A stretch of DNA of 64,000 bases from Rhabdaerophilum sp. SD176 (lineage in GTDB: Bacteria; Pseudomonadota; Alphaproteobacteria; Rhizobiales; Beijerinckiaceae): NCBI RefSeq assembly GCF_030143245.1, contig NZ_JARJNS010000006.1, positions 248,001-312,000 of the forward strand, given 5' to 3'. Position 1 is the stretch's first letter; every line of letters starts with the position of its first letter. The notes below the pieces were generated by a model, which saw only the letters and a program-made list of their open reading frames with translations, was not told the DNA's origin and did no database searches. The position numbers and the translations under genes were made by a program. Of the stretch, positions 1 to 64,000 are shown piece by piece.

Positions 1-1131
1 CAGGTCAGGGGCATCGAGCACGACGAGATCCGCCGGGTTGCCGACTTCGACCCCGTAATCGGGGAGATTCATCAATTGCGCCGGCAAGGACGTCACCATG
101 TCGATGCAGCGCCCGAACTGTGCCGGCGGCACCTGCGCGACATTGGCGTAGAAATTCGCCATGCGGAGGAGCGAGACATCGCCGAAGGGCGTGAAAGGGT
201 TGAGCACATTGTTTGTCGCCACCGAGCAAACCACCCCGAGATCGAGCAGCGTATGGGCTGGCGCGAGGCCCCGAGGTGGTGCGTTTACCCCCTTCTGGCT
301 GGCGAGATACAGATCCGTGGCCGGCAGCACAGTGAGCGCGACGCCGCAATCCGCCATCCGTTTTGCCATAGCCTGGCGCTCGGCCTCGGGCATCATCGAG
401 AGCTTTGTCACATGCCCAACGGCCACGCGCCCCTGCCAGCCCTGCCGCTCGGTCAGGCGACAGATCGTTGGCAAGTGCATCCAGCTCGGATCGAGATCGA
501 AATCGAGGTGGAAATCCAGATCGACATCGAAGCGCCGGGCGAGATCGAACAGCCGCGTCATCTGCGCATCGGGGTCACTGTCTGTGTAGGGGCATCCGCC
601 AAGCGCGTCCGCGCCCTTCTCAAGGGCCTCGACCAGAAGCTCGTCCGCTCCTGGATCGTTGGTGAGGCCCTCCTGGGGGAAAACGCAAATCGACAGATCA
701 ATCGCCCAGGCATAGTCGCGCTTCAGGGCCCGGATGGCTTCGAAGCTCCGCAGGCCGGCCCGGGGGTCAACCTCGACATGGGTCCGCATGCGCGTCGTTC
801 CATGCTGGATGGCCTTTTCCAGCACGTTCGCGCCACGGGCATAGACATCCTCGAGAGTGAACTCGCGCTTCATTTGGCTGACAGCCCGGATCGCGACATC
901 CAACCCGCCATGAATATGCGCGCACCGCCCCAGCAGGCAGGCCTTGTCGAGATGGATATGGGTATCGACAAAGCCAGGAAGGACAGCGCATCCCTGCAAG
1001 TCGACAACGGGGGCATCCGCGACGATCCGGCGCTCGATAGCCATGATTTGCCCCCTGGATACCGCGATATCCATGGGCTCGGCATGGCCCGCGAGGGAAG
1101 CATGGCGGAAGAGTTTATCGATCGATGTCAT
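1..1131 (-). CDS. Cytosine deaminase-like amidohydrolase (3' end outside the window)
   Basis: Reading the minus strand from an ATG at 1131 gives 377 codons with no stop, so the last few dozen residues lie beyond the left edge (CodA-type enzymes are about 400-430 aa). The family hydrolyses C-N bonds in N-heterocycles such as cytosine or ammelide. The N-terminal metal motif is visible as VDTHIHLDK near residues 59-67. Later FHLDFDLDP and VAVGHVTKL supply further metal-site histidines. The position where CodA has Asp-Asp reads Asn-Asn here (ATNNVLNPFTPFGD), so substrate or metal use may differ. It is divergent from the NTF2-like gene and shares a likely GntR-controlled locus with an ABC importer, which suggests uptake and hydrolysis of one nitrogenous substrate. 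The 360-codon frame on the opposite strand is an antisense shadow. Confidence 0.88.
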   Translation of the reverse strand, partial: MTSIDKLFRHASLAGHAEPMDIAVSRGQIMAIERRIVADAPVVDLQGCAVLPGFVDTHIHLDKACLLGRCAHIHGGLDVAIRAVSQMKREFTLEDVYARGANVLEKAIQHGTTRMRTHVEVDPRAGLRSFEAIRALKRDYAWAIDLSICVFPQEGLTNDPGADELLVEALEKGADALGGCPYTDSDPDAQMTRLFDLARRFDVDLDFHLDFDLDPSWMHLPTICRLTERQGWQGRVAVGHVTKLSMMPEAERQAMAKRMADCGVALTVLPATDLYLASQKGVNAPPRGLAPAHTLLDLGVVCSVATNNVLNPFTPFGDVSLLRMANFYANVAQVPPAQFGRCIDMVTSLPAQLMNLPDYGVEVGNPADLVVLDAPDL

Positions 1132-1146
1132 TGCGTGCTTTATCTG

Positions 1147-1194
1147 TATGCAGTTTGAAACAGGCAGCCGCACGAATTGCATGCATTTTGCATG
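1147..1194. promoter_or_regulatory. Candidate GntR operator upstream of amidohydrolase and NTF2-like gene
   Basis: The gap between the divergent starts at 1131 and 1225 contains ATTGCATGCATTTTGCATG at 1176-1194. It also has a related half at 1147-1161 (TATGCAGTTTGAAAC). Nearly the same string, ATTGCATGCAGTTTGGCATG, occurs at 2504-2523 before the ABC genes. The shared word in two promoter gaps that flank a GntR gene is the basis for the call; binding is inferred. Confidence 0.5.
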
Positions 1195-1224
1195 CCGCCC
1201 TGCATCGTTTCACAGGAGATCCCC

Positions 1225-1647
1225 ATGCCCGCCACTTCGCTCGCTGCTGCCTCGACCCCACCCGATCCTGCGGAGATCGTCCGCGCCTATCTCGAGGCGT
1301 CGATGATCCCCGACCCGGAGAAAGCGGCGATCTTCATGCGTCCGGGCACCCTTATCACCTTCACCGGGGGGCGCGAATTCTCGCACCCGCGCGAACCGGC
1401 AAGTTTCAATGCCATGCGCTATCGCTGGGTGAAGAAGCGAATGGACCGTTTCGATGTCTGCCCGGGCGAGGCGGAAACAATCGTCTACAGCATCGGAACG
1501 CTCTATGGCGAATGGCATGACGGCACACCCTTTGAAGGCAACCGCTATGTTGATCGATTCGTGGTGCGTGACGGGCAGATCGTGAAGATGGATGTCTGGA
1601 ATGACAGTGCCGAGCGGATCCTCGTCCGGATGGACATCACCGCATGA
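1225..1647 (+). CDS. NTF2-fold / SnoaL-like protein, 140 aa
   Basis: A small single-domain protein with the composition of the NTF2-like (SnoaL) superfamily. It has a conserved acidic and aromatic core, including YGEWHDG.PFEGNRYVDRFVVRDGQIVKMDVWNDSAE near residues 88-125. The frame stays open 48 nt further upstream to 1177, but ATG 1225 is preferred because AGGAG at 1214-1218 sits six bases before it and the earlier codons overlap the operator-like repeat. Members act as small hydrolases, isomerases or ligand carriers; no specific reaction can be assigned. It is divergent from the amidohydrolase. Its last 11 bases overlap the convergent GntR gene. A helper role in the same pathway is inferred from position only. 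Confidence 0.75.
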   Translation: MPATSLAAASTPPDPAEIVRAYLEASMIPDPEKAAIFMRPGTLITFTGGREFSHPREPASFNAMRYRWVKKRMDRFDVCPGEAETIVYSIGTLYGEWHDGTPFEGNRYVDRFVVRDGQIVKMDVWNDSAERILVRMDITA

Positions 1648-2383
1648 TGGCGCGCACGCGCGGCTGGCCTGCCGGCGCAACCGGAGCAGGCTCCGCATAG
1701 GGTGCGAGGATATCCATGATGTCCCGACCTCTCGGCTTGGCAGGCGCCACCAGCGCCCTGTCCGCGACGGCTTCGAGATGGTGATGCATGAGGTTCATGA
1801 CATCATCGACCCGCCCGGCCTCCAGCGCATCAATCAGGGCACGATGCTCGGAAATTGCACAATCCGATGAATGGGGCCGGCTGAACGTGGCGAGGATCAG
1901 GCAGCAGCGATACGAGATTTCGCTGACATAGCGGATCAGGATCGGGCTCTCGGTCATCTCCGCCAGGAGGATGTGAAACTCGGTTGCGAGCCGGATCGAC
2001 ACCGTATCCGGACCGCCGCGCGCGCCATCCTCTGCATCGACATGGGCACGAAGCCGCGCGATCTGGCCGGCATCGAGCTGCCCTGCGAGCTGGCGGACAA
2101 CCAGCCGCTCCAGCTCGATCCGGATGTCGAACGTATCCCGCGCCTCTTGCCAGCTCGGCGTGGCGACCACCGCAATACGGTTGCGCCGGAGTTCGACCAG
2201 CCCTTCGGCGGCCAATTGGCCGAGCGCATGGCGGGCGATGGTGCGGCTGGCGCCGAAACGCTCGCCCAGAGCATCTTCCGGCAGCTTCGTACCGGGTTTC
2301 AGCGCCTGTTCGATGATTGCGCGCCGCAAGGCCTGGCAGATGATGGCCGCCTTGTCCGGCTTGCTGTTCCTCGTGGGTGCCAT
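1637..2383 (-). CDS. GntR-family regulator with FCD ligand domain, 248 aa
   Basis: An N-terminal winged helix (residues about 10-75) reads PGTKLPEDALGERFGASRTIARHALGQLAAEGLVEL, the standard GntR recognition segment. The C-terminal helical FCD domain carries FHILLAEM, SEHRALIDALEAG and a late MHHHLEA stretch, which supply the usual metal or ligand histidines. FCD members are mostly repressors released by a carboxylate or pathway metabolite. The gene lies between the two target-like promoter gaps (1131-1225 and 2384-2521), both with TGCATGCA-type words, so it probably controls the amidohydrolase, the NTF2-like gene and the ABC importer, and possibly itself. The start ATG at 2383 has only a weak upstream purine stretch. 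Confidence 0.9.
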   Translation of the reverse strand: MAPTRNSKPDKAAIICQALRRAIIEQALKPGTKLPEDALGERFGASRTIARHALGQLAAEGLVELRRNRIAVVATPSWQEARDTFDIRIELERLVVRQLAGQLDAGQIARLRAHVDAEDGARGGPDTVSIRLATEFHILLAEMTESPILIRYVSEISYRCCLILATFSRPHSSDCAISEHRALIDALEAGRVDDVMNLMHHHLEAVADRALVAPAKPRGRDIMDILAPYAEPAPVAPAGQPRVRAIMR

Positions 2384-2430
2384 GGCGATGCTATGCCTCT
2401 GTTTGCCCCGTCATACTCTCCTCCGGGCAG

Positions 2431-2523
2431 TGCATGCAATCCATGCTTCGTCAGGAGCCTTCCGCTGAACCAGGCTCCAGAACGAATGCAGATTGGCATT
2501 CCGATTGCATGCAGTTTGGCATG
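2431..2523. promoter_or_regulatory. Candidate GntR operator cluster before the ABC operon
   Basis: Three related words occur between the GntR and ABC starts. TGCATGCAATCCATGC is at 2431-2446, ATGCAGATTGGCAT at 2486-2499 and ATGCAGTTTGGCAT at 2509-2522. The last two differ at one base and are 23 bp apart, about two helical turns. The last one lies inside ATTGCATGCAGTTTGGCATG (2504-2523), which matches the copy at 1176-1194. Confidence 0.5.
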
Positions 2524-3411
2524 ACAATAATTGCCGCGATGGCCCCTCCTGCTGTGCTGCCCGCCAAGGACCTGACGGATCCTCATGCTGGTCGGCCTGT
2601 CCCCGCTGTCGAGTTGTCGCGGGTTTCGGTGACTTTTGGGCAGGCCAGCGACAGCGTCGCCGCCCTCGCGGAAACCAACCTCCGCATCCATGAAGGCGAG
2701 TTCCTCGCACTGGTCGGGCCCTCGGGCTGTGGCAAGTCGACCATCCTGCGGCTGGTCGGCGGGCTGATCCAGCCAACGGAGGGTGTTGTCATCCTTGGCG
2801 GGCGCGAGGTGGCAGCGCGGGCTCTGCGGATCGGGATGGCCTTCCAGAACCCGACAATGCTGCCCTGGCTGACGATCGAGCAGAACATCATGCTGCCCCT
2901 CAAGATCGTCGAGCCATTCCGGTCGCAGTTCCGGAAGGAAAAGCGTGGCGCCTTTCGCGACAAGGCCCATGACCTGCTGGCGCAGGTCGGGCTGAAGGGC
3001 TTCGCCGGCAAGTTCCCGTGGCAATTGTCCGGAGGCATGCTTCAGCGTGCCAATCTCTGCCGCGCGTTGATTCATGAGCCGCGCATGCTGATGCTGGACG
3101 AGCCGTTCGGCGCGCTCGACCAGTTCACGCGCGAGGAACTCTGGGCGATCATGCAGAAAATGTGGCTTGCCCATAAGCCAACCGTCCTGCTGGTCACACA
3201 TGACCTGCGCGAGGCTGCCTTCCTGGGTACGCGCATCTGCGTGATGAGCGCGCGGCCCGGCCGCATTGTCGATGACGCACCCGTGCCGTTCGCACGGCCG
3301 CGAACGATTGCCATGACCTTCGAGCCGGATTTCGTGGCGCTCAACCAGCGCCTGCGCAGCCTGATCGTCGAGGCCCGCAGCGGCGCCACAGTTTCGGAAG
3401 AATCCCTATGA
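2521..3411 (+). CDS. ABC importer ATPase, NitT/TauT (SsuB/TauB) type
   Basis: ATP-binding subunit of an importer of the nitrate/taurine/sulfonate/pyrimidine-precursor class. Walker A GPSGCGKST is at residues 66-74 from the chosen start. The Q-loop reads FQNPTMLPWLT, the signature LSGGMLQRANLCRAL (Gly-Met in place of Gly-Gln), Walker B MLMLDEPFGALD, and the H-loop LLVTHDLREA. The frame is open back to 2377, but those codons run through the operator-like repeats, so ATG 2521 or ATG 2539 is more plausible; neither has a clear Shine-Dalgarno. The stop overlaps the permease start by four bases (ATGA). The substrate is probably that of the neighbouring amidohydrolase (inference). Confidence 0.93.
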   Translation: MTIIAAMAPPAVLPAKDLTDPHAGRPVPAVELSRVSVTFGQASDSVAALAETNLRIHEGEFLALVGPSGCGKSTILRLVGGLIQPTEGVVILGGREVAARALRIGMAFQNPTMLPWLTIEQNIMLPLKIVEPFRSQFRKEKRGAFRDKAHDLLAQVGLKGFAGKFPWQLSGGMLQRANLCRALIHEPRMLMLDEPFGALDQFTREELWAIMQKMWLAHKPTVLLVTHDLREAAFLGTRICVMSARPGRIVDDAPVPFARPRTIAMTFEPDFVALNQRLRSLIVEARSGATVSEESL

Positions 3412-4184
3412 GGAAGATTATCAACCGCCAGAGAAGGCGGTCCTTCGGGCTCATCGCGCTGTTCTTCGTCGGGTGGGAAGTGGCATGCCTTGTCTCCGGC
3501 ATGTCTGACCTGATCCTGCCGCGGCCGAGCCAGGTTTTCACGACCATGTTCCAGCGGATGCCGATCCTCTGGCCGCATATTCTCCAGACGCTCATGACAA
3601 CCATGATCGGTTTCGCCCTCGGCGTGGCCCTCGGTGTTGTGCTGGGTGCGGTGATCGGAGTGTCGCGCACGGCCTATGAGACAGCCTATCCCTTGCTGAT
3701 CGGCTTTTCTTCCATTCCGAAGGTCGCGGTGGTGCCGATCTTCGTGCTCTGGTTCGGCTCGGGAACGGTGCCTGCCGTGCTGACGGCCCTGTCAATCTGC
3801 TTCTTCCCGATCGTCGTGAATATCGCCACCGGGCTCGCCACGACCGAACCGGAGCTGGAGGATGTGCTGAAGGCGCTCGGCGCCAGCAAGCTGGACATCC
3901 TCTGGAATGTCGGCCTGCCCCGGACGATGCCGTTCTTCTTCGCGTCGCTGAAGGTCGCCGTCACCTATGCCTTTGTCGGCACAGTTCTTTCAGAGACCGT
4001 CGCCTCGAACCGCGGCATCGGCAACGTCATGATGACGGCCTCGTCCAACTTCAATGTCCCGATGGTTTTCGCCGGGCTGTTCATCCTCGCGGGGATGGGC
4101 ATCGCCCTCTACGTCGTCTTCTCGTTGATCGAAAGCCGGGTCACCGGCTGGGCCAACCGGAAGAATGATTTCGCCGCCGCCTGA
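3408..4184 (+). CDS. ABC importer permease, NitT/TauT (SsuC/TauC) type, 258 aa
   Basis: Inner-membrane permease with about six hydrophobic segments. The cytoplasmic coupling loop EDVLKALGASKLDILWNVGLPRTMPFF (residues about 149-175) matches the EAA motif by which such permeases dock their ATPase. The N-terminal segment RRSFGLIALFFVGWEVACL begins the first membrane helix. It is translationally coupled to the ATPase by an ATGA overlap and followed 29 bp later by the binding protein, making a compact ATPase-permease-receptor operon. Family membership is secure; the transported compound is not visible in the sequence. Confidence 0.93.
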   Translation: MRKIINRQRRRSFGLIALFFVGWEVACLVSGMSDLILPRPSQVFTTMFQRMPILWPHILQTLMTTMIGFALGVALGVVLGAVIGVSRTAYETAYPLLIGFSSIPKVAVVPIFVLWFGSGTVPAVLTALSICFFPIVVNIATGLATTEPELEDVLKALGASKLDILWNVGLPRTMPFFFASLKVAVTYAFVGTVLSETVASNRGIGNVMMTASSNFNVPMVFAGLFILAGMGIALYVVFSLIESRVTGWANRKNDFAAA

Positions 4185-4213
4185 TCCAACCCATCTCCGG
4201 AGGTTCCCCGACC

Positions 4214-5239
4214 ATGATGAAAACACTTACCGCCCTGCTCGTTGCCGGCCTTGCCCTGACCAATGCCGCCAGCGCGCAGGAGACCACCATTCGCTTCACC
4301 CTCGGCTGGAAGACGCAAGGCTCGGACGCAGCCTTTTTTGTTGCGCGCGACAAGGGCTACTTCAAGGCCGAGGGGCTGAATGTGGTGATCGACCAGGGCG
4401 AAGGCTCCGGCGCGACGATCACACGCATCATGGGCGGCGCCTATGATGCCGGCTTCGGCGATGTGAATGCCATCATCCAGAACGCCGCCGCCAAGCCGGG
4501 CGAGGCGCCGGTGATGGTCTACATGCTTTGGAACCGCCCGCCCTTCGCGATCTCCTCCAAGAAGTCCGCTGGCATCACCAAGCCGTCCGACCTCGAGGGC
4601 AAGAAGCTCGGCGGCGCGCAGGGCACGCCGACCACACGCCTGCTGCAGGTTTTCGCCCGCAAGAACAATGTCGATGTCAGCAAGATTGCCATCTCGAACA
4701 TGGCGCCCAACCTGCAGGAGCCGCTGCTGATCAAGGGCGATATCGACGGCGCCCTGGTATTCAACATCACCGGCTATTTCAACCTGCTGCTGAACCGCCA
4801 GGATCCGGACAAGGACTTCAACTGGCTGACATTCAGCGATTTCGGCCTCGATCTCTATTCCAACGGGATGATGGTTTCCCAGAAGCTGCTCAAGGAAAAT
4901 CCCAAGGCGGTTGCCGGCCTGGTCCGCGCCACCAACAAGGCGATGATCGAGATCGCGAAGGACCAGAATGTCGCGATGAAGGCCGTGATGAATTTCGACA
5001 ACCTCGTCAACGAGGCGATCGAGAAGCGCCGCCTGCAATATTCTTTCACGAACCTCATCGTTTCCCCGGAAATGAAGGAAATCGGCATCGGCGACATCAA
5101 GGATGACCGCATGGCCCGCGCCATCGATATCGTCGTGGAAGGCTATGGTCTGACGCGCACCCCGAAACCGGACGAGATCTTCTCGCGCGCCTTCCTGCCG
5201 CCGCGTGCCGAGCGCGAACTCGTCTACACCGCCAATTGA
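4214..5239 (+). CDS. Periplasmic substrate-binding protein, NMT1/SsuA-like, 341 aa
   Basis: A Sec signal peptide (MMKTLTALLVAGLALTNAASA, cleavage near residue 21) precedes a two-lobed binding protein. Family features are FTLGWKTQGSDAAFFVARDKGYFKAEGLNV, the ligand-loop segment GSGATITRIMGGAYDAGFGDV, and DLEGKKLGGAQGTPTTRLL. This arrangement is usual for receptors of NitT/TauT importers of sulfonates, nitrate or thiamine-pyrimidine precursors. GGAGG at 4198-4203 supports the start at 4214; ATG 4217 is also possible. It is the last gene of the importer operon and is followed by a strong stem-loop at 5296-5332. Confidence 0.92.
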   Translation: MMKTLTALLVAGLALTNAASAQETTIRFTLGWKTQGSDAAFFVARDKGYFKAEGLNVVIDQGEGSGATITRIMGGAYDAGFGDVNAIIQNAAAKPGEAPVMVYMLWNRPPFAISSKKSAGITKPSDLEGKKLGGAQGTPTTRLLQVFARKNNVDVSKIAISNMAPNLQEPLLIKGDIDGALVFNITGYFNLLLNRQDPDKDFNWLTFSDFGLDLYSNGMMVSQKLLKENPKAVAGLVRATNKAMIEIAKDQNVAMKAVMNFDNLVNEAIEKRRLQYSFTNLIVSPEMKEIGIGDIKDDRMARAIDIVVEGYGLTRTPKPDEIFSRAFLPPRAERELVYTAN

Positions 5240-5295
5240 GGGGCACTGGCCTCCGCTGACATGCGGCTTGCGACCGGCTTTGTGCAGAGATGTGA

Positions 5296-5342
5296 GGGCG
5301 CCTTCAGGGAACGAATATCCCGGAAGGCGCCCTTCGCCTTTT
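5296..5342 (+). terminator. Stem-loop terminator after the ABC operon
   Basis: GGGCGCCTTC (5296-5305) pairs perfectly with GAAGGCGCCC (5323-5332). An inner GGGA/TCCC pair extends the stem into the loop. The downstream sequence TTCGCCTTTT gives a short pyrimidine-rich tail. It lies between convergent genes, 57 bp after the receptor stop, and may serve both strands. Confidence 0.75.
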
Positions 5343-5378
5343 CAGCTCGGGGCAAGGGGGCCGGATGCGGCCTTCGTG

Positions 5379-7064
5379 CTAGTGCACCGCATGCCCGGCA
5401 GCGACTTTCTTCGCCGGCTTGTGGATCGCGGCAGGCAGCGGCGCGGAGGGAACCGCGACAAGCGCAGGCTTTTCCTCCTCGCCGCGATCAATCCGTGCGA
5501 TCTGGTCTCGGATGCTTTGCATGACGTCGCGTGAAAAGGGGCCGAGGTGCAGGTAGAGTGCCATGATCGAGATCACGCTCCGGATGGCGGTTGGGTTCCG
5601 TATGGCGCAATCCGCCAGGGTCCACCAGACATGCATGGCCCAACGGGGGCGCATGGCGGTCATGAACCAGATGATCCGCGTCACGCGCCAGACATCCGCC
5701 AGCGCGGCTGGCAATGAAGGCGGCAGGACCGATCCTTTCCGCCTCAGCTTGCGGCCTACAACACGCAAGCGGCCGAAATAGGCCCTGGGTGTATAGATGC
5801 GCTCCAGAACCGAGAGATAATCGACGAGGATGTCGCGGCGGGGGCGCAGGGTTTCAAAATTCAGGCCCGACGTGCACTGATCACCATAATCGTCCTCGAC
5901 AGCCACATCGTTCCCGGCATGGAGGCGGCCCTCCTGCTCCAGACGACGCGTGAGCTGGGTGTTGGGCAAGGCGTAAAGAAGCCCGACCATGCAGACAGGG
6001 ATCGATGCATCCTCGATACAGGCGATCATCCCCTCTGCAGCGCCTTTGCGTTCGGTATCGAAACCAAGAATGAAGCCGGCGGTGACCGAAATCCCGGCGC
6101 CATAAATCTTGTGGATGCTGTCCGTCAGGCTGCGACGCGTATTCTGCTTTTTCTGCATCGCGACGAGTGTCTCCGTATCCGGGCTCTCGATACCGACAAA
6201 GATCAGGTAGAAACCGGCGTCGCGCAGCATACCCAGCAGGACATCATCATCAGCCAGGTTGACCGAGGCCTCGGTCGAGAATTCGAATGGAAATCCGTGC
6301 TTTTCTTGCCATTCAATCAAATGTGGCAGAAACAGCTTCAGTGCTTTCTTATTGCCAATCAGGTTGTCATCAACAAAATCGACCTGACCGCGATAGCCAA
6401 GCGCGTAGAGACGGTCGAGTTCGCCGAGCATCTGCTCTGTTGTCTTGGCGCGGGGGACGCGCCCGAACAACTCGATGATGTCACAGAATTCGCAGTTGAA
6501 TGGACATCCACGGGAATACTGGACGCCGACATAGAGATAGTGTTTAAAGTTCAAGAGATCAAACCGGGGCACCGGGCTCGTGGTCACATCGGTGGTGAAC
6601 TTCTGCGCTTCGAAAATGCCATGGCGGGCGCCCGAGTTCCAGGCGGCAACGAAATCCGCCATGACAGGCTCCGCCTCACCCAGCACCAGAAAGTCCGCTT
6701 CGCCGTAATGTTGCGGTGAAGAGGTTGCATCCGGTCCGCCAACCACAACAGGCCTGCCCCGGGCCTTGCACCGCTTGATAATGGAAAGGGTATCGGGTTG
6801 CTGCGGCAGCATGCCACCGGTCATGACAAGGTCGGCATGATCGATGTCGCTGTCAGTCAGCGTGCCGGTGTTGCAGTCAACAAGGCGGATGGTCCAATCC
6901 TGCGGCAGCAGCGCCGCCACCGTGAGAAGCCCGAGCGGGATGGCCGGATAACGGGCACCAACGACTTCGCAGGTCTTCCTGAAATTCCAGAAAGAGGCCG
7001 CAGCAAAACGCGGATAGACCAGCAAAACATTGCATGGCCGTGTCACGGGAAGCGCTGAGGCCAT
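5379..7064 (-). CDS. B12-binding domain radical SAM protein, 561 aa
   Basis: An N-terminal cobalamin-binding-like Rossmann domain (residues about 10-140, with LVDCNTG and VVVGGPDATSSP) is followed by a radical SAM barrel. Its [4Fe-4S] motif reads CPFNCEFC (Cys187, Cys191, Cys194). Then come DFVDDNLIGNKKALK and FVGIESPDTETL, and a C-terminal helical extension of the DUF4070 kind. Such proteins use SAM, often with cobalamin, for methylation or rearrangement of lipids and secondary metabolites; the substrate cannot be told. An upstream TTG at 7100 keeps the frame open, but GGAGAG directly before the ATG pair at 7067/7064 argues for the shorter form. The gene stands alone between a convergent ABC operon and the ThDP enzyme. 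Confidence 0.9.
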   Translation of the reverse strand: MASALPVTRPCNVLLVYPRFAAASFWNFRKTCEVVGARYPAIPLGLLTVAALLPQDWTIRLVDCNTGTLTDSDIDHADLVMTGGMLPQQPDTLSIIKRCKARGRPVVVGGPDATSSPQHYGEADFLVLGEAEPVMADFVAAWNSGARHGIFEAQKFTTDVTTSPVPRFDLLNFKHYLYVGVQYSRGCPFNCEFCDIIELFGRVPRAKTTEQMLGELDRLYALGYRGQVDFVDDNLIGNKKALKLFLPHLIEWQEKHGFPFEFSTEASVNLADDDVLLGMLRDAGFYLIFVGIESPDTETLVAMQKKQNTRRSLTDSIHKIYGAGISVTAGFILGFDTERKGAAEGMIACIEDASIPVCMVGLLYALPNTQLTRRLEQEGRLHAGNDVAVEDDYGDQCTSGLNFETLRPRRDILVDYLSVLERIYTPRAYFGRLRVVGRKLRRKGSVLPPSLPAALADVWRVTRIIWFMTAMRPRWAMHVWWTLADCAIRNPTAIRSVISIMALYLHLGPFSRDVMQSIRDQIARIDRGEEEKPALVAVPSAPLPAAIHKPAKKVAAGHAVH

Positions 7065-7178
7065 CATGTCTCTCCAATCGTCGATACCGTTTGAACTCAA
7101 CTATAAAGCACATCCGGGTATCATTTGCGTAAGACAAAACTGTCACGGGGGGGGACCATCATACAAAATCCATAGGGC

Positions 7179-7231
7179 CCTTCGGAAAACGCCCGAACCC
7201 GACATTGATCAGGCCTTGCAATGTTCACGCC
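7179..7231. repeat. Intergenic repeat R1, partial copy D
   Basis: Within the 409-bp gene-free gap 7065-7473, the stretch CCTTCGGAAAACGCCCGAACCC followed by GATCAGGCCTTGCAA (7207-7221) matches the second half of the repeat at 11391-11466. The last 15 bases are identical. The rest of the gap shows no gene; it must hold the promoter of the radical SAM gene and the 3' region of the ThDP gene. Confidence 0.5.
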
Positions 7232-7473
7232 AGCCAGCGCGTGCGACGGCCCGCCTAGCCCTGAATCCAGGCCGGGAAGAACGGTAACTTTTCCAGTTGA
7301 AAAGGCTGCGGATCGAACCGGCAACCGCAGTGACTTTCCGCCCAGCGTTGATCTTCCCGAACACCTCTTTGAGAGGCCACCGTCGATGCCGGAAGGCCCG
7401 TACCGCATGCGCCCTGAATGGCCCTGCCAGCAGCATCCGTCAGCGGCCAGCCGATTTCGCTCTGATATTGCGT

Positions 7474-9285
7474 TCAGATCGGTCTGTCGCCCGCCTGCAC
7501 CCGCAATGTGCGGTTGTCGACACCGGGCAACATGCGCGCTGGATCTCGGGTGACGACGACATCGATCACAGTGGGGCTGGTTATGTTGTTCAGCCCTTCG
7601 GTGATGGCGGCGGCCAGGGCTGCGGGGTCATCCACGCGGATGCCCCGGCAACCCATGGCATTGGCGATGTTCGCATAGTTCATTTCCACGAGATCGGAGG
7701 ACTGATAATTCCCCTCGCCATAGACAGCGTGCTGCAGGGCCTTCACATAGCCGGAAGCCGCATTGTTGAAGACAATGGTGACGAAGTTGGCCCCCAACCG
7801 TTTCGCGGTCTCGAGATCGCCCATCGTCATGTTGAAGCCACCATCGCCGGTCATCGAAACGACCCGGCGTTGATGGCCGACACCAAGTTGGCACCCGAGA
7901 CCGCCGGGCACGCCATACCCGATCGAAGCAAAGCCGCGATCCGCCACGAAATGCCGGCCGGCCTTCTTGGTATCGAAGAGCAATGCGCCCCAATGGGCGG
8001 CGAAGCCACCGTCGGCAACGAGTACGCCGTCTTCCGGCATCAGGCGGTTCAATTCGCCCAGAATACGGCCGATATTGATGGGGGCCTCATCGGATTCGAG
8101 GCGATCCGCCGCACCCTGCCGCCAGGCCGCCATGCGCTCCAGAACCTCCGCGCCATAAGCGGCACGAGACCGCATCCGCTGGCCGCCATCGGCAAGGGCG
8201 GCGGTGAAGGCCTCGAGAGTGAGTCGGGCATCGCCCACCAAAGCCACATCGGTGCGGGTTGTCCGGCCGATTTCCTCGGCAAGAATATCGACATGGATCA
8301 CCGGCTTCCCGGCACCAATCAATGCGAAGCGGCGCGTGGCAATCTCGCCGAGCTTGCACCCCACAACAACAAGGCAATCGCTCTTCTCAACCAGTTCATT
8401 CGCGATCCGGGAATAGCGACCGAACACGCCGGCGGAAAGCGGATGCGTGCAGGCAATGGCGCCCTTGCCTGACATCGTGTGGGCGACCGGGATACCCTGC
8501 CCTTCCGCAAGGGCCCGCAGGGCTTCATGCGCATCCGAGAGGTGAATGCCGCCGCCGACCAGCAGAAGTGGCCGGCTGGCTTTTGCCATCCGCTGGACAG
8601 CACGTTCCATCTGCGCAGGATCCGGCAGGGAGCGGCGAGATTGCGTCTTCAGAACGCTGGCATCCACCCAGAAATCCGCCGCATCGTAATCATGTTCAGC
8701 ATGCGCCACATCCTCCGGAACATCGATCAGAACCGGCCCGGGACGCCCCGATGTCGCCACCGCATAGGCACGGCGAACCGCTTCGGGGATGCGCTGGGGC
8801 AGCTCGACGCGGATCACCTCCTTCACGACAGGCCGCAGGATATCGACCTGACGCGCCTCCTGGGTCATGTTCTTCCAGGAATGTTCGCGATTGGTATTGC
8901 CGGTGATCGCGATGATCGGAATTCCGGCGTTGAGCGATTCCGCCAGTGCCGTGACGAGATTTGTCGCGCCCGGCCCGAGGGTTGCGTCCACGACACCCGG
9001 ACGGTTGGTGACCCGCGCGTAGGCATCCGCAGCGAAGGCGCCGCATCGTTCATCGTTGATGAGCGCATGCTTCAGCTTCAGCGCGCGGCACGCCTCGTAG
9101 AAGGGAAGCAACTGGAAGCCGCCCATGCCGAAGAGCGGTCCAACTTCATGCAGCTTCAACATTTCGCCAATGGCGCGGCCGCCCTGCATCGAGCGGATCA
9201 CTTTAGTGGGGGAAAAATCAGTCACAACAGGTTCCATCACGTTGGGGGCATGGGCCCCGGATTGGTAAGAGCGGCTTCGGTTCAC
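7474..9285 (-). CDS. Thiamine-diphosphate enzyme, acetolactate synthase large-subunit-like, 603 aa
   Basis: Full three-domain ThDP enzyme. The catalytic glutamate of the PYR domain is in INDERCGAFAADAYAR (Glu79). The central FAD/ADP-type domain spans about 225-370. The ThDP/Mg motif GDG (480-482) is closed by NN (507-508) in the C-terminal PP domain. Such enzymes decarboxylate 2-oxo acids or ligate the resulting aldehyde (acetolactate synthase, oxalyl-CoA decarboxylase, glyoxylate carboligase). No regulatory small subunit lies next to it, so a catabolic role is more likely than branched-chain synthesis. The GTG at 9285 overlaps the stop of the TTT receptor gene (GTGA); ATG 9237 is the alternative. 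Co-transcription with a TTT receptor, divergent from IclR, suggests carboxylate catabolism. Confidence 0.9.
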   Translation of the reverse strand: MNRSRSYQSGAHAPNVMEPVVTDFSPTKVIRSMQGGRAIGEMLKLHEVGPLFGMGGFQLLPFYEACRALKLKHALINDERCGAFAADAYARVTNRPGVVDATLGPGATNLVTALAESLNAGIPIIAITGNTNREHSWKNMTQEARQVDILRPVVKEVIRVELPQRIPEAVRRAYAVATSGRPGPVLIDVPEDVAHAEHDYDAADFWVDASVLKTQSRRSLPDPAQMERAVQRMAKASRPLLLVGGGIHLSDAHEALRALAEGQGIPVAHTMSGKGAIACTHPLSAGVFGRYSRIANELVEKSDCLVVVGCKLGEIATRRFALIGAGKPVIHVDILAEEIGRTTRTDVALVGDARLTLEAFTAALADGGQRMRSRAAYGAEVLERMAAWRQGAADRLESDEAPINIGRILGELNRLMPEDGVLVADGGFAAHWGALLFDTKKAGRHFVADRGFASIGYGVPGGLGCQLGVGHQRRVVSMTGDGGFNMTMGDLETAKRLGANFVTIVFNNAASGYVKALQHAVYGEGNYQSSDLVEMNYANIANAMGCRGIRVDDPAALAAAITEGLNNITSPTVIDVVVTRDPARMLPGVDNRTLRVQAGDRPI

Positions 9286-10292
9286 TGCACCGAGGCGCCG
9301 GAAGCGCGGACGACTTCGCCCCAGAGCCGGATCTCTTCGGTGATGAAGGCCTGAAGTGCTGGCCCGGCCAGCGGGCGCGGCGTCATCCCAAGGGCCGCGA
9401 AGCGTTCGTTCAGCGCCGGCCTGGCCAACGCGTCGTTGATCTCGCCGGCAAGGCGCTCGATGATCGCAGGCGGCGTTCCGGCGAGGGCGAACAGGGCAAA
9501 CCAGCTCTCCCCGCCCATTCCGGGGAAGCCCACCTCGCGCAGGGTCGGAACCGCAGGCAATTGGGGAGCGCGTTCATCAGAGGTCACGCCAAGCGCGCGC
9601 AAGGTCCCGGACTGGATGAGCGGAAGGGCGGATGGCAGGTTGTCGAACATCAGATCGACCGCGCCGCCCACCAGGTCCGCCATGGCAGGCCCGGAGCCGC
9701 GATACGGCACGTGCGTCATGGTGATGCCGCTCTTGCTTCGGAACAGCTCGCCACTGAGATGCACCGAGGTGCCATTGCCCGACGAGGCAAAAGTGAGGCC
9801 TTCCTTGCGGGCCTTCCCTTCAGCCACGAGCTCGGCAACCGTGGTGGCCTTGACCCGCCGTGGCGAGACCACGAGCACGTTTGGCACGCCGGCAATCCGG
9901 CTGATCGGCGCAAAATCCTTCACGGCGTCATAGGGCAAGGCCTTGTACAGGGTCGGGTTGATCCCGTGCGTGCTGACCGTTCCCAGAAACAGGGTGTGCC
10001 CGTCGGGCCCCGCCTGCTTCAGCGCGCCGGCCGCAATCGACCCGCCGGCGCCCGGCTTGTTCTCGATAATGACGCTGACGCCCAGCTGTGAGGACAGTTG
10101 CTGGGCCATGAGGCGTCCGAGGGTGTCGGTGGCGCCACCGGCGGCGAAAGGCACAATGATGGTGAGCGTGCGGGAAGGATATCCGGCCTGCGCCCGCGCA
10201 TTGAAGCTGCCGCCCGCAATCGCTGCAGCCGCAAGGCCAAGCAGGGAACGCCTGTCGAGGGTTGGTCCGGTCTTCGATGGATCGCGCATCAT
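9282..10292 (-). CDS. Tripartite tricarboxylate transporter receptor (TctC/Bug family), 336 aa
   Basis: The N-terminus has a twin-arginine signal (DRRSLLGLAAAAIAGG) ending near ARAQA. The mature part starts YPSRTLTIIVPFAAGGATDTLGR, the hallmark of Bug receptors, which bind carboxylates in the periplasm. ATG 10292 is chosen because AGGAGG precedes it by seven bases; the frame runs further upstream but would cross the divergent IclR gene. No TctA or TctB membrane subunits are next to it. The receptor therefore either works with transporter subunits encoded elsewhere or acts as a sensor, which is common for orphan Bug genes. Its stop overlaps the ThDP enzyme start. Confidence 0.92.
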   Translation of the reverse strand: MMRDPSKTGPTLDRRSLLGLAAAAIAGGSFNARAQAGYPSRTLTIIVPFAAGGATDTLGRLMAQQLSSQLGVSVIIENKPGAGGSIAAGALKQAGPDGHTLFLGTVSTHGINPTLYKALPYDAVKDFAPISRIAGVPNVLVVSPRRVKATTVAELVAEGKARKEGLTFASSGNGTSVHLSGELFRSKSGITMTHVPYRGSGPAMADLVGGAVDLMFDNLPSALPLIQSGTLRALGVTSDERAPQLPAVPTLREVGFPGMGGESWFALFALAGTPPAIIERLAGEINDALARPALNERFAALGMTPRPLAGPALQAFITEEIRLWGEVVRASGASVQ

Positions 10293-10464
10293 GTCTTTTC
10301 CTCCTGTTCGTTTCTGGTTGCGAGCACCTGGCCCGGCAGCTGCGGAACGGTTTGCGGCACCGGACGCCTGCCTTCGTCGCTGTGTCCCGGCGGGTTCCTC
10401 ATGCAGCTGCGGGGAATGCCGCTCTCTTGGTTTCAGCGGAGGGCGGACATCAGGCTCACAAAAG

Positions 10465-10497
10465 TTCTGTATATCAGAATCTTTTGTATCGCAATAC
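10465..10497. promoter_or_regulatory. Candidate IclR operator in the divergent promoter gap
   Basis: TTCTGTATATCAGAA (10465-10479) is an inverted repeat with perfect 5-bp arms. It is followed by GTATCGCAATAC (10486-10497), arms GTAT/ATAC. The pair sits in the 301-bp gap between the TTT receptor (start 10292) and the IclR gene (start 10594). IclR proteins usually bind about 15-bp palindromes in such gaps; assignment to this regulator is inferred. Confidence 0.45.
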
Positions 10498-10593
10498 GGA
10501 ACAGCGTGTCTGGCATGAGGCCTGACAGGAGAGACCTGCCATGCTAGGAACAGGAAAGAGTGGATCGCTGAGCCAGATGAGGTATGCGGGGCG

Positions 10594-11382
10594 ATGAGCG
10601 ATGCGCAGCAACAGGACGACGAGGCGGCGTCGGACGCCTCAATCACGACCATTGACCGCGCCGCCCGCCTTCTGACCATCCTCGCTGCCGGCGAAGCCAT
10701 GGGCATGATGCTGACCGAGATCGCCCGACAGGCGGGATTTGGCAAAGGCACCACGCATCGCGTGCTGGCGGCGCTGGTGGAAGTGGGGTTTGTTTTCCAG
10801 AATCCGGAAAACCGCCGCTACCGGCTTGGATCGAGGCTGACCCTGATGGCACAGCATGCCCGGACGCAGGAACTGGCGTTTCGGGTTCAGCCGCTTCTGG
10901 ATCGACTTGCCGAACAGACCGGAGATACGGCCTTTTGCTCGATCCGGGAGGGGCTCAGCGCCGTCTGCATTGCTCGGGCCACGGGGGAGTTTCCGATCCG
11001 CACGCTCACGCTGGATGTCGGCTCTCGACGCCCCCTGGGGATTGGCGCCGGCAGTCTTGCCTTGCTCGCGGCTCTGCCAGATGCCCTGGTCGAGGATAGC
11101 ATGACAAAGAACGCGCGCTTGCTTGCCGCCTACCCCGTCTATTCTCCGGAATGGCTGACGGGCCGGGTGAAGGAAGCGCGCGAAAGCGGGTACGCGCAGA
11201 ATCCCGGCGATATTCTCCCTGGCATGGGCGCACTCGGCATGGTTGTCGGCGACCCTATGATCCAGCCTCTGGCCGCACTTTCGATAGCAGCCATCAGCGA
11301 GCGCGTGTCTCCGCCGCGCAAAGCCCTGCTGCTCGAGAAACTCCGCGAAGCCACGGACGAACTGCTCACATTGATGCGCTGA
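10594..11382 (+). CDS. IclR-family transcriptional regulator, 262 aa
   Basis: The N-terminal winged helix (residues about 18-80) contains GMMLTEIARQAGFGKGTTHRVLAALVEVGFV, a clear IclR HTH. The C-terminal effector domain (about 95-260) has FCSIREGLSAVCIARATGEFPIRTLTLDVGSRRPLGIGAGSLALLA, the conserved effector-pocket core. It is divergent from the TTT receptor-ThDP enzyme operon with palindromes between, so it probably regulates that operon in response to the transported or processed acid (inference). The Shine-Dalgarno is weak (GGGG close to the ATG). Confidence 0.92.
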   Translation: MSDAQQQDDEAASDASITTIDRAARLLTILAAGEAMGMMLTEIARQAGFGKGTTHRVLAALVEVGFVFQNPENRRYRLGSRLTLMAQHARTQELAFRVQPLLDRLAEQTGDTAFCSIREGLSAVCIARATGEFPIRTLTLDVGSRRPLGIGAGSLALLAALPDALVEDSMTKNARLLAAYPVYSPEWLTGRVKEARESGYAQNPGDILPGMGALGMVVGDPMIQPLAALSIAAISERVSPPRKALLLEKLREATDELLTLMR

Positions 11383-11390
11383 AGCGACGC

Positions 11391-11466
11391 GTGCCGTCAG
11401 ACGACCCCGATCATTCCGGGAAGCGCCCTGCCCCGATATCGATCAGGCCTTGCAAGACAGACATTC
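11391..11466. repeat. Intergenic repeat R1, copy C
   Basis: Directly after the IclR stop, GCCGTCAGAC is followed by AAGCGCCCTGCCCCG and then GATCAGGCCTTGCAA (11441-11455). It aligns along its length with the repeat at 41440-41528, and its second half with 7179-7231. No coding potential is apparent. Confidence 0.5.
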
Positions 11467-11682
11467 CCCGGCAACTGCACAGGTGACGAGCGCCGCTTCT
11501 GCCGGAATGATCATCGAGGCGAAAGCCAAGAACAGACGAGGCGCCGGTCGGAGGCGACATTGCACAGCCCGTCTTGCAGAGCGCCTCGGAGTGATCTGAC
11601 CATGCCGGACCCGACAATCCGAACCGGCAGAAGATGCCAGCAGGGCGGACTTGATATGTGCCGGCGCATATCAAGGCCTGCG

Positions 11683-11954
11683 ATGGCCTCCGCCGATCTT
11701 GACCGTTCCTTCGCGCTCGAGCCGAAGCAGGCCGCGGCGCAGGCCCTGAAGGCGCTGCTCGTGTCACGCTCGGGCACGCCCTTTCAAGGCATGCTGATCG
11801 CGCACTCGAGATCGCCCCGAAGAACCTGATGGCGCTGAACGTGCAGATGCGTGCGCTTCAAGAGCCGAGGCGAACCGCCGGAGGCCGCCGGATGGTGCAG
11901 GATTTCCTCCGGCAATTCGACCGGAGCGGATATGAACGGGGAATAGCGGCCTGA
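11683..11954 (+). pseudogene. Frameshifted remnant of a TPR-type protein
   Basis: Two TPR-like units lie in different frames. The first gives ADLDRSFALEPKQAAAQALK (after ATG 11683). The second, around 11785-11850, gives ADRALEIAPKNLMALN and then runs to a stop at 11952-11954. The helix pattern and Ala/Leu/Pro spacing are those of tetratricopeptide repeats. Because the frame breaks between them and no full gene surrounds them, this looks like decaying coding DNA. The parent family cannot be named. The rest of 11467-11682 shows nothing recognisable. Confidence 0.4.
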
Positions 11955-11959
11955 CGAAT

Positions 11960-12709
11960 TCATGCTCGCCTGGCCGGGTGGTGTGTCCTGTCCGCACCGC
12001 GCTCCTCGGCATCGAGGGCCTCTTCTTGGCCGGTGGCGCCCAAGGCCAACAGGGCCCGTTCTCCATCGGGCGAGAAGTGTACGGCACGCGATGCGGCCTC
12101 GCGCCGACACCAGCCTCTTTCGATGGCCAACCTTGCGATAGCCGCGCCAAGGCTCCCCGCGAGATGGGGCCGGCGTTCGGACCAATCGAGGCAGGCCCGG
12201 CAGAGCGGCCTTGGCTTTTCTTCGAGCGCGGCGATGTCGATGCCTTCGGCCAGAAAGCGCAGGCGCCCCTTCGCGGAGAGACCCAGGCCATCGGCTTGTG
12301 CGACGAGCATTCCGCGATCGACCAGCCGCGCGAAAAGAGCGGTCGCCGCATTCCCTGCGAGGTGATCGTAGCAGAAGCGCGCCCGGCGCATGGCGGCTTC
12401 ACGCGGGCCCGGGCGTGTTCGCTTGAGCCCGACCCGCGCGGCGAGGCCCATCAGCGTTTCTACGGCTTCGGCCACATCGGGACCGGCGATGTTGAAATAC
12501 CGGTGACGCCCTTGCACGAGGACGACCAGCAAGCCCGCTTCGAGCAGCCTCGCCAGATGGCCGGAGGCCGCAGACGGCGAAATGCCGGCCTCTGCGGCAC
12601 ATTCCCCCGCTGTCAACGCCCTGCCGCCCATGAGAGCCGCAAGAATGTTGGCGCGCGCGGGATCGCCGATCAGCGACGCGAGGGCAGCGATATCGGGACC
12701 GTTCTTCAT
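11960..12709 (-). CDS. ArsR-type winged-helix regulator with long C-terminal domain, 249 aa
   Basis: Residues about 5-75 form an ArsR-like winged helix (LIGDPARANILAALMGGRALTAGECAAEAGISPSAASGHLARLLEAGLL). The protein is twice the length of plain ArsR members. The extension includes a cysteine pair in PRPLCRACLDWSERRPHLAGSLGAAIA and further cysteines (FCYDHL, GWCRREA), which could bind metal or sense redox state. It is divergent from the NIPSNAP/monooxygenase pair, and the 107-bp gap carries a perfect palindrome at 12789-12812 that is a natural operator candidate. The inducer is unknown. Confidence 0.85.
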   Translation of the reverse strand: MKNGPDIAALASLIGDPARANILAALMGGRALTAGECAAEAGISPSAASGHLARLLEAGLLVVLVQGRHRYFNIAGPDVAEAVETLMGLAARVGLKRTRPGPREAAMRRARFCYDHLAGNAATALFARLVDRGMLVAQADGLGLSAKGRLRFLAEGIDIAALEEKPRPLCRACLDWSERRPHLAGSLGAAIARLAIERGWCRREAASRAVHFSPDGERALLALGATGQEEALDAEERGADRTHHPARRA

Positions 12710-12788
12710 GGCGCCTATCCTAGCCCGTCCGCACGGAGCAATGCTTCATTCTTCGCCGAAACATCGGGCCCGCGAAGAGCGTTACCAA

Positions 12789-12812
12789 GGCACTCCCGAA
12801 ACACGGAGTGCC
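12789..12812 (+). promoter_or_regulatory. Perfect inverted repeat covering the ribosome-binding site of the NIPSNAP gene
   Basis: GGCACTCC (12789-12796) and GGAGTGCC (12805-12812) are exact complements around an 8-nt loop. The right arm contains the GGAG Shine-Dalgarno for ATG 12817. As DNA it could be the operator of the divergent ArsR-type protein; as RNA it would hide the ribosome-binding site. Both readings are inference. Confidence 0.5.
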
Positions 12813-12816
12813 CGCC

Positions 12817-13146
12817 ATGATAACCTGCTTCATCCGCTATGACATCGAGCCCTTCCGGCAGGCCGAGTTCGCCACGTATGCCCGGATGTGGGGACAGGCG
12901 ATCCCGGCCTGCGGAGCCGATCTCGTCGGATATTTCGGCCCGCACGAGGGCTCGCTGACCACCGCCTACGGCGTCTATTCCCTCGAAAGCCTCGCCGCCT
13001 ACGAGGCCTATCGCGCCCGGCTCAAAGCCAGCGATGCCGGCCGCGAAGCCTTTGAATTCGCACGCAAGGAAGGATTTATCCGCCGGGAAGACCGCATCTT
13101 CCTCACAAGGGTGTCCGAACCCCATGCGCGCTTGATCCGGCCATGA
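12817..13146 (+). CDS. NIPSNAP-family protein, 109 aa
   Basis: Small ferredoxin-like alpha/beta-barrel fold protein. MITCFIRYDIEPFRQAEFATYARMW at the start and LVGYFGPHEGSLTTAYGVYSLESLAAYEAYRARL in the middle match NIPSNAP proteins. The frame opens at a GTG nine bases earlier, but ATG 12817 is favoured by GGAG at 12805-12808, eight bases away. The stop overlaps the next gene by four bases, so the two small dimeric alpha/beta-barrel proteins are co-expressed. NIPSNAP functions in bacteria are largely unknown; a role in small-molecule oxidation together with the ABM protein is only suggested by pairing. Confidence 0.82.
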   Translation: MITCFIRYDIEPFRQAEFATYARMWGQAIPACGADLVGYFGPHEGSLTTAYGVYSLESLAAYEAYRARLKASDAGREAFEFARKEGFIRREDRIFLTRVSEPHARLIRP

Positions 13147-13529
13147 TCGCCGTGATCTTCGAGGTTTGGCCGGCGGAAGGCGAGCGCCAGACCTATCTTG
13201 ATCTCGCCGCCGCCTTGCGCGACGAGCTTTTCCAGGTTGACGGCTTCCTCACGATCGAGCGTTTCCAGTCGCTGGGCGAACCCGACAAGCTCCTCTCTCT
13301 GTCCTTCTGGCGCGACGAGGCCGCAGTGGCGGCATGGCGCAACAGCCATGCCCATCGCATCACGCAAGGCAGAGGCCGGAGCGGCGTGTTCCGGGACTAC
13401 CGGCTGCGCGTGGCCGAGGTTATCCGGGATTACGGACTGGACGAGCGTGCGGAGGCGCCTGGAGACAGTCGTCTTGCACATGGTGGCTCCAGCCAACCCG
13501 CCGGCCGGATTTCCCGACCCGGAGATTGA
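13143..13529 (+). CDS. Antibiotic-biosynthesis-monooxygenase (ABM) domain protein, 128 aa
   Basis: The ABM fold is indicated by MIAVIFEVWPAEGERQTYLDLAAALRDEL and DGFLTIERFQSLGEPDKLLSLSFWRDEAAVAAWRNS..H, then a C-terminal FRDYRLRVAEVIRDYG. Members are cofactor-free monooxygenases of quinone-like substrates or haem-degrading proteins. About 20 residues beyond the fold (GDSRLAHGGSSQPAGRISRPGD) look disordered. It is coupled to the NIPSNAP gene by an ATGA overlap. It abuts the convergent chemoreceptor gene with no spacer. Confidence 0.85.
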   Translation: MIAVIFEVWPAEGERQTYLDLAAALRDELFQVDGFLTIERFQSLGEPDKLLSLSFWRDEAAVAAWRNSHAHRITQGRGRSGVFRDYRLRVAEVIRDYGLDERAEAPGDSRLAHGGSSQPAGRISRPGD

Positions 13530-15449
13530 CTAGGCGGCGCGAAGCTGGCGGATGAAACTCTCGACATTCTCGCGCAAGGCAGCAGCCTCCTCGAGCAGCC
13601 CGTCGGCCGAGCCCCGCACCTTCGCGGCATTGTCCCGCGTGGTAGCGGCGCCCTGCATCACGCTCATGACATTGACCGAGACATCGTCGGTGCCCTTGGC
13701 GGCTTCGGCGACATTGACCGCGATCTCCCGTGTCGAGCCGCCCTGAAGCTCCACGGCAGTCGAGATCTGGGTCGAAATCGACCCGAGTTCGCCGATGATG
13801 CTCGCGATGCTGCGGATGGCCTCCACCGCCGAATCCGACGCGGTGCGCATCTCGGCGATCTGCGCGGCGATCTCCTCGGTCGCCTTCGCGGTCTGGGCAG
13901 CCAGCGACTTCACCTCGGTCGCGACCACGGCGAACCCGCGTCCGGCATCCCCGGCGCGGGCGGCCTCGATTGTCGCGTTGAGCGCCAGCAGATTGGTCTG
14001 GTCGGCGATCGAATTGATGAGGCCGACGATCTGGCTGATGCTCCCGGTCGTCTCGGCAAGGCTCTGCACCATGCCGTCCGTATCCGCAGCCGCGGTGGTC
14101 GCGCGTTCCGTGACCTGGCGAGAGGCAAGGACCATCCGGGTGATGCGGTCGATCGCCTCGGCCAGCGTATCCGAGGCATGCGCCACGCTCTGGACATTGG
14201 CCGCAGCCTGCTCGGCAGCCGCTGCGACTGTGGTTGCATTGAGCGTGCTTTCCTCCGCTGTGGCATTGAGCGTCCGCGCCGTTTCCGCCAGCGTTCCGGC
14301 CGAGCCGGAGACGGCGGAAATCGACCGTGTCAGCCCCTGCTCGAATTCGGAAATCAGGCGGTTCATCGTGTCAAGACGCTGCTCGCGCTGCGCGAATTCG
14401 CGGTTGCGCTCCTCCGCCAGCGCGCGGCGCTCCAGCGCATTGGTCTTGAAGACCTCAACCGCCGCAGCCATCGCGCCGATCTCATCGGCACGACCGAGTT
14501 CCGGCACCGCCGTCTCGAGTTTCTCGGCGGCGAGATCGCCCATGGCGGCGGTCATGCGCTGGATCGGCTGCGCCACCGTATGCCGGAGGAGCACCAGCAG
14601 CACCGCAACCATGACAAGCGCCGCAATGAGCGAAGCGCCCATGGCGATGTATTGCAGTTCGCGCACGCTGCGAAGCGCCTTGTCGGCATCGATGGCCACT
14701 GCGACATACCAGTCCGTCCGGTCGCGCAGGCGGATCGGCAGATAGGAGACGAACATGCGGTCCTTGCCGATTATCGCCTCCTTCACGCCCGCAGCCGTGA
14801 CATTCACATCGCCAGTGATGATATCCGAAACCGGCTTGCCGATGCGCGCCGCTTCGGGATGGACCAGGATCTTGCCATCGCGGCTGACGATGAAGCCCTG
14901 CCCCATGCCACCGAAATCGAGATCGGCCATCATCTTGACCAGCGCGCTGACCTCAAGGTCGCCGCCGGCCACGCCGAAAATGCGATCAGCCTTCCGGACG
15001 GGCTCAGCCAGGGTGACGATCAGCTTGCCGGTGGAGGCGCTGAGATAGGGCTCGGTCACGACCGGCGCCTGCACCTCGACAGCCTTGCCATACCACGGCC
15101 GCTTGCGCGGATCGTAATCCGGAGGCATCTGCCGCGGCGGGGAAATGGTGAACTGCCCTTCGGCCGTGCCGAAATAGGCGAGGAAAAACTCCTTCATCAC
15201 GGTCTTGTTGGCGAGGACTTCTTCCGTGCCGACGACCCCTTTCGAGAGCATGTCGACCATGCTGCCGAGCAGGATCAGCCGTCCATCGACCCAGCGCTCC
15301 ACCGTTTCCGCCGATTGGGCCCCGACAGTCTGGATGTTGCGGGTGATTTCGGATTGCATCGACTGGGCAAGGCGTTCGCGGATGATCGTGGCGAACAGGG
15401 CAAAGACCACAAAAACGGCCAAAGACGCCATCAGGACGATGCGCCGCAT
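13530..15449 (-). CDS. Methyl-accepting chemotaxis protein with periplasmic dCache domain, 639 aa
   Basis: Transmembrane helix 1 is at residues about 4-24 and helix 2 at about 266-289. Between them lies a dCache sensor with the [11 protein letters not shown] motif (about 113-123) typical of small-molecule receptors. A HAMP segment follows. The cytoplasmic hairpin has the conserved tip region [37 protein letters not shown], the CheA/CheW contact site. No C-terminal CheR/CheB tether pentapeptide is present; it ends [11 protein letters not shown] 15449 is preferred because AGGAG lies four bases upstream; the frame extends to 15491 without a ribosome-binding site. No che genes are nearby. The following 325-bp gap (15450-15774) holds only its presumed promoter. 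Confidence 0.93.
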
Positions 15450-15774
15450 GATGCTCCTGGAGGGAACCGTCTTCTTGTGATCGGGAGTCATGACATCAGT
15501 CCGTATGAGTGCGGCCGCCGGGTGGGGAAAGAGATTCGCCGGATGAGGACGTAACGGTGACGCAAATGCATAAAGATTTCACAAAATGCGCACGGACTTT
15601 GCATGGTCGAGGGAGGCTGGGGGAGCGCGGGAACGCCCCCTACGTCATCGAAGGTTGCGGCGCTTGCCCCATCGGCGGGACGCCGATTTTCGTCCTACAC
15701 TGGCATTAGGACAGCGGAGGGGCGGCCGTTTCATCCAGAGCCCGCCCTTGCCCGAACCCACAGAGCGCCCACCC

Positions 15775-16602
15775 TCAATAACCGGTATCAAACGTCCAGC
15801 GAACGCTCGTACCAAGGCTGAACTGGTTCGCCGAGCCCTTCTGTTTCACCAGCGGCGAATTCGCAGCATCGCCGGCGAGCCTGCTGGCCTGGACGAAGGC
15901 GCTGGTCTCGATGCGGGGCGTCCATTGATAGGTGACCTGCGCCGCCGCGCCATAGGAGAGCAGGCCATGGCCCGCCTTGAAAGCCGGCAGGCCCGATTGC
16001 GCCGATTGCTGCGCCGTGACCCCGAGATAGGTCTGGGTGAAATCGCGCCCGACGAAGGACATGCGCGGACCGGCCGAGACAATCCAGCGTTCGCCAAGCC
16101 GGGTGAAGGCATCGAGCTTGATATCGCCCATCAGCGCATCATGCGCGAACAGCCCCTGGCGGATCTCGCCGCGGGCACGCAGCCATGGCAGCGGGTAGAA
16201 TTCGGCGAAGCCGCCGATTTCCCCGCCGAAGCGCACATTACCGAGGCCGCGCAATTCGGAATGATCCGACGCGCGCCTTTCCCAGAGGAGCTTGCCCGCC
16301 ACGCCGGCGCGCCAGTTGTCGCCCTCGATCAAGCCGATGCCGATATTGTCATCGGCTACCGACAGCCAGCGACTGCCAAGGCCACGCCCGATCGAGACGA
16401 TCGGCCGGAAGGCGACCGCCCCCCGCTTCGAGCCCAGAAAGGCCGGCGCCACACCGACACCGAGGCCAAGCGAGACATTCCAGGTGCGCGGAGCATTCCT
16501 CGCTTCGGGGCTTCTGAGGTCAATCTGCTGCGCAACGGCAGGCAAGGCTGAAGCCGCAAGGCTCGCCAGGGCGATGGTGGCAGGAACACGAGGCAGGCGC
16601 AT
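15775..16602 (-). CDS. MipA/OmpV-family outer-membrane protein, 275 aa
   Basis: A signal peptide (MRLPRVPATIALASLAASALPAVA) precedes an outer-membrane beta-barrel of alternating amphipathic strands ending in aromatic Tyr (RWTFDTGY). WNVSLGLGVGVAPAFLGSKRGAVAFRPIVSIGRG near residues 40-75 matches MipA/OmpV proteins, which scaffold peptidoglycan enzymes or act as porin-like barrels. The frame begins with a TTG six bases upstream, but ATG 16602 follows GGAG. It is divergent from the ArsR-SRPBCC operon and oriented like the chemoreceptor, 325 bp away from it. Confidence 0.85.
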   Translation of the reverse strand: MRLPRVPATIALASLAASALPAVAQQIDLRSPEARNAPRTWNVSLGLGVGVAPAFLGSKRGAVAFRPIVSIGRGLGSRWLSVADDNIGIGLIEGDNWRAGVAGKLLWERRASDHSELRGLGNVRFGGEIGGFAEFYPLPWLRARGEIRQGLFAHDALMGDIKLDAFTRLGERWIVSAGPRMSFVGRDFTQTYLGVTAQQSAQSGLPAFKAGHGLLSYGAAAQVTYQWTPRIETSAFVQASRLAGDAANSPLVKQKGSANQFSLGTSVRWTFDTGY

Positions 16603-16896
16603 CGACAATACTCTCCGGGGCCATGGGCACGCCCCCGATCAGGGAAAACTATTGGTGTTGCTGTTACGTTTGATTCATCAAAACGGTGCTGCTTATCGCC
16701 CGACAAGCTGAACAAAAACTTTCGCATCCGCTGGCGCGATGTGTCGCATCAGGGCGCATGATCTCGAGCAAAGGATTGGTACAGCGGGAAACAATGGCAC
16801 TGCTCATGCGGCCCGGCCGGCCGCCATGCACGCCACCGATAACGCCTTTCTCCTTCGACAGTGCCGCCAAGCGCTCATCCGTGCCAGCACAATTCT

Positions 16897-16951
16897 CAAC
16901 CAGATGGTTGACTATTATTCAGCCGCGGGATATTCAACCAATCAGTTGAAT
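16897..16951. promoter_or_regulatory. Twin palindromic operators before the ArsR-SRPBCC operon
   Basis: CAACCAGATGGTTG (16897-16910) has perfect 6-bp arms. ATTCAACCAATCAGTTGAAT (16932-16951) has perfect 7-bp arms. They share the CAACCA half-site and lie directly before the ATG at 16966, where a self-repressing ArsR-type protein would bind. The rest of the 363-bp gap 16603-16965 shows no gene. Confidence 0.6.
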
Positions 16952-16965
16952 TTTGAGGCCACGCG

Positions 16966-17313
16966 ATGGATGCCGTCTTTCACGCTCTCGGGGATGCAAC
17001 CCGCCGCCGCATGCTGGCCGATCTTGCCAATGGCGAAAGGACGGTCAGCCAATTGGCGGAGCCCTATGCCATGTCACTGGCTGCGGCTTCCAAGCACATC
17101 AAGACGCTGGAGAATGCGGGGCTGATCCGGCGCGAGGTCCGGGGACGCACGCATCTGTGCCGTCTTGATCCGGGCCCTCTGGCCCAGGCCCACCAGTGGC
17201 TGGGCTTCTACGAGCGCTTCTGGACCAGCCGCCTCGATGCCCTCGAGCGCCTGCTGCGGGAAGAGGATGCCGCTGCCAACGTTACCAACACCAGAGATGG
17301 AGATCCGAGATGA
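16966..17313 (+). CDS. ArsR-family repressor of an SRPBCC operon, 115 aa
   Basis: A compact winged helix with FHALGDATRRRMLADLANGERTVSQLAEPYAMSLAAASKHIKTLENAGLIRREVRGRTHLCRLDP is typical of the ArsR subfamily that sits beside AHSA1/SRPBCC genes. The metal-site motif ELCVCDL is absent, so it probably senses an organic ligand or works through its partner. GAGG at 16954-16957 supports the start. The stop overlaps the SRPBCC start (ATGA). The two palindromes just upstream point to autoregulation. Confidence 0.9.
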   Translation: MDAVFHALGDATRRRMLADLANGERTVSQLAEPYAMSLAAASKHIKTLENAGLIRREVRGRTHLCRLDPGPLAQAHQWLGFYERFWTSRLDALERLLREEDAAANVTNTRDGDPR

Positions 17314-17843
17314 CCAAAAACGCGCTTCTGGACGATTACGGCATGCTCACCGAGCCCGCCACGCTTACGATCCGGCGATTGCTGCCTGGCCCGGCCGAAC
17401 GCATCTGGAATTATCTCACCAAGAGCGAGTTCCGGAAGCAGTGGCTGGCGTCGGGTGATATGGATCTGAAACCTGGTGGCGCCTTCGAGTTCATCTGGCG
17501 CAATGCGGAACTGAGCGATCCGCCGGGGCAGCGTCCGGATGGTACCTCGGAAGAACACCGGATGACCGGCACGATCACCGAATTGGCCGCGCCTTACCGA
17601 TTGGCGATCAGCTGGGGCAGCACGGGCGGCGTCGTATTCGATCTCGAGCCGCAGGGAGACGATGTCCTGCTGACGCTGACCCACCGCCGCGTACCGGATC
17701 GCTCCATTCTGCTCAATGTCAGCGCCGGCTGGCATGCGCATCTGGATGCGCTGGTGCTGCGGCTCAACGGTCGCAAGGTCACCTCGTTCTGGGATAGCTG
17801 GAGCCGCCTGAAGGCAGAATACGACCAGCGGCTTCCTGCCTGA
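17310..17843 (+). CDS. SRPBCC / AHSA1-like ligand-binding protein, 177 aa
   Basis: Helix-grip fold of the START/Bet v 1 superfamily: TIRRLLPGPAERIWNYLTKSEFRKQWLASGDMDLKPGGAFEFIWRN at the start and a C-terminal long helix (WHAHLDALVLRLNG). These proteins bind hydrophobic ligands and in ArsR pairs often respond to stress or small organics; the ligand is unknown. The start at 17310 is fixed by the ATGA overlap with arsR and GGAG at 17299-17302. The 338 bp after it hold a gene remnant (17994-18098) and no intact gene. Confidence 0.88.
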   Translation: MTKNALLDDYGMLTEPATLTIRRLLPGPAERIWNYLTKSEFRKQWLASGDMDLKPGGAFEFIWRNAELSDPPGQRPDGTSEEHRMTGTITELAAPYRLAISWGSTGGVVFDLEPQGDDVLLTLTHRRVPDRSILLNVSAGWHAHLDALVLRLNGRKVTSFWDSWSRLKAEYDQRLPA

Positions 17844-17993
17844 CCTCCCGGGGGCAAACACCAGCCACAAGCTGATCGACGCGAGGAGACTTTCCCTCGA
17901 CGGCTGGTTGCGGGACCCCGAGAACAATGGCGAACGGGTCGATGTCCGGGCTGAAGATTGCGGTCTTTCGTCCGGCATCGTGCCCAATCCGGG

Positions 17994-18098
17994 CTGTCGC
18001 CCGAATTCAAGGCCTCAATGCTTCAGTGCCTTGAGAAAGGCGCGCTGGCGGAGATCGATTTCATCAACGGCGCCATCGTCCGCGCCGGCCAGCACAAC
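17994..18098 (+). pseudogene. C-terminal fragment of a ketopantoate reductase-like (PanE/ApbA) protein
   Basis: Translation gives LSPEFKASMLQCLEKGAL and then AEIDFINGAIVRAGQHN. This is the conserved C-terminal helix pair of 2-dehydropantoate 2-reductases (SML...LE.G..TEIDFINGAVVR.G). No Rossmann domain precedes it and the following TPVN segment is lost, so only a relic remains. A further stretch at about 17878-17935 (SLDGWLRDPENNGE) resembles the start of a DHFR/RibD-type protein, but this is too short to claim. Confidence 0.55.
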
Positions 18099-18181
18099 AT
18101 GAGGCCCGACCCGCACGGTTACAGTTCGAGCCGGGAATGGCTGGAAGCCGCTCGGCCGAACCGGCGGCTTCTCTTTGGATC

Positions 18182-18859
18182 TCAGTTTGCAAGGTGCTTG
18201 AACATGATCTTGCGGGCTTCCTCGTCCATTTCGGCCTTGAACGCGTGCCGATCCTTCAGCCCCTTCGCTACTGTGGCTGCCGGGCGCGCATCGATTTCGT
18301 CGAAGAGCCGCTTGAGGTTGGGCAACTTGCCCCAGGCGTCATCGCCGAGGATGAACGGGATCATCCGTGCCCAGCCCCAGATATCCATATCGACGATGGT
18401 ATAGGTGTCGCCGACCATATAGCGGTGCCTGGCCAGATGCTGGTCGAGCACAGAGTAATGCCGCATCGCTTCATATTGGTAGCGATCATGCGCATAGGGC
18501 ACCTTCTCCGGCGCGAAATGCTTGAAATGAACGGCCTGCCCAGAGAAGGGCCCGACTCCGGTCGCAACGAACATCAGCCACGAGAGCAATGCCCCGCGAT
18601 TGGCCGGGGTCTCGGGCGGCAGGAACTTCCCGGTCTTCTCGGCGAGGTAGAGCAGGATTGCATTGCTGTCGAAGACGGTGACATCGCCATCGACAATGAC
18701 TGGCACCTTGCCATTCGGGTTGATCGCGAGGAATTCCGGTTTGAACTGGTCGCCACGCCGCGTGTCGACCGGCTTCGCGTCATAGGAAAGCCCGGCTTCC
18801 TCAAGGAAAAGGGCAACCTTGCTCGGATTGGGCGAGCCATTGAAGTAGAAGGTGAGCAC
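18182..18859 (-). CDS. Glutathione S-transferase family protein, 225 aa
   Basis: The N-terminal thioredoxin fold has LTFYFNGSPNPSKVALFLEEAGLSYDAKPVDTRRGDQFKPEFLAINPNGKVPVIVD and the FDSNAILLYLAEK glutathione gamma-Glu motif (residues about 63-75). A helical C-terminal domain has DMDIWGW. The pattern matches the YfcG/Nu-like class, which has disulfide reductase or peroxidase activity and often Asn/Thr rather than Tyr at the active site. The start is a GTG at 18859 with GAGGAA seven bases upstream; longer frames have no ribosome-binding site. It stands alone. The next 239 bp (18860-19098) show no gene. Confidence 0.9.
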   Translation of the reverse strand: MLTFYFNGSPNPSKVALFLEEAGLSYDAKPVDTRRGDQFKPEFLAINPNGKVPVIVDGDVTVFDSNAILLYLAEKTGKFLPPETPANRGALLSWLMFVATGVGPFSGQAVHFKHFAPEKVPYAHDRYQYEAMRHYSVLDQHLARHRYMVGDTYTIVDMDIWGWARMIPFILGDDAWGKLPNLKRLFDEIDARPAATVAKGLKDRHAFKAEMDEEARKIMFKHLAN

Positions 18860-19098
18860 GGGCAGTTCCTCGTGTTTTGGGGGTTGGCGATACAACGAGC
18901 GGGGCCTGATCTGACCCGGACCTCGATCCGGCTGTGCATGGCCGGCGCGTGACGTTAGACCGGCCTGCGCGCTGCATCCAGAGTGCATCAGGTAACCCAG
19001 AGCGATCAGCCCATCACTGATGCGTGATGCTCCCCCGAAGGAACAAACACGATCATGGCCTGCTGTCCGAGAAACCGGCTGCAAGCTATCGACCATCG

Positions 19099-19917
19099 CT
19101 AGATGATGACCTTGCGCACTTTGGCCGTGATCCATTCGCTGATGACGACCGTGACGAGAATGATCAGCAGGATCAGCGAGACCTGGGGCCAGGCCAGCGT
19201 ATTGAGCGCCCCCTCAAGGGCGAGCCCGAGCCCGCCCGCACCGACAAGGCCGAGGACGGTTGATTCCCGGATATTGATGTCCCAGCGGAACACGCTGATC
19301 GTGGCAAAAGCCGGCAGGATCTGCGGCCAGATGCCATAGCCCATGACCTGCGCCTGGCTGGCGCCCGTGGCCCGGATCGCCTCGACCTGCGTCTCGTCGA
19401 TTTCCTCGATGGCCTCATAGAGAAGCTTGCCGATGAAACCGATCGAGCGCAGGGCAATCGCGATGATGCCGGCGAGGACACCGGGGCCCAGCACCGCGAC
19501 CAGCAGCAGCCCCCAGATCAGCGCGTTGATCGAGCGGGACGCGACGATGATGAACAATGCGACCGGGCGAATGAAGAGCACGCTCGGCGTCGTGTTGCGG
19601 GCGGCCAGAAATGCCAGCGGCGTCGCCAGCACGATTGCGATCAGCGTACCGAGGGTTGCGATGTTGATCGTGTCCCAGATCGCCTGCCAGAGCTGGTTGA
19701 TATAGATCCAGCGCGGCGGCAGCATCCGCCCGAAGATATCCTGGGCCTGACGCGGCGCGTCCGTGACGAAAGCCCAGATCGTGTCGGCTGTCATGATGCG
19801 CCAGCAGAAGACGGTCAGCGCAACAAGCGCCAGCCACCCGGCCCAGCGCCAGCGCTGCTGGCCGGGGGTCAGCAGGCGCCAATGGCGAGTACCGTCGGGG
19901 TTGATCAGGATCGCCAT
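19099..19917 (-). CDS. phnE: Phosphonate-type ABC permease, second copy (PhnE), 272 aa
   Basis: Inner-membrane permease with about six hydrophobic helices. The EAA loop reads [34 protein letters not shown], and RWDINIRESTVLGLVGAGGLG is typical of PhnE. It is the last gene of phnD-phnC-phnE-phnE, overlapping the preceding permease by one base (TAATG). Two tandem, non-identical PhnE genes form the heterodimeric channel usual for phosphonate, phosphite or phosphate-analogue importers. Confidence 0.93.
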   Translation of the reverse strand: MAILINPDGTRHWRLLTPGQQRWRWAGWLALVALTVFCWRIMTADTIWAFVTDAPRQAQDIFGRMLPPRWIYINQLWQAIWDTINIATLGTLIAIVLATPLAFLAARNTTPSVLFIRPVALFIIVASRSINALIWGLLLVAVLGPGVLAGIIAIALRSIGFIGKLLYEAIEEIDETQVEAIRATGASQAQVMGYGIWPQILPAFATISVFRWDINIRESTVLGLVGAGGLGLALEGALNTLAWPQVSLILLIILVTVVISEWITAKVRKVII

Positions 19918-20726
19918 TACGCCATCGCCTTCCTGATCCAGCCGGAGGCATATTCGCAGAGCATCACAATCCCGATGATGATGAGCAGGATCGCGGCGGC
20001 GCTATCGAATTCATAGCGATCGAGTGCCGTGTTCAGGGTGGCGCCGATGCCGCCGGCGCCCACGATTCCAATGACCGAGCTTTCACGGAAATTGATGTCG
20101 ACCTTGTAGGCGGTCAGGCCGACGAAGCGGGGCATGACCTGCGAGGCGACAGCGTAATCCATCACCTGCCAGAAGCCGCCACCGGTGGCCCGGATGGCCT
20201 CGACCTGCGCAGGGTCGATCTCCTCGATGTCGTCGGCAATCAGCTTCGACAGAAAGCCGATCGTGGAGACAGACAGCGTCAGAAAACCGGCAAAAGTGCC
20301 GAAGCCGAACATCGCGACAAACAGGATCGCGACAATGATCTCCTGAAAGGCGCGCGCCAGAGCGATGATGGCCCGGCAAAGTCCGTAAAGCCAGAGAGGA
20401 GCAATATTGCGGGCGGCACCGAGGCCGATCGGCAGGGCAAGAACCAGGCCGAACACGGTGGCACAGACCGTCATGGTCAGGCTCTCGATAAGGCCCTGCT
20501 GGATATCGCCCCATCGTGACGTGAAATCAGGCTGGAGAAATCCAGAGAACAACCGTGCTGCCCGAACCAGCCCTTCCGACACGCGGGTCCAGTTCACGTC
20601 GATACTGCCGAAAGCCAGCCCGAGATAGAGCAGCACGGCAAGGATGATGGCCCAACGCAGCCAGGTCTGTTCCACCAGGCGTGGGCGCTTCCAGATTCGC
20701 GCTGGGCCAGTGGTGGCGGTCATCAC
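19917..20726 (-). CDS. phnE: Phosphonate-type ABC permease, first copy (PhnE), 269 aa
   Basis: A homologue of the next permease. The EAA loop is [36 protein letters not shown] and the C-terminal signature is [25 protein letters not shown]. It has a longer N-terminal loop before the channel ([23 protein letters not shown]). It starts inside the end of phnC (ATGA overlap) and ends overlapping the second permease, so the three are translationally coupled. Confidence 0.93.
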
Positions 20727-21568
20727 GTTCCCGCCACAGGCACCGGCATTGCCGCAAGACCCGACGCCCCCGGTGATGCCAATGAACCATCGTCCAGGTC
20801 GTCGGATTGGCTGTTTGACGTCTTTGTCCAGTCTTCCTCGCCATAGATGCGTGTCAGCACTTCGGCATTCAACCCGCTGGCCGGGCCGTCATAGACGATC
20901 TCGCCGGCGCGGAGCCCGACAATCCTCGGGAGAAACATCTGGGCCAAAGCGACGTCATGGATGTTGACGATGGCCGCAAGCTTCCGCTCGGTGCAGAGCT
21001 CGAGGATCAACCGCATGACCTGGCGTGACGTCTTCGGATCAAGGCTGGCCGTGGGCTCATCGATCAGCAGCAGTTCCGGATCCTGGGCGAGCGCCCGGGC
21101 AATGCCGACGCGCTGACGCTGCCCGCCGGACAGGGCATCGGCACGCTTGTCGACATGGTCGATCAGGCCGACGCGCTCCAGCAGCGAAAACGCACGCTGG
21201 ATATCGGCTTCCGGAAAACGCCGGAACCAGCTCTGCCAGAAACCGACATAGCCAAGCCGCCCGGAGAGAACATTCTCCATGACGGTCAGGCGCTCGACGA
21301 GCGCATATTCCTGAAAGATCATGCCGATCCGGCGGCGGGCCTTGCGAAGGGCCTGGCCGTCCAGCGTGGTGAGATCGATGTCCCCCAGACGGATCGAGCC
21401 GGCCGTCGGATCAACCAGCCGGTTCACACAGCGGATAAGTGTCGATTTTCCGGCCCCCGAAGGTCCGATCAACCCGACGATATCGCCGGGCGCCAGCGTC
21501 ATCGAAACGCCCTTGAGGGCTCGGTCCCCGGCCTTGTAGCGCTTTTCGAGATTGGTGATCGTCAGCAC
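20723..21568 (-). CDS. phnC: Phosphonate-type ABC ATPase PhnC, 281 aa
   Basis: Starts [32 protein letters not shown]. Walker [10 protein letters not shown] is at residues 35-43, the Q-loop [17 protein letters not shown], the signature [15 protein letters not shown] and Walker [14 protein letters not shown]. The frame is open upstream to 21772, but those codons run through the terminator at 21595-21618 and into phnD. The GTG at 21568, right after the hairpin, gives the family-standard N-terminus. The C-terminal 30 residues after IYGEEDW ([20 protein letters not shown]) are an extra low-complexity tail. It powers uptake of the ligand delivered by PhnD. Confidence 0.92.
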
Positions 21569-21588
21569 GTCCGGTTCTGCCCCATCAT

Positions 21589-21618
21589 AAAAAACCGCCC
21601 GGCAGAAGCGCCGGGCGG
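21589..21618 (-). terminator. Intrinsic terminator between phnD and phnC
   Basis: On the minus strand, CCGCCCGGC (21618-21610) pairs perfectly with GCCGGGCGG (21603-21595) around a 6-nt loop. It is followed at once by six T residues (21594-21589). It lies 19 bp after the phnD stop and 21 bp before the phnC GTG, so it would keep receptor mRNA in excess and throttle the downstream transporter genes. Confidence 0.85.
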
Positions 21619-21636
21619 GCCAGTTCATGGAGTGCC

Positions 21637-22581
21637 TTACTTGCAGGTATAGGTGACGCCAAGCGCGGCATCGATCTTCCGGACGACATCCCAATCCTTC
21701 TTGTGGGTAATCTCGATGAACTTGGCTTCGCCAGATTTCGAGAATTCCTTCTGGAGATCGGAGCCTTCCCACGGGAAGGAGAAGAACGCTTCCTTGATCT
21801 TGGCCTGAAGCTCGGGCTTCAGGTTATAGACAACACCGTAGCCGGTGGTCGGAAACGTTTGCGACTTGTAGATCGTCTTGACCTGATCGGCCTTGATGAC
21901 GTTGCGCTGGATCATCCGCTTCATGACGGAATTCGCGATGGCAGCCGCAGGATAATCCTTGTTTGCCACGCCAAGGATCGAGTTGTCATGCTTGCCCGAG
22001 AAGACCGGCTCGAAATCGACCTTCGCCGCCATCTTGAACTCGGCTTTCAGAAGCGCGGATGGCGCCTTGAAGCCCGAGTTGGACGTTTCTGACGTAAAGG
22101 CAAGTTTCTTGCCCTTGATGTCTTCGATCTTCTCGATGCCCGAGCCCGGATAGGTGATGATTTCCATCTCGTAGCCGAATGAATTGTCGGCGCGCGCCAT
22201 CATGGCGAAAGGCCGGAACCCGGAACAGGCCACGGCGATCGGGTTCGAGCCGGTATTGAAGCCCGCCACATGCAGGCGCCCGGCACGCATGGCTTCAAGC
22301 TGTGCTGCATTCGACTGAACCGGGAAGAACTGGACCTTCTTCCCCGTCACCTTCTCCATATGGCGGAGGAAGCCATCCCAGACCTTGGCATAGACGGCCG
22401 GGTCTTCGACGGGGGTGTAGGCAAAAATCAGGGTTGCAGGGTCGATCTGCTCCGCCGGGTTCGTGGGGATATCCGCCAGCAGGTCACCGTCGGTGTCCTT
22501 GAAACGGGCGTCCAAGGCAAAGGCACCGCTGGTCATCACCATCGAAATGGCAAACACAGCTGCTTTGACGTTCAATTTCAT
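21637..22581 (-). CDS. phnD: Periplasmic phosphonate/phosphite/phosphate-analogue binding protein PhnD, 314 aa
   Basis: The signal peptide [22 protein letters not shown] is followed by a PhnD-like receptor. Features are [65 protein letters not shown], and [20 protein letters not shown] with the oxyanion-binding Ser/Thr cluster. AGGAG at 22588-22592 supports the start. A PHO box 52 bp upstream (22633-22650) indicates PhoB control. It lies beside arsJ, and PhnD-type receptors also occur in arsenic islands, so the ligand could be phosphonate, phosphite or phosphate; the sequence does not decide. Confidence 0.92.
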
Positions 22582-22632
22582 GAATGGCTCCTGTGAGGCG
22601 TTTGGAAGAAGTGTTACCTAGACAAAGGTATG

Positions 22633-22650
22633 ATGACAATCCCGTGACAT
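22633..22650 (-). promoter_or_regulatory. PHO box upstream of phnD
   Basis: Read on the minus strand: ATGTCAC GGGA TTGTCAT, two 7-bp direct repeats separated by 4 bp. This is the exact architecture of a PhoB site (consensus CTGTCAT-N4-CTGTCAT). A plausible -10 region (TAGGTAACACT) follows about 15 bp downstream toward phnD. It lies between the arsJ stop (22726) and the phnD start, giving the phn genes their own promoter. Confidence 0.7.
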
Positions 22651-22725
22651 GGGCACGGGTAGTTCCCCCTAGTCAGGCCCGGTGAGACCGCTGCCGACGC
22701 GTGCCCATCATGCGATACGGTTGCT

Positions 22726-23967
22726 CTATCGCTCCCGGGGCAGAGCCTGGGTCGCCAGCCAGCATGTCAGCAGCATCACCGTCGAGCCGATCAGGCAGGC
22801 TGTAAGGCCGCCAAACTGGTAGAGCAATCCCGACAGCAACGTTCCAAGAAAGCGCCCCAACGCATTGGCGGCATAGTAGAACCCGACATCTTCTGCCGCC
22901 TTCTCCGATCCGGCATAGGCCAGGATGAGGTAGGAGTGAACGGACGAATTTACGGCGAAAATCATGCCGAACAGGCAGAGCCCCACCACCAGCACGAGAT
23001 CGGGCCGGGCAAGGTCCAGCGCAAGGATGGCGGTGAGGCCTGCGGGAACCAGCAGGAGCAGGAAGGACCACAGCCGCGCGGCAGGGACCTCGCGGGAAAG
23101 CCCGTCCGGGCTACGCCGGACGACGGCAGGCGCTGCCGCCTGAACCACGCCATAGCCGATCGTCCAGAGCGCGAGGAACGCCCCGACCATCGGGAATGTC
23201 CAGCCATTGGCATAGAGGAAAACCGGCACGCCGACGACGAACCAGACATCACGGGCGCCGAACAGGCCGATCCGGGCCAGGGCAAGCAGGTTGACGCCGC
23301 GGCTCTTGCCGAACAATTCGCGGGCGCTCTTGCTCGCCTTGGCCTTGCCCTGCAAGGCGGGAAGCGAAAGCACAACGCCCGCGAGGATGAGCCCCAGGGC
23401 ACCCGACATCAGCCAGAGCGCCGGCGAAAAGCCGAACGCCTCCAGCAGCACGCCGCCAAGGAAGAAGCCGAAGCCCTTCATGGCATTCTTGGAGCCGGTG
23501 AACCATGCCACCCATTTGAAGAGCCGGCCCTCACCCTGCCCCTTGGCTTCGGCCTCGGTCAGCTTGATCGCGGATTTGGAGGCTGTCTTGGTCAGGTCCT
23601 TCGCAACCCCACAGATTCCTTGCGCCAGAACCACCCATGTCACCAGGAAGGCCGAGGTCCAGCCCGGCTGCATGGCGGAGAGCGTCAGAAATCCAAGGAT
23701 CTGGGTCGTCAGCCCGATGACCAGCATCCGCTTGATGCCGTATCGGGCAGCCAGCCACCCGCCGATCATGTTCGCAAGGATCCCTGCTGCCTCATAGAGC
23801 AGGAACAGGAAGGCGAGCGTGAAGGGCGAGTATCCCAGCTTGAAGAAGGTGAACAGCACCAGCATCCGCAAGGCACCGTCGGTCAGCGTGAAGCCCCAAT
23901 AGGCTGCCGTGACGATGGCATAATTGCGCAAACCGGCAGATTTCGGGGCGGTCGCTGGCGATTGCAT
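22726..23967 (-). CDS. arsJ: ArsJ-type major facilitator exporter, 413 aa
   Basis: A 12-helix MFS protein beginning NYAIVTAAYWGFTLTDGALRMLVLFTFFKLGYSPFTLAFLFLLYEAAGI. The long central loop is KDLTKTASKSAIKLTEAEAKGQGEGRLFKWVAWFTGSKNAMKG, characteristic of ArsJ. ArsJ exports 1-arseno-3-phosphoglycerate, made when GAPDH uses arsenate in place of phosphate; the product then hydrolyses outside, giving net arsenate efflux. The gene starts one base after the GAPDH stop (TGA-G-ATG), the canonical gapdh-arsJ pair. The upstream frame to 24171 lies within GAPDH and is not used. Confidence 0.9.
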   Translation of the reverse strand: MQSPATAPKSAGLRNYAIVTAAYWGFTLTDGALRMLVLFTFFKLGYSPFTLAFLFLLYEAAGILANMIGGWLAARYGIKRMLVIGLTTQILGFLTLSAMQPGWTSAFLVTWVVLAQGICGVAKDLTKTASKSAIKLTEAEAKGQGEGRLFKWVAWFTGSKNAMKGFGFFLGGVLLEAFGFSPALWLMSGALGLILAGVVLSLPALQGKAKASKSARELFGKSRGVNLLALARIGLFGARDVWFVVGVPVFLYANGWTFPMVGAFLALWTIGYGVVQAAAPAVVRRSPDGLSREVPAARLWSFLLLLVPAGLTAILALDLARPDLVLVVGLCLFGMIFAVNSSVHSYLILAYAGSEKAAEDVGFYYAANALGRFLGTLLSGLLYQFGGLTACLIGSTVMLLTCWLATQALPRER

Positions 23968-23968
23968 C

Positions 23969-25012
23969 TCAGAGCCCCGTGGCTTCGAGATGACAGGCGA
24001 GATCGACCATCCGGCAGGCATAGCCCATCTCGTTATCGTACCAGGCATAGACCTTGAGCATGGTCCCGTTGGTGACCAGCGTCGACAGGCCATCGACAAT
24101 CGCCGATCGCGTGTCGCCCTGGTAGTCGATCGACACCAGCGGCCGGCCTTCGAACCCGAGAATGCCGGCAAGCGGCCCGGCGGCGGCTGCGCGGAACAGG
24201 GCGTTCACCTCTTCCGCCGTGACCGGGCGTGCCATCTCGAACACGCAATCCGTCAGCGAGGCATTGAGAACGGGCGCCCGGACGGCATGGCCGTCAAGCT
24301 TGCCCTTGAGTTCCGGGTAAATCAGGCCGATGGCCGTGGCACTGCCCGTGGTCGTGGGCTGGAGCGACAGCATTGCCGACCGCGCGCGGCGAAGATCCTT
24401 GTGCGGCGCATCCACGACAACATTGGTGTTGGTGGGATCATGGATCGTCGTGATCTGCCCGTGCCGGATGCCGATCTCCCCATGAAGCACCTTCACCACC
24501 GGCGCCAGGCAATTCGTCGTGCAGGAGGCCGCGGTCACGATGTCATGGCGGGCCGGATCATAGAGCCCCTCGTTCACCCCCACGACGATGTTGAGGACGC
24601 CGTCCACCTTGACCGGCGCGGCGACGATGACCCGCTTGGCCCCGCGCTGGAGGTGCCCCTCAATCGACTTGCGGTCGAGGAACTTGCCGGTGCATTCCAG
24701 CACAAGGTCCACGCCCAGTTCACCCCAGGGAATCTCTGCCGAGGTCTTGTGTTCGGTGAACCGGACCGCCCGATCCTCGATGCGCAGAGAGGCCTCGCCA
24801 TCTGCCGATATGCCGGCATGCCAGCGGCCTTGCATCGAATCGAACTCAAGCAGGTGGGCCGTTGCTGCAACGCCCCCCTTGACCTCGTTGACATGAACAA
24901 TGTCGAGCCGGTTTGCCCTGCGCGGATCATCCGCCGGCCTGCGGGCACTTCCGAACGCTGCCCGGAGCGCCAGCCGGCCAATGCGTCCCATGCCATTGAT
25001 GCCTACTCTCAT
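23969..25012 (-). CDS. ArsJ-associated glyceraldehyde-3-phosphate dehydrogenase, 347 aa
   Basis: The NAD-binding start [20 protein letters not shown] is followed by the catalytic [11 protein letters not shown] motif (Cys164, Cys168), THIHDPTN-like substrate loops ([10 protein letters not shown]) and the C-terminal [16 protein letters not shown]. In an ars operon this isoenzyme forms 1-arseno-3-phosphoglycerate from glyceraldehyde-3-phosphate and arsenate, the ArsJ substrate. ATG 25012 follows GGAAGGGG; the frame continues to 25090 without a ribosome-binding site. It is the first gene of the minus-strand unit facing the ArsR fusion across a 224-bp gap containing an inverted repeat. Confidence 0.92.
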
Positions 25013-25120
25013 CGGAAGCCCCTTCCCTGTCCATGTCCGTGTCGCCGCTTGCCCTGACGGAACCCTTGGGGTCACCCGCCCATCGCGCACAAGCGTTGCA
25101 GTCCCACTTCTAGATTACAT

Positions 25121-25148
25121 ATTTCGATTTGTCGACGATGATCGAAAT
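25121..25148. promoter_or_regulatory. Candidate ArsR operator between GAPDH and the ArsR fusion
   Basis: ATTTCGAT (25121-25128) and ATCGAAAT (25141-25148) are perfect inverted arms separated by 12 bp. They lie in the gap between the divergent starts at 25012 and 25237. ArsR-family proteins typically bind AT-rich inverted repeats of this size; this is the only such palindrome in the gap. Confidence 0.55.
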
Positions 25149-25236
25149 GATAGAATCCAAACGGCCTGCTCAGGCTCGATCCTGTTCTGTCCAGGCAGGG
25201 TTGACCGGATCGGCAGCGAGGGAGATAGCTCGAGGC

Positions 25237-26139
25237 ATGGCATCAGCACCGTTCGACCCCGACCTTCTTGTCGAAAAACTCCAGGCCGTCGCCCAACCAT
25301 CCCGCTTCGCTGTCCTTCGACTGCTAGCGCGCCATGAGCCTTTTGGTCTCGGCGCCGGAGATATCGCCAGGCTGATCGCGGTTCCACACAACACGCTCTC
25401 GACCCATCTGGCCCAACTCGAAAGTGCAGGTCTCGTCCGGTCGCGGAAGGATGGACGCCGGATCGTCTATGCCATTGATCGCGCGGCAACCGGGAGCATG
25501 CTTGCCGAGTTGGGCAAATGCCTAGCCCCGGTCGATGTGCAGGGGCAGTCCATGACCGTTCCTGCACTCCGGGAAAGGGCAGATGGCGGACCCCGATATT
25601 CGGTCCTCGTCCTGTGCACCCACAATTCGGCCCGCTCCATCATGGCCGAGGCCCTGATCAACCATGAGGGCCGAGGGCGCATCCGGGCCTATTCTGCCGG
25701 ATCCCAGCCCAGGGGCATTGTCGATCCCGAGGCGATTCGCCTTCTCGGGAGTCTTGGCTATGACACGACCGGCCTGCATTCGAAGACGTGGCAAGTCTTC
25801 GCCGAGGCCGGAGCCCCCGGCATGGATTTCGTCATCACTGTCTGTGACACGGCCGCCGGCGAGAAATGCCCGAACTGGCCCGGACACCCGCTTGTTGCCC
25901 ATTGGGGTATCGCCGACCCGCTGGAAGCAGGCACAAGCGAGGCCGAGCGGCGGGAGGCCTTTCGCAATGCCTACCGACAGTTGAGTGCGCGCGTCGCCGC
26001 TTTCGTCAACCTGCCGATCGAGGAGATGAGCCCGGAGAGGCTGAGGTCAGAACTCGCCCTGATCGGACGCCTCGAAGGGGCGACAGCCACCGCGATGGCA
26101 GGGAAAACAGGCGGCCTCCTGCCAGCCACCGAAATGTGA
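25237..26139 (+). CDS. ArsR regulator fused to LMW-PTP-type arsenate reductase, 300 aa
   Basis: Residues about 10-95 are an ArsR winged helix (LQAVAQPSRFAVLRLLARHEPFGLGAGDIARLIAVPHNTLSTHLAQLESAGLV). Residues about 120-270 are a low-molecular-weight phosphatase-like ArsC. Its phosphate loop is LCTHNSARS with nucleophile Cys127, and resolving cysteines are in TVCDTAAGEKCPNWPG (Cys203, Cys211). A C-terminal HTH-less tail with a Cys-free helix follows. The classical ELCVCDL metal site is missing; Cys95 (ELGKCLAP) is the nearest candidate sensor. One chain could therefore reduce arsenate to arsenite and respond to it. The frame is open to 25129, but ATG 25237 gives the normal ArsR start. It is divergent from the GAPDH-ArsJ operon. 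Confidence 0.9.
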   Translation: MASAPFDPDLLVEKLQAVAQPSRFAVLRLLARHEPFGLGAGDIARLIAVPHNTLSTHLAQLESAGLVRSRKDGRRIVYAIDRAATGSMLAELGKCLAPVDVQGQSMTVPALRERADGGPRYSVLVLCTHNSARSIMAEALINHEGRGRIRAYSAGSQPRGIVDPEAIRLLGSLGYDTTGLHSKTWQVFAEAGAPGMDFVITVCDTAAGEKCPNWPGHPLVAHWGIADPLEAGTSEAERREAFRNAYRQLSARVAAFVNLPIEEMSPERLRSELALIGRLEGATATAMAGKTGGLLPATEM

Positions 26140-26229
26140 CGTCCAGACATCGCCGATCGGGCGCTCGGAACAACGCATTAATGTGACTTCAATTCGATGC
26201 CTCTATTCCTGACGTGAGGAGGACGAAGC

Positions 26230-27699
26230 ATGGCTGAATTTTGGAGGCGACCTGGCGCTGCGCGCTCGGCGGTTCATCATGTCCTGTCCGCGATCTTCAT
26301 TACAATTTACGGCTATAGCGTCTGCAATTTCATCAATGGCCTTGCGGTCTCGGCATGGGTGGCAACCCTGCTGCCTGTGCTGGTCGGGCAATGGGGGCTC
26401 CGCTGCATCGTTGCGGAGCATGTCTCGAGGCGCCCGGCCGAAATGCGGCCAAAACTCGCCTTTGCGGGAGAACTGAGCGCTTTCATCGCCGGCGGCGCGG
26501 TCATCGGCATCATCAATACGGTTTTGCACGGTTTCCCTGCGGGAAGCGGCCTTAAAGCCATGCTGGGTTTCGTGACCATCGGCGTTTTTGCCGGCGTCGA
26601 TCAGGCCTTCGTCCAGACACGGATCCGTTTCGAGGAAGGTGGAATGCCATCCTTTTCGGGCAAGCCGCGTTCGCCCTTCGCGGTTCGTCTTGGATTGAGT
26701 TTCAGCCTCGTCGCGGCCCTGATCATCGGCGTCATCACCTTGCTGGTGCTGCGCGGGATTGAAGATGGCACGGTCAACGACGCCGAGGGCTTCCGTCGTC
26801 TGGCGATCGAATTCGCCTTCGTTTTCGCTATCATCACCTGCTACGTGGCCAACTCGGCACGTGGCGTCGAAAAACTGCTTGCCACGGCTGTTTCCGAACA
26901 GGTGCAGACCCTTGGTGACGCGCGGGAGGGCCGCGCACGCCGCCGGGCCCGCATCGGCACCCGGGACGAGATCGGGTTTGTCTCGGCGGAGATCAACTAC
27001 CTGCTCGATGAACTCGACAGGGCGCATGACATGACAACGCGGACCAACGACGCCATCATCAAGGCCCTGATCGGCCTTGCGGGGGCGCGCGACAACGAAA
27101 CCGGTGCCCATCTTCAGCGCACCCAGCGCTATGTCGGCACCCTGTGCAGCCAATTGGCGCAGCATCCGGAATTCTCAGCGGTGCTCACACCCTCCGCGAT
27201 TGCCGATATCGTCAGCGCGGCACCCCTTCACGACATCGGCAAGGTTGCGGTGTCGGATGCCATCCTGCACAAGCCAGGTCGCCTCACGCCGGAAGAGTAC
27301 GAGGTCATGAAGACCCATGTCAGCCACGGCCTTGCGGTGATCGACAAGGTGATTGCTGATGTCGGCGTCACGCCCTTTCTCGCCGTCGCCCGCGATGTCA
27401 TTGCAGGTCATCATGAACACTGGAATGGCGCGGGCTATCCATTCGGCCTGAAAGGCGCGGAAATTCCCCTCGCCGGGCGTGTCATGGCGCTTGCCGATGT
27501 TTATGATGCGCTGCGCAGTGAGCGGATCTACAAGCCCGCAATGCCCCATGCGGAAGCCCGCAAGATCCTGGTCGATGGCGCCGGGTCCCAGTTCGATCCG
27601 CAGGTCGTGGCAGCCTTCCTCATGGCTGAGCCCCAGTTCGAGCGCATTGCGACACAATTCGCGGATTCAGGGCCGGACAGCGTAGCCAACGCGGCTTGA
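26230..27699 (+). CDS. Membrane-bound HD-GYP domain protein, 489 aa
   Basis: The N-terminal half has about five membrane helices (20-60, 75-98, 108-125, 155-175, 190-206), then a HAMP-like linker (EQVQTLGDAREGRARRRARIGTRDEIGFVSAEINYLLDEL). The catalytic half has HDIGK at residues 334-338 and HHEHWNGAGYPFGLKG at 393-408, which define an HD-GYP phosphodiesterase that hydrolyses cyclic di-GMP. The usual Asp in HHE..DG is Asn399 here. GGAGGACGAAGC before ATG 26230 is a strong ribosome-binding site. It probably links an unknown membrane signal to biofilm or motility, which fits the polysaccharide locus downstream. A 963-base frame on the other strand is a shadow. Confidence 0.92.
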   Translation: MAEFWRRPGAARSAVHHVLSAIFITIYGYSVCNFINGLAVSAWVATLLPVLVGQWGLRCIVAEHVSRRPAEMRPKLAFAGELSAFIAGGAVIGIINTVLHGFPAGSGLKAMLGFVTIGVFAGVDQAFVQTRIRFEEGGMPSFSGKPRSPFAVRLGLSFSLVAALIIGVITLLVLRGIEDGTVNDAEGFRRLAIEFAFVFAIITCYVANSARGVEKLLATAVSEQVQTLGDAREGRARRRARIGTRDEIGFVSAEINYLLDELDRAHDMTTRTNDAIIKALIGLAGARDNETGAHLQRTQRYVGTLCSQLAQHPEFSAVLTPSAIADIVSAAPLHDIGKVAVSDAILHKPGRLTPEEYEVMKTHVSHGLAVIDKVIADVGVTPFLAVARDVIAGHHEHWNGAGYPFGLKGAEIPLAGRVMALADVYDALRSERIYKPAMPHAEARKILVDGAGSQFDPQVVAAFLMAEPQFERIATQFADSGPDSVANAA

Positions 27700-27926
27700 G
27701 CCAGCTTCTTCTCGAGGCCTGCCACGCTTGCGAGGCCGGCGGCCAGTTTTCGCAGCCGATACGGGTTCTTGTTCCAGGACCTTCACCCTTTCGGCGCTGG
27801 CCCGGTTAGTTTGCACCGTTCCGGGGCTTTTCCCAAGTGGATTCCTGCCTCGGTACGACCGCCAACGGGGTTGCTGGCCGCTTCGCGCCGCCATCCCGGA
27901 CATTCACGGTCTTGAGGAGACACACC

Positions 27927-27975
27927 GACACTGGATATTCATCGGGTCTAGAAAACCGTGGGCGATTCAGACAGC
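27927..27975. repeat. Intergenic repeat R2, copy A
   Basis: This stretch aligns with 40708-40755 over about 50 bases with one gap. Shared words are GGAT..TCA..G.GTC.AGAAA, CC.TGGG and ATTCAG.CAGC. It lies just outside the DUF3047 stop at 27981. The remainder of the 281-bp gap 27700-27980 shows no gene. Confidence 0.5.
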
Positions 27976-27980
27976 AAACC

Positions 27981-28661
27981 TCACTCTATCGAGAGCGCCT
28001 CCAAGGCTGCAAGATTGATGCCCTTGGTGTCATCGGAATCGGAGGAAACGGCTATGCCCACCAGAGGCCCCGGATCCCGCCCGAACGCGCGACGAAAATC
28101 AGCAGCAAGATCAGCAGTTTCAGAGAGGAACGAGGAATTCGTGATGCCGCCGGGCTGTCGCAGGACAAGCTTGCCCGAGGCGCCCATATGCGGGCTCGCG
28201 ACTACCTGTCCGCGCGTTCCGCTACCACCCCAAACGTAGACCAGTGCCGCGCCGGATGACCACCACATCGCCGAACTGAGCGAAGTCGCACCCTTGGCGC
28301 TCCGCGCGCTGGCTTCGTCCTTTGCAAATACGAAATAGAGCGCGATAGCGCGATCGTCTGTGCCTTTGGTTGCCAGATTCGTCGCGGGTACGGATTGATC
28401 GACCTTCCAGCGCCATTTTGCTTGCCTCTTGGCCCATAGGCTTTCATCCAGTTCACGCCAGATGACACTGGCGGCCCCTTCCGCGCGGATGGCAAGGCGG
28501 CCTGGCCCCTCGGCGCGAAAATCAACCGGATTCAGCCCCCGGAAATTCAAGGTCTTCCAACCCTGTCCCGCCAGAAGAGGGCCGAAATTGACGGGCTCGG
28601 CTTGAGCGGGCGAAAGGCTCTGAGCCACCCAAAGACATGAGACGATTACAATCTGGCGCAT
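27981..28661 (-). CDS. DUF3047 periplasmic protein, 226 aa
   Basis: A cleavable signal peptide (MRQIVIVSCLWVAQSLSPAQA) precedes a single DUF3047 domain. Its typical features are WKTLNFRGLNPVDFRAEGPGRLAIRAEGAASVIWRELD, WRWKVDQSVPATNLATKGTDDRAIALYFVFA and a C-terminal VGIAVSSDSDDTKG. The fold is thought to be a jelly-roll carbohydrate-module-like domain; function is unknown. No strong ribosome-binding site precedes ATG 28661. It is a stand-alone gene bracketed by repeat R2 (27927-27975) and repeat R1 (28898-28988). Confidence 0.85.
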   Translation of the reverse strand: MRQIVIVSCLWVAQSLSPAQAEPVNFGPLLAGQGWKTLNFRGLNPVDFRAEGPGRLAIRAEGAASVIWRELDESLWAKRQAKWRWKVDQSVPATNLATKGTDDRAIALYFVFAKDEASARSAKGATSLSSAMWWSSGAALVYVWGGSGTRGQVVASPHMGASGKLVLRQPGGITNSSFLSETADLAADFRRAFGRDPGPLVGIAVSSDSDDTKGINLAALEALSIE

Positions 28662-28897
28662 GATATCAGAAGCATGGTGCGTCAGCGCTGATTTGGCCAG
28701 CCGATGCTGGATCGCAGCTCATGCACGATGCCGTGAGGCGGCCTCGTGTCGTATCAAGTGCATCAATCCTCGGGATCGCTTCAGTTTGCGGCTCGGCCGA
28801 TGGCACTGTCAGAGGAAAACTTGCGGTCCATGCTTCGACGCCCCCATCGCTATCGATTGGGTAGAGAGTCGCGCGCTTCGAGGTGAACCCCTCAGGG

Positions 28898-28988
28898 TGC
28901 TGTCAGACTCACCAAAAAAGTCTCGGAATGTCCCCCACCCCGGCATGGGTCAGGCCGCGCAAAGCTGGCGCCACCCGATGGGTGCGGC
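28898..28988. repeat. Intergenic repeat R1, copy A
   Basis: It aligns base for base with 41440-41528. Shared blocks are GCTGTCAGAC, AAGTCT, CACCCCGGC.TGG against CTGCCCCGGC.TGG, CAGGCCGCGC and AAGCTGGC. It lies in the 513-bp gene-free stretch 28662-29174 between DUF3047 and the DGPF gene. The rest of that stretch shows no gene apart from a promoter candidate at 29095-29121. Confidence 0.6.
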
Positions 28989-29094
28989 GGCGCGATGTTC
29001 CTTGAATGTTGGCTTGGGTGAGAGTGAAATAGCCCCCAATCTGGGTGTCCACAAAACCGGCAAAAGGCCAGTTCGCCGAAAATGTTTTAAACTC

Positions 29095-29121
29095 TGTCCG
29101 AATGCCAACTCTAGCCGCGTC
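29095..29121 (+). promoter_or_regulatory. Candidate ECF42-type promoter of the DGPF gene
   Basis: TGTCCG (29095-29100) and CGTC (29118-29121) are separated by 17 bp. ECF42 promoters are reported to carry a TGTCGA-like -35 and a short CGTC/CGA-like -10. The site lies 53 bp before the DGPF start, which ECF42 factors normally control. Confidence 0.35.
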
Positions 29122-29174
29122 AGTGTTGCAGAGACGGATGAGCCGCCTCGACAACAAAGGATAGGGACAACGAC

Positions 29175-29540
29175 ATGCAGTATATGCTCATGTTTTTTGA
29201 GAACGAGGCCGAAATCGCCGCCCAGCGCGACCATGTCGAACGTACCGGCCCCTATTGGGACGCCTGGAACGCCTATGTCGGTGCCCTGTACGGGTCCGGC
29301 ATCGTCCTCAAGGGGGACCCGCTCATGCCGCCTGCAACGGCAACCACGGTGCGGCTGGAAGGCGGCAAACGCATGGTGCAGGATGGGCCGGTGGCAGCGA
29401 CCAAGGAACAGCTCGGCGGTTATGTCGTGATCGATGTCCCCGATCTTGATGCGGCATTGTCGTGGGCGGCGCGCTGCCCTGCCGCCTCCCACGGGGCCGT
29501 GGAAGTGCGCCCCGTTTTGCATTTGCCAACCCAGCGCTAA
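29175..29540 (+). CDS. YCII-related DGPF-domain protein, 121 aa
   Basis: Starts MQYMLMFFENEAEIAAQRDH and carries LKGDPLMPPATATTVRLEGGKRMVQDGPVAATKEQLGGYVVIDVPDLDAALSWAARCP. The DGPF signature appears as QDGPVAATKEQ. These small dimeric proteins are the standard partner and target of ECF42 sigma factors; their biochemical role is unresolved. AAAGGATAGGGAC upstream gives a ribosome-binding site. Only three bases separate it from the sigma factor gene, confirming the pair as an operon. Confidence 0.9.
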   Translation: MQYMLMFFENEAEIAAQRDHVERTGPYWDAWNAYVGALYGSGIVLKGDPLMPPATATTVRLEGGKRMVQDGPVAATKEQLGGYVVIDVPDLDAALSWAARCPAASHGAVEVRPVLHLPTQR

Positions 29541-29543
29541 ACG

Positions 29544-30788
29544 GTGGACGGCAGTCTTCACGAACAGGGTCAGCGGGCGGCGGAAAATGCGGCCCGCACC
29601 TCCTATGGCCGCCTCCTCGCATATCTCGCCCGGCAATGGCGGGATGTGGCCGCAGCCGAAGATGCTCTGGCCGAGGCGTTTTCCCGGGCGCTCGACATCT
29701 GGCCTGTACAAGGCGTGCCAGCCAACCCCGATGCCTGGCTGATGGTCGCGGCGCGCAACCGCCTGCGCGATGGCGTACGCGCGTCGAAAACCCGCGAGAA
29801 GACGATGAGCAGCCTGCTGGTGCTGGCACCGACCGAGAGCGAGGAAACCCCCGCAATTGCCGACAAGCGGCTGGAATTGATGTTTGTATGCGGCCACCCG
29901 GCAATTGATCCTGCCGCCCGCACGCCGCTGATGCTGCAAACCGTGCTGGGGCTGACGGCGGAGCGGATCGCCTCGTCATTCCTTGTTTCGCCCGACGCGA
30001 TGGCACGGCGGCTGAGCCGGGCCAAAGCGCGCATCAAGGACACCGGGATTGCCTTTGAGGTGCCGGAAGAAAACGAACTCGAAGAGCGCATGGGCGATGT
30101 GCTCGAGGCGATCTACGCCGCGTATGGGCAGGGCTGGGACAGCACAGGCAGCGATGACCGCACGCGCAAGGGGCTGACCGAAGAAGCGATCTGGCTGGCG
30201 CGGGTGCTGGTAGAGCTGCGGCCAGCAGACGCCGAGGCGCTGGGCCTTCTGGCGCTGATGCTGTTTTGCGAAAGCCGCAGCGCCGCGCGGCGGGTGGACG
30301 GGCGCTATGTGCCGCTGGCCGATCAGGATACAGCACTTTGGACTCTGTCGATGGCGCGCGAGGCAGAGGACAGGTTGCGCGTGGCCGGCGGGCTCAAGCA
30401 GCCAGGGCGATTCCAGCTGGAGGCGGCGATCCAGTCGGCGCTGGTGCAATCGCGCCTGACGGGTGCGGATTTGCGGCTGCCGATATGGACGCTGCATGGT
30501 TTATTGGCGCAAAAGGCTCCCACGATCGGCAATCTTGTGGGGCTGGCAGCAGCCGCAGCCGACGTGCATGGCCCAGAAGCGGGCCTTCGTGAACTGGCTC
30601 AACTGCCGGAAGTGTTGACGATGGAGTACCAGCCATTCTGGGCCCTCAAGGCGCAATTGCTGCAGCAGCTGGGCGCCGACCCGCAAGGCACAGCAACGGC
30701 CTTCTCGCGGGCCATCGGCTTGACGGAGGACGGGGCCGTGCGCGCGTATCTCATCGGCAAGTCGACGCAGCAGACCGGCAGTCTGTGA
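29544..30788 (+). CDS. ECF42-family sigma factor with TPR-like C-terminal extension, 414 aa
   Basis: Region sigma2 is at residues about 20-85 (YGRLLAYLARQWRDVAAAEDALAEAFSRALDIWP). The sigma4 helix-turn-helix (about 120-170) has TVLGLTAERIASSFLVSPDAMARRLSRAKARIK. The remaining 230 residues are the DUF6596/TPR-like domain (YAAYGQGWDSTGSDDRTRKGLTEEAIWLARVLVELRPADAEALGLLALMLF) that ECF42 factors need for activity in place of an anti-sigma factor. The start is a GTG three bases after the DGPF stop, with no clear ribosome-binding site, so translation is probably coupled. It likely directs transcription of its own operon. Confidence 0.92.
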   Translation: MDGSLHEQGQRAAENAARTSYGRLLAYLARQWRDVAAAEDALAEAFSRALDIWPVQGVPANPDAWLMVAARNRLRDGVRASKTREKTMSSLLVLAPTESEETPAIADKRLELMFVCGHPAIDPAARTPLMLQTVLGLTAERIASSFLVSPDAMARRLSRAKARIKDTGIAFEVPEENELEERMGDVLEAIYAAYGQGWDSTGSDDRTRKGLTEEAIWLARVLVELRPADAEALGLLALMLFCESRSAARRVDGRYVPLADQDTALWTLSMAREAEDRLRVAGGLKQPGRFQLEAAIQSALVQSRLTGADLRLPIWTLHGLLAQKAPTIGNLVGLAAAAADVHGPEAGLRELAQLPEVLTMEYQPFWALKAQLLQQLGADPQGTATAFSRAIGLTEDGAVRAYLIGKSTQQTGSL

Positions 30789-30879
30789 ACGACAGCTTCA
30801 CCCGCCAGTGCGGTCATTTGCGTCACAATGGCCATTGCCCAGAAGCGGGCGTGAGCTCTAGGGCCGCACCGGGGCAGCT

Positions 30880-31113
30880 CTACTCGGCGGAAAACGTTAC
30901 GCTCACACCGCGCTGCCGAAAGTAAGCCTGCATCAGCTTGCGGCCAGAACGGTTGTTCTGAACCAGCCTGGCCGGATCGAACACGGCCTCCTTCACGCCC
31001 TCCCGTTTTAGCGCTGCCTTGAGGGTCGCAATATGAAGGTCGATGTCGGCATTGTTTGACTGGAGCGATGCATAGATCCTGTCGGTTGCCTCGGACACGG
31101 TTGGCTCGCTCAC
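30880..31113 (-). CDS. Small conserved-looking cytoplasmic protein, 77 aa
   Basis: Not recognised. The product is hydrophilic, without signal peptide or membrane segment: helical SEATDRIYASLQSNNADIDLHIATLKAALKREG, then basic NNRSGRKLMQAYFRQRGV. The start GTG at 31113 has AGGAG seven bases upstream, good evidence that it is a real gene despite its size. It sits alone between the ECF42 operon (convergent, stop at 30788) and the DUF4267 gene. The 430 bp upstream (31114-31543) hold no recognisable gene; a short stretch at 31353-31391 vaguely resembles repeat R2. Confidence 0.65.
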   Translation of the reverse strand: MSEPTVSEATDRIYASLQSNNADIDLHIATLKAALKREGVKEAVFDPARLVQNNRSGRKLMQAYFRQRGVSVTFSAE

Positions 31114-31543
31114 AGTTGCACTCCTTTGATTGTTGGACGGCGAGTTAGCACAATTTGGCGCCTTGAACGATACCGAAAGACGGCAGATACCGCGTCAACA
31201 GACCGGGAGGTGCTTTCTGGCTTGCTGCAGGTTTTGTGGACATCAAATTCAGGCATTGCAGAAAGCCAGCCGTCACCTGTCCAATTCGTTCCCGGGTCGC
31301 CGGCTTTGCGGCGCCAAAACCGCTATTGGCATGCCTGGTAAGCTCCGCCGAAACCGGACACTCAGAGCGTCCAGGCCATTCAGGCGATTCATTTCGTAGT
31401 GCTCCATGCTCCCGGAAAAGGGATCGAAATGTGTGAAAGGAGCAAGCGCAGGTTCAAAGCACCGCGGCGAACAATACGCTTGCCCTCTTGTGCGAAGACC
31501 GCGCTCCACGTGAAGCGGAGGAACCTTCGGGAGAGAATTTTCG

Positions 31544-31990
31544 TTACGATTTATTCGAGCGGGTCGCTGCAGGACGCTGGCGCTGGCGTTGCATACGCCA
31601 GAGCAGAAAAGCGCCCAGGCCAAGCCAGACGACAAAGCCAGCATGGCGGAAGAGGATTGGGCCCGGTCCGCTCTGGCTCGTGATCAGGGCCATGTCGAAG
31701 AAGGGCAAGGTTGCCCCGATCGTGAACATGAAAACCAGCGGAACGACAGCACGAAGTGCTGCAAGAGTGATGGCCAGCAAGCCGAGCATCATCGTCCGGC
31801 TGCCATAGACCTGCACCCACAATGCATCATACGCGCCAAGTGCTGGCAGGCCGAAGCCGCTGGATGTGGTCATGGGGATCAGCACAGCCCGCATGCCGAG
31901 GATGACAAACGCGAGGCCAGAGACGGCAGCGAAAACGAGAGCGGGCTCGCGCCAAACCGGCCTGGGCAAATAAGTTGGGGCAGTCGACAT
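31544..31990 (-). CDS. DUF4267-like small membrane protein, 148 aa
   Basis: Four hydrophobic helices (residues about 18-40, 57-79, 82-103, 112-131) with ALVFAAVSGLAFVILGMRAVLIP at the start, AYDALWVQVYGSRTMMLGLLAITLAAL in the middle and a basic tail RMQRQRQRPAATRSNKS. The helix layout and the GSR motif fit DUF4267. GGAG seven bases before ATG 31990 supports the start. It is divergent from a TetR gene with repeated operator-like motifs in the 94-bp gap, so it is the probable repression target. Confidence 0.7.
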   Translation of the reverse strand: MSTAPTYLPRPVWREPALVFAAVSGLAFVILGMRAVLIPMTTSSGFGLPALGAYDALWVQVYGSRTMMLGLLAITLAALRAVVPLVFMFTIGATLPFFDMALITSQSGPGPILFRHAGFVVWLGLGAFLLWRMQRQRQRPAATRSNKS

Positions 31991-32026
31991 CGTTGAGCTC
32001 CATCTTTGAGGGTGTCGCCATTATAA

Positions 32027-32065
32027 ATAACGATCGCTATCTATCAAGAGAAAAGATAACGATCG
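32027..32065. promoter_or_regulatory. Candidate TetR operators, direct repeat of ATAACGATCG
   Basis: ATAACGATCG occurs at 32027-32036 and again at 32056-32065, 29 bp apart. Each is the core of a near-palindrome (ATAACGATCGCTAT; AACGATCGTT is perfect). They fill the gap between the DUF4267 gene and tetR, where a TetR protein would repress both. Confidence 0.55.
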
Positions 32066-32084
32066 TTCTTGATGGAGGTTGACG

Positions 32085-32669
32085 ATGCGGATGACCGATG
32101 ATCAGAGGGCGGCGGCGCGGGCCGTGATCGTGAATGCGGCCGGGCGACGTTTAAGGGTCGATGGGCTGGCGGGCGTGGGGATTGATGCCCTGGCGCGCGA
32201 GGCAGGACAGACATCGGGGGCGATCTACGCTCATTTCTCATCGAAGGCCGAAGTCTTCGCTGCCGTGGTGAGCGCTGGCCTGGCGCGTTTGAAAGCAGGG
32301 ATCGAGCGCTGTCGCTCCACCGGGCCCGGTTGGGCTCGTGTCTTTGCCCTCCAGTATTTGTCCAAGCAGCACCGGGATCAGGTCGCCGACGGATGCGTTC
32401 TGCCGAGCCTCAGTGCAGATGTCGCGCGAAGCGATGAAGAGTTACGATCGGCCTATGCTGCCGAGGTCGAAACGGCGATCATGGCCTTGTCCGAGGGCTG
32501 CCCCGGCCCCACGGCCGAGGAGCGGCGGCAGCAGGCAATCACCCTACTCGTGCTCGGCACAGGCGGAATCCTGCTGTCGCGGGCTGTTCCTGAGGGACCT
32601 CTTTCCGATGACATCCTGGAGGCTGCGAGCCGGGCAGTGAGCAAGCTTTCAGCGACAAATTCTGGTTGA
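32085..32669 (+). CDS. TetR-family regulator, 194 aa
   Basis: The N-terminal HTH reads RAVIVNAAGRRLRVDGLAGVGIDALAREAGQTSGAIYAHFSSKAEVFAAVV (residues about 10-58), a textbook TetR domain. The C-terminal ligand domain is all-helical, with a lone cysteine in DGCVLPSLSADVARS of the kind seen in TetR_C subfamilies. ATG 32085 is chosen because GGAGG lies six bases upstream; a TTG six bases earlier is less likely. It probably represses itself and the divergent membrane protein gene. The ligand is unknown. Confidence 0.9.
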   Translation: MRMTDDQRAAARAVIVNAAGRRLRVDGLAGVGIDALAREAGQTSGAIYAHFSSKAEVFAAVVSAGLARLKAGIERCRSTGPGWARVFALQYLSKQHRDQVADGCVLPSLSADVARSDEELRSAYAAEVETAIMALSEGCPGPTAEERRQQAITLLVLGTGGILLSRAVPEGPLSDDILEAASRAVSKLSATNSG

Positions 32670-32829
32670 TGGCAGAGTCCAAGCGGTCAGAGAGCCTCGC
32701 TATCGACCCCTTCGCGCCGCCAAAGCAGTCATCCATCGTTGGGATAAAGATCTCCGAAAGCGGATATCCGTCCCCGGCATGAATTCCCAGGCCCATCGGG
32801 GATGGATAACTGTGCTGCTGGGAATGCGT

Positions 32830-33060
32830 TTACTCGCTGCATTCGATCCATATCGTAACAGGTCCCGGGCGATCAAAAATCGAGATGTCACCCTGCACCT
32901 GCCCCAAGGACACGATACCGGGCTGCGGCACGCGGCCGCCTCGACAATAGATGACAAAATGATTGCCACTCCAGAGACCGAGCATTCCGTTCCTGAACGC
33001 GATCTGCCGGACCATCGACGGCAAATCCGAGGGCAGATAATCGGCCCCAACTCGGACCAT
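32830..33060 (-). pseudogene. Cyclophilin-like-fold protein, probably N-terminally truncated
   Basis: The 76-codon frame carries GMLGLWSGNHFVIYCRGG and RVPQPGIVSLGQVQGDIS, then FDRPGPVTIWIE. It resembles the second half of the bacterial cyclophilin-like-fold family (YAPWGNLAIFY, GLI.LGR..G motifs). Full members are about 110-130 aa, no ribosome-binding site precedes the ATG at 33060, and the expected N-terminal strands are absent upstream. A short intact gene cannot be excluded. Otherwise the 691-bp stretch 32670-33360 shows no gene. Confidence 0.45.
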
Positions 33061-33360
33061 GCCCCGTCATCCGAGAAAGTCTCTTCGCAGTCTTGCCCTC
33101 TGGCGTGTTGAATGACGGGAAGTTCCGGATTGCTGCGAGGCAGATGCTCTACGGGCTTGTCTTGACGTAGCGGAAAATGCGGGCGTTGCTCATCCGGTCC
33201 GGCCAGCCGCCTTCCCCATCAGCACCAAGCCGGTTTTCCTTTGAGAATGCCCATGGCAAGCGTTGTCCGTCAGGGCCACCCTGTTTCTTGCCGTGTACCG
33301 CCACTTTCTGCCAAGACATCAGGGACAAGGATTGCCCGGCCGGGATGGAGCTTCGTTTCG

Positions 33361-34092
33361 ATGGACCAGGACAAAGGTTTGGCGTCGATCCTCATTGTCG
33401 ATGATGACCGCGACATTCGTACGTTGCTGGCCACGTTTCTCCAGAGCCATGGTTTTGCCGTGACCACGGCGCGCGACGGCGTGGAGATGCAGCGCCAGCT
33501 CGAGCAGCGGCCGCACAACCTTGCCATTCTTGACCTGATGCTGCCGGGGCAGGATGGGCTGGATCTTTGCCGGGTGCTGCGGCAGCGTTCTTCCATGCCG
33601 GTCATCATGCTGACGGCCCGGGCGGACGAGACCGACCGGATTGTCGGGCTGGAAATTGGTGCCGACGATTATGTCACCAAGCCGTTCAACCCCAGGGAAT
33701 TGCTCGCCCGGATCAGGGCCGTGCTGCGCCGGACCGGCGCAGGCCCTGTTGTCGCCGGAGGCACGGCACCCACCCGGAACTACCGGTTTGACGGCTGGAC
33801 CCTTTCACTCGACCGGCGCGAACTGACTGACCCGGCAGGCGTGATGGTCGATCTCTCGACGGGTGAATTCGACCTTCTGCTGGCCTTTCTCGAAGCACCC
33901 AACCGCGTGCTGACGCGAGAACAACTGCTCGAGGCAGCACGCAGCCAGCCTGATGCGGTATTCGATCGGGCGATTGATGTGCAGGTCAGCCGCCTGCGCA
34001 AGAAAATCGAACCGGATGAGACCAGCCATCCGATGATCCGGACCGTTCGCGGTGCAGGTTATCTCTTCGTGCCCAAGGTCACGCGGGCATGA
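33361..34092 (+). CDS. OmpR-family response regulator, 243 aa
   Basis: The receiver domain has the acidic pocket IVDDDRD, phospho-acceptor Asp in LAILDLMLPGQDG (about residue 59) and conserved Lys in DDYVTKPF. The C-terminal OmpR winged helix spans about 145-240 (LSTGEFDLLLAFLEAPNRVLTREQLLEAARSQ..., VQVSRLRKKIE, RTVRGAGYLF). The frame extends 120 bp upstream, but ATG 33361 gives a normal-length N-terminus with GGAG about ten bases before. It overlaps the sensor kinase by four bases. Proximity to the RND genes suggests it controls metal efflux (inference). Confidence 0.93.
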   Translation: MDQDKGLASILIVDDDRDIRTLLATFLQSHGFAVTTARDGVEMQRQLEQRPHNLAILDLMLPGQDGLDLCRVLRQRSSMPVIMLTARADETDRIVGLEIGADDYVTKPFNPRELLARIRAVLRRTGAGPVVAGGTAPTRNYRFDGWTLSLDRRELTDPAGVMVDLSTGEFDLLLAFLEAPNRVLTREQLLEAARSQPDAVFDRAIDVQVSRLRKKIEPDETSHPMIRTVRGAGYLFVPKVTRA

Positions 34093-35423
34093 TCCGCTGG
34101 CTCGATACGCTCGCGGCTCGCACCGTGTTGCTGATGCTGATCGGCGTCGGGATTGTCCATGTCGCCAGTCTTTATGCCTATCAGCATGCCCTCAATCTTG
34201 AGATGAGCCTGGCCAATGAAAGCCGGCTGGCGGACAGGCTCTTGACGATCCGCCGTTCCGTGATGCGGGTTGCACCGGGCGAGCGCGAAAGCGTGGCACA
34301 TGAACTATCCGGCGGGCCGGTCGAGGCGCATTGGAGCGCGACCGAGCACGCTCGGCCGGGCGGGCCGGGCGCGGATGTCTGGCAGGGCCTCCGGGTGCGG
34401 TTGCGCGAACAGGGCCCTGATCTGACGGATGGCGACATATTGATTGGTGCCAACCGCAAGTCGGAGACAGACCCGCATCTTGCGCTGATCTCGCTCAGAA
34501 TTCCCGATGACAGCTGGATCAACATCACGGTATTTGCCCCGGATGCGCGACCGCAGACCAGCCATGGCACCTGGGTTTCCACCAGCCTGATGGCGCTGGG
34601 CGTGGTGATGATTTCCGTGCTGGTGATTGGCTGGATGACGACGCCGCTGCGGCGCTTCGCGGCGGCGGCCCGCCAGCTTTATCACGGCACGGACCGGGTG
34701 GAGGTGCCGGAAACCGGACCACAGGAAATCCGCGACGCCGCCGTGGCGTTCAATGAGATGCAGGCCCGTATCCGTAAGCTGGTTGAAACGCGGACGCAGA
34801 CCCTTGCGGCGGTTTCGCATGACCTGAAGACGCCGTTGACCCGCATGCGGCTCCGCGCGGAAGTGCTGGCTGACCGGCAGCAAGCCGAGGGGCTCGTGGC
34901 GGATATCCATGACATGGAACGCATGCTGGACCAGACCCTGGCGCATCTGCGTGGCGACAGGCGGGATGAGGAGACCCGGCCCCTTGACCTTGTTGCCCTG
35001 CTGGCAACCCTGACGGATGATGCGACGGATCGGGGCGCAGTGGCCCGTCTCTGGCCTGCTCCATCGGCCGTGATCGAGGGCCGGCCACTGGCGCTCAAGC
35101 GCGCCTTCGGCAACCTGATCGACAACGCCATCAAATATGGCGACCTCGCGGAGATCAGGATCGATGCGCATGGGGATGCCGTCACGGTCCTTATCGCTGA
35201 TACAGGCCCCGGCATACCGGAGGACCGGATGGCGGACATGTTCGAACCCTTCGCGCGGCTGGAAACCTCGCGCTCCCGCGAGACCGGGGGATTTGGACTG
35301 GGCCTGTCCATCGCCCGTGATGTGGTGGAAGGACATGGCGGGCGGATTACGCTCGCCAACCGGCCTGAGGGCGGCCTGATGGTAACTGTTGATTTACCAT
35401 GCCACGCAACGTCGGGGCGTTGA
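34089..35423 (+). CDS. Membrane sensor histidine kinase, 444 aa
   Basis: Transmembrane helix 1 is at residues about 11-31 and helix 2 at about 172-192, enclosing a 140-residue periplasmic sensor. A HAMP domain is followed by the H-box LAAVSHDLKTPLTRMRLRAEVL, the N-box FGNLIDNAIKYGD, and G-boxes DTGPGIPEDRM and GGFGLGLSIA. It forms a two-component pair with the preceding regulator through an ATGA overlap. The periplasmic region contains no His/Met cluster of the CusS type, so the inducing signal is uncertain. The gene ends 59 bp before the adaptor of the RND pump. Confidence 0.93.
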   Translation: MIRWLDTLAARTVLLMLIGVGIVHVASLYAYQHALNLEMSLANESRLADRLLTIRRSVMRVAPGERESVAHELSGGPVEAHWSATEHARPGGPGADVWQGLRVRLREQGPDLTDGDILIGANRKSETDPHLALISLRIPDDSWINITVFAPDARPQTSHGTWVSTSLMALGVVMISVLVIGWMTTPLRRFAAAARQLYHGTDRVEVPETGPQEIRDAAVAFNEMQARIRKLVETRTQTLAAVSHDLKTPLTRMRLRAEVLADRQQAEGLVADIHDMERMLDQTLAHLRGDRRDEETRPLDLVALLATLTDDATDRGAVARLWPAPSAVIEGRPLALKRAFGNLIDNAIKYGDLAEIRIDAHGDAVTVLIADTGPGIPEDRMADMFEPFARLETSRSRETGGFGLGLSIARDVVEGHGGRITLANRPEGGLMVTVDLPCHATSGR

Positions 35424-35481
35424 AACATTCTGCAACAAACGCGCAATTCGCCTGAACCAGCCAGCCTGCATAGCGACAGGC

Positions 35482-36945
35482 ATGAAGCGGCATTTCGGGT
35501 TGGTGACGGGCATGGCAGGTGGGTTCTGGCGGATCGGGCTCGGCCTTGCAGTGGCCGTGGCGTGGTTGCAGGCTTCGCAAGCCCATGAAGGCCATGACCA
35601 TGGTGCACCCCCGCCGCCAGTTTCAGCCAGCATCGCGCCGCGTTTCGAGGCGTCCAGCGAGGCGTTTGAGCTGGTGGGCGTGCTGCGCGATGGCAAACTC
35701 ACCCTGCATCTCGACCGTTTCCTCGGCAACCGCCCTGTGGCGGATGCCGAGATCGAGATTGATACCCCCGTCGGGCCGCAAAAGGCCCAGCGGCTGGGCG
35801 GAGGCAGCTATCAGATCGAGGCGCCGTTCGCAGCCATGCCCGGCAGCCATGATCTGATCGCCACCATCACGGTGGGCAGCGAAATTGATGTTCTGACGGC
35901 CGCGCTCTCGGTTCCGAACGATGAGCCTGGCAAGCCGAAGCCGGGTGCGACTGATCTCGCGCAGCGCCTGCCCGATGGCGCCGTCTTCGTGCCCAAGCCG
36001 AGCCAGCGCATTCTCGGGCTGGCCAACCAGAAGATGACAAAAGACACACATCCCCAAGCTATCACGCTGCCGGGGCGGATCGTGCCGGATCCCAATGCAA
36101 GCGGCGTTGTCCAGGCCTCGGTCGCGGGGCGGATCTCGGCGCCGCCCGGAGGCTTCAAGCGACTTGGCACGCCGGTAAAGGCTGGCGAAGTCCTGGCCTT
36201 CGTCCAACCTGCGATTTCAACGGCAGATCTTGCCAGCCAGGCGCAGCAAATCCGCGAACTGGAACAGCAGGTGACACTTGTCTCCCGGCGGCTCGAGCGC
36301 TTTCGCCAGGTCACGGCCGGCACGGTGACGCGGGCGCAGGTCGAGGATGCCGAGCTTGAGCTGGCCGGGCTGCAGGCCCGCCGTCAGGCTGTGGAGCGCA
36401 TCCAGCGCGAGCCCGAGCCGCTCGTCGCGCCGGTGGATGGCGTGCTTGCCGCTGCGAATGTCGTGGCCGGGCAGATGGCCGATCCCAATTCGATCCTGTT
36501 CCAGATCGTCGACCCCGATCGGCTGTGGGTCGAGGCGTTGAGCTACGCCGGCGTTGTGGCCGGGGACCGCGGCAGTGCTATCCTCCCGGACGGGCGAGCC
36601 CTCTCCCTCGCCTTCGAGGGGGCCGGCCTGTCCGATCGGAACCAGGCCGTGCCACTCCATTTCTCGATCCTCGCCCGGGAAGCCGGGCTGCGGCTCGGCC
36701 AACTGGTCACGGTCAACGTGGCGACCGGACGGCAGCAGGAAGGGATTTCCGTTCCGCGCGCCAGCGTCATCCGGGCTGCCAACGGCACAATGCTGGTCTA
36801 CGAGCAATCCAATCCGGAGCGCTTTGTCCCGCGCGAGGTGCGCGTGGAGCCGCTGGATGCCGAGCGGGTGATCGTCCTGTCCGGACTGGAACCGGGCAAG
36901 CGCATCGTGACGACCGGCGCCGAATTGCTGCATCAGGTGCGTTGA
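35482..36945 (+). CDS. RND efflux periplasmic adaptor (CusB/CzcB-like), 487 aa
   Basis: A signal segment FWRIGLGLAVAVAWLQASQA is followed by a His-rich N-terminus (HEGHDHG) and an extra beta-domain before the adaptor core. Barrel-sandwich halves are seen at GRISAPPGGFKRLGTPVKAGEVLAFVQP and PLVAPVDGVLAAANVVAGQMADPNSILFQIVDPDRLWVEA, with a short coiled-coil hairpin (LEQQVTLVSRRLERFRQVTAGTVTRAQVEDAELELAGLQARRQAV) between them. The His-rich tail may bind divalent metal. ATG 35482 is the first sensible start; upstream codons overlap the kinase gene. It lies 4 bp before the pump gene. No outer-membrane factor is adjacent. Confidence 0.9.
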   Translation: MKRHFGLVTGMAGGFWRIGLGLAVAVAWLQASQAHEGHDHGAPPPPVSASIAPRFEASSEAFELVGVLRDGKLTLHLDRFLGNRPVADAEIEIDTPVGPQKAQRLGGGSYQIEAPFAAMPGSHDLIATITVGSEIDVLTAALSVPNDEPGKPKPGATDLAQRLPDGAVFVPKPSQRILGLANQKMTKDTHPQAITLPGRIVPDPNASGVVQASVAGRISAPPGGFKRLGTPVKAGEVLAFVQPAISTADLASQAQQIRELEQQVTLVSRRLERFRQVTAGTVTRAQVEDAELELAGLQARRQAVERIQREPEPLVAPVDGVLAAANVVAGQMADPNSILFQIVDPDRLWVEALSYAGVVAGDRGSAILPDGRALSLAFEGAGLSDRNQAVPLHFSILAREAGLRLGQLVTVNVATGRQQEGISVPRASVIRAANGTMLVYEQSNPERFVPREVRVEPLDAERVIVLSGLEPGKRIVTTGAELLHQVR

Positions 36946-36949
36946 GCCG

Positions 36950-39900
36950 ATGTTCTCCTTCCTCGTCACCCAATCGCTCCGGAACCGCCTGCTCGTCCTC
37001 GCCTTTGCCGGCGTCCTGATGCTCTATGGTGCATTCGTCATGACACGGCTGCCGGTCGACGTGCTGCCGGACCTCAACAAGCCGACCGTGACGATCATGA
37101 CCGAGGCGGAGGGCCTCGCACCACCCGAGGTCGAGCAACTGGTCACCTTCCCGATCGAAACGCAGATGAACGGCGTGCCGGGCGTGACGCGCGTCCGTTC
37201 GGTTTCCGGCGTTGGGTTGTCGATCGTCTATGTCGAATTTGACTGGGGCACCGAGATCTACCGCAACCGGCAGCAGATTTCCGAGCGGCTGGCGCTGGTG
37301 CGGGATCGGCTCCCGGCGAATGTTACGCCACAGATGGGGCCAATTTCCTCCATCATGGGGCAGGTGCTGATGGTCGCATTGACCGGGCCGGATTCGGTTT
37401 CGCCGATGGAGATGCGGGAAATCGCCGAATTCAATATCCGACCACGGCTATTGACCATTCCCGGGGTTGCGCAGGTCATCCCGATGGGTGGCGAGGTGCG
37501 GCAGTACCGGGTGGCACCCAACCCGGCCGCGATGCGTGCCCTCGGCATCACGCTGGAGCAGATCGAGCGGTCGCTGGCGGCGTTCGGCACCAATACTGGC
37601 GGCGGCTTCGCTGACCAGTATTCACGCGAATTCCTGATCCGCAATGTTGGCCGCACGCTGAAGCTGGAGGATCTCGCCGCATTGGTGGTCGGGGTCAGCC
37701 GCGATGCGCCCATCCGGCTCGATCAGGTGGCCGAGGTTGGCTATGGCGCGCGGCTCAAGCGCGGGGATGCCGGCTTTATGGGCAAGCCTGCCGTGGTGCT
37801 CTCCATCGAGAAGCAGCCGGATGTGGATACCTTGCGCCTGACGGCGGAGCTTGAATCCGCGTTGCGTGATTTGTCAAAAGCACTGCCAACGGGTGTAAAG
37901 GTAGACAATATCCTGTTCCGGCAGGCGAATTTCATCGAGACTTCTATCCGCAACCTCAAAACGGTGCTGATGGAGGCAATTGCTGTCGTGGCCGTGGTGC
38001 TGTTCCTGTTCCTGCTCAACACCCGCACCACGCTGATTTCACTCACTGCGATTCCTGTTTCCGTGTTGGCTACGGCGATCGTGTTCCATCTGATGGGCCT
38101 TTCGATCAACACCATGACCCTCGGCGGGCTCGCCATCGCGATCGGCGAGCTGGTGGATGACGCGGTGGTTGATGTCGAGAACATCTTCCGCCGCTTGCGG
38201 GAAAACCGCGAGGCCGGCAATGCGCGGAGCGTCTTTGATGTGGTGGTCTCGGCGAGCCAGGAAGTGCGCTCGGGTATTGTCTATGCCACAGCGATCATCG
38301 TGCTGGTCTTCGTGCCGCTCTTTGCCCTGACCGGCATCGAGGGGCGGCTCTTCGCACCGCTCGGCAAGGCCTATATCATCTCGATCCTGATGAGCCTCGT
38401 TGTTTCGATCACGCTCACCCCGGTCATGGCCTATTACCTGCTGCCGGGGCTGAAGCGCTTCGATCATGGCGACAGCGCGCTGGTGCGCGGTCTCAAGAGG
38501 GTCAATGCGGCCCTGCTGGCCCTCGCCTTCCGGGTGCCCCGCCTGCTGATGCTGGTCGTGCTGCTGATGGTCGGAGGCGCGGCCTGGCTGGCAGTCCAGC
38601 TGCCGCGGGCCTTCCTGCCGCCGTTCAACGAGGGCACGCTGACGATCAATACGCTGTTCAACCCGGGCATCTCGCTGGCCGAAAGCCAGCGGATCGGCCT
38701 GATCGCCGAACGGCTGATCCTCGAGGTCCCGGAAGTCCGGCAGGTCGGCCGCCGCACCGGCCGGGCCGAACTCGACGAGCATGCCGAAGGCGTGCATTCC
38801 TCCGAGATCGAGGTTGATCTGAGGCCTTCCGCCCGCAACAAGGATGCGATCATCGCCGATATCCGCGAAAGGCTGGCCGTGCTGCCGCTGGTGACCAATG
38901 TCGGCCAGCCGATATCGCACCGGCTGGACCATATGCTCTCGGGTGTACGGGCGCAGATCGCGCTCAAGATCTTTGGCGAGGATCTCGATCAGCTGCGCCG
39001 CGTGGCGGAGGAACTGCGCGCGAAAATGACCAATGTGCCGGGCATCGTCGATCTTCAGGTCGAGAAACAGGTCCGGATCCCGCATCTCGATATCACGGTC
39101 GATTACAACAGGGCCGCGCTGTACGGCATAACCCCGGCCACCGTGACAGAGCAACTCGAGCGACTCTCCAACGGCCGCGTCATGTCCCGGTTGGTTGATG
39201 GCACGCGACGGTTTGATCTCGTGCTTCGTCTTGATGACCGGGCCCGGACCACGGGCTCGCTGGCCTCCATGCTGATCGAAACGCCGCGCGGCTGGGTTCC
39301 GTTGTCTGCGCTTGCGGATGTCCTCGAGACCGATGGCCCGAACCAGATCCTTCGCGAGAATGGCAAGCGCCGCATCGTCGTTCTGGCGAACAGCGATGGC
39401 CGCACGGATATGGCAGCCATTGTCGCCGAGATCCGCCGCATCGTCGCAGAGCACACGTTGCCCACCGGCGCCTTCACCATGCTCGAAGGCACGTTCCAGG
39501 CGCAGGAAGAGGCCAGCCGCACCATCGGCCTGCTTTCGTTGGTGTCGCTGGCGATGATCTTCGCACTCCTCTATTCGCGGTACCGCTCAGTACGGCTCGC
39601 GTTGATCATCATGGGCTCGGTGCCGTTGGCCCTGATCGGCTCGGTGGCGGCACTCTGGCTCGCCGGACAGCCGCTTTCGGTTGCCTCGATGATCGGCTTC
39701 ATCACGCTGACAGGCATCGCCGCCCGCAACGGAATCCTGAAGATCAGCCATTACATCAACCTGTCTCTGTATGAGGGAATGCCGTTCGGGCGCGACCTCG
39801 TGTTGCGCGGCAGTCTCGAAAGGCTGACGCCGGTGCTGATGACGGCCCTCTCCGCGGGGATCGCTCTCGTCCCGCTGATGATCGATGCCCAGGCGCCGGG

Positions 39901-40105
39901 GAAGGAGATCCTCCATCCCGTTGCCATCACCATTTTCGGCGGCCTTGTCACCGCCACTGTGCTCGACATGCTGCTGACGCCGGTCCTGTTTCTGCGCTAC
40001 GGCGCACGGCCGCTCGAACGACTGCAGATCCTGCATCGCCAGGAATCTGACCCTGCCTCAACCGGGCCCGCCCGATCCCGCGCAAACCTGCGCGAAGCGT
40101 ATTGA
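36950..40105 (+). CDS. Heavy-metal-type RND pump (CusA/CzcA family), 1051 aa
   Basis: Inner-membrane proton antiporter of full family length with twelve predicted membrane helices and two large periplasmic loops. HME-RND features are TRLPVDVLPDLNKPTVTIMTEAEGLAPPEVEQLVTFPIE near the N-terminus, the proton-relay segment AIGELVDDAVVDVENI in TM4, and LTGIAARNGILKISHY near the C-terminus. The family exports Cu/Ag or Co/Zn/Cd. The CusA three-methionine site cannot be confirmed by eye, so the metal is open. The operon runs regulator, kinase, adaptor, pump and a small periplasmic protein. Confidence 0.93.
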   Translation: MFSFLVTQSLRNRLLVLAFAGVLMLYGAFVMTRLPVDVLPDLNKPTVTIMTEAEGLAPPEVEQLVTFPIETQMNGVPGVTRVRSVSGVGLSIVYVEFDWGTEIYRNRQQISERLALVRDRLPANVTPQMGPISSIMGQVLMVALTGPDSVSPMEMREIAEFNIRPRLLTIPGVAQVIPMGGEVRQYRVAPNPAAMRALGITLEQIERSLAAFGTNTGGGFADQYSREFLIRNVGRTLKLEDLAALVVGVSRDAPIRLDQVAEVGYGARLKRGDAGFMGKPAVVLSIEKQPDVDTLRLTAELESALRDLSKALPTGVKVDNILFRQANFIETSIRNLKTVLMEAIAVVAVVLFLFLLNTRTTLISLTAIPVSVLATAIVFHLMGLSINTMTLGGLAIAIGELVDDAVVDVENIFRRLRENREAGNARSVFDVVVSASQEVRSGIVYATAIIVLVFVPLFALTGIEGRLFAPLGKAYIISILMSLVVSITLTPVMAYYLLPGLKRFDHGDSALVRGLKRVNAALLALAFRVPRLLMLVVLLMVGGAAWLAVQLPRAFLPPFNEGTLTINTLFNPGISLAESQRIGLIAERLILEVPEVRQVGRRTGRAELDEHAEGVHSSEIEVDLRPSARNKDAIIADIRERLAVLPLVTNVGQPISHRLDHMLSGVRAQIALKIFGEDLDQLRRVAEELRAKMTNVPGIVDLQVEKQVRIPHLDITVDYNRAALYGITPATVTEQLERLSNGRVMSRLVDGTRRFDLVLRLDDRARTTGSLASMLIETPRGWVPLSALADVLETDGPNQILRENGKRRIVVLANSDGRTDMAAIVAEIRRIVAEHTLPTGAFTMLEGTFQAQEEASRTIGLLSLVSLAMIFALLYSRYRSVRLALIIMGSVPLALIGSVAALWLAGQPLSVASMIGFITLTGIAARNGILKISHYINLSLYEGMPFGRDLVLRGSLERLTPVLMTALSAGIALVPLMIDAQAPGKEILHPVAITIFGGLVTATVLDMLLTPVLFLRYGARPLERLQILHRQESDPASTGPARSRANLREAY

Positions 40106-40117
40106 AGGAAAATGATC

Positions 40118-40486
40118 ATGCGATCCCTGTTTGCCAGCATTGCCCTCGCCACCAGCCTCGTGCCTGCCATCGCCCATGAGCAGCGGGTCGGGCCGCGGGG
40201 CGGCGCGCTGGTTGATGCCGGAACCTACCATGTCGAACTGGTCACGCGTGACAAGGCAATCGAGATCTTCGTCAGCGATGCTCAGGACAAGCCGCTGCCG
40301 GCCAACGGCTTCAAGGCCCTCGCCATTCTCGCGGTCTCGGGCAAGTCTGTCCGGGTGACGCTGGAGCCGGCCCCAGACGGCAGCAAGCTGATCGGCGCGG
40401 CGGCGGAATCCCTGCCTGCCCGCGTCAAGGGCGCTGTCCAGCTGACCGGGGCCGACGGCAAGACCTCGACCGGCCGGATCAACTGA
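40118..40486 (+). CDS. Small periplasmic protein of the RND operon, 122 aa
   Basis: A signal peptide (MRSLFASIALATSLVPAIA) precedes HEQRVGPRGGALVDAGTYHVELVTRDKAIEIFVSDAQDKPLPANGFKALAILAVSG, an immunoglobulin-like small domain starting with a histidine. Similar proteins are found after CzcA/CusA genes and are suspected metal-binding accessories; function is not established. ATG 40118 has AAGGA eight bases upstream, better spaced than ATG 40112. It is separated from the pump stop by 12 bp. The following 409-bp gap (40487-40895) has a 7-bp hairpin at 40563-40582 and repeat R2 at 40708-40755, but no gene. Confidence 0.75.
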   Translation: MRSLFASIALATSLVPAIAHEQRVGPRGGALVDAGTYHVELVTRDKAIEIFVSDAQDKPLPANGFKALAILAVSGKSVRVTLEPAPDGSKLIGAAAESLPARVKGAVQLTGADGKTSTGRIN

Positions 40487-40707
40487 CGGAAAGATTGCGC
40501 GCCCCTTGGGCACCAAGATCGGTTAAGCGCCGTGACCTGACCGCCTGATTTCCTTCGTTTAGAACCAGATCCTGTTCTGGTTGTGGTCCTGTCTGGACCG
40601 GGTGGCGAACCCGTTGGGCGTCTCAGGTCACGGAGCAGCCCCAGCCGCCGCGACAGGCGGTTGCGCGTCGGCATTGCGGTCGCTCGCGATTTCCAGAGGG
40701 TTGACCG

Positions 40708-40755
40708 AGACCGGATGATCACAGCGTCCAGAAACCATGGGGCTATTCAGGCAGC
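40708..40755. repeat. Intergenic repeat R2, copy B
   Basis: Matches 27927-27975 with conserved blocks GGAT..TCA, G.GTC.AGAAA, CC.TGGG and ATTCAG.CAGC. It lies 140 bp before the LprI-like gene, on the opposite side from repeat R1. Confidence 0.5.
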
Positions 40756-40895
40756 CTGTGCTGCTGAACCGGAATGTTCAGGAAATGAGCGGCCCAGGAA
40801 ACCGGAGGCTGGTCATCGGGTTTCCGTAATGGGCGGGTGAAGCGGCTGGCGGTAAGGCGGCTGGACAGAACCAAAGCCCAAGCGCAAAGTCAGTC

Positions 40896-41420
40896 ATGCG
40901 CATGCCTTTGGCCCTGCTTCTGCTGGCGATCCTGACCGAGCCGGCCCGTGCCCAGGCGGATGACCCGCATCGGCCGACGGAGCAGGAACGGGCATGGCTC
41001 GCGCAGTGCCTTGGTGCTGCCGATCCCGGCGACCCTGTCTCCGGCCAGCGTTGCGCCGGACTGCTGACGCGGGCCTGTCTGGGGCATGATGAGCACGAAG
41101 TGCCGCGGCTGCACCAACCGGAGGGCCGCAGCGGCCATCCGAGAGGCTGCGCGCCAATCGAGTCCGCGTTGTGGGCGGAATGGCTGGAGCGCTGGAATGA
41201 CGAGGCTTCCCAGGCCCTGCCGGCGCCGGCCAGGGAAGCGCTCGGCCGAAGCCAGCGGGCATGGACTGCCTTTCGCGACGCGAGTTGCCGGGTCGAGGCG
41301 CTGGTCCATCCCGGCTTCTACGGGCGCGATCTTGCCGCCGAGTGCCAGCGCGAAGCTGTGACGGCCCGGGCGCTCGACCTGCGCCGGATCGCCACCATGG
41401 CGCGCGAGGCGAGACGGTAG
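40896..41420 (+). CDS. LprI-like (DUF1311) secreted protein, 174 aa
   Basis: A signal peptide (MRMPLALLLLAILTEPARA) is followed by a low-similarity cysteine-containing region. The C-terminal part has QALPAPAREALGRSQRAWTAFRDASCRVEALVHPG and then DLAAECQREAVTARALDLRRI. This W..FRD..C...C pattern is the LprI/DUF1311 lysozyme-inhibitor-type domain. Four cysteines (residues about 38, 53, 60, 84) precede the domain pair. There is no obvious ribosome-binding site. It stands alone, bracketed by repeat R2 upstream and repeat R1 downstream. Confidence 0.75.
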   Translation: MRMPLALLLLAILTEPARAQADDPHRPTEQERAWLAQCLGAADPGDPVSGQRCAGLLTRACLGHDEHEVPRLHQPEGRSGHPRGCAPIESALWAEWLERWNDEASQALPAPAREALGRSQRAWTAFRDASCRVEALVHPGFYGRDLAAECQREAVTARALDLRRIATMAREARR

Positions 41421-41439
41421 ACCGGAGGGCCTCGCCTCG

Positions 41440-41528
41440 GCGCTGTCAGACCAAACAAGAAGTCTTTGAAAGCACCCTGCCCCGGCCTGGACCAGGCCGC
41501 GCCAAGCTGGCACCCCTGGGCGGTGCAG
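41440..41528. repeat. Intergenic repeat R1, copy B
   Basis: The best-preserved partner of 28898-28988. It contains an inner perfect inverted repeat GGCCTGG-A-CCAGGCC. It starts 20 bp after the LprI-like stop and ends 19 bp before the stop of the convergent transferase gene, so it fills the whole gap. Confidence 0.6.
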
Positions 41529-41546
41529 AGCTTCGTGAAGGTCGGT

Positions 41547-43349
41547 CTAGCGCCCCATGCCAAGCCCCATCACCAGGAATGTCTTGGCGATAATCGCCAG
41601 ATCGGTGCGGAGCCACGCCAAGGGTGACTGCACTTTCAGCGCATAGCTGTGATCAAACAGGATCTTCAGTCGAACATCGTCGATGGTCGCATCATAGCCT
41701 GTCGAGACCTGCGCAAGGCCCGTCACGCCCGGCTTCAGCCCGAATGTCCGCTCGACATAGAAGGGGATTTCCGCCTCGAGCTTGCTGAAAAAGACCGGCC
41801 GCTCCGGACGCGGGCCGACAATCGACATCTCGCCACGCAGCACATTGAGGCATTGCGGCAGCTCGTCGAGCCGCGTCTTGCGGAGGAACCGGCCGAGCCG
41901 GGTAACGCGCGGATCGCCCTTGGCAGCCCAGACAGCGCCTGTGCCGGCTTCGGCATCGACACGCATGGTCCGGAACTTGATCAGATGGAACAGGTCGGTC
42001 CGGTCCGGCAAGGCCCGCCCGACACGCAACTGGCGATAGAAGATCGGCCCCCGGGAATCCAGCCGGATCGCCAGTGCGATCAGCGGGCCGATCAGCAGGA
42101 GGCCAAGGAAGGCCAGCAGCGCGATGGCGATGTCAAATGCGCGCTTGAGGCCCCGGGTAAGCGGGCTCAGCACGAGCGTTGCCCCCGCCTCGCGTCGGTC
42201 GGTCTTGCGGCGGTCATCATCGAACCGGCCGATGGCGAGGTCGAGGATGCCACGGGCCATGGCGAAATAGCTGCCAAGCGCATAGCGCAGGGCCCCGGCG
42301 ATCATGCGGAGTCGGCCGTTTGGCAGGCGATCCGCGAGAAGGGCGAGGATCCCGATGGCTTCCGCCGCCGCGAGCGGCACCAGATCGAGCGGACCCTTCG
42401 ACGTCACAGCAAGGCCGACAGACGCTGCGAGCGCGACCAGCAGCAACAACGGCGCTATGGCGCGAAAGGCTTTGCCGGAGGCGAAGAGCAACCCCATCCG
42501 CCAACCGGAAGCCCAGAGCAGGCGATGGCAGAGCAGGACCTGCTGGAGGTTGCCCGCGCCGAGACGACGCCGCCGGCGACGATCGATCCCGGCATCGGCA
42601 ATCTCCCGGTCACCGATCACGACATCCGGACGGTCGACCAGCCGGAACCCGGCGGCGACAATCTGCATGGGCAGAACGAAATCGTCATTGATCGTCTCAG
42701 CCGGAAGGGGTGCCCAGGCGGCCCTGCGGAAGGCATAGCCGGCGCCATGGGCGCCCATCGGTGCTGCAAAGGCAGCCTCGCGGCGGCGAATGGCCTGCTG
42801 GTATTGCCAATAAGCTCGCTCCCCCGACGCTGACCCGTCGGCAAGGCCATAGGCCGGGCAGACCACACCGACGCCGGGATCGCGGAATTCCGGCACGAGG
42901 CGGCGGAGCGCATCTGCCGGAACGATACTGGAAGCGTCGAAAAGCACCAGGATTTCGGCATGCAGCGCTGCGATGGCGTCGTTCAGCACCGCAACCTTGC
43001 CGCGATTGATCGGGTGATCGATCAATCGGATTGCATGATCCTGACCGGCCAAGGCTGCCAGGGCGTGGTGTGCCCGTACAGCCGTGTCGTCCGGGGAGCC
43101 ATCGCAGACCACAAGGATCTCCAGCCGGTCCTTCGGGTAATCGAGCGCAGCGAGTTGCCGGATCATGGCCTCGATATGCGCGGCCTCGCGATATGCCGGA
43201 ACAACCACGCCGACAGCGGGCCACGGCCCGTCTGCCGGTGCAGGCTGCGGGGGTTTCATCGGCACGGTACGAAGCCAGAGCGGATAGACCAGGTGGTGAT
43301 AGGCGAGCAGTGCAAGACTGATGGCAAGCGGGAACCAGAACAGGGACAT
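41547..43349 (-). CDS. Fusion of GT2 glycosyltransferase and initiating sugar-phosphate transferase, 600 aa
   Basis: A membrane anchor (residues 3-22) is followed by a GT2 domain at about 45-280: VVVPAYREAAHIEAMI, CDGSPDD, LVLFDASS and NDDF. Helices at about 298-315 and 325-340 follow. A bacterial sugar-transferase (WcaJ/PssA-like) domain covers about 400-600. It has LKRAFDIAIALLAFLGLLLIGPLIALAIRLDSRGPIFYRQ, KFRTM, TRLGRFLRKTRLDELPQ, SIVGPRPERP and GLKPGVTGLAQV. The C-terminal domain loads the first sugar-1-phosphate on undecaprenyl phosphate; the GT2 domain could add the next sugar. GGAG six bases before ATG 43349 fixes the start. It is downstream of a GT4 gene, 17 bp away. Confidence 0.92.
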   Translation of the reverse strand: MSLFWFPLAISLALLAYHHLVYPLWLRTVPMKPPQPAPADGPWPAVGVVVPAYREAAHIEAMIRQLAALDYPKDRLEILVVCDGSPDDTAVRAHHALAALAGQDHAIRLIDHPINRGKVAVLNDAIAALHAEILVLFDASSIVPADALRRLVPEFRDPGVGVVCPAYGLADGSASGERAYWQYQQAIRRREAAFAAPMGAHGAGYAFRRAAWAPLPAETINDDFVLPMQIVAAGFRLVDRPDVVIGDREIADAGIDRRRRRRLGAGNLQQVLLCHRLLWASGWRMGLLFASGKAFRAIAPLLLLVALAASVGLAVTSKGPLDLVPLAAAEAIGILALLADRLPNGRLRMIAGALRYALGSYFAMARGILDLAIGRFDDDRRKTDRREAGATLVLSPLTRGLKRAFDIAIALLAFLGLLLIGPLIALAIRLDSRGPIFYRQLRVGRALPDRTDLFHLIKFRTMRVDAEAGTGAVWAAKGDPRVTRLGRFLRKTRLDELPQCLNVLRGEMSIVGPRPERPVFFSKLEAEIPFYVERTFGLKPGVTGLAQVSTGYDATIDDVRLKILFDHSYALKVQSPLAWLRTDLAIIAKTFLVMGLGMGR

Positions 43350-43366
43350 GGGAAACTCCGTAGGAA

Positions 43367-44428
43367 TCAGGTGGCAAGCAGCGCGCGGTATTGCGCAGCC
43401 ATCTCGCGATGGGAGAAACGGGGATCGACGAAGGAACGCGGGCTCGTGACGGGCGGCATCTCGGCCAGCTGTCGGATGCATTCGGCCAGCGCATCGGGAT
43501 TTTCCGGCGGGACGAGATAGCCGGTCCGTGGGCAAACGGCCTCGGCCACACCGCCGACCTTCGTGGCGATGACCGGCAGGCCAGCCGCCTGCGCCTCGAT
43601 CAGGACACGTGGGAAGCCCTCGGCCCGGGAGGGAAGCGCGAGCAGGTCAAAGGCCGGGAACAGGCTTTCAGGCGCCTCGACGTGACCGAGAAAATGGACG
43701 CGGCCGGCAAGGCCATTTGCCTCGGCACGGGCGCGCAGGGCGTCGGCCTGGCTGCCCTGCCCGGCCAGAACGGCATGCCATTCCTGCGGAAGGCGGACGA
43801 GCGCATCGATCAGCACATCCTGCCCTTTTACAATCTCGAGGCGGCCAATACATCCGATCAGCCGGGCCTCCAGCGGTAGGCCGAAACGCAGCCGCGCATA
43901 CCGGGCCGAGCCGGGCTGGAAGCGATCGAGATCGACGCCATTGGCAATGACGATCTGATGAACCACGCCGATGGCCTCGGCCACCTGGCCGGCCGTGGCA
44001 TGCGAGACCGCCACGCGCTTCGGTGCCACCAGCCATTCCAGCGCCCGCGCGAGGCGCCGACGGCGGCCATTGGCGTAGTGCCAGCCATCGTGCTCGACAT
44101 GGATCCGGCGGGTGATGCCGGCCAGCCGGGCGGCAAGGCCGCCATAGAGCAGCGGGCCGATATGGTGGGTCACCACAGCCTGCGCACGCCGCTTGCGCAT
44201 CAGCGCTGCCAGTACCGGCACCAGCAGCCAGGCCTGCCCTGCGGGCTTGCCGAGGCCGACCAGCTGCCGGCCGAGACCGGCAAGGGCCGGCCAATGGGCA
44301 ACCAGGCTCTCACGCGTACCTTCGAGAGAGACGATCACGACGTCAGGGTCCATGCGGGCGAGATCGAGAACAACAGTCTCGATCCCGCCCGGGGCCATGC
44401 GCTGAACAATATGAAAATGGGTCGGCAT
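43367..44428 (-). CDS. GT4-family glycosyltransferase, 353 aa
   Basis: GT-B fold enzyme. The N-terminal acceptor domain starts FHIVQRMAPGGIETVVLDLARM. The donor domain (about 185-340) has LIGCIGRLEIVKGQDVLIDAL, VHFLGHVEAPESLFPAFDLLALPSRAEGFPRVLIEAQAAGLPVIATKVGG with the EGFPRVLIEA donor-binding motif (E-x7-E). It transfers a sugar onto the growing repeat unit on the cytoplasmic face. It is the first gene of a two-gene minus-strand unit and has a -24/-12 promoter at 44466-44481 with a short leader. Confidence 0.92.
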   Translation of the reverse strand: MPTHFHIVQRMAPGGIETVVLDLARMDPDVVIVSLEGTRESLVAHWPALAGLGRQLVGLGKPAGQAWLLVPVLAALMRKRRAQAVVTHHIGPLLYGGLAARLAGITRRIHVEHDGWHYANGRRRRLARALEWLVAPKRVAVSHATAGQVAEAIGVVHQIVIANGVDLDRFQPGSARYARLRFGLPLEARLIGCIGRLEIVKGQDVLIDALVRLPQEWHAVLAGQGSQADALRARAEANGLAGRVHFLGHVEAPESLFPAFDLLALPSRAEGFPRVLIEAQAAGLPVIATKVGGVAEAVCPRTGYLVPPENPDALAECIRQLAEMPPVTSPRSFVDPRFSHREMAAQYRALLAT

Positions 44429-44465
44429 CGACGGGGCCTTTCTGGATCAGGGTCTGCCCCGTTCC

Positions 44466-44481
44466 AGCAAGGCCCATGCCC
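44466..44481 (-). promoter_or_regulatory. Sigma-54 promoter before the GT4/transferase unit
   Basis: Minus strand reads GGGCATGGGCCTTGCT: GG-N10-GC spacing with the -12 box TTGCT intact and one mismatch in TGGCAT. The predicted start would lie about 12 bp on, leaving about 27 nt to ATG 44428. Confidence 0.7.
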
Positions 44482-44621
44482 GACGCCACAGCCGCGATTC
44501 TTTCGAATTCGCAACGGAAACCACCCCGCTGCGCGTTGCTTTTTGCAATTCCGGATTTGCGAACTGGGCGTGTCCGCCCCGGAAACCGGTGGAAATCGCC
44601 AGATTGCAGGCCGATCGCGGC

Positions 44622-44637
44622 TGGCACCCGCCTTGCT
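44622..44637 (+). promoter_or_regulatory. Sigma-54 promoter before the STAS/export operon
   Basis: TGGCACCCGCCTTGCT matches the sigma-54 consensus TGGCAC-N5-TTGCT at every fixed position, with GG-N10-GC spacing. It lies 47 bp before ATG 44685 and back to back with the minus-strand site at 44466-44481. Confidence 0.82.
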
Positions 44638-44684
44638 GACTTCCATCCCGGATCGGCCGCGATGGCCGGAAGAAGGAGCAGACC

Positions 44685-44972
44685 ATGACCCGTAGATTGC
44701 GCATTCAAGACGACCTCGATGCCGGCACGATGACGACCGTGCGCGTGCTGTTCGAGGAACTTGCCGCTGCCGAGGAAGACATCGCGCTGGATGTCTCCAA
44801 TGTCAGCTTCATCGATTCCAGCGGCGTGGGCGGGCTCGTCTTCCTGTACAAGCGGCTCAATGCCCGTGGCCGCCGGCTGGAAATCGCCGGTCTGAGCGGC
44901 CAGCCGCGCCAGCTTCTTGACCATCTCAAGCTGACGCCGATCCTCGCGCCGGATCTGGCCCGGAGCGCGTGA
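44685..44972 (+). CDS. STAS-domain anti-anti-sigma-like protein, 95 aa
   Basis: A single STAS domain: EDIALDVSNVSFIDSSGVGGLVFLYKRLNARGRRLEIAGLS. Ser45/Ser46 in IDSSGVGG is at the phosphorylation position of SpoIIAA/RsbV-like proteins. In partner-switching systems the unphosphorylated form captures an RsbW-like kinase and a SpoIIE/PP2C phosphatase resets it. A protein with HATPase and SpoIIE domains is encoded in the same locus (49164-50669), making a local pair likely. GGAG/AAGGAG precedes the ATG by about seven bases. It is the first gene of a five-gene export operon, with a stop overlapping the next start. Confidence 0.88.
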   Translation: MTRRLRIQDDLDAGTMTTVRVLFEELAAAEEDIALDVSNVSFIDSSGVGGLVFLYKRLNARGRRLEIAGLSGQPRQLLDHLKLTPILAPDLARSA

Positions 44973-45289
44973 TGCCGCGCCTGGCCATTCTCGTCCTGAT
45001 CGCCGGACTGGCCGGCGGCTGTGCCACCTGGCCCGAACCCGGGACGGGCGGCTTTGCCGAACGGCGCCCGGTCGAGGATCCGGGGCTGCAGGGTCTGACC
45101 ATGCGGTACGAAACCCTGCGCCAGCGCGGCGCCGAACGCTGGGCGGCTGGCCTCGCGGACGAAGCCCGGCTGCTCCTGATCCGCGCGCAGCGCAACCACC
45201 AGGCTGGTCTTGCCGATGATCTCGCCGAAGACCAGCGTCGCCTTGCCCGTGTGCTCGATACGATCGAGCCCCATCTGCGGAGCCCCTGA
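44972..45289 (+). CDS. Small lipoprotein of the export operon, 105 aa
   Basis: The signal segment MPRLAILVLIAGLAGGCATWPEP has a near-lipobox (AGGC), so lipid attachment at Cys is likely. The rest is helical and charged (RYETLRQRGAERWAAGLADEARLLLIRAQRNHQAGLADDLAEDQRRLARVLDTIEPHL), without a recognised domain. ATG 44972 overlaps the STAS stop (TGATG). Two bases then separate it from the OPX gene, so a periplasmic helper of polysaccharide export is the natural guess; nothing stronger can be said. Confidence 0.7.
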   Translation: MPRLAILVLIAGLAGGCATWPEPGTGGFAERRPVEDPGLQGLTMRYETLRQRGAERWAAGLADEARLLLIRAQRNHQAGLADDLAEDQRRLARVLDTIEPHLRSP

Positions 45290-45291
45290 CC

Positions 45292-47424
45292 ATGAATCCC
45301 CTCGCAGCCTTCCATCCGGCCCGGTTTGCCGGCCTGATCCTCGCGTTCATGGCCTTCCTCGCCGTCATGGCGACAACGGCTCTTGCTGCCACGGCCGGCG
45401 ACGCGCTGCGGATCGGGGATACGGTCGCGCTGCGCGTGCCGGGCGAAGCTGCTCTCTCACAGGATTTCAAGATCGACCGGCAGGGCCAGATCATCCTGCC
45501 GGAAGTCGGTGCGGTCATCGTGGCCGGGCTCACAACCCGGGAAGCCGAAGGCGCGATCCGGACCAGTCTTTCGCGCGTCTACCGGGATCTCGACCGGCTG
45601 ACATTGGCGCTCAAGGACAGGCGCCTGCTCGTGACCGTGCTTGGCTATGTCAAGAATCCCGGGCCGGTGGAGATTCCCGGCGATGCCTCGGTGCAGATGG
45701 CGATCGCGGCCGCCGGCGGCCTGAACCAGGGCGCGCAGCTCGACCGGTTCCGGCTGCAGCGGAAGGATCGCGAGATCACCTTCGACTACAAGAAGTATCT
45801 CGATACCGGTGATCCCGGCCTCCTGCCTGCACTGGAGCCGCTCGATACGTTGTTCGTGCCTGCTTCGCCGCGGACCGGCAATGTCCAGATCGATTTCGAC
45901 GGGCGAACCCTCGCGGAAGCCGGAGATGGTGGCGAGGACCGCTCCTCCATCAAGGTGTTCGGCGAGGTCAACAAGCCCGGTATCTTCGCATTCAAGCCCG
46001 GCTCGAACGCGATCGACATGATCATGCGCGCCGGCGGCGTGACCCGCTATGCCTCGGTCGAACAGATCCGCATCATCGCCAAGGGCCAGCCCACGATCTT
46101 CAACCTCCAGACTTTCCTCGACAGCGGAAAGGCGCATCTCTTGCCCGATCTCGCCGAGGGTGCGACCATCTTCGTGCCGAAGCAGCTCGAAGAGATCCGC
46201 TCCGGCAAGAACACGGTCTATGTCATGGGTGAGGTGGCGAAACCGGGCGCGTTCGACTCGAAGCCGGGCGCCGGGTTCATCGATATCCTTGCCAATGCCG
46301 GCGGCCCGACGCGCTTCGCCGATACACGCCAGATCCGTCTCATCCGGGCCGATGGCACGGTGGCCCTCGTGGACCTGCCTCTCTTCACCGAGGGCAAGGG
46401 CGGTGCCCTGCCGCCCGTCGGGGCCGGCGACGCGATCTTCGTGCCCGAGAAGACCGATACCAAGGAACCCTCCTGGCTCAAGATCGCGCCTGACCGCGCT
46501 GTCAAGCTCATGGGCGCTGTGACACGACCGGGCCGGTTCGAATGGTCGGACGAGATGTCGCTGCTCGACCTGCTGGCGCAGGCCGGCGGACCGACACACA
46601 AGGCCGATCTCGCGCGGATCCAGATCCGGCTCGGCGAGAATGACAAGGGCAAGCCCGTCCTGTTCGACATGACGGCCTATCTGAATGGCCAGAACACCGC
46701 CCTGCCCCGCCTTCGGGCCGGGGCCGTGATCATGGTGCCGGACCTCCCGTCCAGCCCCGTCGACATGAAGGGCCAATGGGTGCAGCAGGCGCCGGAAGCC
46801 TCGATCTACGTGATGGGACAGGTCGGCTCGCCCGGACGCTACGCCTTCAACACGCAGATGAACTTCCTCGACATCATCGCGGCGGCAAATGGCCCGACCA
46901 GTGCGGCCGACCTGAGGAATGTCCGCGTCTCGCACCGCCACGGCAAGGGTTCGCGGATCAGCAAGGTCAATCTTGCGCGGTATTTCGAGACCGGGGATGA
47001 CAAGCTCCTGCCGCGCGTCAAGCCCGGAGATGTCATCTTCATTCCGGACCGGAACAAGGAATGGCTCGACGACCCGAAGGAGCGGACGGTCCGCGTCATC
47101 GGCGCCGTCGGCAAGCCGGGCCGCTACCGCTTCGCCGATGACATGACCCTGCTCGACCTGCTGGCCGAAGCCGGCGGTCCGACCAGCGACGCACTCCAGA
47201 CAAAGATCGTCGTGATCAACATCACGGCCCAGACCGAAGGCGCGCGCCTCTTCGACCTCGTCGGCTTTGCCAAGTCGGGCGACATTTCGCGGCTGCCGGC
47301 GGTGCGGGCCGGAGACACGGTCTACGTGCCGAACATGGCGCAGAGTGACTGGAAAATCTTCATGGACGGCGTCCGCGACGTGATCCCGCTCGTCTCGCTC
47401 GTCGCCCTGCTGGGAGCCCTGTAA
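45292..47424 (+). CDS. Large OPX polysaccharide export protein with many SLBB-type repeats, 710 aa
   Basis: An N-terminal hydrophobic signal (about residues 12-33) precedes a Poly_export domain (GDALRIGDTVALRVPGEAALSQDFKIDRQGQIILPEVGAVIVAGLTTREAEGAI). Then comes a chain of SLBB-like units marked by repeats such as VLGYVKNPGPVEIP, FGEVNKPGIFAFKPG, VMGEVAKPGAFDSKPGAG, LMGAVTRPGRFEWSD, VMGQVGSPGRYAF and VIGAVGKPGRYRFADD. It is roughly twice the size of Wza. The C-terminal hydrophobic stretch (VIPLVSLVALLGAL) may anchor it. It should form the outer-membrane/periplasmic channel for the exopolysaccharide. Its stop overlaps the next start (TAATG). Confidence 0.9.
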   Translation: MNPLAAFHPARFAGLILAFMAFLAVMATTALAATAGDALRIGDTVALRVPGEAALSQDFKIDRQGQIILPEVGAVIVAGLTTREAEGAIRTSLSRVYRDLDRLTLALKDRRLLVTVLGYVKNPGPVEIPGDASVQMAIAAAGGLNQGAQLDRFRLQRKDREITFDYKKYLDTGDPGLLPALEPLDTLFVPASPRTGNVQIDFDGRTLAEAGDGGEDRSSIKVFGEVNKPGIFAFKPGSNAIDMIMRAGGVTRYASVEQIRIIAKGQPTIFNLQTFLDSGKAHLLPDLAEGATIFVPKQLEEIRSGKNTVYVMGEVAKPGAFDSKPGAGFIDILANAGGPTRFADTRQIRLIRADGTVALVDLPLFTEGKGGALPPVGAGDAIFVPEKTDTKEPSWLKIAPDRAVKLMGAVTRPGRFEWSDEMSLLDLLAQAGGPTHKADLARIQIRLGENDKGKPVLFDMTAYLNGQNTALPRLRAGAVIMVPDLPSSPVDMKGQWVQQAPEASIYVMGQVGSPGRYAFNTQMNFLDIIAAANGPTSAADLRNVRVSHRHGKGSRISKVNLARYFETGDDKLLPRVKPGDVIFIPDRNKEWLDDPKERTVRVIGAVGKPGRYRFADDMTLLDLLAEAGGPTSDALQTKIVVINITAQTEGARLFDLVGFAKSGDISRLPAVRAGDTVYVPNMAQSDWKIFMDGVRDVIPLVSLVALLGAL

Positions 47425-48134
47425 TGGCCAAATCCGAAACCAGCGGCATCACCGCCAATCTCCATACCCTGCTCGAGCGGATGCGCCATGCCACGTTCAC
47501 GCAAGGCGCGCGGGTCATCGCCCTCACTGCCCCGCATGCCAATGCCGGGAACTCGCTGATCGCGGCGCTGTTCGCTCGCCGTCTGCATGAAACCGGCCTC
47601 AAGGTGCTGCTCGTGGATGCGTCGCTTCCCCCTGACCCCCGGACGAGCCCGGGGCGCTGGTCGCCGGGCGATGGCGGCGGGCTGCATCTCGTTTCCCGCG
47701 AGGCTGAAGGGCCAGACCGGCTCTGGATCGCCATCCATCCGGATGATGCCGGCCGGTTCAACGATCCGGCGCGCCTGCGGTCCCTGTTCGAGACCGAACT
47801 CTCGGCCTACGATGCCGTGATTGTCGATTGCGCTCCGGCCCGGATCGGCTCCGGCGCGGCGATCGAGGCCATGACCATTGCGGCGATTTCCGGGGCAACG
47901 CTGGTGATCGGCAAGGCCAACCGCACTTTCGGCCATGAGCGGGATGCCGCCTTGGCACTCCTGGCCGAATGCCGGGCACCCCTGGCCGGGTTCGTCATCA
48001 ACGACATTATCGCCCCAAGCCTCGGCTCGGAGATTGCCCGCGAGGTCCGGCGGTTCCGGCGCTTGCGTCCCCGCTGGGCGGACCGTCTCGCCGCCTGGGC
48101 TGAGTCCCTTCCGCTCTTCAACCTTCCGGCCTGA
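47424..48134 (+). CDS. CpsD/BY-kinase-like P-loop protein lacking the Walker A lysine, 236 aa
   Basis: The fold is that of MinD/CpsD-type ATPases: VIALTAPHANAGNSLIAALFARRL (31-54), VLLVDASLPPD (about 61-71, Walker A' position) and AVIVDCAPARIGSG (Walker B position). At the P-loop the canonical GEGKS is N-A-G-N-S, with Asn43 where the catalytic lysine should be. The tyrosine cluster of BY-kinases is absent from the tail (SLPLFNLPA). It therefore may bind but not hydrolyse nucleotide, or may be a structural regulator of the export machine. It sits between the OPX gene and a glycosyltransferase, where an autokinase would normally be encoded. Confidence 0.85.
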   Translation: MAKSETSGITANLHTLLERMRHATFTQGARVIALTAPHANAGNSLIAALFARRLHETGLKVLLVDASLPPDPRTSPGRWSPGDGGGLHLVSREAEGPDRLWIAIHPDDAGRFNDPARLRSLFETELSAYDAVIVDCAPARIGSGAAIEAMTIAAISGATLVIGKANRTFGHERDAALALLAECRAPLAGFVINDIIAPSLGSEIAREVRRFRRLRPRWADRLAAWAESLPLFNLPA

Positions 48135-48135
48135 C

Positions 48136-49158
48136 ATGACCCGCATCCTGCTCTTTCTCGACAGTTCCGGCCTCGGCGGGATCGAATCCCATATCGCGAC
48201 CCTGGCCGAGGCGCTGCCCGAGGCCGGTTTTCCGGCGGAAGTCGTGTTCTGGCGGCAATATCCCGGCAATGCGTTCGAGGATCGCCTTCGTGCGGCCGGA
48301 TTGCCCTTCTCGAATCTGGGCGGGCGGATCGACCGCCTCCTCGGGCGGCTGCGCAGCCGCGAGCCCCTGCTGCTCCATAGCCATGGCTACAAGGCCGGGA
48401 TTCTGGGCAGACTGGCGGCCCGGATCGTCCGGGTTCCGGTCGTTTCCACCTACCATTCCGGCGAGACCGGCCCGTTCCCCGTCAACCTGTATCAGGCGCT
48501 CGACGCCTGGACCGGCTGGATGGCGGAAGGCCTGTCTGTCTCCTCGGCCATCGCCAACCGCCTGCCTTTCCGAACCGCGATTGTGCCGAACTTCCTGCGC
48601 TTTCCTCCTCTGGAAGCCGCCAAGCGGCGCCAGCCGCAGATCGGCTTTGTCGGGCGGCTCTCGCCCGAGAAGGCGCCGGACCGCTTCATCGATCTCGCCT
48701 TGCGGATGAAGGGCGCGGCCAGTTTCCATGTCTTCGGCGATGGCGCCATGCGCGCCGAACTGACGGAACGGGCCGGATCCAGCGTGATCTGGCATGGGAT
48801 GGTCCGCGACCCCGGTGCCATCTGGCCGGGGCTTGACCTGCTGGTTATCCCCTCGCGGGCGGAGGGATTGCCCATGGCGGCGCTGGAAGCGTTGGCACGG
48901 GGCATTCCGGTGGTCTCGACCCCGGTCGGCGCCATGGCCAGCGTGATCGGGAATGGCGCGGCGGGCTGGCTGGTCGGGCCGGGGTCCGAGGCACAGATCC
49001 TCAATGGCCTTTCACAGGGCGTTCAGGACTGGCTGGCCCTGCCGCCGGCTGAACGCGATGCCCTCCGCATCCGTGCCCATCGTCATGGCGAAACGGAATT
49101 CGGGCTGGAAAAGGGCCTCGCGCGGGTGCTGGAAGCCTATCGGCGGGCCGGGGCCTGA
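48136..49158 (+). CDS. GT4-family glycosyltransferase, 340 aa
   Basis: GT-B enzyme starting ILLFLDSSGLGGIESHIATLAEALPEAGF. Further motifs are LLLHSHGYKAGILGRLAARI and the donor domain IGFVGRLSPEKAPDRFIDLAL, followed by VIWHGMVRDPGAIWPGLDLLVIPSRAEGLPMAALEALARGIPVVSTPVG with the EGLPMAALEA E-x7-E motif. It is the last gene of the STAS operon, starting one base after the CpsD-like stop. Codons upstream in the same frame lie inside that gene and are not used. It is convergent with the phosphatase gene, 5 bp away. Confidence 0.91.
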   Translation: MTRILLFLDSSGLGGIESHIATLAEALPEAGFPAEVVFWRQYPGNAFEDRLRAAGLPFSNLGGRIDRLLGRLRSREPLLLHSHGYKAGILGRLAARIVRVPVVSTYHSGETGPFPVNLYQALDAWTGWMAEGLSVSSAIANRLPFRTAIVPNFLRFPPLEAAKRRQPQIGFVGRLSPEKAPDRFIDLALRMKGAASFHVFGDGAMRAELTERAGSSVIWHGMVRDPGAIWPGLDLLVIPSRAEGLPMAALEALARGIPVVSTPVGAMASVIGNGAAGWLVGPGSEAQILNGLSQGVQDWLALPPAERDALRIRAHRHGETEFGLEKGLARVLEAYRRAGA

Positions 49159-49163
49159 CGCGG

Positions 49164-50669
49164 TCAGGCCGCGGCCTCCAGCATCACCAATGTCCAGTCA
49201 TCTTCCGGTGCAAGCGAAAGCGTCGCGCGGATCTCGGCTTCAAGCCGGTCGCCGGCCGCTTCCAGCGGCTGGTCACGCACGGCAAGCATTGCCTCGGCGA
49301 GCCATGCCGGCACTTCACGACCGACCTGTTCCGACCGGGCGTCCAGACCGTCCGTCGGCAGATATAGGCGTTGCCCCGGCGCGAGCCGCACTTGTGCGAC
49401 AGGGTATTCGACCTCCTCGAACAGGCCGAGGAAAGGCCCGTCCACCTCGACCATGGTGATGCCCTGGGCATCACCCATGAAGGGCCGAGGATGCCCGGCT
49501 GCCGACAGGGCAACGAGGCCATCCTCGTCGATATCCGCCACGACCAGCGAGAAGAAGGCCTCCGGGAGAAGCAGGTCTTTCGACATCGCCCGTGACAGGG
49601 CGGAGAGGAACATGTTGCAGGGAAGATGCGGCATGGCGCCATGGACGCCCGCCATCGCTGCGCGGAACCGCATCGCGGCGAGCTGCGCAGCCAAACCATG
49701 GCCCATGACATCGGCCAGAACAAGCCGGTGGCCGCCGGGCCGCCGGAACAGGCACAGGAAATCACCACGGCCGAACCCCGCCCGCGCATGCCGTGAAACG
49801 ACCCGCAGGGGACCGATCCGCTCGGGCAGGTCATCGTGGCCTTCCCGGTCAATGGCCGCGCTGAAGAATCGGAACATGCGCGCATTGTTCCGGGCGTTCC
49901 GAGTCAGCATTGCGGCCACGGCATTCCGGAGCGCATCGGAACTGACCGGCTTGCTCAGGACCTGTTCGACACCGGCATTGAAGACCATCCGCAGCCGGTC
50001 CGGATCGCGCTCGCCCGTCAGCACGAGGACAGGCACGGGCGGGCGATCCGCCTTCCATTCCAGTGCATCGATCAGGGCGCTGCCGTCGTGACCCTCGAGG
50101 TGGAGGTCGGTGACGATGCCATCGATCGACTGGCTGGCGGCAATGCCGATCGCAGCATCGAAGCCCGGTGCCTTGAGGATGTCGTACTGGCCCTTGAGCA
50201 TGGCGGCATAGGTTTCGAGCAGGATGGGGCTGTCCTCGACGATCAGGATGGTCGGCCTGTCCCCCGCGAGGCGCTTCGTTGCACGCAGGCGGTTCGGCAG
50301 GCCCGGCGTGTAGGACAACCCGTCGACCATGGACTGGATGATCGCGAGGCCACGGCCGCTTTCCGCGAAGAGATGGTCCTGCTTGACCAGCGAGCGGGCA
50401 CAGGCCCCATCGAAATCATCGAAGCCGCCACCATCATCCTCGATATCGATCGACAGCGAGGCCCCGTGAAGGCTGAGCCGGACGGTCACCGTCTCGGGCG
50501 CCGGATCCGCGTGCAGGATCGTGTTGGCACCGATCTCCGACAGGGTCAGGAGAATCGCCTGCCGGACCGGATCGGCCGGGCATAACGTGTCCAGCCGGGC
50601 CGAGAGGTCCTTGCGGAGCGCGCTGAGGGCCAGCAGATCAGGCGGGATGGAGGCCTCGAACAGGATCAT
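49164..50669 (-). CDS. HATPase-receiver-SpoIIE phosphatase protein, 501 aa
   Basis: Three modules in one chain. Residues 10-130 are an RsbW/SpoIIAB-like ATPase (TLSEIGANTILHAD with Asn49; EDDGGGFDD; AESGRGLAI). Residues 138-260 are a receiver domain (LIVEDSPILLE, phospho-Asp188 in IVTDLHLEGHDG, VLSKPVS). Residues 285-501 are a PP2C/SpoIIE phosphatase (GRGDFLCLFRRPGGHRLVLADVMGHGLAA, LPTDGLDARSEQ, DDWTLVML). It could both phosphorylate and dephosphorylate the STAS protein under control of receiver phosphorylation. The start ATG 50669 follows GAGG by five bases and lies 14 bp after the GT2 stop. Kinase and phosphatase in one chain with an input domain is unusual for RsbW/RsbU systems. Confidence 0.9.
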   Translation of the reverse strand: MILFEASIPPDLLALSALRKDLSARLDTLCPADPVRQAILLTLSEIGANTILHADPAPETVTVRLSLHGASLSIDIEDDGGGFDDFDGACARSLVKQDHLFAESGRGLAIIQSMVDGLSYTPGLPNRLRATKRLAGDRPTILIVEDSPILLETYAAMLKGQYDILKAPGFDAAIGIAASQSIDGIVTDLHLEGHDGSALIDALEWKADRPPVPVLVLTGERDPDRLRMVFNAGVEQVLSKPVSSDALRNAVAAMLTRNARNNARMFRFFSAAIDREGHDDLPERIGPLRVVSRHARAGFGRGDFLCLFRRPGGHRLVLADVMGHGLAAQLAAMRFRAAMAGVHGAMPHLPCNMFLSALSRAMSKDLLLPEAFFSLVVADIDEDGLVALSAAGHPRPFMGDAQGITMVEVDGPFLGLFEEVEYPVAQVRLAPGQRLYLPTDGLDARSEQVGREVPAWLAEAMLAVRDQPLEAAGDRLEAEIRATLSLAPEDDWTLVMLEAAA

Positions 50670-50683
50670 TGTTGCCTCGACCG

Positions 50684-51634
50684 TCAGATCCGCGCCGGGG
50701 ACGGCTGGAGACCGCGCACCAGATCGGCAGCGGCAGCGCGCAATCCCGGACGGGAAGGTGTGGCACAGCAGGCCCGCAATTCGGCCATGGCAGCCGAGAG
50801 ATGCCGCTCTTCCTTCCGCGCGATCTCGGCCCGGGCTCGGGCGAGGCGCGCATCGACCTTGCGCAGGGCTTGGCGGATCGCCTTGTCCTGGCGGCCGCGA
50901 TAACGCCCGGCAATCGCCTCGATGGCGCCAAGCCGGTCCTGCAGGCGCGAGGTCAGGCTCCCCGGGCGCATAAGGTAATGGGTCATGATCATCGTGCTTG
51001 CCGCGACAGGGGCCATGGCAGCGAGGCGCAGCCAGAGATCCCAGTCTTCGGCCGAGGCGAGATCCGTTGCGAAGCCGTTCGCATTCTGCAACAGCGATTT
51101 GCGAACCGCGACAGTCGATGTCCCGACAAGGTTGTGCCCGAGCAGCATCGCCTCGGCCTCCTCGAGGGCGAAGAAATGCGTCGGCGGCTGGTTGCGGAAG
51201 CCCGGGCGCCAATAGTCGAAGCAGGTGCCGCGATCCTCGCCCGAGGGGCCGATATGGCGGTAATCGGTGAAGCTCATCCCGATTTCCGGGTTCCTTTCCA
51301 GATGCTCCATCTGCACGCGCAGTTTGCCGCGCAGCCAGACATCATCGGAATCGAGGAAGGCGATAATCGGGGCTGAAGCCTCTGAAATACCGAGGTTTCT
51401 GGCGCCCGCAGGCCCGAGGGATTCTGTATGCAGCACGCGAAGCTGCGGCAGTTCCCGGGCCATGGCCGACAGCCATTCGCGGGAGCCGTCGGTCGAGCCG
51501 TCATCGATGACGAGGATCTCGACGGCATCCAGCTGCTGGAGCCCGATCGAATGGATCGCGGCCGGAAGCGTATCGAGATTGTTGCGGTTCGGAATGATGA
51601 CGCTGACGCGCGCATCGAAAAGGGGGCGGGACAT
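50684..51634 (-). CDS. GT2-family glycosyltransferase, 316 aa
   Basis: GT-A fold domain at residues about 8-220: VSVIIPNRNNLDTLPAAIHSIGLQQ, ILVIDDGSTDGS, GPAGARNLGISEASAPIIAFLDSDDVW with the metal-binding DSDD, and SAEDWDLWLRLA as the acceptor/base motif. The C-terminal 90 residues are Arg/Ala-rich helices. GGAG six bases before ATG 51634 sets the start. It is transcribed with the phosphatase gene. It is divergent from the GT4 gene at 51722; the 87-bp gap has a strong sigma-54 site on the plus strand and a weaker one on the minus strand. Confidence 0.9.
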   Translation of the reverse strand: MSRPLFDARVSVIIPNRNNLDTLPAAIHSIGLQQLDAVEILVIDDGSTDGSREWLSAMARELPQLRVLHTESLGPAGARNLGISEASAPIIAFLDSDDVWLRGKLRVQMEHLERNPEIGMSFTDYRHIGPSGEDRGTCFDYWRPGFRNQPPTHFFALEEAEAMLLGHNLVGTSTVAVRKSLLQNANGFATDLASAEDWDLWLRLAAMAPVAASTMIMTHYLMRPGSLTSRLQDRLGAIEAIAGRYRGRQDKAIRQALRKVDARLARARAEIARKEERHLSAAMAELRACCATPSRPGLRAAAADLVRGLQPSPARI

Positions 51635-51671
51635 CGCAAACTCCACTGCTTGGGGCGGGTCTCGGCCCGCA

Positions 51672-51687
51672 TGGCATCTCCCTTGCT
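51672..51687 (+). promoter_or_regulatory. Sigma-54 promoter before the GT4-flippase-polymerase operon
   Basis: TGGCATCTCCCTTGCT keeps the -24 TGGCA and -12 TTGCT boxes with exact GG-N10-GC spacing, 35 bp before ATG 51722. Confidence 0.8.
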
Positions 51688-51699
51688 GATTTCGTGCCG
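51684..51699 (-). promoter_or_regulatory. Weak sigma-54-like site before the GT2-phosphatase unit
   Basis: Minus strand CGGCACGAAATCAGCA has the GG-N10-GC spacing and GGCACG, but the TT of the -12 box is CA. It overlaps the plus-strand site by four bases, so the two promoters would exclude each other. Confidence 0.3.
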
Positions 51700-51721
51700 C
51701 AACCGAATGTCCGGAGTTCCC

Positions 51722-52894
51722 ATGAAGCGCCTCGCCTATGTCCTCGCCGAGTTTCCTGTCCTGTCGGAAACCTTTGTCGGAAACGAGATCCGCGCCATGC
51801 AGCGGCAGGGGCATTCCGTGCTCCCGCTGATCATGCGCCGCGGCGCAGGCATGGCCCAGCCGGAGGATGTCGGCCTCGCCGACCGGGCGACCTGCCTGAA
51901 AGACCTGCCGCGGGGAAACCGGGCTGTTTTCCCGCCCGCGCCACGGGCTCTTGCGCGCGGATTGCAGTTTGCCTTCCGGCAGAAGCGTCTGCCACGCGCC
52001 TCGCTCGTCTATCAGGGATGGCGGATCGCGCATTGGCTGCGCCGCGAGCGGATCGACCATGTCCATGCCCATTTTGCCGGAGGCGGCGCGGCCCATGCCA
52101 TCCTTGGCGCGCGGCTGGCCGGGGTGAGCGTGTCCTTCGTCTGTCATGGCCATGACGTCTATGCGGAAGCCGAGGACCTGCCCGAGAAGCTCGCCGCTGC
52201 CGACCGGGTCATCGCCGTTTGCGGCGATCTCGCGGAGGATCTCCGGAAGGCCGAGCCGGCCTGCAACCTGCGGATCGTGCCCTGCGGCATCGATCCGGAG
52301 CGCTATGCCTGGCGGCCGAAGGCGAAATCCAACGGGCGGCTGCTCTTTGTCGGCCGGCTGGTGCCACAGAAGGGGCTCGACGATCTCTTCGCTGCCCTTG
52401 CCATGCTTCCTCCCGAAAGGCGGCCCGGGCTGGACCTTGTCGGCGACGGTCCCTTGCGGCAGCACCTCGAGGCCGAGGCAGGCCAACTCGGCAGCGGCCC
52501 GGATGCGATCCGCTTCCTCGGCGCGCAGACGGCCAGCTGGTATGCCGGAAACGGACCGGATTATCTCGCGCTTGTCGCGCCGTTCAAGACGGCACCCGAT
52601 GGCGCGCGCGATACCGGGCCGCTCGTGGTCAAGGAGGCGATGGCCTTGGGCCTGCCGGTCATTTCCACCGCCTATATGGGTGTGAAGGAAATGATCCTGC
52701 CGGAGATGGGGACGCTCGTCCCCCCCGGCGATGTCAGCGCCCTTGCCGAGGCCATCCTCCGGATCGCGCAGCAAGGGGAAACGGCCCGGATGGCCCAGCT
52801 CCAGTTGGCTCGGCAGCATGTGGTGCGGGCCTTCTCGCTGGACCAATGCGCCGCCCGGCTCTCGGCCACCTTCGAGACACTGGACCTGCCATGA
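51722..52894 (+). CDS. GT4-family glycosyltransferase, WcaL/colanic-type, 390 aa
   Basis: Opens KRLAYVLAEFPVLSETFVGNEIRAMQRQGHSVLPL, the signature of glycosyltransferases acting late in colanic-acid-type repeat assembly. VHAHFAGGGAAHAILGARLAGVSVSFVCHGHDVY follows, then the donor domain with LLFVGRLVPQKGLDDLFAAL, APFKTAPDGARDTGPLVVKEAMALGLPVISTAYMGVKEM (acidic donor motif) and VPPGDVSALAEAI. ATG 51722 has CGGAG six to seven bases upstream. It starts the operon GT4-flippase-polymerase and overlaps the flippase by four bases. Confidence 0.92.
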   Translation: MKRLAYVLAEFPVLSETFVGNEIRAMQRQGHSVLPLIMRRGAGMAQPEDVGLADRATCLKDLPRGNRAVFPPAPRALARGLQFAFRQKRLPRASLVYQGWRIAHWLRRERIDHVHAHFAGGGAAHAILGARLAGVSVSFVCHGHDVYAEAEDLPEKLAAADRVIAVCGDLAEDLRKAEPACNLRIVPCGIDPERYAWRPKAKSNGRLLFVGRLVPQKGLDDLFAALAMLPPERRPGLDLVGDGPLRQHLEAEAGQLGSGPDAIRFLGAQTASWYAGNGPDYLALVAPFKTAPDGARDTGPLVVKEAMALGLPVISTAYMGVKEMILPEMGTLVPPGDVSALAEAILRIAQQGETARMAQLQLARQHVVRAFSLDQCAARLSATFETLDLP

Positions 52895-54291
52895 CATCCC
52901 CGATCTCCGCCGTCCTGCTCTATGCCGTCAGCGTTGCCTTCGGCAAAGGCCTGGTGCTGTTCACGCTGCCCTTCCTGACGCGGACCCTCCCGCCGGAGGA
53001 TTTCATCCGCCTCGACATGGCGGCTGCCCTGATCGAACCGATCGGGCTGATCGGCTGCCTGGCCATTGCCGACACCCTGTTCCGTTTCGCGGCAGGCAGT
53101 GCCGAGGAACGGGCGCGGCTGGCCCGCATGCTGGCTGGCCTTGCCGCCGCGCTCGGCCTGCCGCTGGCCCTCTTCTGCCAGATCGTGATCGTGCCAATCG
53201 TGGCGCCATGGCCGAACATGCCGGGCGAGACCGCCCTGCGGCTCGCCCTGCTTTCGGCCTGTCTCGGCGCTTTCATCGAACTGCCCCTCGCCTATTGGCG
53301 GCTGATGGGGCAGCCGATGCGCTTCACCGCCTTCGTGGTCGGACGGTCGCTGGCGCAGGCCGCGTTGCTGATCGGCGGGCTGCATGCCGGGTTCGGCGTC
53401 GATGGCGTATTGATCGGCAATGCCGTGATTGACGGCCTCGTCATCTTGCTGCTCTGGCGGCTGATGCCCGGCCGGGGCCTGCCCCGGTTCGAGATCGCCC
53501 TCCTGCCGGCGCAGCTGCGCTATGCCGGACCTGTGATCGGCGGCGGGCTCGCCATGTTCGCGCTGGGCTCGCTGGACCGCTGGTTCCTGGCCGGTGCGGT
53601 CCAGCCGGCTGCCCTCGCGCATTACGCCCTCGCGACCAAGCTTGCGATGGCGCTGGCGCTTGCGATCCAGCCCTTCGGATTGTGGTGGTATCCGCGCCGT
53701 TTCGCCATACTGGCCGGCCCGGAAGGCCCTGCCGAAACCGCCCGGTTCTGGCTGGTCGGGCTCGCGCTGCTCTGCCTCGGCGCGCTCGCCGTCACCGGGG
53801 CAGCCCGCCTTTTCGTGCTGGGGCTGTTCCCTCCGGCCTATCACGGCGCAATGGTCTTCCTGCCATGGCTCATCCTGCTGATCCTGCTCAATGAGCTCGC
53901 TTCGCTCTCGAACGGTCCCGCCTATGCGCGGGCGGCGGGCTGGCGGGTGCTCGCGGTGAACATGGCCGCAGCTCTGGTTGCCACCCTGCTCTATGCGGTG
54001 CTGATCCCGCGATTGGGGCTGGCCGGAGCGATCCTCGCCACAGCGGCGGGGCAGAGCTGCCGGCTCGTCCTGTTCTGGTCGGATCGCGGAACGGCCGGCT
54101 GCATCCCCTACCCTTTGCCACTTGGCCTGGCGATGATCGCCGCCACTTTGGTTTCGATGGTGATGCTGGCCGATGGCGCAAACCATGACTGGGCGTGGCC
54201 GCTGGTGACCCTGGCCCTCCTTGGCCTCGTTCTCGCCCGCGCGGTGCTGCCGATGCGGGGAAGCCCGTTGCTCCCGGCGGGGCGAGGCTAG
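52891..54291 (+). CDS. Wzx-type polysaccharide flippase, 466 aa
   Basis: A polytopic protein with about 12-14 hydrophobic helices, starting SAVLLYAVSVAFGKGLVLFTLPFLTRTLPPEDF, the conserved N-terminus of the polysaccharide transporter (MOP/Wzx) family. MFALGSLDRWFLAGAVQPAALAHYALATKLAMALALAIQPF matches the second-half Wzx motif. It should flip the lipid-linked repeat unit to the periplasm for polymerisation by the next gene product. ATG 52891 overlaps the glycosyltransferase stop (ATGA). A 547-codon frame on the other strand is an antisense shadow. Confidence 0.88.
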   Translation: MTSPISAVLLYAVSVAFGKGLVLFTLPFLTRTLPPEDFIRLDMAAALIEPIGLIGCLAIADTLFRFAAGSAEERARLARMLAGLAAALGLPLALFCQIVIVPIVAPWPNMPGETALRLALLSACLGAFIELPLAYWRLMGQPMRFTAFVVGRSLAQAALLIGGLHAGFGVDGVLIGNAVIDGLVILLLWRLMPGRGLPRFEIALLPAQLRYAGPVIGGGLAMFALGSLDRWFLAGAVQPAALAHYALATKLAMALALAIQPFGLWWYPRRFAILAGPEGPAETARFWLVGLALLCLGALAVTGAARLFVLGLFPPAYHGAMVFLPWLILLILLNELASLSNGPAYARAAGWRVLAVNMAAALVATLLYAVLIPRLGLAGAILATAAGQSCRLVLFWSDRGTAGCIPYPLPLGLAMIAATLVSMVMLADGANHDWAWPLVTLALLGLVLARAVLPMRGSPLLPAGRG

Positions 54292-54292
54292 G

Positions 54293-55729
54293 ATGCGTCC
54301 GGTCTCACATCGCATTCCCGTCGAGGGACGTCAGGACAGTTCGGCCTTCGCCCTGGCCATCTGCCTGCTGGTCTTCGTCATCGGCACGGCGAGCGGCTTC
54401 CCGCTCGGCGTGGCCCTTGTGGCGACGGCCATCGGGCTGGCGCCCTTCGCCATCCGCTTCTGCATGGGCCATCCATTCCTGCTCTGCCTCGGCTTCGTCG
54501 CCTTCTCCTTCTTCAGGCTGCACGAGGTGTTTCCAGTATTGCTGCCGCTGCGGATCCCGCAGTTGCTCGCCATCCCGACCCTCGGGGTCATCGCGTGGCA
54601 TGCCCTGGGCTCCAAGGCACTGAAGCCGTTCCTCTCGCGCGAACTGGTCTGGTTCGGCGCCTTTTTTCTGCTGGTCACGATCGGCGTACCCTTCGCCACC
54701 GACCGCCCGACGGCGATCGCCTACTGGACCGCGACCTATGTCAAGATCGGCATCATGACGCTCGCCATCGCCTGGCTTGTGCGCAAGCCGGGGGATTTCC
54801 TGCTTTTCATGCGGGTGATGGTGCTGGCGGGTGTGGCCGTAGCAGCGGTGGCCCTGCAGAACAAGGCGCAGGGGATCGGGCTTGTCGAAGGAACGCGCGT
54901 CACGATCGGGCGCGATATCGGCTCCGTCCTCGGCGATCCGAACGATCTCTCGCTGGTGCTGCTCTTTCCGCTCAGCTTTGCCGTCGGCATGACTGTTTCG
55001 CCAACCGGGCGCCTCGACCGGACTATCGGTCTCCTCGGGTCTGCGGCCATCATCGCCGCCATCATCGCCACGCAGAGCCGGGGCGGCCTGCTCGGCATGG
55101 TGGCGGTTTTCGGGACGGTGGGCTGGCGCCTGGTGAAGAACAAGATGTTGCTGGTCACGATCGGGCTGATCGGGCTGGCGATCCTGTTTGCGGCCGCCGG
55201 CATTTCCTCGCGTGCCTCTGGCGGCGCGCATGAAGAGGGGATCGACGAGAGTGCGATGGGCCGGATCTACGCCTGGGAAGCCGCGATCAAGATGGCCACG
55301 CAGCGGCCGCTGACCGGTGTCGGGCTCGACAATTTCGTTCCCAATTATTTCTTCTATTCGGACCATTGGGACGGCATGAACCATGCGGTGCACTCGACCT
55401 GGTTCGGCGTGCTCGGCGAAACCGGCCTGCCCGGCCTGATCGTCTTCGTGACCATGATCGCCGTCACGGCGCGCAGCCTGCTCCGCACCCTGCCCCGTAT
55501 CGCGCCGGGCCCGGAGACAGCTCCTGTACGGGCCGCAGGGTTGGGCCTGCTCTCGGGCGTTGCCGGGTTCTGCCTTTCCGGCACCTTCCTGACGCAGGGC
55601 TTTACCTGGCCGGTCTATGTGCTTGTCGCATTGAGCGCAGCCCTGTCGCGTTCTGCGAATCCGGTTCGGGATTTGCAAATCCGCATTCTCGCGACTCCGA
55701 TAAAAAATCATTCAAAATCTGATACTTAA
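54293..55729 (+). CDS. Wzy / O-antigen-ligase-type polymerase, 478 aa
   Basis: About 11-12 membrane helices with one large periplasmic loop. The Wzy_C motif region is SRGGLLGMVAVFGTVGWRLV, followed by GRIYAWEAAIKMATQRPLTGVGLDNFVPNYFFYS and NHAVHSTWFGVLGETGLPGLIVFV; H and R residues in the loop are the usual catalytic candidates. It would join repeat units into polymer or ligate them. It starts one base after the flippase stop (TAGG-ATG). The 3' end is AT-richer (AAAAAATCATTCAAAATC), unlike the rest of the gene. Confidence 0.88.
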   Translation: MRPVSHRIPVEGRQDSSAFALAICLLVFVIGTASGFPLGVALVATAIGLAPFAIRFCMGHPFLLCLGFVAFSFFRLHEVFPVLLPLRIPQLLAIPTLGVIAWHALGSKALKPFLSRELVWFGAFFLLVTIGVPFATDRPTAIAYWTATYVKIGIMTLAIAWLVRKPGDFLLFMRVMVLAGVAVAAVALQNKAQGIGLVEGTRVTIGRDIGSVLGDPNDLSLVLLFPLSFAVGMTVSPTGRLDRTIGLLGSAAIIAAIIATQSRGGLLGMVAVFGTVGWRLVKNKMLLVTIGLIGLAILFAAAGISSRASGGAHEEGIDESAMGRIYAWEAAIKMATQRPLTGVGLDNFVPNYFFYSDHWDGMNHAVHSTWFGVLGETGLPGLIVFVTMIAVTARSLLRTLPRIAPGPETAPVRAAGLGLLSGVAGFCLSGTFLTQGFTWPVYVLVALSAALSRSANPVRDLQIRILATPIKNHSKSDT

Positions 55730-55743
55730 TCAATCAAGCCGTC

Positions 55744-55759
55744 TGGCAAGCGCCATGCA
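55744..55759 (+). promoter_or_regulatory. Sigma-54-like promoter before glmS
   Basis: TGGCAAGCGCCATGCA keeps GG-N10-GC and TGGCA, with TTGCA changed to ATGCA and one -24 box mismatch. It lies 48 bp before ATG 55807, at the same distance as the STAS-operon site. Confidence 0.5.
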
Positions 55760-55806
55760 GGCTCTCCGGCAGGCCCCTCGGGGTGTCACAAATGCTGGAG
55801 AAAGCC

Positions 55807-57615
55807 ATGTGCGGGATTTTTGCTCGAATTGCCAATGAACCGGTGGCCCCGGCCCTGATCGAAGGGCTGAGGCGCCTTGAATATCGCGGATACGATTCAG
55901 CCGGCATTGCCACGATCGAGCAGGGCGGGATCGAGCGCCGTTGCGCTGTCGGCAAGGTCGATGCGCTGGAGGCCGTTGTCCGTTCGGGCCCGCCGGCCGG
56001 GACAGTCGGCATCGCCCATACCCGCTGGGCCACCCATGGCTCGCCGAGCGAGCGCAATGCCCATCCGCATATCGCGCCGGGCCTTGCAATCGCCCATAAC
56101 GGCATCATCGAGAACCACCGTGAGTTGCGTCATGCCCTCAGCGATCGCGGCGCGCGGTTCCGCTCCGAGACCGACAGCGAAGTCATCCCCTGGCTGATGC
56201 ACCAGCATATGGCTGGCGGGGCGAGCGCAAAGGATGCGATGCACCGGGTCGGCGAGGAATTGCACGGCGCCTTTGCGATCGCCGCAATTTCCGAAAACGA
56301 ACCGGATGTCCTGCGTGCCTACCGCCGCGGTTCGCCGCTGGCCGTCGGCTTCGGCAAGGGCGGCGGCGTGCTCGCTTCGGATCCGCAGGCCCTGGCAGGT
56401 TATGCCAGCGAGGCGATGATCCTCGAGGACGGGGACAGCGCCGAGATCACCCGTGACGGCGTCGCGCTGTTCAACCGGGCCGGTGAACGTGTCCAGCGCC
56501 AGACCCTGGCGGTCGACCCGTCGGTTTTCGCCTGCGACGACAATCCCTATGCGCATCACATGCTGCGCGAGATCCACGAACAGCCGGACGTGATCGCCCG
56601 CATTCTCGGCCAGTATCGGGTGCCGTCCGATGTGCTTGCGATGGTTCCGGTGGATTTCCGCCGGGTCTCGCGGATCACGCTCGTGGCATGCGGGACGTCC
56701 TATTATGCGGCGGCGCTGGCCCGCCGCTGGTTCCAGGAATTTGCCCGGGTGCCGGCCGAAGTCGCCATCGCATCGGAATTCCGTTACGAGGCCTTCGCGC
56801 CGCCACTGCCGGGCGAGCTGGCCATCGTCATTTCCCAGTCCGGCGAGACCGCCGACACGATCGGGGCGATGGAAGTGATGCGGGCCCGGGGCATCCCGGT
56901 GATCGCGCTGGTCAACCAGATCGGCAGCACAATCGCCCGCGAGGCGGATGGCACGATCCCGCTGCTTGCCGGCCCGGAAATCGGGGTTGCCTCGACCAAG
57001 GCCTTCTCGGCCCAGCTGACCGTGCTTGCCATGCTGGCCCTCGCGGCCGGCCAGCGGCGCAACCAGCCCGGGATCGGGCAGTTCCATGCCCGCCTTCAGA
57101 AGCTCGGCGACATGGTCACCGCCGCCCTTCACAACGAGCCGGCCGTGATCGCGGTGGCCGAGCGCATCCACAATGCGCACAGCATGATCTATGTCGGGCG
57201 CGGCTCGCTGTTCCCGGTTGCAATGGAAGGTGCGCTGAAACTCAAGGAAATCAGCTATATCCATGCCGAGGGTTTTGCAGCCGGCGAGCTGAAGCACGGG
57301 CCGATCGCGCTGGTCGATCCGCAGACGCCGATCGTCGCGCTGGTCGCCTCGGGCTCGCTCTTCGAGAAGAGCGCGTCCAATGTCCGCGAGATTGCCGCCC
57401 GGAATGGCCGGATCGTGCTTGTGGGTGACCGTGCATCCCTGCTCTCGCTGTCGGATGTCTCGACGCATTCATTGACCGTGCCGCAGGGTTGCGAGCTGCT
57501 GCAGCCGATCGTCTCGACCGTGCCGCTGCAACTCCTGGCCTATCATGTCGCCCGGTTGCGCGGCCTCGATGTCGACCGGCCTCGCAACCTCGCCAAGTCG
57601 GTGACCGTGGAATGA
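55807..57615 (+). CDS. glmS: Glutamine-fructose-6-phosphate aminotransferase, 602 aa
   Basis: The N-terminal Ntn glutaminase begins CGIFARIAN with Cys2 exposed after Met removal. It contains RLEYRGYDSAGIA, HTRWATHG and ETDSEVI. Two SIS domains follow, with the fructose-6-phosphate motifs CGTSYYAA, SQSGETADT, STKAFSAQL and the C-terminal DRPRNLAKSVTVE. It makes glucosamine-6-phosphate, the feeder of UDP-GlcNAc. The start is fixed by the required Cys2, with GGAG six bases upstream; eight extra in-frame codons upstream are not used. A copy inside a polysaccharide locus suggests dedicated hexosamine supply; whether a housekeeping glmS exists elsewhere is unseen. Confidence 0.96.
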   Translation: MCGIFARIANEPVAPALIEGLRRLEYRGYDSAGIATIEQGGIERRCAVGKVDALEAVVRSGPPAGTVGIAHTRWATHGSPSERNAHPHIAPGLAIAHNGIIENHRELRHALSDRGARFRSETDSEVIPWLMHQHMAGGASAKDAMHRVGEELHGAFAIAAISENEPDVLRAYRRGSPLAVGFGKGGGVLASDPQALAGYASEAMILEDGDSAEITRDGVALFNRAGERVQRQTLAVDPSVFACDDNPYAHHMLREIHEQPDVIARILGQYRVPSDVLAMVPVDFRRVSRITLVACGTSYYAAALARRWFQEFARVPAEVAIASEFRYEAFAPPLPGELAIVISQSGETADTIGAMEVMRARGIPVIALVNQIGSTIAREADGTIPLLAGPEIGVASTKAFSAQLTVLAMLALAAGQRRNQPGIGQFHARLQKLGDMVTAALHNEPAVIAVAERIHNAHSMIYVGRGSLFPVAMEGALKLKEISYIHAEGFAAGELKHGPIALVDPQTPIVALVASGSLFEKSASNVREIAARNGRIVLVGDRASLLSLSDVSTHSLTVPQGCELLQPIVSTVPLQLLAYHVARLRGLDVDRPRNLAKSVTVE

Positions 57616-58340
57616 CCGACGCCCTTTCGCTCCGCCAATGGGTGAAGGCGCGGCGGCATCCGGTCGCGCGGCTCCTCCATGCCGGCTTCCACACCCTGCG
57701 GGCCAGCCGCCTCCCGGTTGTTCCGGGCCTCCATGCCGCGCTCTACCGGGCGCGGCTGGGCGGGCTCGGCCTCTGGCAGGCCATGCGGCGCATGCTCTGG
57801 GATACGCCGCTCTTCCTCTCGCAGACGCGCAACCCTCCCTCCCGCCTCTATCTCTATGGCGGGATCCCGCTGATCCTGGGCCCTCTCCGGCTCACCATCG
57901 GGGAGGATTGCCGGATCTCGGGCCAGGTGACGCTGACGGCCCGCCCGTCCTCGCGCGAGCCGATGCTGGTCGTGGGAAAGAACTGCGATATCGGCTGGCA
58001 GACCACGATTGCCGTGGGCACAAGGGTCGTGCTGGGCGATAATGTCCGCATTGCCGGCCGGGCCTTTCTCGCCGGCTATCCCGGGCACCCGCTCGACGCG
58101 GAAGCCCGCGCCCTCGGCCTGCCCGACCAGGATTCGCAATGCGGTGACATCATCCTCGAGCCGGATGTGTGGCTTGCCACCGGCGTCACGGTGAATGCGG
58201 GCGTCCGTATCGGGCGCGGGACGGTGGTCGCCGCCGGTTCTGTCGTCACGAAAGACCTTCCCCCTCGTGTCCTTGCCGGCGGCGTGCCGGCACGGGTGAT
58301 CCGTTCCCTTGCAGATAAGGAGCCTGACCATGGCCCATGA
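57612..58340 (+). CDS. Left-handed beta-helix acyltransferase, 242 aa
   Basis: The C-terminal half (about 95-235) is a hexapeptide-repeat LbH domain with turns such as LTIGEDCRISGQVTLTARP, LVVGKNCDIGWQTTIAVGTRVVLGDNVRIAGRAFLAGYPG and DIILEPDVWLATGVTVNAGVRIGRGTVVAAGSVVTKDLPPRVLAGGVPARVI. This is the acetyl/acyltransferase ending. The N-terminal 90 residues are an unassigned helical region. It probably O-acetylates a sugar or polysaccharide. ATG 57612 overlaps the glmS stop (ATGA). The 3' end overlaps the next gene by 11 bases. Confidence 0.88.
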   Translation: MTDALSLRQWVKARRHPVARLLHAGFHTLRASRLPVVPGLHAALYRARLGGLGLWQAMRRMLWDTPLFLSQTRNPPSRLYLYGGIPLILGPLRLTIGEDCRISGQVTLTARPSSREPMLVVGKNCDIGWQTTIAVGTRVVLGDNVRIAGRAFLAGYPGHPLDAEARALGLPDQDSQCGDIILEPDVWLATGVTVNAGVRIGRGTVVAAGSVVTKDLPPRVLAGGVPARVIRSLADKEPDHGP

Positions 58341-59466
58341 CCTAATTGTTTTCGGCGAGGATTGGGGTGCCCATCCGAGTTCCACGCAGCACCTTATCCG
58401 CGCCATGCTGCCCGAGCGGCGCATCATCTGGGTGAATTCACTGGGCCTCCGCGCACCGCGTTTCTCCGCGAAGGATGGCGCCCGGCTGCTCCGGAAATTC
58501 GGGAGCCTCGTCGCCTCGACCTTCAGCCTTTCCGAGCCTTCGCCCGATGATGGCCTGAGGAAGCCGGATGTCATCATCTCGCCGGCGGCCATTCCCCTGC
58601 CCGGCAATCCGGCAGCGGCGGCCGTCACCCGCCGCATGGTGGCCCGCCAGGTGCGCCAGGCCATGGCCCGGCTCGGCATGAAGCGACCGGTTGTCTGGTC
58701 GTCGCTGCCAACCTCGGAACCACTGGTCGGGGCCTTCGACGAGCGGGCGCTGGTCTTCTATGCGGGCGATGATTTCAGCGCGCTCGACGGTGTCGACCAT
58801 GAGCCCGTGGTGGCGCTCGAACAGCGCCTCGTGGAAAAGGCGCAGCTCGTGCTTGCTGCCAGCCCGGAAATCGCCGGCCGGTTCCCGGAAAGCAAGACGA
58901 TGATCGTACCCCATGGCGTCGATATCGACCTTTTCGCCCGGCCCCAGCCCCGCCCGGATGACCTTCCGGACGGTCGTTCCATTGTCGGGTTCTATGGTTC
59001 GCTGTCGGGCTGGATCGATGTCGAGTTGCTGATCAAGGCAGCCAAGGCCCTGCCGGCCGTGAATTTCGTCTTCATCGGCCCGGTCAATACCGATACGCAA
59101 GGGCTGGAGGCCATTCCGAACGTCTTCCTGCTCGGCCCCAAGCCGCATGACCAGCTGCCGGCCTATGTCCAGCATTTCCGTGTTGCGATGCTGCCCTTCC
59201 GGGACACGCCGCAGATCCGGGCGTGCAATCCGCTGAAGCTGCGCGAGTACCTTGCCTCGGGCGTCGCGATCGCTTCGACGGATTTTCCCGCGCTGGAACC
59301 CTATCGCAGCCTGATCCATGTCGGGACCACGCCTGCTTCCTTCGTTGAGGCGATCCGCGAAGCCCTGAAGGATGGCGGACGCAAGACATTGCGGCAGCGC
59401 GCTGTGGCCAACGAGACCTGGCAACGGCGAGCCGAGGATCTCGCGGCGGTGATCGATCTGCTCTGA
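58330..59466 (+). CDS. Glycosyltransferase with GT-B fold (TuaH/GT1-4 like), 378 aa
   Basis: AHDLIVFGEDWGAHPSSTQHLIRAMLPERRIIWVNSLGLRAPR at the start and VFYAGDDFSALDGVDHEPVVALEQRLVEKAQLVLAASPEIAGRFPESKTMIVPHGVDIDLFARP in the middle match the family that begins with an HxxxxQ-type acceptor region. The donor domain has IVGFYGSLSGWIDVELLIKAAKALP and MLPFRDTPQIRACNPLKLREYLASGVAIASTDFPA. AAGGAG seven bases before ATG 58330 supports the start. It is the last gene of the glmS unit and is followed by a perfect 13-bp stem-loop. Confidence 0.9.
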   Translation: MAHDLIVFGEDWGAHPSSTQHLIRAMLPERRIIWVNSLGLRAPRFSAKDGARLLRKFGSLVASTFSLSEPSPDDGLRKPDVIISPAAIPLPGNPAAAAVTRRMVARQVRQAMARLGMKRPVVWSSLPTSEPLVGAFDERALVFYAGDDFSALDGVDHEPVVALEQRLVEKAQLVLAASPEIAGRFPESKTMIVPHGVDIDLFARPQPRPDDLPDGRSIVGFYGSLSGWIDVELLIKAAKALPAVNFVFIGPVNTDTQGLEAIPNVFLLGPKPHDQLPAYVQHFRVAMLPFRDTPQIRACNPLKLREYLASGVAIASTDFPALEPYRSLIHVGTTPASFVEAIREALKDGGRKTLRQRAVANETWQRRAEDLAAVIDLL

Positions 59467-59474
59467 CATTGCAA

Positions 59475-59506
59475 ATCGCGAGGCCGGCCTGTACCGGCCT
59501 CGCGAT
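59475..59506 (+). terminator. Perfect 13-bp stem-loop after the glmS unit
   Basis: ATCGCGAGGCCGG (59475-59487) and CCGGCCTCGCGAT (59494-59506) are exact complements around a 6-nt loop, 8 bp after the glycosyltransferase stop. No T-run follows, so it may stabilise the 3' end or work with Rho rather than act as a classical intrinsic terminator. Confidence 0.6.
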
Positions 59507-59599
59507 CCGGGCTTGCATTTCGCGAATTGAACGCTGCCATTCTTCCCCGTCACGTAGCGATTTCAATGCTTTACGACCCGAAAGAACAAAGCCGGGCTC

Positions 59600-59615
59600 T
59601 GGCATGAAACTTGGT
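59600..59615 (+). promoter_or_regulatory. Sigma-54-like promoter before the lipoprotein-Wzz unit
   Basis: TGGCATGAAACTTGGT has TGGCAT-N5-TTGGT: correct spacing with one change in the -12 box (GC to GG). It lies 34 bp before ATG 59649. Confidence 0.45.
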
Positions 59616-59648
59616 GGTTCCATGACAAGACTTCGTCAGGAGTACCCC

Positions 59649-60416
59649 ATGAAGATCCATCGCCTCACCCTCGGCCTTGCCCTGCTCCCTCTGATGGCGG
59701 GCTGTTCTGCCGTACTCCGCCCGGCCGGCGAGTTTCCGGCGCTTGCAGAGCCGATCGGGCAGCTGACCGCCCGGACCCAGGCCGCTGCACCGCCGGACGT
59801 GGCGCTGGAGCGTGCGCTTCAGGCCAAGGCCGCCGCCATGCTCGCCAAGCGCACACCCAGCCCTGCCGGATCACCCCTGCCCCAGCCGACGGCTCCCCTG
59901 CCGGTCGCCGGTGCACAGGCGGCGGCTCCACCCGCGGCGGCCAGACCCCCTGCTGCGCCCCTGCCGGGCGGAGCCGCCGGTCCTGCCCGCAAAGATGCCG
60001 TCTCGGCCATGCTGGCCCGGGCGCGTCAGATTTCGCCAAGCCCGGCGGCGAACCGGCCTGCCCTTGCCGAACCCCAGCCCGCGAAGATCCAGGCACGCCT
60101 CTCGGATCCGCTGCCGGCCAAAGCGGGCGCAGCGGCGACGATCATTTTCGCAACCGGCCGTGATGATCTCGATGGCGACGGCAACCGCGCGCTCGCCGAA
60201 CTCTCGCGCCGGACGGGGTTGGAAAGCGGCAGGAAACTCGTGCTCACGGCCGGCCTGTCCGGCACTGCTCCTGCCTGGGAAAGGCTGCAGCTGGCGAGCC
60301 GGCGGCTGGAGGTCGTTGCCCGGCATGTTCCTCCGCCCCTCGCCGTGGACCGGCGTTTCGACCCGGCGCTTGATGGCAATGTGATCAAGGTGACGATCGC
60401 GGGAGAGGGATCGTGA
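59649..60416 (+). CDS. Proline/alanine-rich lipoprotein, 255 aa
   Basis: The lipoprotein signal KIHRLTLGLALLPLMAGCSAV has lipobox MAGC. A long Ala/Pro-rich, probably extended linker (residues about 40-150) spans the periplasm. The C-terminal 100 residues (AAATIIFATGRDDLDGDGNRALAELSRRTGLESGRKLVLTAG...) have the strand-helix pattern of an OmpA/peptidoglycan-binding-like domain, but the core motif is not certain. AGGAG six bases before ATG 59649 fixes the start. The GTGA overlap with the Wzz gene suggests that the two work together in the cell envelope. Confidence 0.75.
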   Translation: MKIHRLTLGLALLPLMAGCSAVLRPAGEFPALAEPIGQLTARTQAAAPPDVALERALQAKAAAMLAKRTPSPAGSPLPQPTAPLPVAGAQAAAPPAAARPPAAPLPGGAAGPARKDAVSAMLARARQISPSPAANRPALAEPQPAKIQARLSDPLPAKAGAAATIIFATGRDDLDGDGNRALAELSRRTGLESGRKLVLTAGLSGTAPAWERLQLASRRLEVVARHVPPPLAVDRRFDPALDGNVIKVTIAGEGS

Positions 60417-61861
60417 TCCGTACTCCTTTCGAGGTCCTCGCGCTGCTGCTGGCTGCTGGCTGGCGCCGGCGCTATCTCATCTGCGTGCCGATCGTGGTCA
60501 TGCCATTCCTCGCGCTGGCGGGCGGCATGATTGCTCCCAAGCGCTACGAAGCCCGCACGACCCTGCTCGTGCAGGAGCCGGCCAAGCTCAATCCTTTCCT
60601 CAATGACCTCGCCGTCGGGACCAATGTGAAAGACCGCATGCCCGCGCTGTCGGCGCTGCTTCATTCCCAGCATGTCCTCGACAAGGTGCTGACCGATACC
60701 GGGCAGATCACAGAGTCGACCGCGCCCGCCGAGCGTCAGCACATGATCGCAACGCTTTCGGCGGCCATCTCCGTCAAGCTGACCGGATCGGACCTGATCG
60801 AGATCAAGATCAGCGGTCGCCGGCCTTCCGGGCTGCTGCAAAGCCTGACGGCTGTCACCAACCGCTTCATCGAGCGGCTGGTCTCGCCGGAACAGGGTGC
60901 GATTGTCGCGAGCCAGAACTTCCTCGAGATCCAGCTGGGCCAGCGGCGCGAAGCGCTTGCCAAGGCCGAACAGAATTTCGCGTCCTTCAAGGTCCGCAAT
61001 GCCGACAAGCTGCCCGCTCTTTATGCCGCCAACGTCACCCGGCTCGGCCAGTTGCAGCAGAAGCTGCAGGAGCGCGAGATGGAGCTGGCCACGGCGCAGG
61101 CCGGGTTCGAGGATATCAGGGGCCGGATCGCCGGGGCCAATCCCGTGATCGGCAAACTCGAGGACGAGATCGTTCGCCTGACCAGCGAACTGACGTCGCT
61201 TCGTTCCCGCTACACCGACGAGCACAGCGAGGTTCAGGGGGCAGAACGTCGGCTCAGGCGGATGCAGGCCGAGCGTGTCGCCCTTCTCGACGCCAGTTCG
61301 GCCCTGAAATCGATGGATCTCGACCGGCTCTGGCATATCGCAGCCAACATGGCGAGCGGTGACGAAGGCAAGCCACCAACCACCTTGCTGATGTCGCAGT
61401 TGCAACGTCTGCAGGACGCCCAGGCGCGGCGGGTGACGATCGAGAATGACGTGCAGGAGTTGCGCCGGATGATCGCGGACCTGCAGAAAACAATCGGCAC
61501 CTTCGCTCCGATCGAGCAGGAGCAGCAACATCTCGAGCGCGAGATCGCGGCCGCCCGGGACATGTATGACTCGTTGCTCAAGCGCAGCGAGATGGCCCGT
61601 GTCACCGGGGCGCTGGGGCGCTACGAGGCCCCGGAACGCATCAAGATCATCGATCCGCCCTCGGCACCGACAATCCCGGTCGGCCCGGGGCTGCTCATTT
61701 TCCTTCTGGCAGGGATTGTCGGCGGAATCGTGCTCGGGCTCGGGCTCGCAGCGATTACCGAATTCGCGGACCAGCGCCTGCGCTCGGAAGAGGACTTCAC
61801 GCGGGAATCGGGCCTGCCGGTCCTTGGGCGCGTTCCGCCAAAGACAGCCGCGATCTGGTAG
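60413..61861 (+). CDS. Wzz/GNVR chain-length determinant, 482 aa
   Basis: Membrane helices at residues about 22-42 and 435-460 flank a large periplasmic coiled-coil (about 160-400). Its N-terminal Wzz motif is RYLICVPIVVMPFLALAGGMIAPKRYEARTTLLVQEPAKLNPFLNDLAVG. The C-terminal P-rich segment is RYEAPERIKIIDPPSAPTIPVGPG before TM2. The GNVR-type region covers VQELRRMIADLQKTIGTFAPIEQEQQHLEREIAAARDMYDSLLKRSEMARV. It lacks a fused kinase, so it would pair with the CpsD-like protein at 47424. It starts with GTG 60413 overlapping the lipoprotein stop, and is convergent with the sigma-54 activator gene (3 bp gap). Confidence 0.92.
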   Translation: MIRTPFEVLALLLAAGWRRRYLICVPIVVMPFLALAGGMIAPKRYEARTTLLVQEPAKLNPFLNDLAVGTNVKDRMPALSALLHSQHVLDKVLTDTGQITESTAPAERQHMIATLSAAISVKLTGSDLIEIKISGRRPSGLLQSLTAVTNRFIERLVSPEQGAIVASQNFLEIQLGQRREALAKAEQNFASFKVRNADKLPALYAANVTRLGQLQQKLQEREMELATAQAGFEDIRGRIAGANPVIGKLEDEIVRLTSELTSLRSRYTDEHSEVQGAERRLRRMQAERVALLDASSALKSMDLDRLWHIAANMASGDEGKPPTTLLMSQLQRLQDAQARRVTIENDVQELRRMIADLQKTIGTFAPIEQEQQHLEREIAAARDMYDSLLKRSEMARVTGALGRYEAPERIKIIDPPSAPTIPVGPGLLIFLLAGIVGGIVLGLGLAAITEFADQRLRSEEDFTRESGLPVLGRVPPKTAAIW

Positions 61862-61864
61862 CGG

Positions 61865-63298
61865 TCAGGCCTCGCCGTTTTCCCAAGCCTGCAGCCGGCG
61901 ATAAAGTGTCGATGGCGCGACGTCCAGCGCAGCTGCCGCTCGGGGCACCGAGCCGCCGCAACGTGCGATGGCCGCCTCGATGGTGCGGCGGATCGTGGTT
62001 TCGAGCGGCTCGATCGGACCGTCGGCAGCATCCGCAACCGGTGCTGTGGCGACCATGGCGGGCATGACCGGCGTGGCAACCGGGCCCGATGTCAACACCG
62101 TCATCGGGCGCGGCGCGGACCAGGAAGGCAGCACCTCGCGCGGAAGATCCGACAGCTCCACGCCCGGACCCTGGCTGAGCACCACGATGTTCCGGATCAC
62201 ATTCTGGAGCTGCCGGACATTGCCGGGCCACGAATAGTTCCGGAAGGCCAGTTCAACTTCCGGGCTGAAGCCGGTGAAGACCTTGCCATCTTCCCTGGCG
62301 AAGCGGGCGAGGAAATCGCGCGCGATGAGCAGGACGTCATCCTCGCGCTCACGCAGAGGCGGCAATTCGACCGGCACGACATGCAGCCGGTAGAACAGGT
62401 CCTCGCGGAAGCGTCCGGCGGCGACTTCGGCCTGCGGATCACGGTTCGTGGCGCAGACGATCCGTATATCCACCGGCCGGACCTGATCCTCGCCCACCCG
62501 CTGGACCGTCATGGTCTGCAGGAAGCGCAGCATCTTGGCCTGGAGCGAAAGGTCCATCTCGCAGATCTCGTCCAGGAAAAGGGTGCCGCCATTGGCCTGC
62601 AGGACCGCGCCCTTGCGATCCGCGATGGCGCCGGTAAAGGCGCCCTTGGCATGGCCGAAAATCTCGCTTTCCAGCATGTCGCGCGGGATGGCGGCACAGT
62701 TGATCGCGACGAACGGGGCTTTGGCGCGCCGGCTCAGCCGGTGGAGTGCATCGGCGCAGAGTTCCTTCCCGGTGCCGCTTTCCCCGGTCACGAAGACCGT
62801 TGCGTTGGACGAGGCGGCGCTCTGGATGATGCGGTAGGTCGCCTGCATCGGCAGCGAGCGGCCGATAAAGCTGGCGAAGCGCTCGCGATCGAAGGATTCC
62901 GAAATGGCGGCAATGGTATTGGCGAGGCTGCGCCGCTCATGCGCGTTCCGCACCGTCACGCGGAGGCGATCGGGCGAGAAGGGCTTCATGACGAAATCGA
63001 AAGCGCCCTGCCGCATCGCCTCGACGGCGAGCTGGACGGAGCCCTGCGCCGTCATCATCACCACTTCGACCGGCATCTGCCTCTGCCGGACATGCTGGAG
63101 GATCTCGAGGCCGTTGCGGTCCGGCAGATTTACATCGACGAGCAGGACGGTGGGCAGGAATCCCTCGAGCCGGGCCAGTGCCTCGTCCGCCCGGGTGACG
63201 AGTTCAACCTGATGGTCATCGCCCAGCAGCATGGCCTTGTAGGCCTCGCCGAGAGAGGTTGAATCCTCGACGATCAGGACCTTCGCATTTTTCGACAA
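61865..63298 (-). CDS. Sigma-54-dependent response regulator (NtrC/PrsR-like), 477 aa
   Basis: The receiver domain (1-120) has LIVEDSTSLGEAY, LLVDVNLPDRNG and FVMKPFSPDRL. The AAA+ domain (about 135-375) has Walker A GESGTGKE, the GAFTGA sigma-54-contact loop in FGHAKGAFTGAIADRKG, Walker B GGTLFLDEI and the arginine finger region. A linker follows, then a C-terminal Fis-type HTH (CGGSVPRAAAALDVAPSTLYRRLQAW). TTG 63298 with AGGAG upstream gives the family-standard N-terminus; GTG 63322 is the alternative. The -24/-12 sites at 44466, 44622, 51672, 55744 and 59600 are probable targets (inference). It lies downstream of a hybrid kinase in the same direction. Confidence 0.93.
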   Translation of the reverse strand: MSKNAKVLIVEDSTSLGEAYKAMLLGDDHQVELVTRADEALARLEGFLPTVLLVDVNLPDRNGLEILQHVRQRQMPVEVVMMTAQGSVQLAVEAMRQGAFDFVMKPFSPDRLRVTVRNAHERRSLANTIAAISESFDRERFASFIGRSLPMQATYRIIQSAASSNATVFVTGESGTGKELCADALHRLSRRAKAPFVAINCAAIPRDMLESEIFGHAKGAFTGAIADRKGAVLQANGGTLFLDEICEMDLSLQAKMLRFLQTMTVQRVGEDQVRPVDIRIVCATNRDPQAEVAAGRFREDLFYRLHVVPVELPPLREREDDVLLIARDFLARFAREDGKVFTGFSPEVELAFRNYSWPGNVRQLQNVIRNIVVLSQGPGVELSDLPREVLPSWSAPRPMTVLTSGPVATPVMPAMVATAPVADAADGPIEPLETTIRRTIEAAIARCGGSVPRAAAALDVAPSTLYRRLQAWENGEA

Positions 63299-63411
63299 GA
63301 CCCGCCCTCTCCTCGCAATCACAGCCCTGTCTAGGACAAAAAGCTTGTGATTCCGTTGTCTGGGTCACCGCAATCCAGCACTGTCAGACGAGGCCTGCTT
63401 AAGGCAAGCCC

Positions 63412-64000
63412 TCAGGCGGCGAGGCGGTTCAGGCGTTCCTCGAGACCGACGAGGACCGCGCGGTTGACAGCTTCGAGTGCAGCGAGTTTTGCTTCCAGCT
63501 CGGCGGCCTCGGCAATCTCGACGGCGCTGGCGACCTGGCCGGCGCGGTAACTGTGATACTGACCGAGAATGCCGACCAGCTTGTGCGCGGCGCGGCGCAG
63601 CAGGACGTCATCTCCGGAAGCCCGGGCTGCCGCGATCCGCTCTGCTTCCTCGCGGATATTCTCGATCGCCGTTTCCAGCAACGGGCGAAAGACATCGGGC
63701 GTGCAGAGTGATTCCAGCTCGCCGAGCGGATCATGTTCGTCGTCATGCCAATCGATCGGCAGATGTGCCGGCGACGGAGCGACCAAAGTGGCCTCCTCCT
63801 CGGGCTCAGCCTCGCCCGCCTGGCGGCCGACAAGGCCCTGCGCAACGCGCTCCAGCAGGTCGTTCAGTTCGGCCGGCCGGATCGGCTTGGCCAGGTGATC
63901 GTCGAACCCTGCCTCGAAGGCTTTTTGCCGGTCGGTCTGGAAGGCCTGGGCAGAGAGCGCGACAGCGGGGATGCGGCCTGCCGGCTTGGGTAGCTCGCGC
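63412..64000 (-). CDS. Hybrid histidine kinase, C-terminal part (receiver and HPt; 5' end outside)
   Basis: Reading from the right edge, the frame gives the end of a receiver domain (ELPKPAGRIPAVALSAQAF, then HLAKPIRPAELNDLL with the conserved Lys). An acidic linker (EAEPEEEATL) follows, then an HPt domain with the phospho-acceptor His in RRAAHKLVGILGQYHSYRA. A stop is at 63412. The N-terminal sensor and kinase domains lie past the window. It is upstream of and co-directional with the sigma-54 activator, 113 bp away, so a phosphorelay to that regulator is likely. No promoter or terminator signal is clear in the gap. Confidence 0.88.
   Translation of the reverse strand, partial: RELPKPAGRIPAVALSAQAFQTDRQKAFEAGFDDHLAKPIRPAELNDLLERVAQGLVGRQAGEAEPEEEATLVAPSPAHLPIDWHDDEHDPLGELESLCTPDVFRPLLETAIENIREEAERIAAARASGDDVLLRRAAHKLVGILGQYHSYRAGQVASAVEIAEAAELEAKLAALEAVNRAVLVGLEERLNRLAA

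Follow-up and report, generated by a model that had tools for sequence, protein, structure and literature searches.

A syp-like exopolysaccharide locus in Rhabdaerophilum sp. SD176, probably run as one sigma-54 regulon

Overview

The window, a stretch of 64,000 nucleotides from Rhabdaerophilum sp. SD176, contains a syp-like exopolysaccharide locus which, as far as its sequence tells, is probably run as one sigma-54 regulon: We give this reading a probability of about 0.83. The original prediction had proposed an RpoN regulon covering several units, with its own activator, and comparison across genomes favours it. Congeners and more distant loci again have sites ahead of the same genes, and a common candidate activator motif is found upstream of the promoters. 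The activator is present in 11 of the 12 genomes with SypE and in none of the 10 congeners without it. The single SypE genome which lacks the activator (G089) also lacks good sigma-54 sites. The earlier account had missed the activator sites, as well as the hybrid kinase and the proteins of the partner switch.

Genes of the locus

By gene content, this is a syp-like polysaccharide cluster in a Beijerinckiaceae-type genome. Its genes are:

41547..43349 (-), glycosyltransferase-2 fused to a bacterial sugar (initiating) transferase (Pfam Bac_transf 1.6e-51)
43367..44428 (-), GT4 glycosyltransferase, GT4a
44685..44972 (+), SypA-like STAS protein, DSSG motif (STAS 4.1e-16)
44969..45289 (+), small protein in the SypB position, lipoprotein-like N terminus, no Pfam match
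45292..47424 (+), SLBB/Poly_export exporter, SypC-like
47424..48134 (+), ATPase resembling tyrosine autokinases, SypD position (NCBIfam 4e-07, below cut-off)
48073..49158 (+), start approximate, GT4 glycosyltransferase, GT4b
49164..50669 (-), SypE-like kinase - receiver - PP2C phosphatase
50684..51634 (-), GT2 glycosyltransferase with intragenic candidate activator sites
51722..52894 (+), GT4 glycosyltransferase, GT4c
52891..54291 (+), Wzx-like flippase (Polysacc_synt 3.6e-05, below cut-off)
54293..55729 (+), Wzy-like polymerase (Wzy_C 2.3e-21)
55807..57615 (+), GlmS paralogue
57612..58340 (+), hexapeptide acyltransferase
58330..59466 (+), GT4 glycosyltransferase, GT4d
59649..60416 (+), putative lipoprotein, no Pfam match
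60413..61861 (+), Wzz-like chain-length protein
61865..63298 (-), LuxO/SypG-family sigma-54 activator: receiver - AAA+ with GAFTGA - Fis HTH
63412..64000 (-), 3' end of a PAS-HisKA-HATPase-REC hybrid kinase (1037 aa, extends beyond the window)

The gene order is largely syntenic in the congeners which contain the locus, with rearrangements in G160 and G095. The SypA-like protein is a stand-alone STAS protein with a predicted phosphorylation serine in its DSSG motif. The SypE-like protein has an N-terminal Ser kinase, a central receiver and a C-terminal PP2C domain; the key residues of all three are invariant in 10 aligned sequences, of 12 found. A sample of 398 genomes of the phylum gives six SypE matches at E 1e-30 or better, its own genome included. 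The hybrid kinase next to the activator has HisKA, HATPase and REC domains, and its tail gives a weak Hpt match (0.0022, 18.6 bits, cut-off 24.6).

Sigma-54 sites

Sites were graded by their mismatches to the consensus TGGCAYN5TTGCW:

44466..44481 (-), GT4a unit, GGGCATGGGCCTTGCT, 1 mismatch
44622..44637 (+), sypA-export unit, TGGCACCCGCCTTGCT, perfect match
51672..51687 (+), GT4c-Wzx-Wzy unit, TGGCATCTCCCTTGCT, perfect match
55744..55759 (+), glmS unit, TGGCAAGCGCCATGCA, 2 mismatches
59600..59615 (+), sigma-54-like, lipoprotein-Wzz unit, TGGCATGAAACTTGGT, good -24, GG replaces GC at -12
51684..51699 (-), weak, sigma-54-like, toward GT2, CGGCACGAAATCAGCA, GG-N10-GC, 3 mismatches

All five positions originally predicted do contain a site, and TTGCT is exact in the first three (44466, 44622, 51672), as had been claimed. 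The 3' ends of the sites lie 33-47 bp ahead of the start codons at 44428(-), 44685, 51722, 55807 and 59649, inside the expected 30-60 bp. A GG-N10-GC spacing had been attributed to all five: It is found at 44466, 44622, 51672 and 55744, but the site at 59600 reads GG-N10-GG and therefore breaks the rule. The weak sixth site at 51684 does show this spacing and is retained in 7/7 near genomes; nevertheless, it has three mismatches and overlaps the 51672 site. On this evidence the five sites appear to be mostly real: Two are perfect and the rest are weaker.

Perfect sites are scarce, with 11 in the whole 3.96 Mb genome. The 21.9 kb locus contains two of them, against 0.06 expected (P ~0.002). One-mismatch sites number one in the locus, four in positions 1-41500 of the window and five in a 400-kb sample, which covers 10% of the genome in 20 stretches. 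The enrichment does not extend to two-mismatch sites, with 0.274/kb in the locus vs 0.288/kb in the same sample, so what supports the weaker sites is conservation, neither score nor density. A loose scan of the whole window gave 44 matches vs 31.8 expected, a number reached by 0/100 shuffles; we have dropped this density as evidence, since two-mismatch sites are at background level.

For the comparison across genomes we kept 80 of 113 candidates and used L058-L078, plus the G loci. Fifteen loci were scored, each with a sypA-like gene in a polysaccharide context. This set leaves out the near copies G011, G013 and G015, G006 (whose contig ends before sypA) and G061/L066, as well as L058-L060, L068, L069 and L071-L077, where no sypA was found in a polysaccharide setting. 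A site with at most one mismatch lies upstream of sypA in 13 of the 15, and it is perfect in 11; only 0.3-1.6% of random 150-bp windows from those loci equal the quality of the sypA site. Among culturable relatives, the Nisaea type strains have SypE and SypG together with a perfect site at sypA.

The sites at GT4a, GT4c and glmS recur in near genomes and in several distant loci. The GT4c site is perfect in 7/7 near genomes. The GT4a site is retained in the five closest genomes, and G005 has a one-mismatch site at -48. On the other side, G095 has no site within three mismatches at a distance of up to 250 bp from GT4a or glmS, and L063 has none within one mismatch ahead of glmS.

There is also a narrower reading: Only sypA and GT4c, perhaps also GT4a, would have sigma-54 promoters, glmS and lipoprotein-Wzz being expressed via sigma-70 or by read-through, with incidental sites. 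The weakness of 55744 and 59600, the background density of two-mismatch sites and the broken rule at 59600 agree with it. In G006 the lipoprotein gene follows close behind GT4d with no 59600-type site in between, and in L065/L066 there are motif matches near the lipoprotein gene and no sigma-54 site better than three mismatches at that place. We consider this reading unlikely. TGGCA and TGCA of the glmS site are conserved in 7/7 near genomes, sites with 0-1 mismatches precede glmS in L061, L062 and G108, TGGCAYGAAACTTGG is conserved in 5/5 closest genomes, and exact activator motifs lie upstream of both units.

The activator and its sites

A GAFTGA activator is indeed found at the end of the locus, as predicted, but it is LuxO/SypG-like and not a generic NtrC protein. 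LuxO is both its closest solved and its closest curated relative: The best PDB match is LuxO with 454 bits (next family 299), and among NCBIfam models LuxO gives 585 bits and NtrC 395. The LuxO score is below the curated cut-off of 800 (NF041946, equivalog) and, unlike the quorum-sensing activator, the gene is placed in a polysaccharide locus. From these scores, the activator is a LuxO relative, not LuxO proper.

The same scores bear on an alternative assignment, to the PEP-CTERM/exosortase polysaccharide systems, in which the activator would be of the PrsR type. The exporter, Wzz and Wzy have moderate scores with PEP-CTERM-associated models, and the PEP-CTERM response regulator model gives 381 bits for the activator. 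These scores are nevertheless below the cut-offs of the models, the LuxO model gives 585 bits, and no PF09721 exosortase match is found in the genome (the control search was positive in 1/14 genomes). This assignment is largely refuted, and we consider it very improbable.

The candidate activator-site motif TYGCRNNNYGCRA is found 67-131 bp upstream of four locus promoters. It is a relaxed form of the LuxO site TTGCAWWWTGCAA, as the latter is given in PMC10162802. The candidate sites are:

44536..44548, common to the divergent GT4a and sypA promoters, TTGCTTTTTGCAA, 1 mismatch
51079..51091, inside GT2, TCGCATTCTGCAA
51099..51111, inside GT2, TTGCGAACCGCGA
55646..55658, in the end of wzy, TCGCGTTCTGCGA, followed by a 1-mismatch site at 55666
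59469..59481, TTGCAAATCGCGA
59513..59525, TTGCATTTCGCGA

There are six exact motifs in the locus vs 0.69 expected from the 124 in the genome, a motif partly derived from the same loci on which it is scored. Of the six, the one at 62613 falls within the activator gene and is probably due to chance. Within one mismatch, the motif is found upstream of the sypA sigma-54 site in 12 of the 15 scored loci; L067 has a perfect sigma-54 site and no activator motif. As to distal members of the regulon, eight perfect sigma-54 sites lie outside the window: In the 250 bp upstream, two of them have a one-mismatch motif match and none has an exact one. An unrelated perfect site at 2494 has an exact motif 177 bp ahead.

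Other candidates were less satisfactory. An 8-bp palindrome, TTYGCRAA, was superseded by the 13-bp motif. The strict LuxO site shows only a slight excess at up to three mismatches (29 vs 20.9, equalled by 11/100 shuffles). The V. fischeri SypG site TTCTCANNNTGM is not enriched, with 12 matches vs 20 expected at one mismatch; we have taken it as a trait which the regulator has at the species level and which does not define the locus type. One of its matches, at 51078, overlaps a candidate activator site in GT2.

A special case is G089, the sole SypE genome without the activator. This genome is 82% complete and rpoN is present. Neither a sigma-54 site with at most one mismatch nor an exact activator motif is found in its 26 kb; two one-mismatch motif matches lie 42-47 bp ahead of sypA.

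We infer a circuit which includes activator binding, phosphotransfer, a SypE-SypA switch, and a polymer and biofilm function. The hybrid histidine kinase probably passes phosphate to the adjoining activator, which would bind TYGCRNNNYGCRA sites, often paired with a spacing of about two or four helical turns, and would drive transcription by the sigma-54 polymerase from the -24/-12 promoters of five units: GT4a/initiating transferase, sypA-export, GT4c-Wzx-Wzy, glmS and lipoprotein-Wzz. The best activator sites of the GT4c unit would be those inside the neighbouring GT2 gene. In a second, post-transcriptional layer, the SypE-like protein may phosphorylate or dephosphorylate SypA, as in V. fischeri; output would therefore be held back or released.

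Sites inside the GT2 gene

The two exact copies in GT2 lie 573 and 593 bp upstream of the GT4c promoter. We pooled seven GT2 genes, leaving out near copies and running G089 singly. They contain 11 motifs vs 1.4 expected from synonymous-codon shuffles, and 0/5000 shuffles have as many: Codon choice in GT2 seems to preserve the activator motifs. It is a tentative proposal, for which we would give somewhat less than even odds, that the motif code is kept across Alphaproteobacteria, partly in synonymous codons of GT2, as an enhancer acting over ~570-590 bp.

The GT2 motifs might instead reflect the protein sequence (an LQNANG stretch) or local codon habits, an explanation which we consider less likely than not. 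The residues encoded by the motif stretch are themselves conserved, codon identity there is not clearly higher than in the whole gene, there is a one-mismatch site at 90 bp, the L062 gene has no exact motif, and single-gene tests are modest (G108 202/5000, L063 868/5000). Against this, the pooled shuffles never match the observed count, the excess is absent from most other genes of the locus, and in G089, which lacks the activator, CTG-GAG stands in place of the TTG-CAA/CAG of the others. These sites are a clean test case for an enhancer held by codon choice. If the enhancer proposal is true, the LuxO-type site would be an old polysaccharide-regulator code, shared or taken over by Vibrio quorum sensing.

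Related systems

The syp locus of Vibrio (Aliivibrio) fischeri has the same list of components. As described in PMC3610818, PMC5801674 and PMC4517449, it includes the STAS protein SypA, an exporter, a chain-length/ATPase protein, SypE (kinase-REC-PP2C), a hybrid kinase, the sigma-54 activator SypG, a flippase, a polymerase, Wzz and an initiating enzyme, and SypG switches on its operons. The likeness is one of described gene content, not of direct V. fischeri sequence; among the gammaproteobacterial loci in our comparison, the nearest is carried by a Plesiomonas plasmid. Unlike syp, the present locus is found in Hyphomicrobiales, is encoded on both strands, contains a glmS paralogue, has a LuxO-like motif rather than TTCTCANNNTGM and has one set of activator sites inside a gene. 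Its separate blocks look jointly switched by one activator and sigma-54, like the colonisation biofilm of the squid-symbiont Vibrio.

Homologous polysaccharide loci (scv/rbd/eps) in other Vibrionaceae and aquatic bacteria, 28 genera in all, are also under a sigma-54 response regulator, ScvE, according to PMC8941931. The portions of that survey used here name only Elstera and Terasakiella among Alphaproteobacteria, and describe a V. parahaemolyticus locus without SypE and SypF orthologues. Sigma-54 promoters are generally associated with exopolysaccharide genes (Francke et al. 2011, PMC3162934); what is described there is a cross-genome tendency of sigma-54 towards the bacterial exterior, not this locus or site code. 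Our searches of the open-licence PMC literature listed no paper which describes a syp-like locus from Hyphomicrobiales. A partner-switch system is reportedly treated in a Rhodobacter capsulatus study.

The common activator-site motif is the new element here. The locus would extend a model symbiosis-biofilm circuit from Vibrio to freshwater Hyphomicrobiales, in its regulatory DNA as well as in its genes, and the site code would make the regulon predictable in unstudied genomes. It also bears on the relation between LuxO-type quorum regulators and polysaccharide regulators. Two Azospirillum plasmid activators which we inspected (~52% identity) adjoin lactate-use genes, not polysaccharide genes.

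Gene content and comparison with Vibrio syp

The polysaccharide locus belongs to a genome of 3.96 Mb, whose closest named relatives are Beijerinckiaceae/Hyphomicrobiales MAGs; the window has a GC content of 64%. This genome contains a single rpoN gene and ten matches to sigma-54 activator genes, seven of them strong. The locus has a predicted polymer function, and we consider it probable (about 0.83) that it is a syp-like exopolysaccharide locus run as one sigma-54 regulon. It codes for sugar enzymes (initiating sugar transferase, glycosyltransferases, GlmS, hexapeptide transferase), assembly and export proteins (SLBB exporter, ATPase, Wzx-like, Wzy-like and Wzz-like proteins) and regulatory proteins (a SypA-like STAS protein, a SypE-like kinase-receiver-PP2C protein and a receiver-AAA+-Fis activator). 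A hybrid kinase of 1037 aa (PAS-HisKA-HATPase-REC, its tail matching Hpt weakly) adjoins the activator gene and extends past the window edge. The main features are the following:

44466 (-): sigma-54 site, GT4a (glycosyltransferase)
44622 (+): sigma-54 site, sypA
50684-51634 (-): GT2, glycosyltransferase gene divergent from GT4c
51672 (+): sigma-54 site, GT4c (glycosyltransferase)
55744 (+): sigma-54 site, glmS
55807-57615: glmS
59600 (+): sigma-54-like site, lipoprotein-Wzz unit
61865-63298 (-): activator gene

Another full-length glmS gene is found at G000:C11:227922-229745. The two GlmS proteins share 48% identity, and the presence of an additional copy in the locus suggests an extra amino-sugar supply during polymer production.

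Compared component by component, the part list is close to that of the syp locus of Vibrio fischeri. The syp genes described in PMC5801674 include an anti-sigma antagonist (A), B, an exporter (C), a chain-length protein (D), E, a sensor kinase (F) and a sigma-54 activator (G), as well as glycosyltransferases, flippase K, polymerase L, Wzz O and initiating enzyme R. The A-B-C-D order is matched here by STAS protein, small protein, exporter and ATPase. Among solved structures, LuxO matches the activator best (454 bits, against 299 for the next family), and the best NCBIfam model is likewise LuxO (585 bits, cut-off 800; NtrC 395). Such a score is compatible with a SypG, because SypG of V. fischeri shares about 48% identity with LuxO (PMC10162802).

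In the most likely mechanism, the LuxO/SypG-type regulator would be activated by the hybrid kinase, bind its motif sites and open the sigma-54 promoters of all units. By analogy with V. fischeri (SypE domains and model, PMC3610818; SypA Ser56, PMC4517449), SypE may then set SypA phosphorylation and the final output.

Key residues of the three SypE domains, at positions which we take to be catalytic, are invariant in 10 aligned sequences (12 were found). Sigma-54-controlled syp/scv loci are a kind already known. In a survey of 28 genera, the only Alphaproteobacteria named are Elstera and Terasakiella (PMC8941931), and we found no report of a syp-like locus in Hyphomicrobiales in the open-licence literature searched. 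Two things are new: the alphaproteobacterial form, in which a LuxO-type site code is conserved, and the candidate codon-embedded enhancer.

Sigma-54 sites

The original prediction placed five sites with GG-N10-GC spacing 30-60 bp before unit starts. All five are found at those places, and their 3' ends fall 33-47 bp ahead of the start codons. The spacing pattern holds for four of them; 59600 is TGGCATGAAACTTGGT, with GG-N10-GG. Against the consensus TGGCAYN5TTGCW, 44622 and 51672 have no mismatches, 44466 has one and 55744 has two. Only 11 perfect sites are found in the whole genome, two of them in the 21.9-kb locus (0.06 expected, P ~0.002). Two-mismatch sites are not enriched: their density is 0.274 per kb, and a sample of 400 kb gives 0.288 per kb. 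There is one one-mismatch site in the locus versus four in window positions 1-41500. As perfect sites are rare and weak sites are not enriched, sequence alone backs two or three sites; the remainder need conservation.

The sypA site is found with at most one mismatch in 13 of the 15 loci scored, perfect in 11 (the G012 locus nearly duplicates ours, and two loci, L070 and L078, come from Nisaea); at these 13 loci, such a match is equalled by 0.3-1.6% of random 150-bp windows. The exceptions are the relative G089 and L170, the plasmid p1 of Plesiomonas shigelloides. Neither stretch has an exact activator motif (described below); G089 has two one-mismatch copies 42-47 bp upstream of sypA.

The GT4a site is retained in the closest genomes, with a one-mismatch version in G005, and the GT4c site is perfect in seven near genomes. 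Sites with 0-1 mismatch precede both genes in L062-L064, G160 and G108, and glmS in L061, L062 and G108. TGGCA and TGCA of the glmS site are retained in 7/7 near genomes. Upstream of the lipoprotein gene, TGGCAYGAAACTTGG is retained in the five closest genomes, TGGCAC is combined with TTTGA in G005 and G108, and L078 has TGGCACGGAACCTGCG; in this putative site, the -24 element is good and the -12 element deviates. The G006 genome has no such site, and the best match in L065/L066 is no better than 3 mismatches. No site is found within 3 mismatches near GT4a or glmS in G095, nor within 1 mismatch before glmS in L063. These absences in G095, G006 and L063 slightly lower our confidence in both the regulon and the intragenic enhancer discussed below.

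In loci of more distant Alphaproteobacteria (L068, L069, L072, L073, L077), a TGGCACG-type sigma-54-like site ending in TTGCG lies shortly 5' of the SypE-type gene, hinting at a different wiring.

Candidate activator motif

The upstream regions share a 13-bp motif, TYGCRNNNYGCRA, a relaxed form of the LuxO site TTGCAWWWTGCAA (PMC10162802). With all distances taken to the -24 site, GT4a and sypA share one copy with a single mismatch, 67 bp before the GT4a site and 86 bp before that of sypA. The glmS promoter has an exact copy at 98 bp and a one-mismatch copy at 78 bp, and two exact copies precede the lipoprotein-gene promoter, at 131 bp and at 87 bp. A motif within one mismatch precedes the sypA sigma-54 site in 12 of 15 loci. 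For seven of the 15 loci (L061-L064, L067, L070, L078), the motif had already been defined when they were scanned: six have it within one mismatch, three exactly, and L067 has none.

Most exact matches in the genome are due to chance, since there are 124 versus 110 for the reversed control. The locus contains six (0.69 expected); the match at 62613, inside the activator gene, is probably due to chance. The strict LuxO pattern with at most two mismatches is found six times in the window, four coinciding with our motif positions; when three mismatches are allowed, there is hardly any enrichment. For the eight perfect sigma-54 sites outside the window, the 250 bp upstream contain no exact motif. 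A perfect site unrelated to the locus, 2494-2509 (+), is flanked by a GntR/FCD regulator gene and an operon for an ABC transporter; an exact motif within the GntR gene, 177 bp upstream of this site, may be a chance match. Two perfect divergent sites ~200 bp apart are also found elsewhere (L179; G000:C21:185360 - and 185559 +), with no motif within one mismatch.

Motif copies inside GT2

The GT4c promoter has a one-mismatch motif at 90 bp and exact copies 573 and 593 bp upstream, within GT2. Where GT2 is not detected (L061, L064), an exact motif lies 86 and 82 bp, respectively, from the corresponding sigma-54 site. Seven pooled GT2 genes contain 11 exact motifs versus a mean of 1.4 and a maximum of 6 in 5000 synonymous-codon shuffles, a figure which overstates independence, as G000 (our genome), G005 and G006 are related. 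Singly, the observed count is reached by 17 of 5000 shuffles in G000, 39 in G005, 13 in G160, 202 in G108 and 868 in L063; G006 is in the pooled test only. The GT2 genes of L062 and G089 have no exact motif. Among eleven other locus genes, only wzy shows an excess (0.015); its 3' end carries the motif copy of the glmS promoter. In the GT2 motif stretch, plain codon identity does not clearly exceed the value for the gene as a whole. We tentatively suggest, at somewhat less than even odds, that an activator code kept across Alphaproteobacteria is partly written in GT2 synonymous codons as an intragenic enhancer.

Distribution among relatives

A full-length SypE-type protein is found in 12 of the 199 genomes searched: our own, six congeners and five others. 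Among the 10 relatives compared for locus order, congeners show full or near synteny, and G160 and G095 have rearrangements. The activator (E 1e-100 cut-off) is present in 11 of the 12 SypE genomes versus none of 10 congeners without SypE. The only SypE genome without it is G089, which is 82% complete and contains rpoN. The Plesiomonas plasmid carries a homologous polysaccharide locus with STAS protein, exporter and SypE-type protein; the activator gene was not seen in the 27 kb examined.

Within the genus, the distribution of the locus is patchy. A fragment with an IS240-type transposase domain match (L151:5312-5920) is found just beyond the hybrid kinase.
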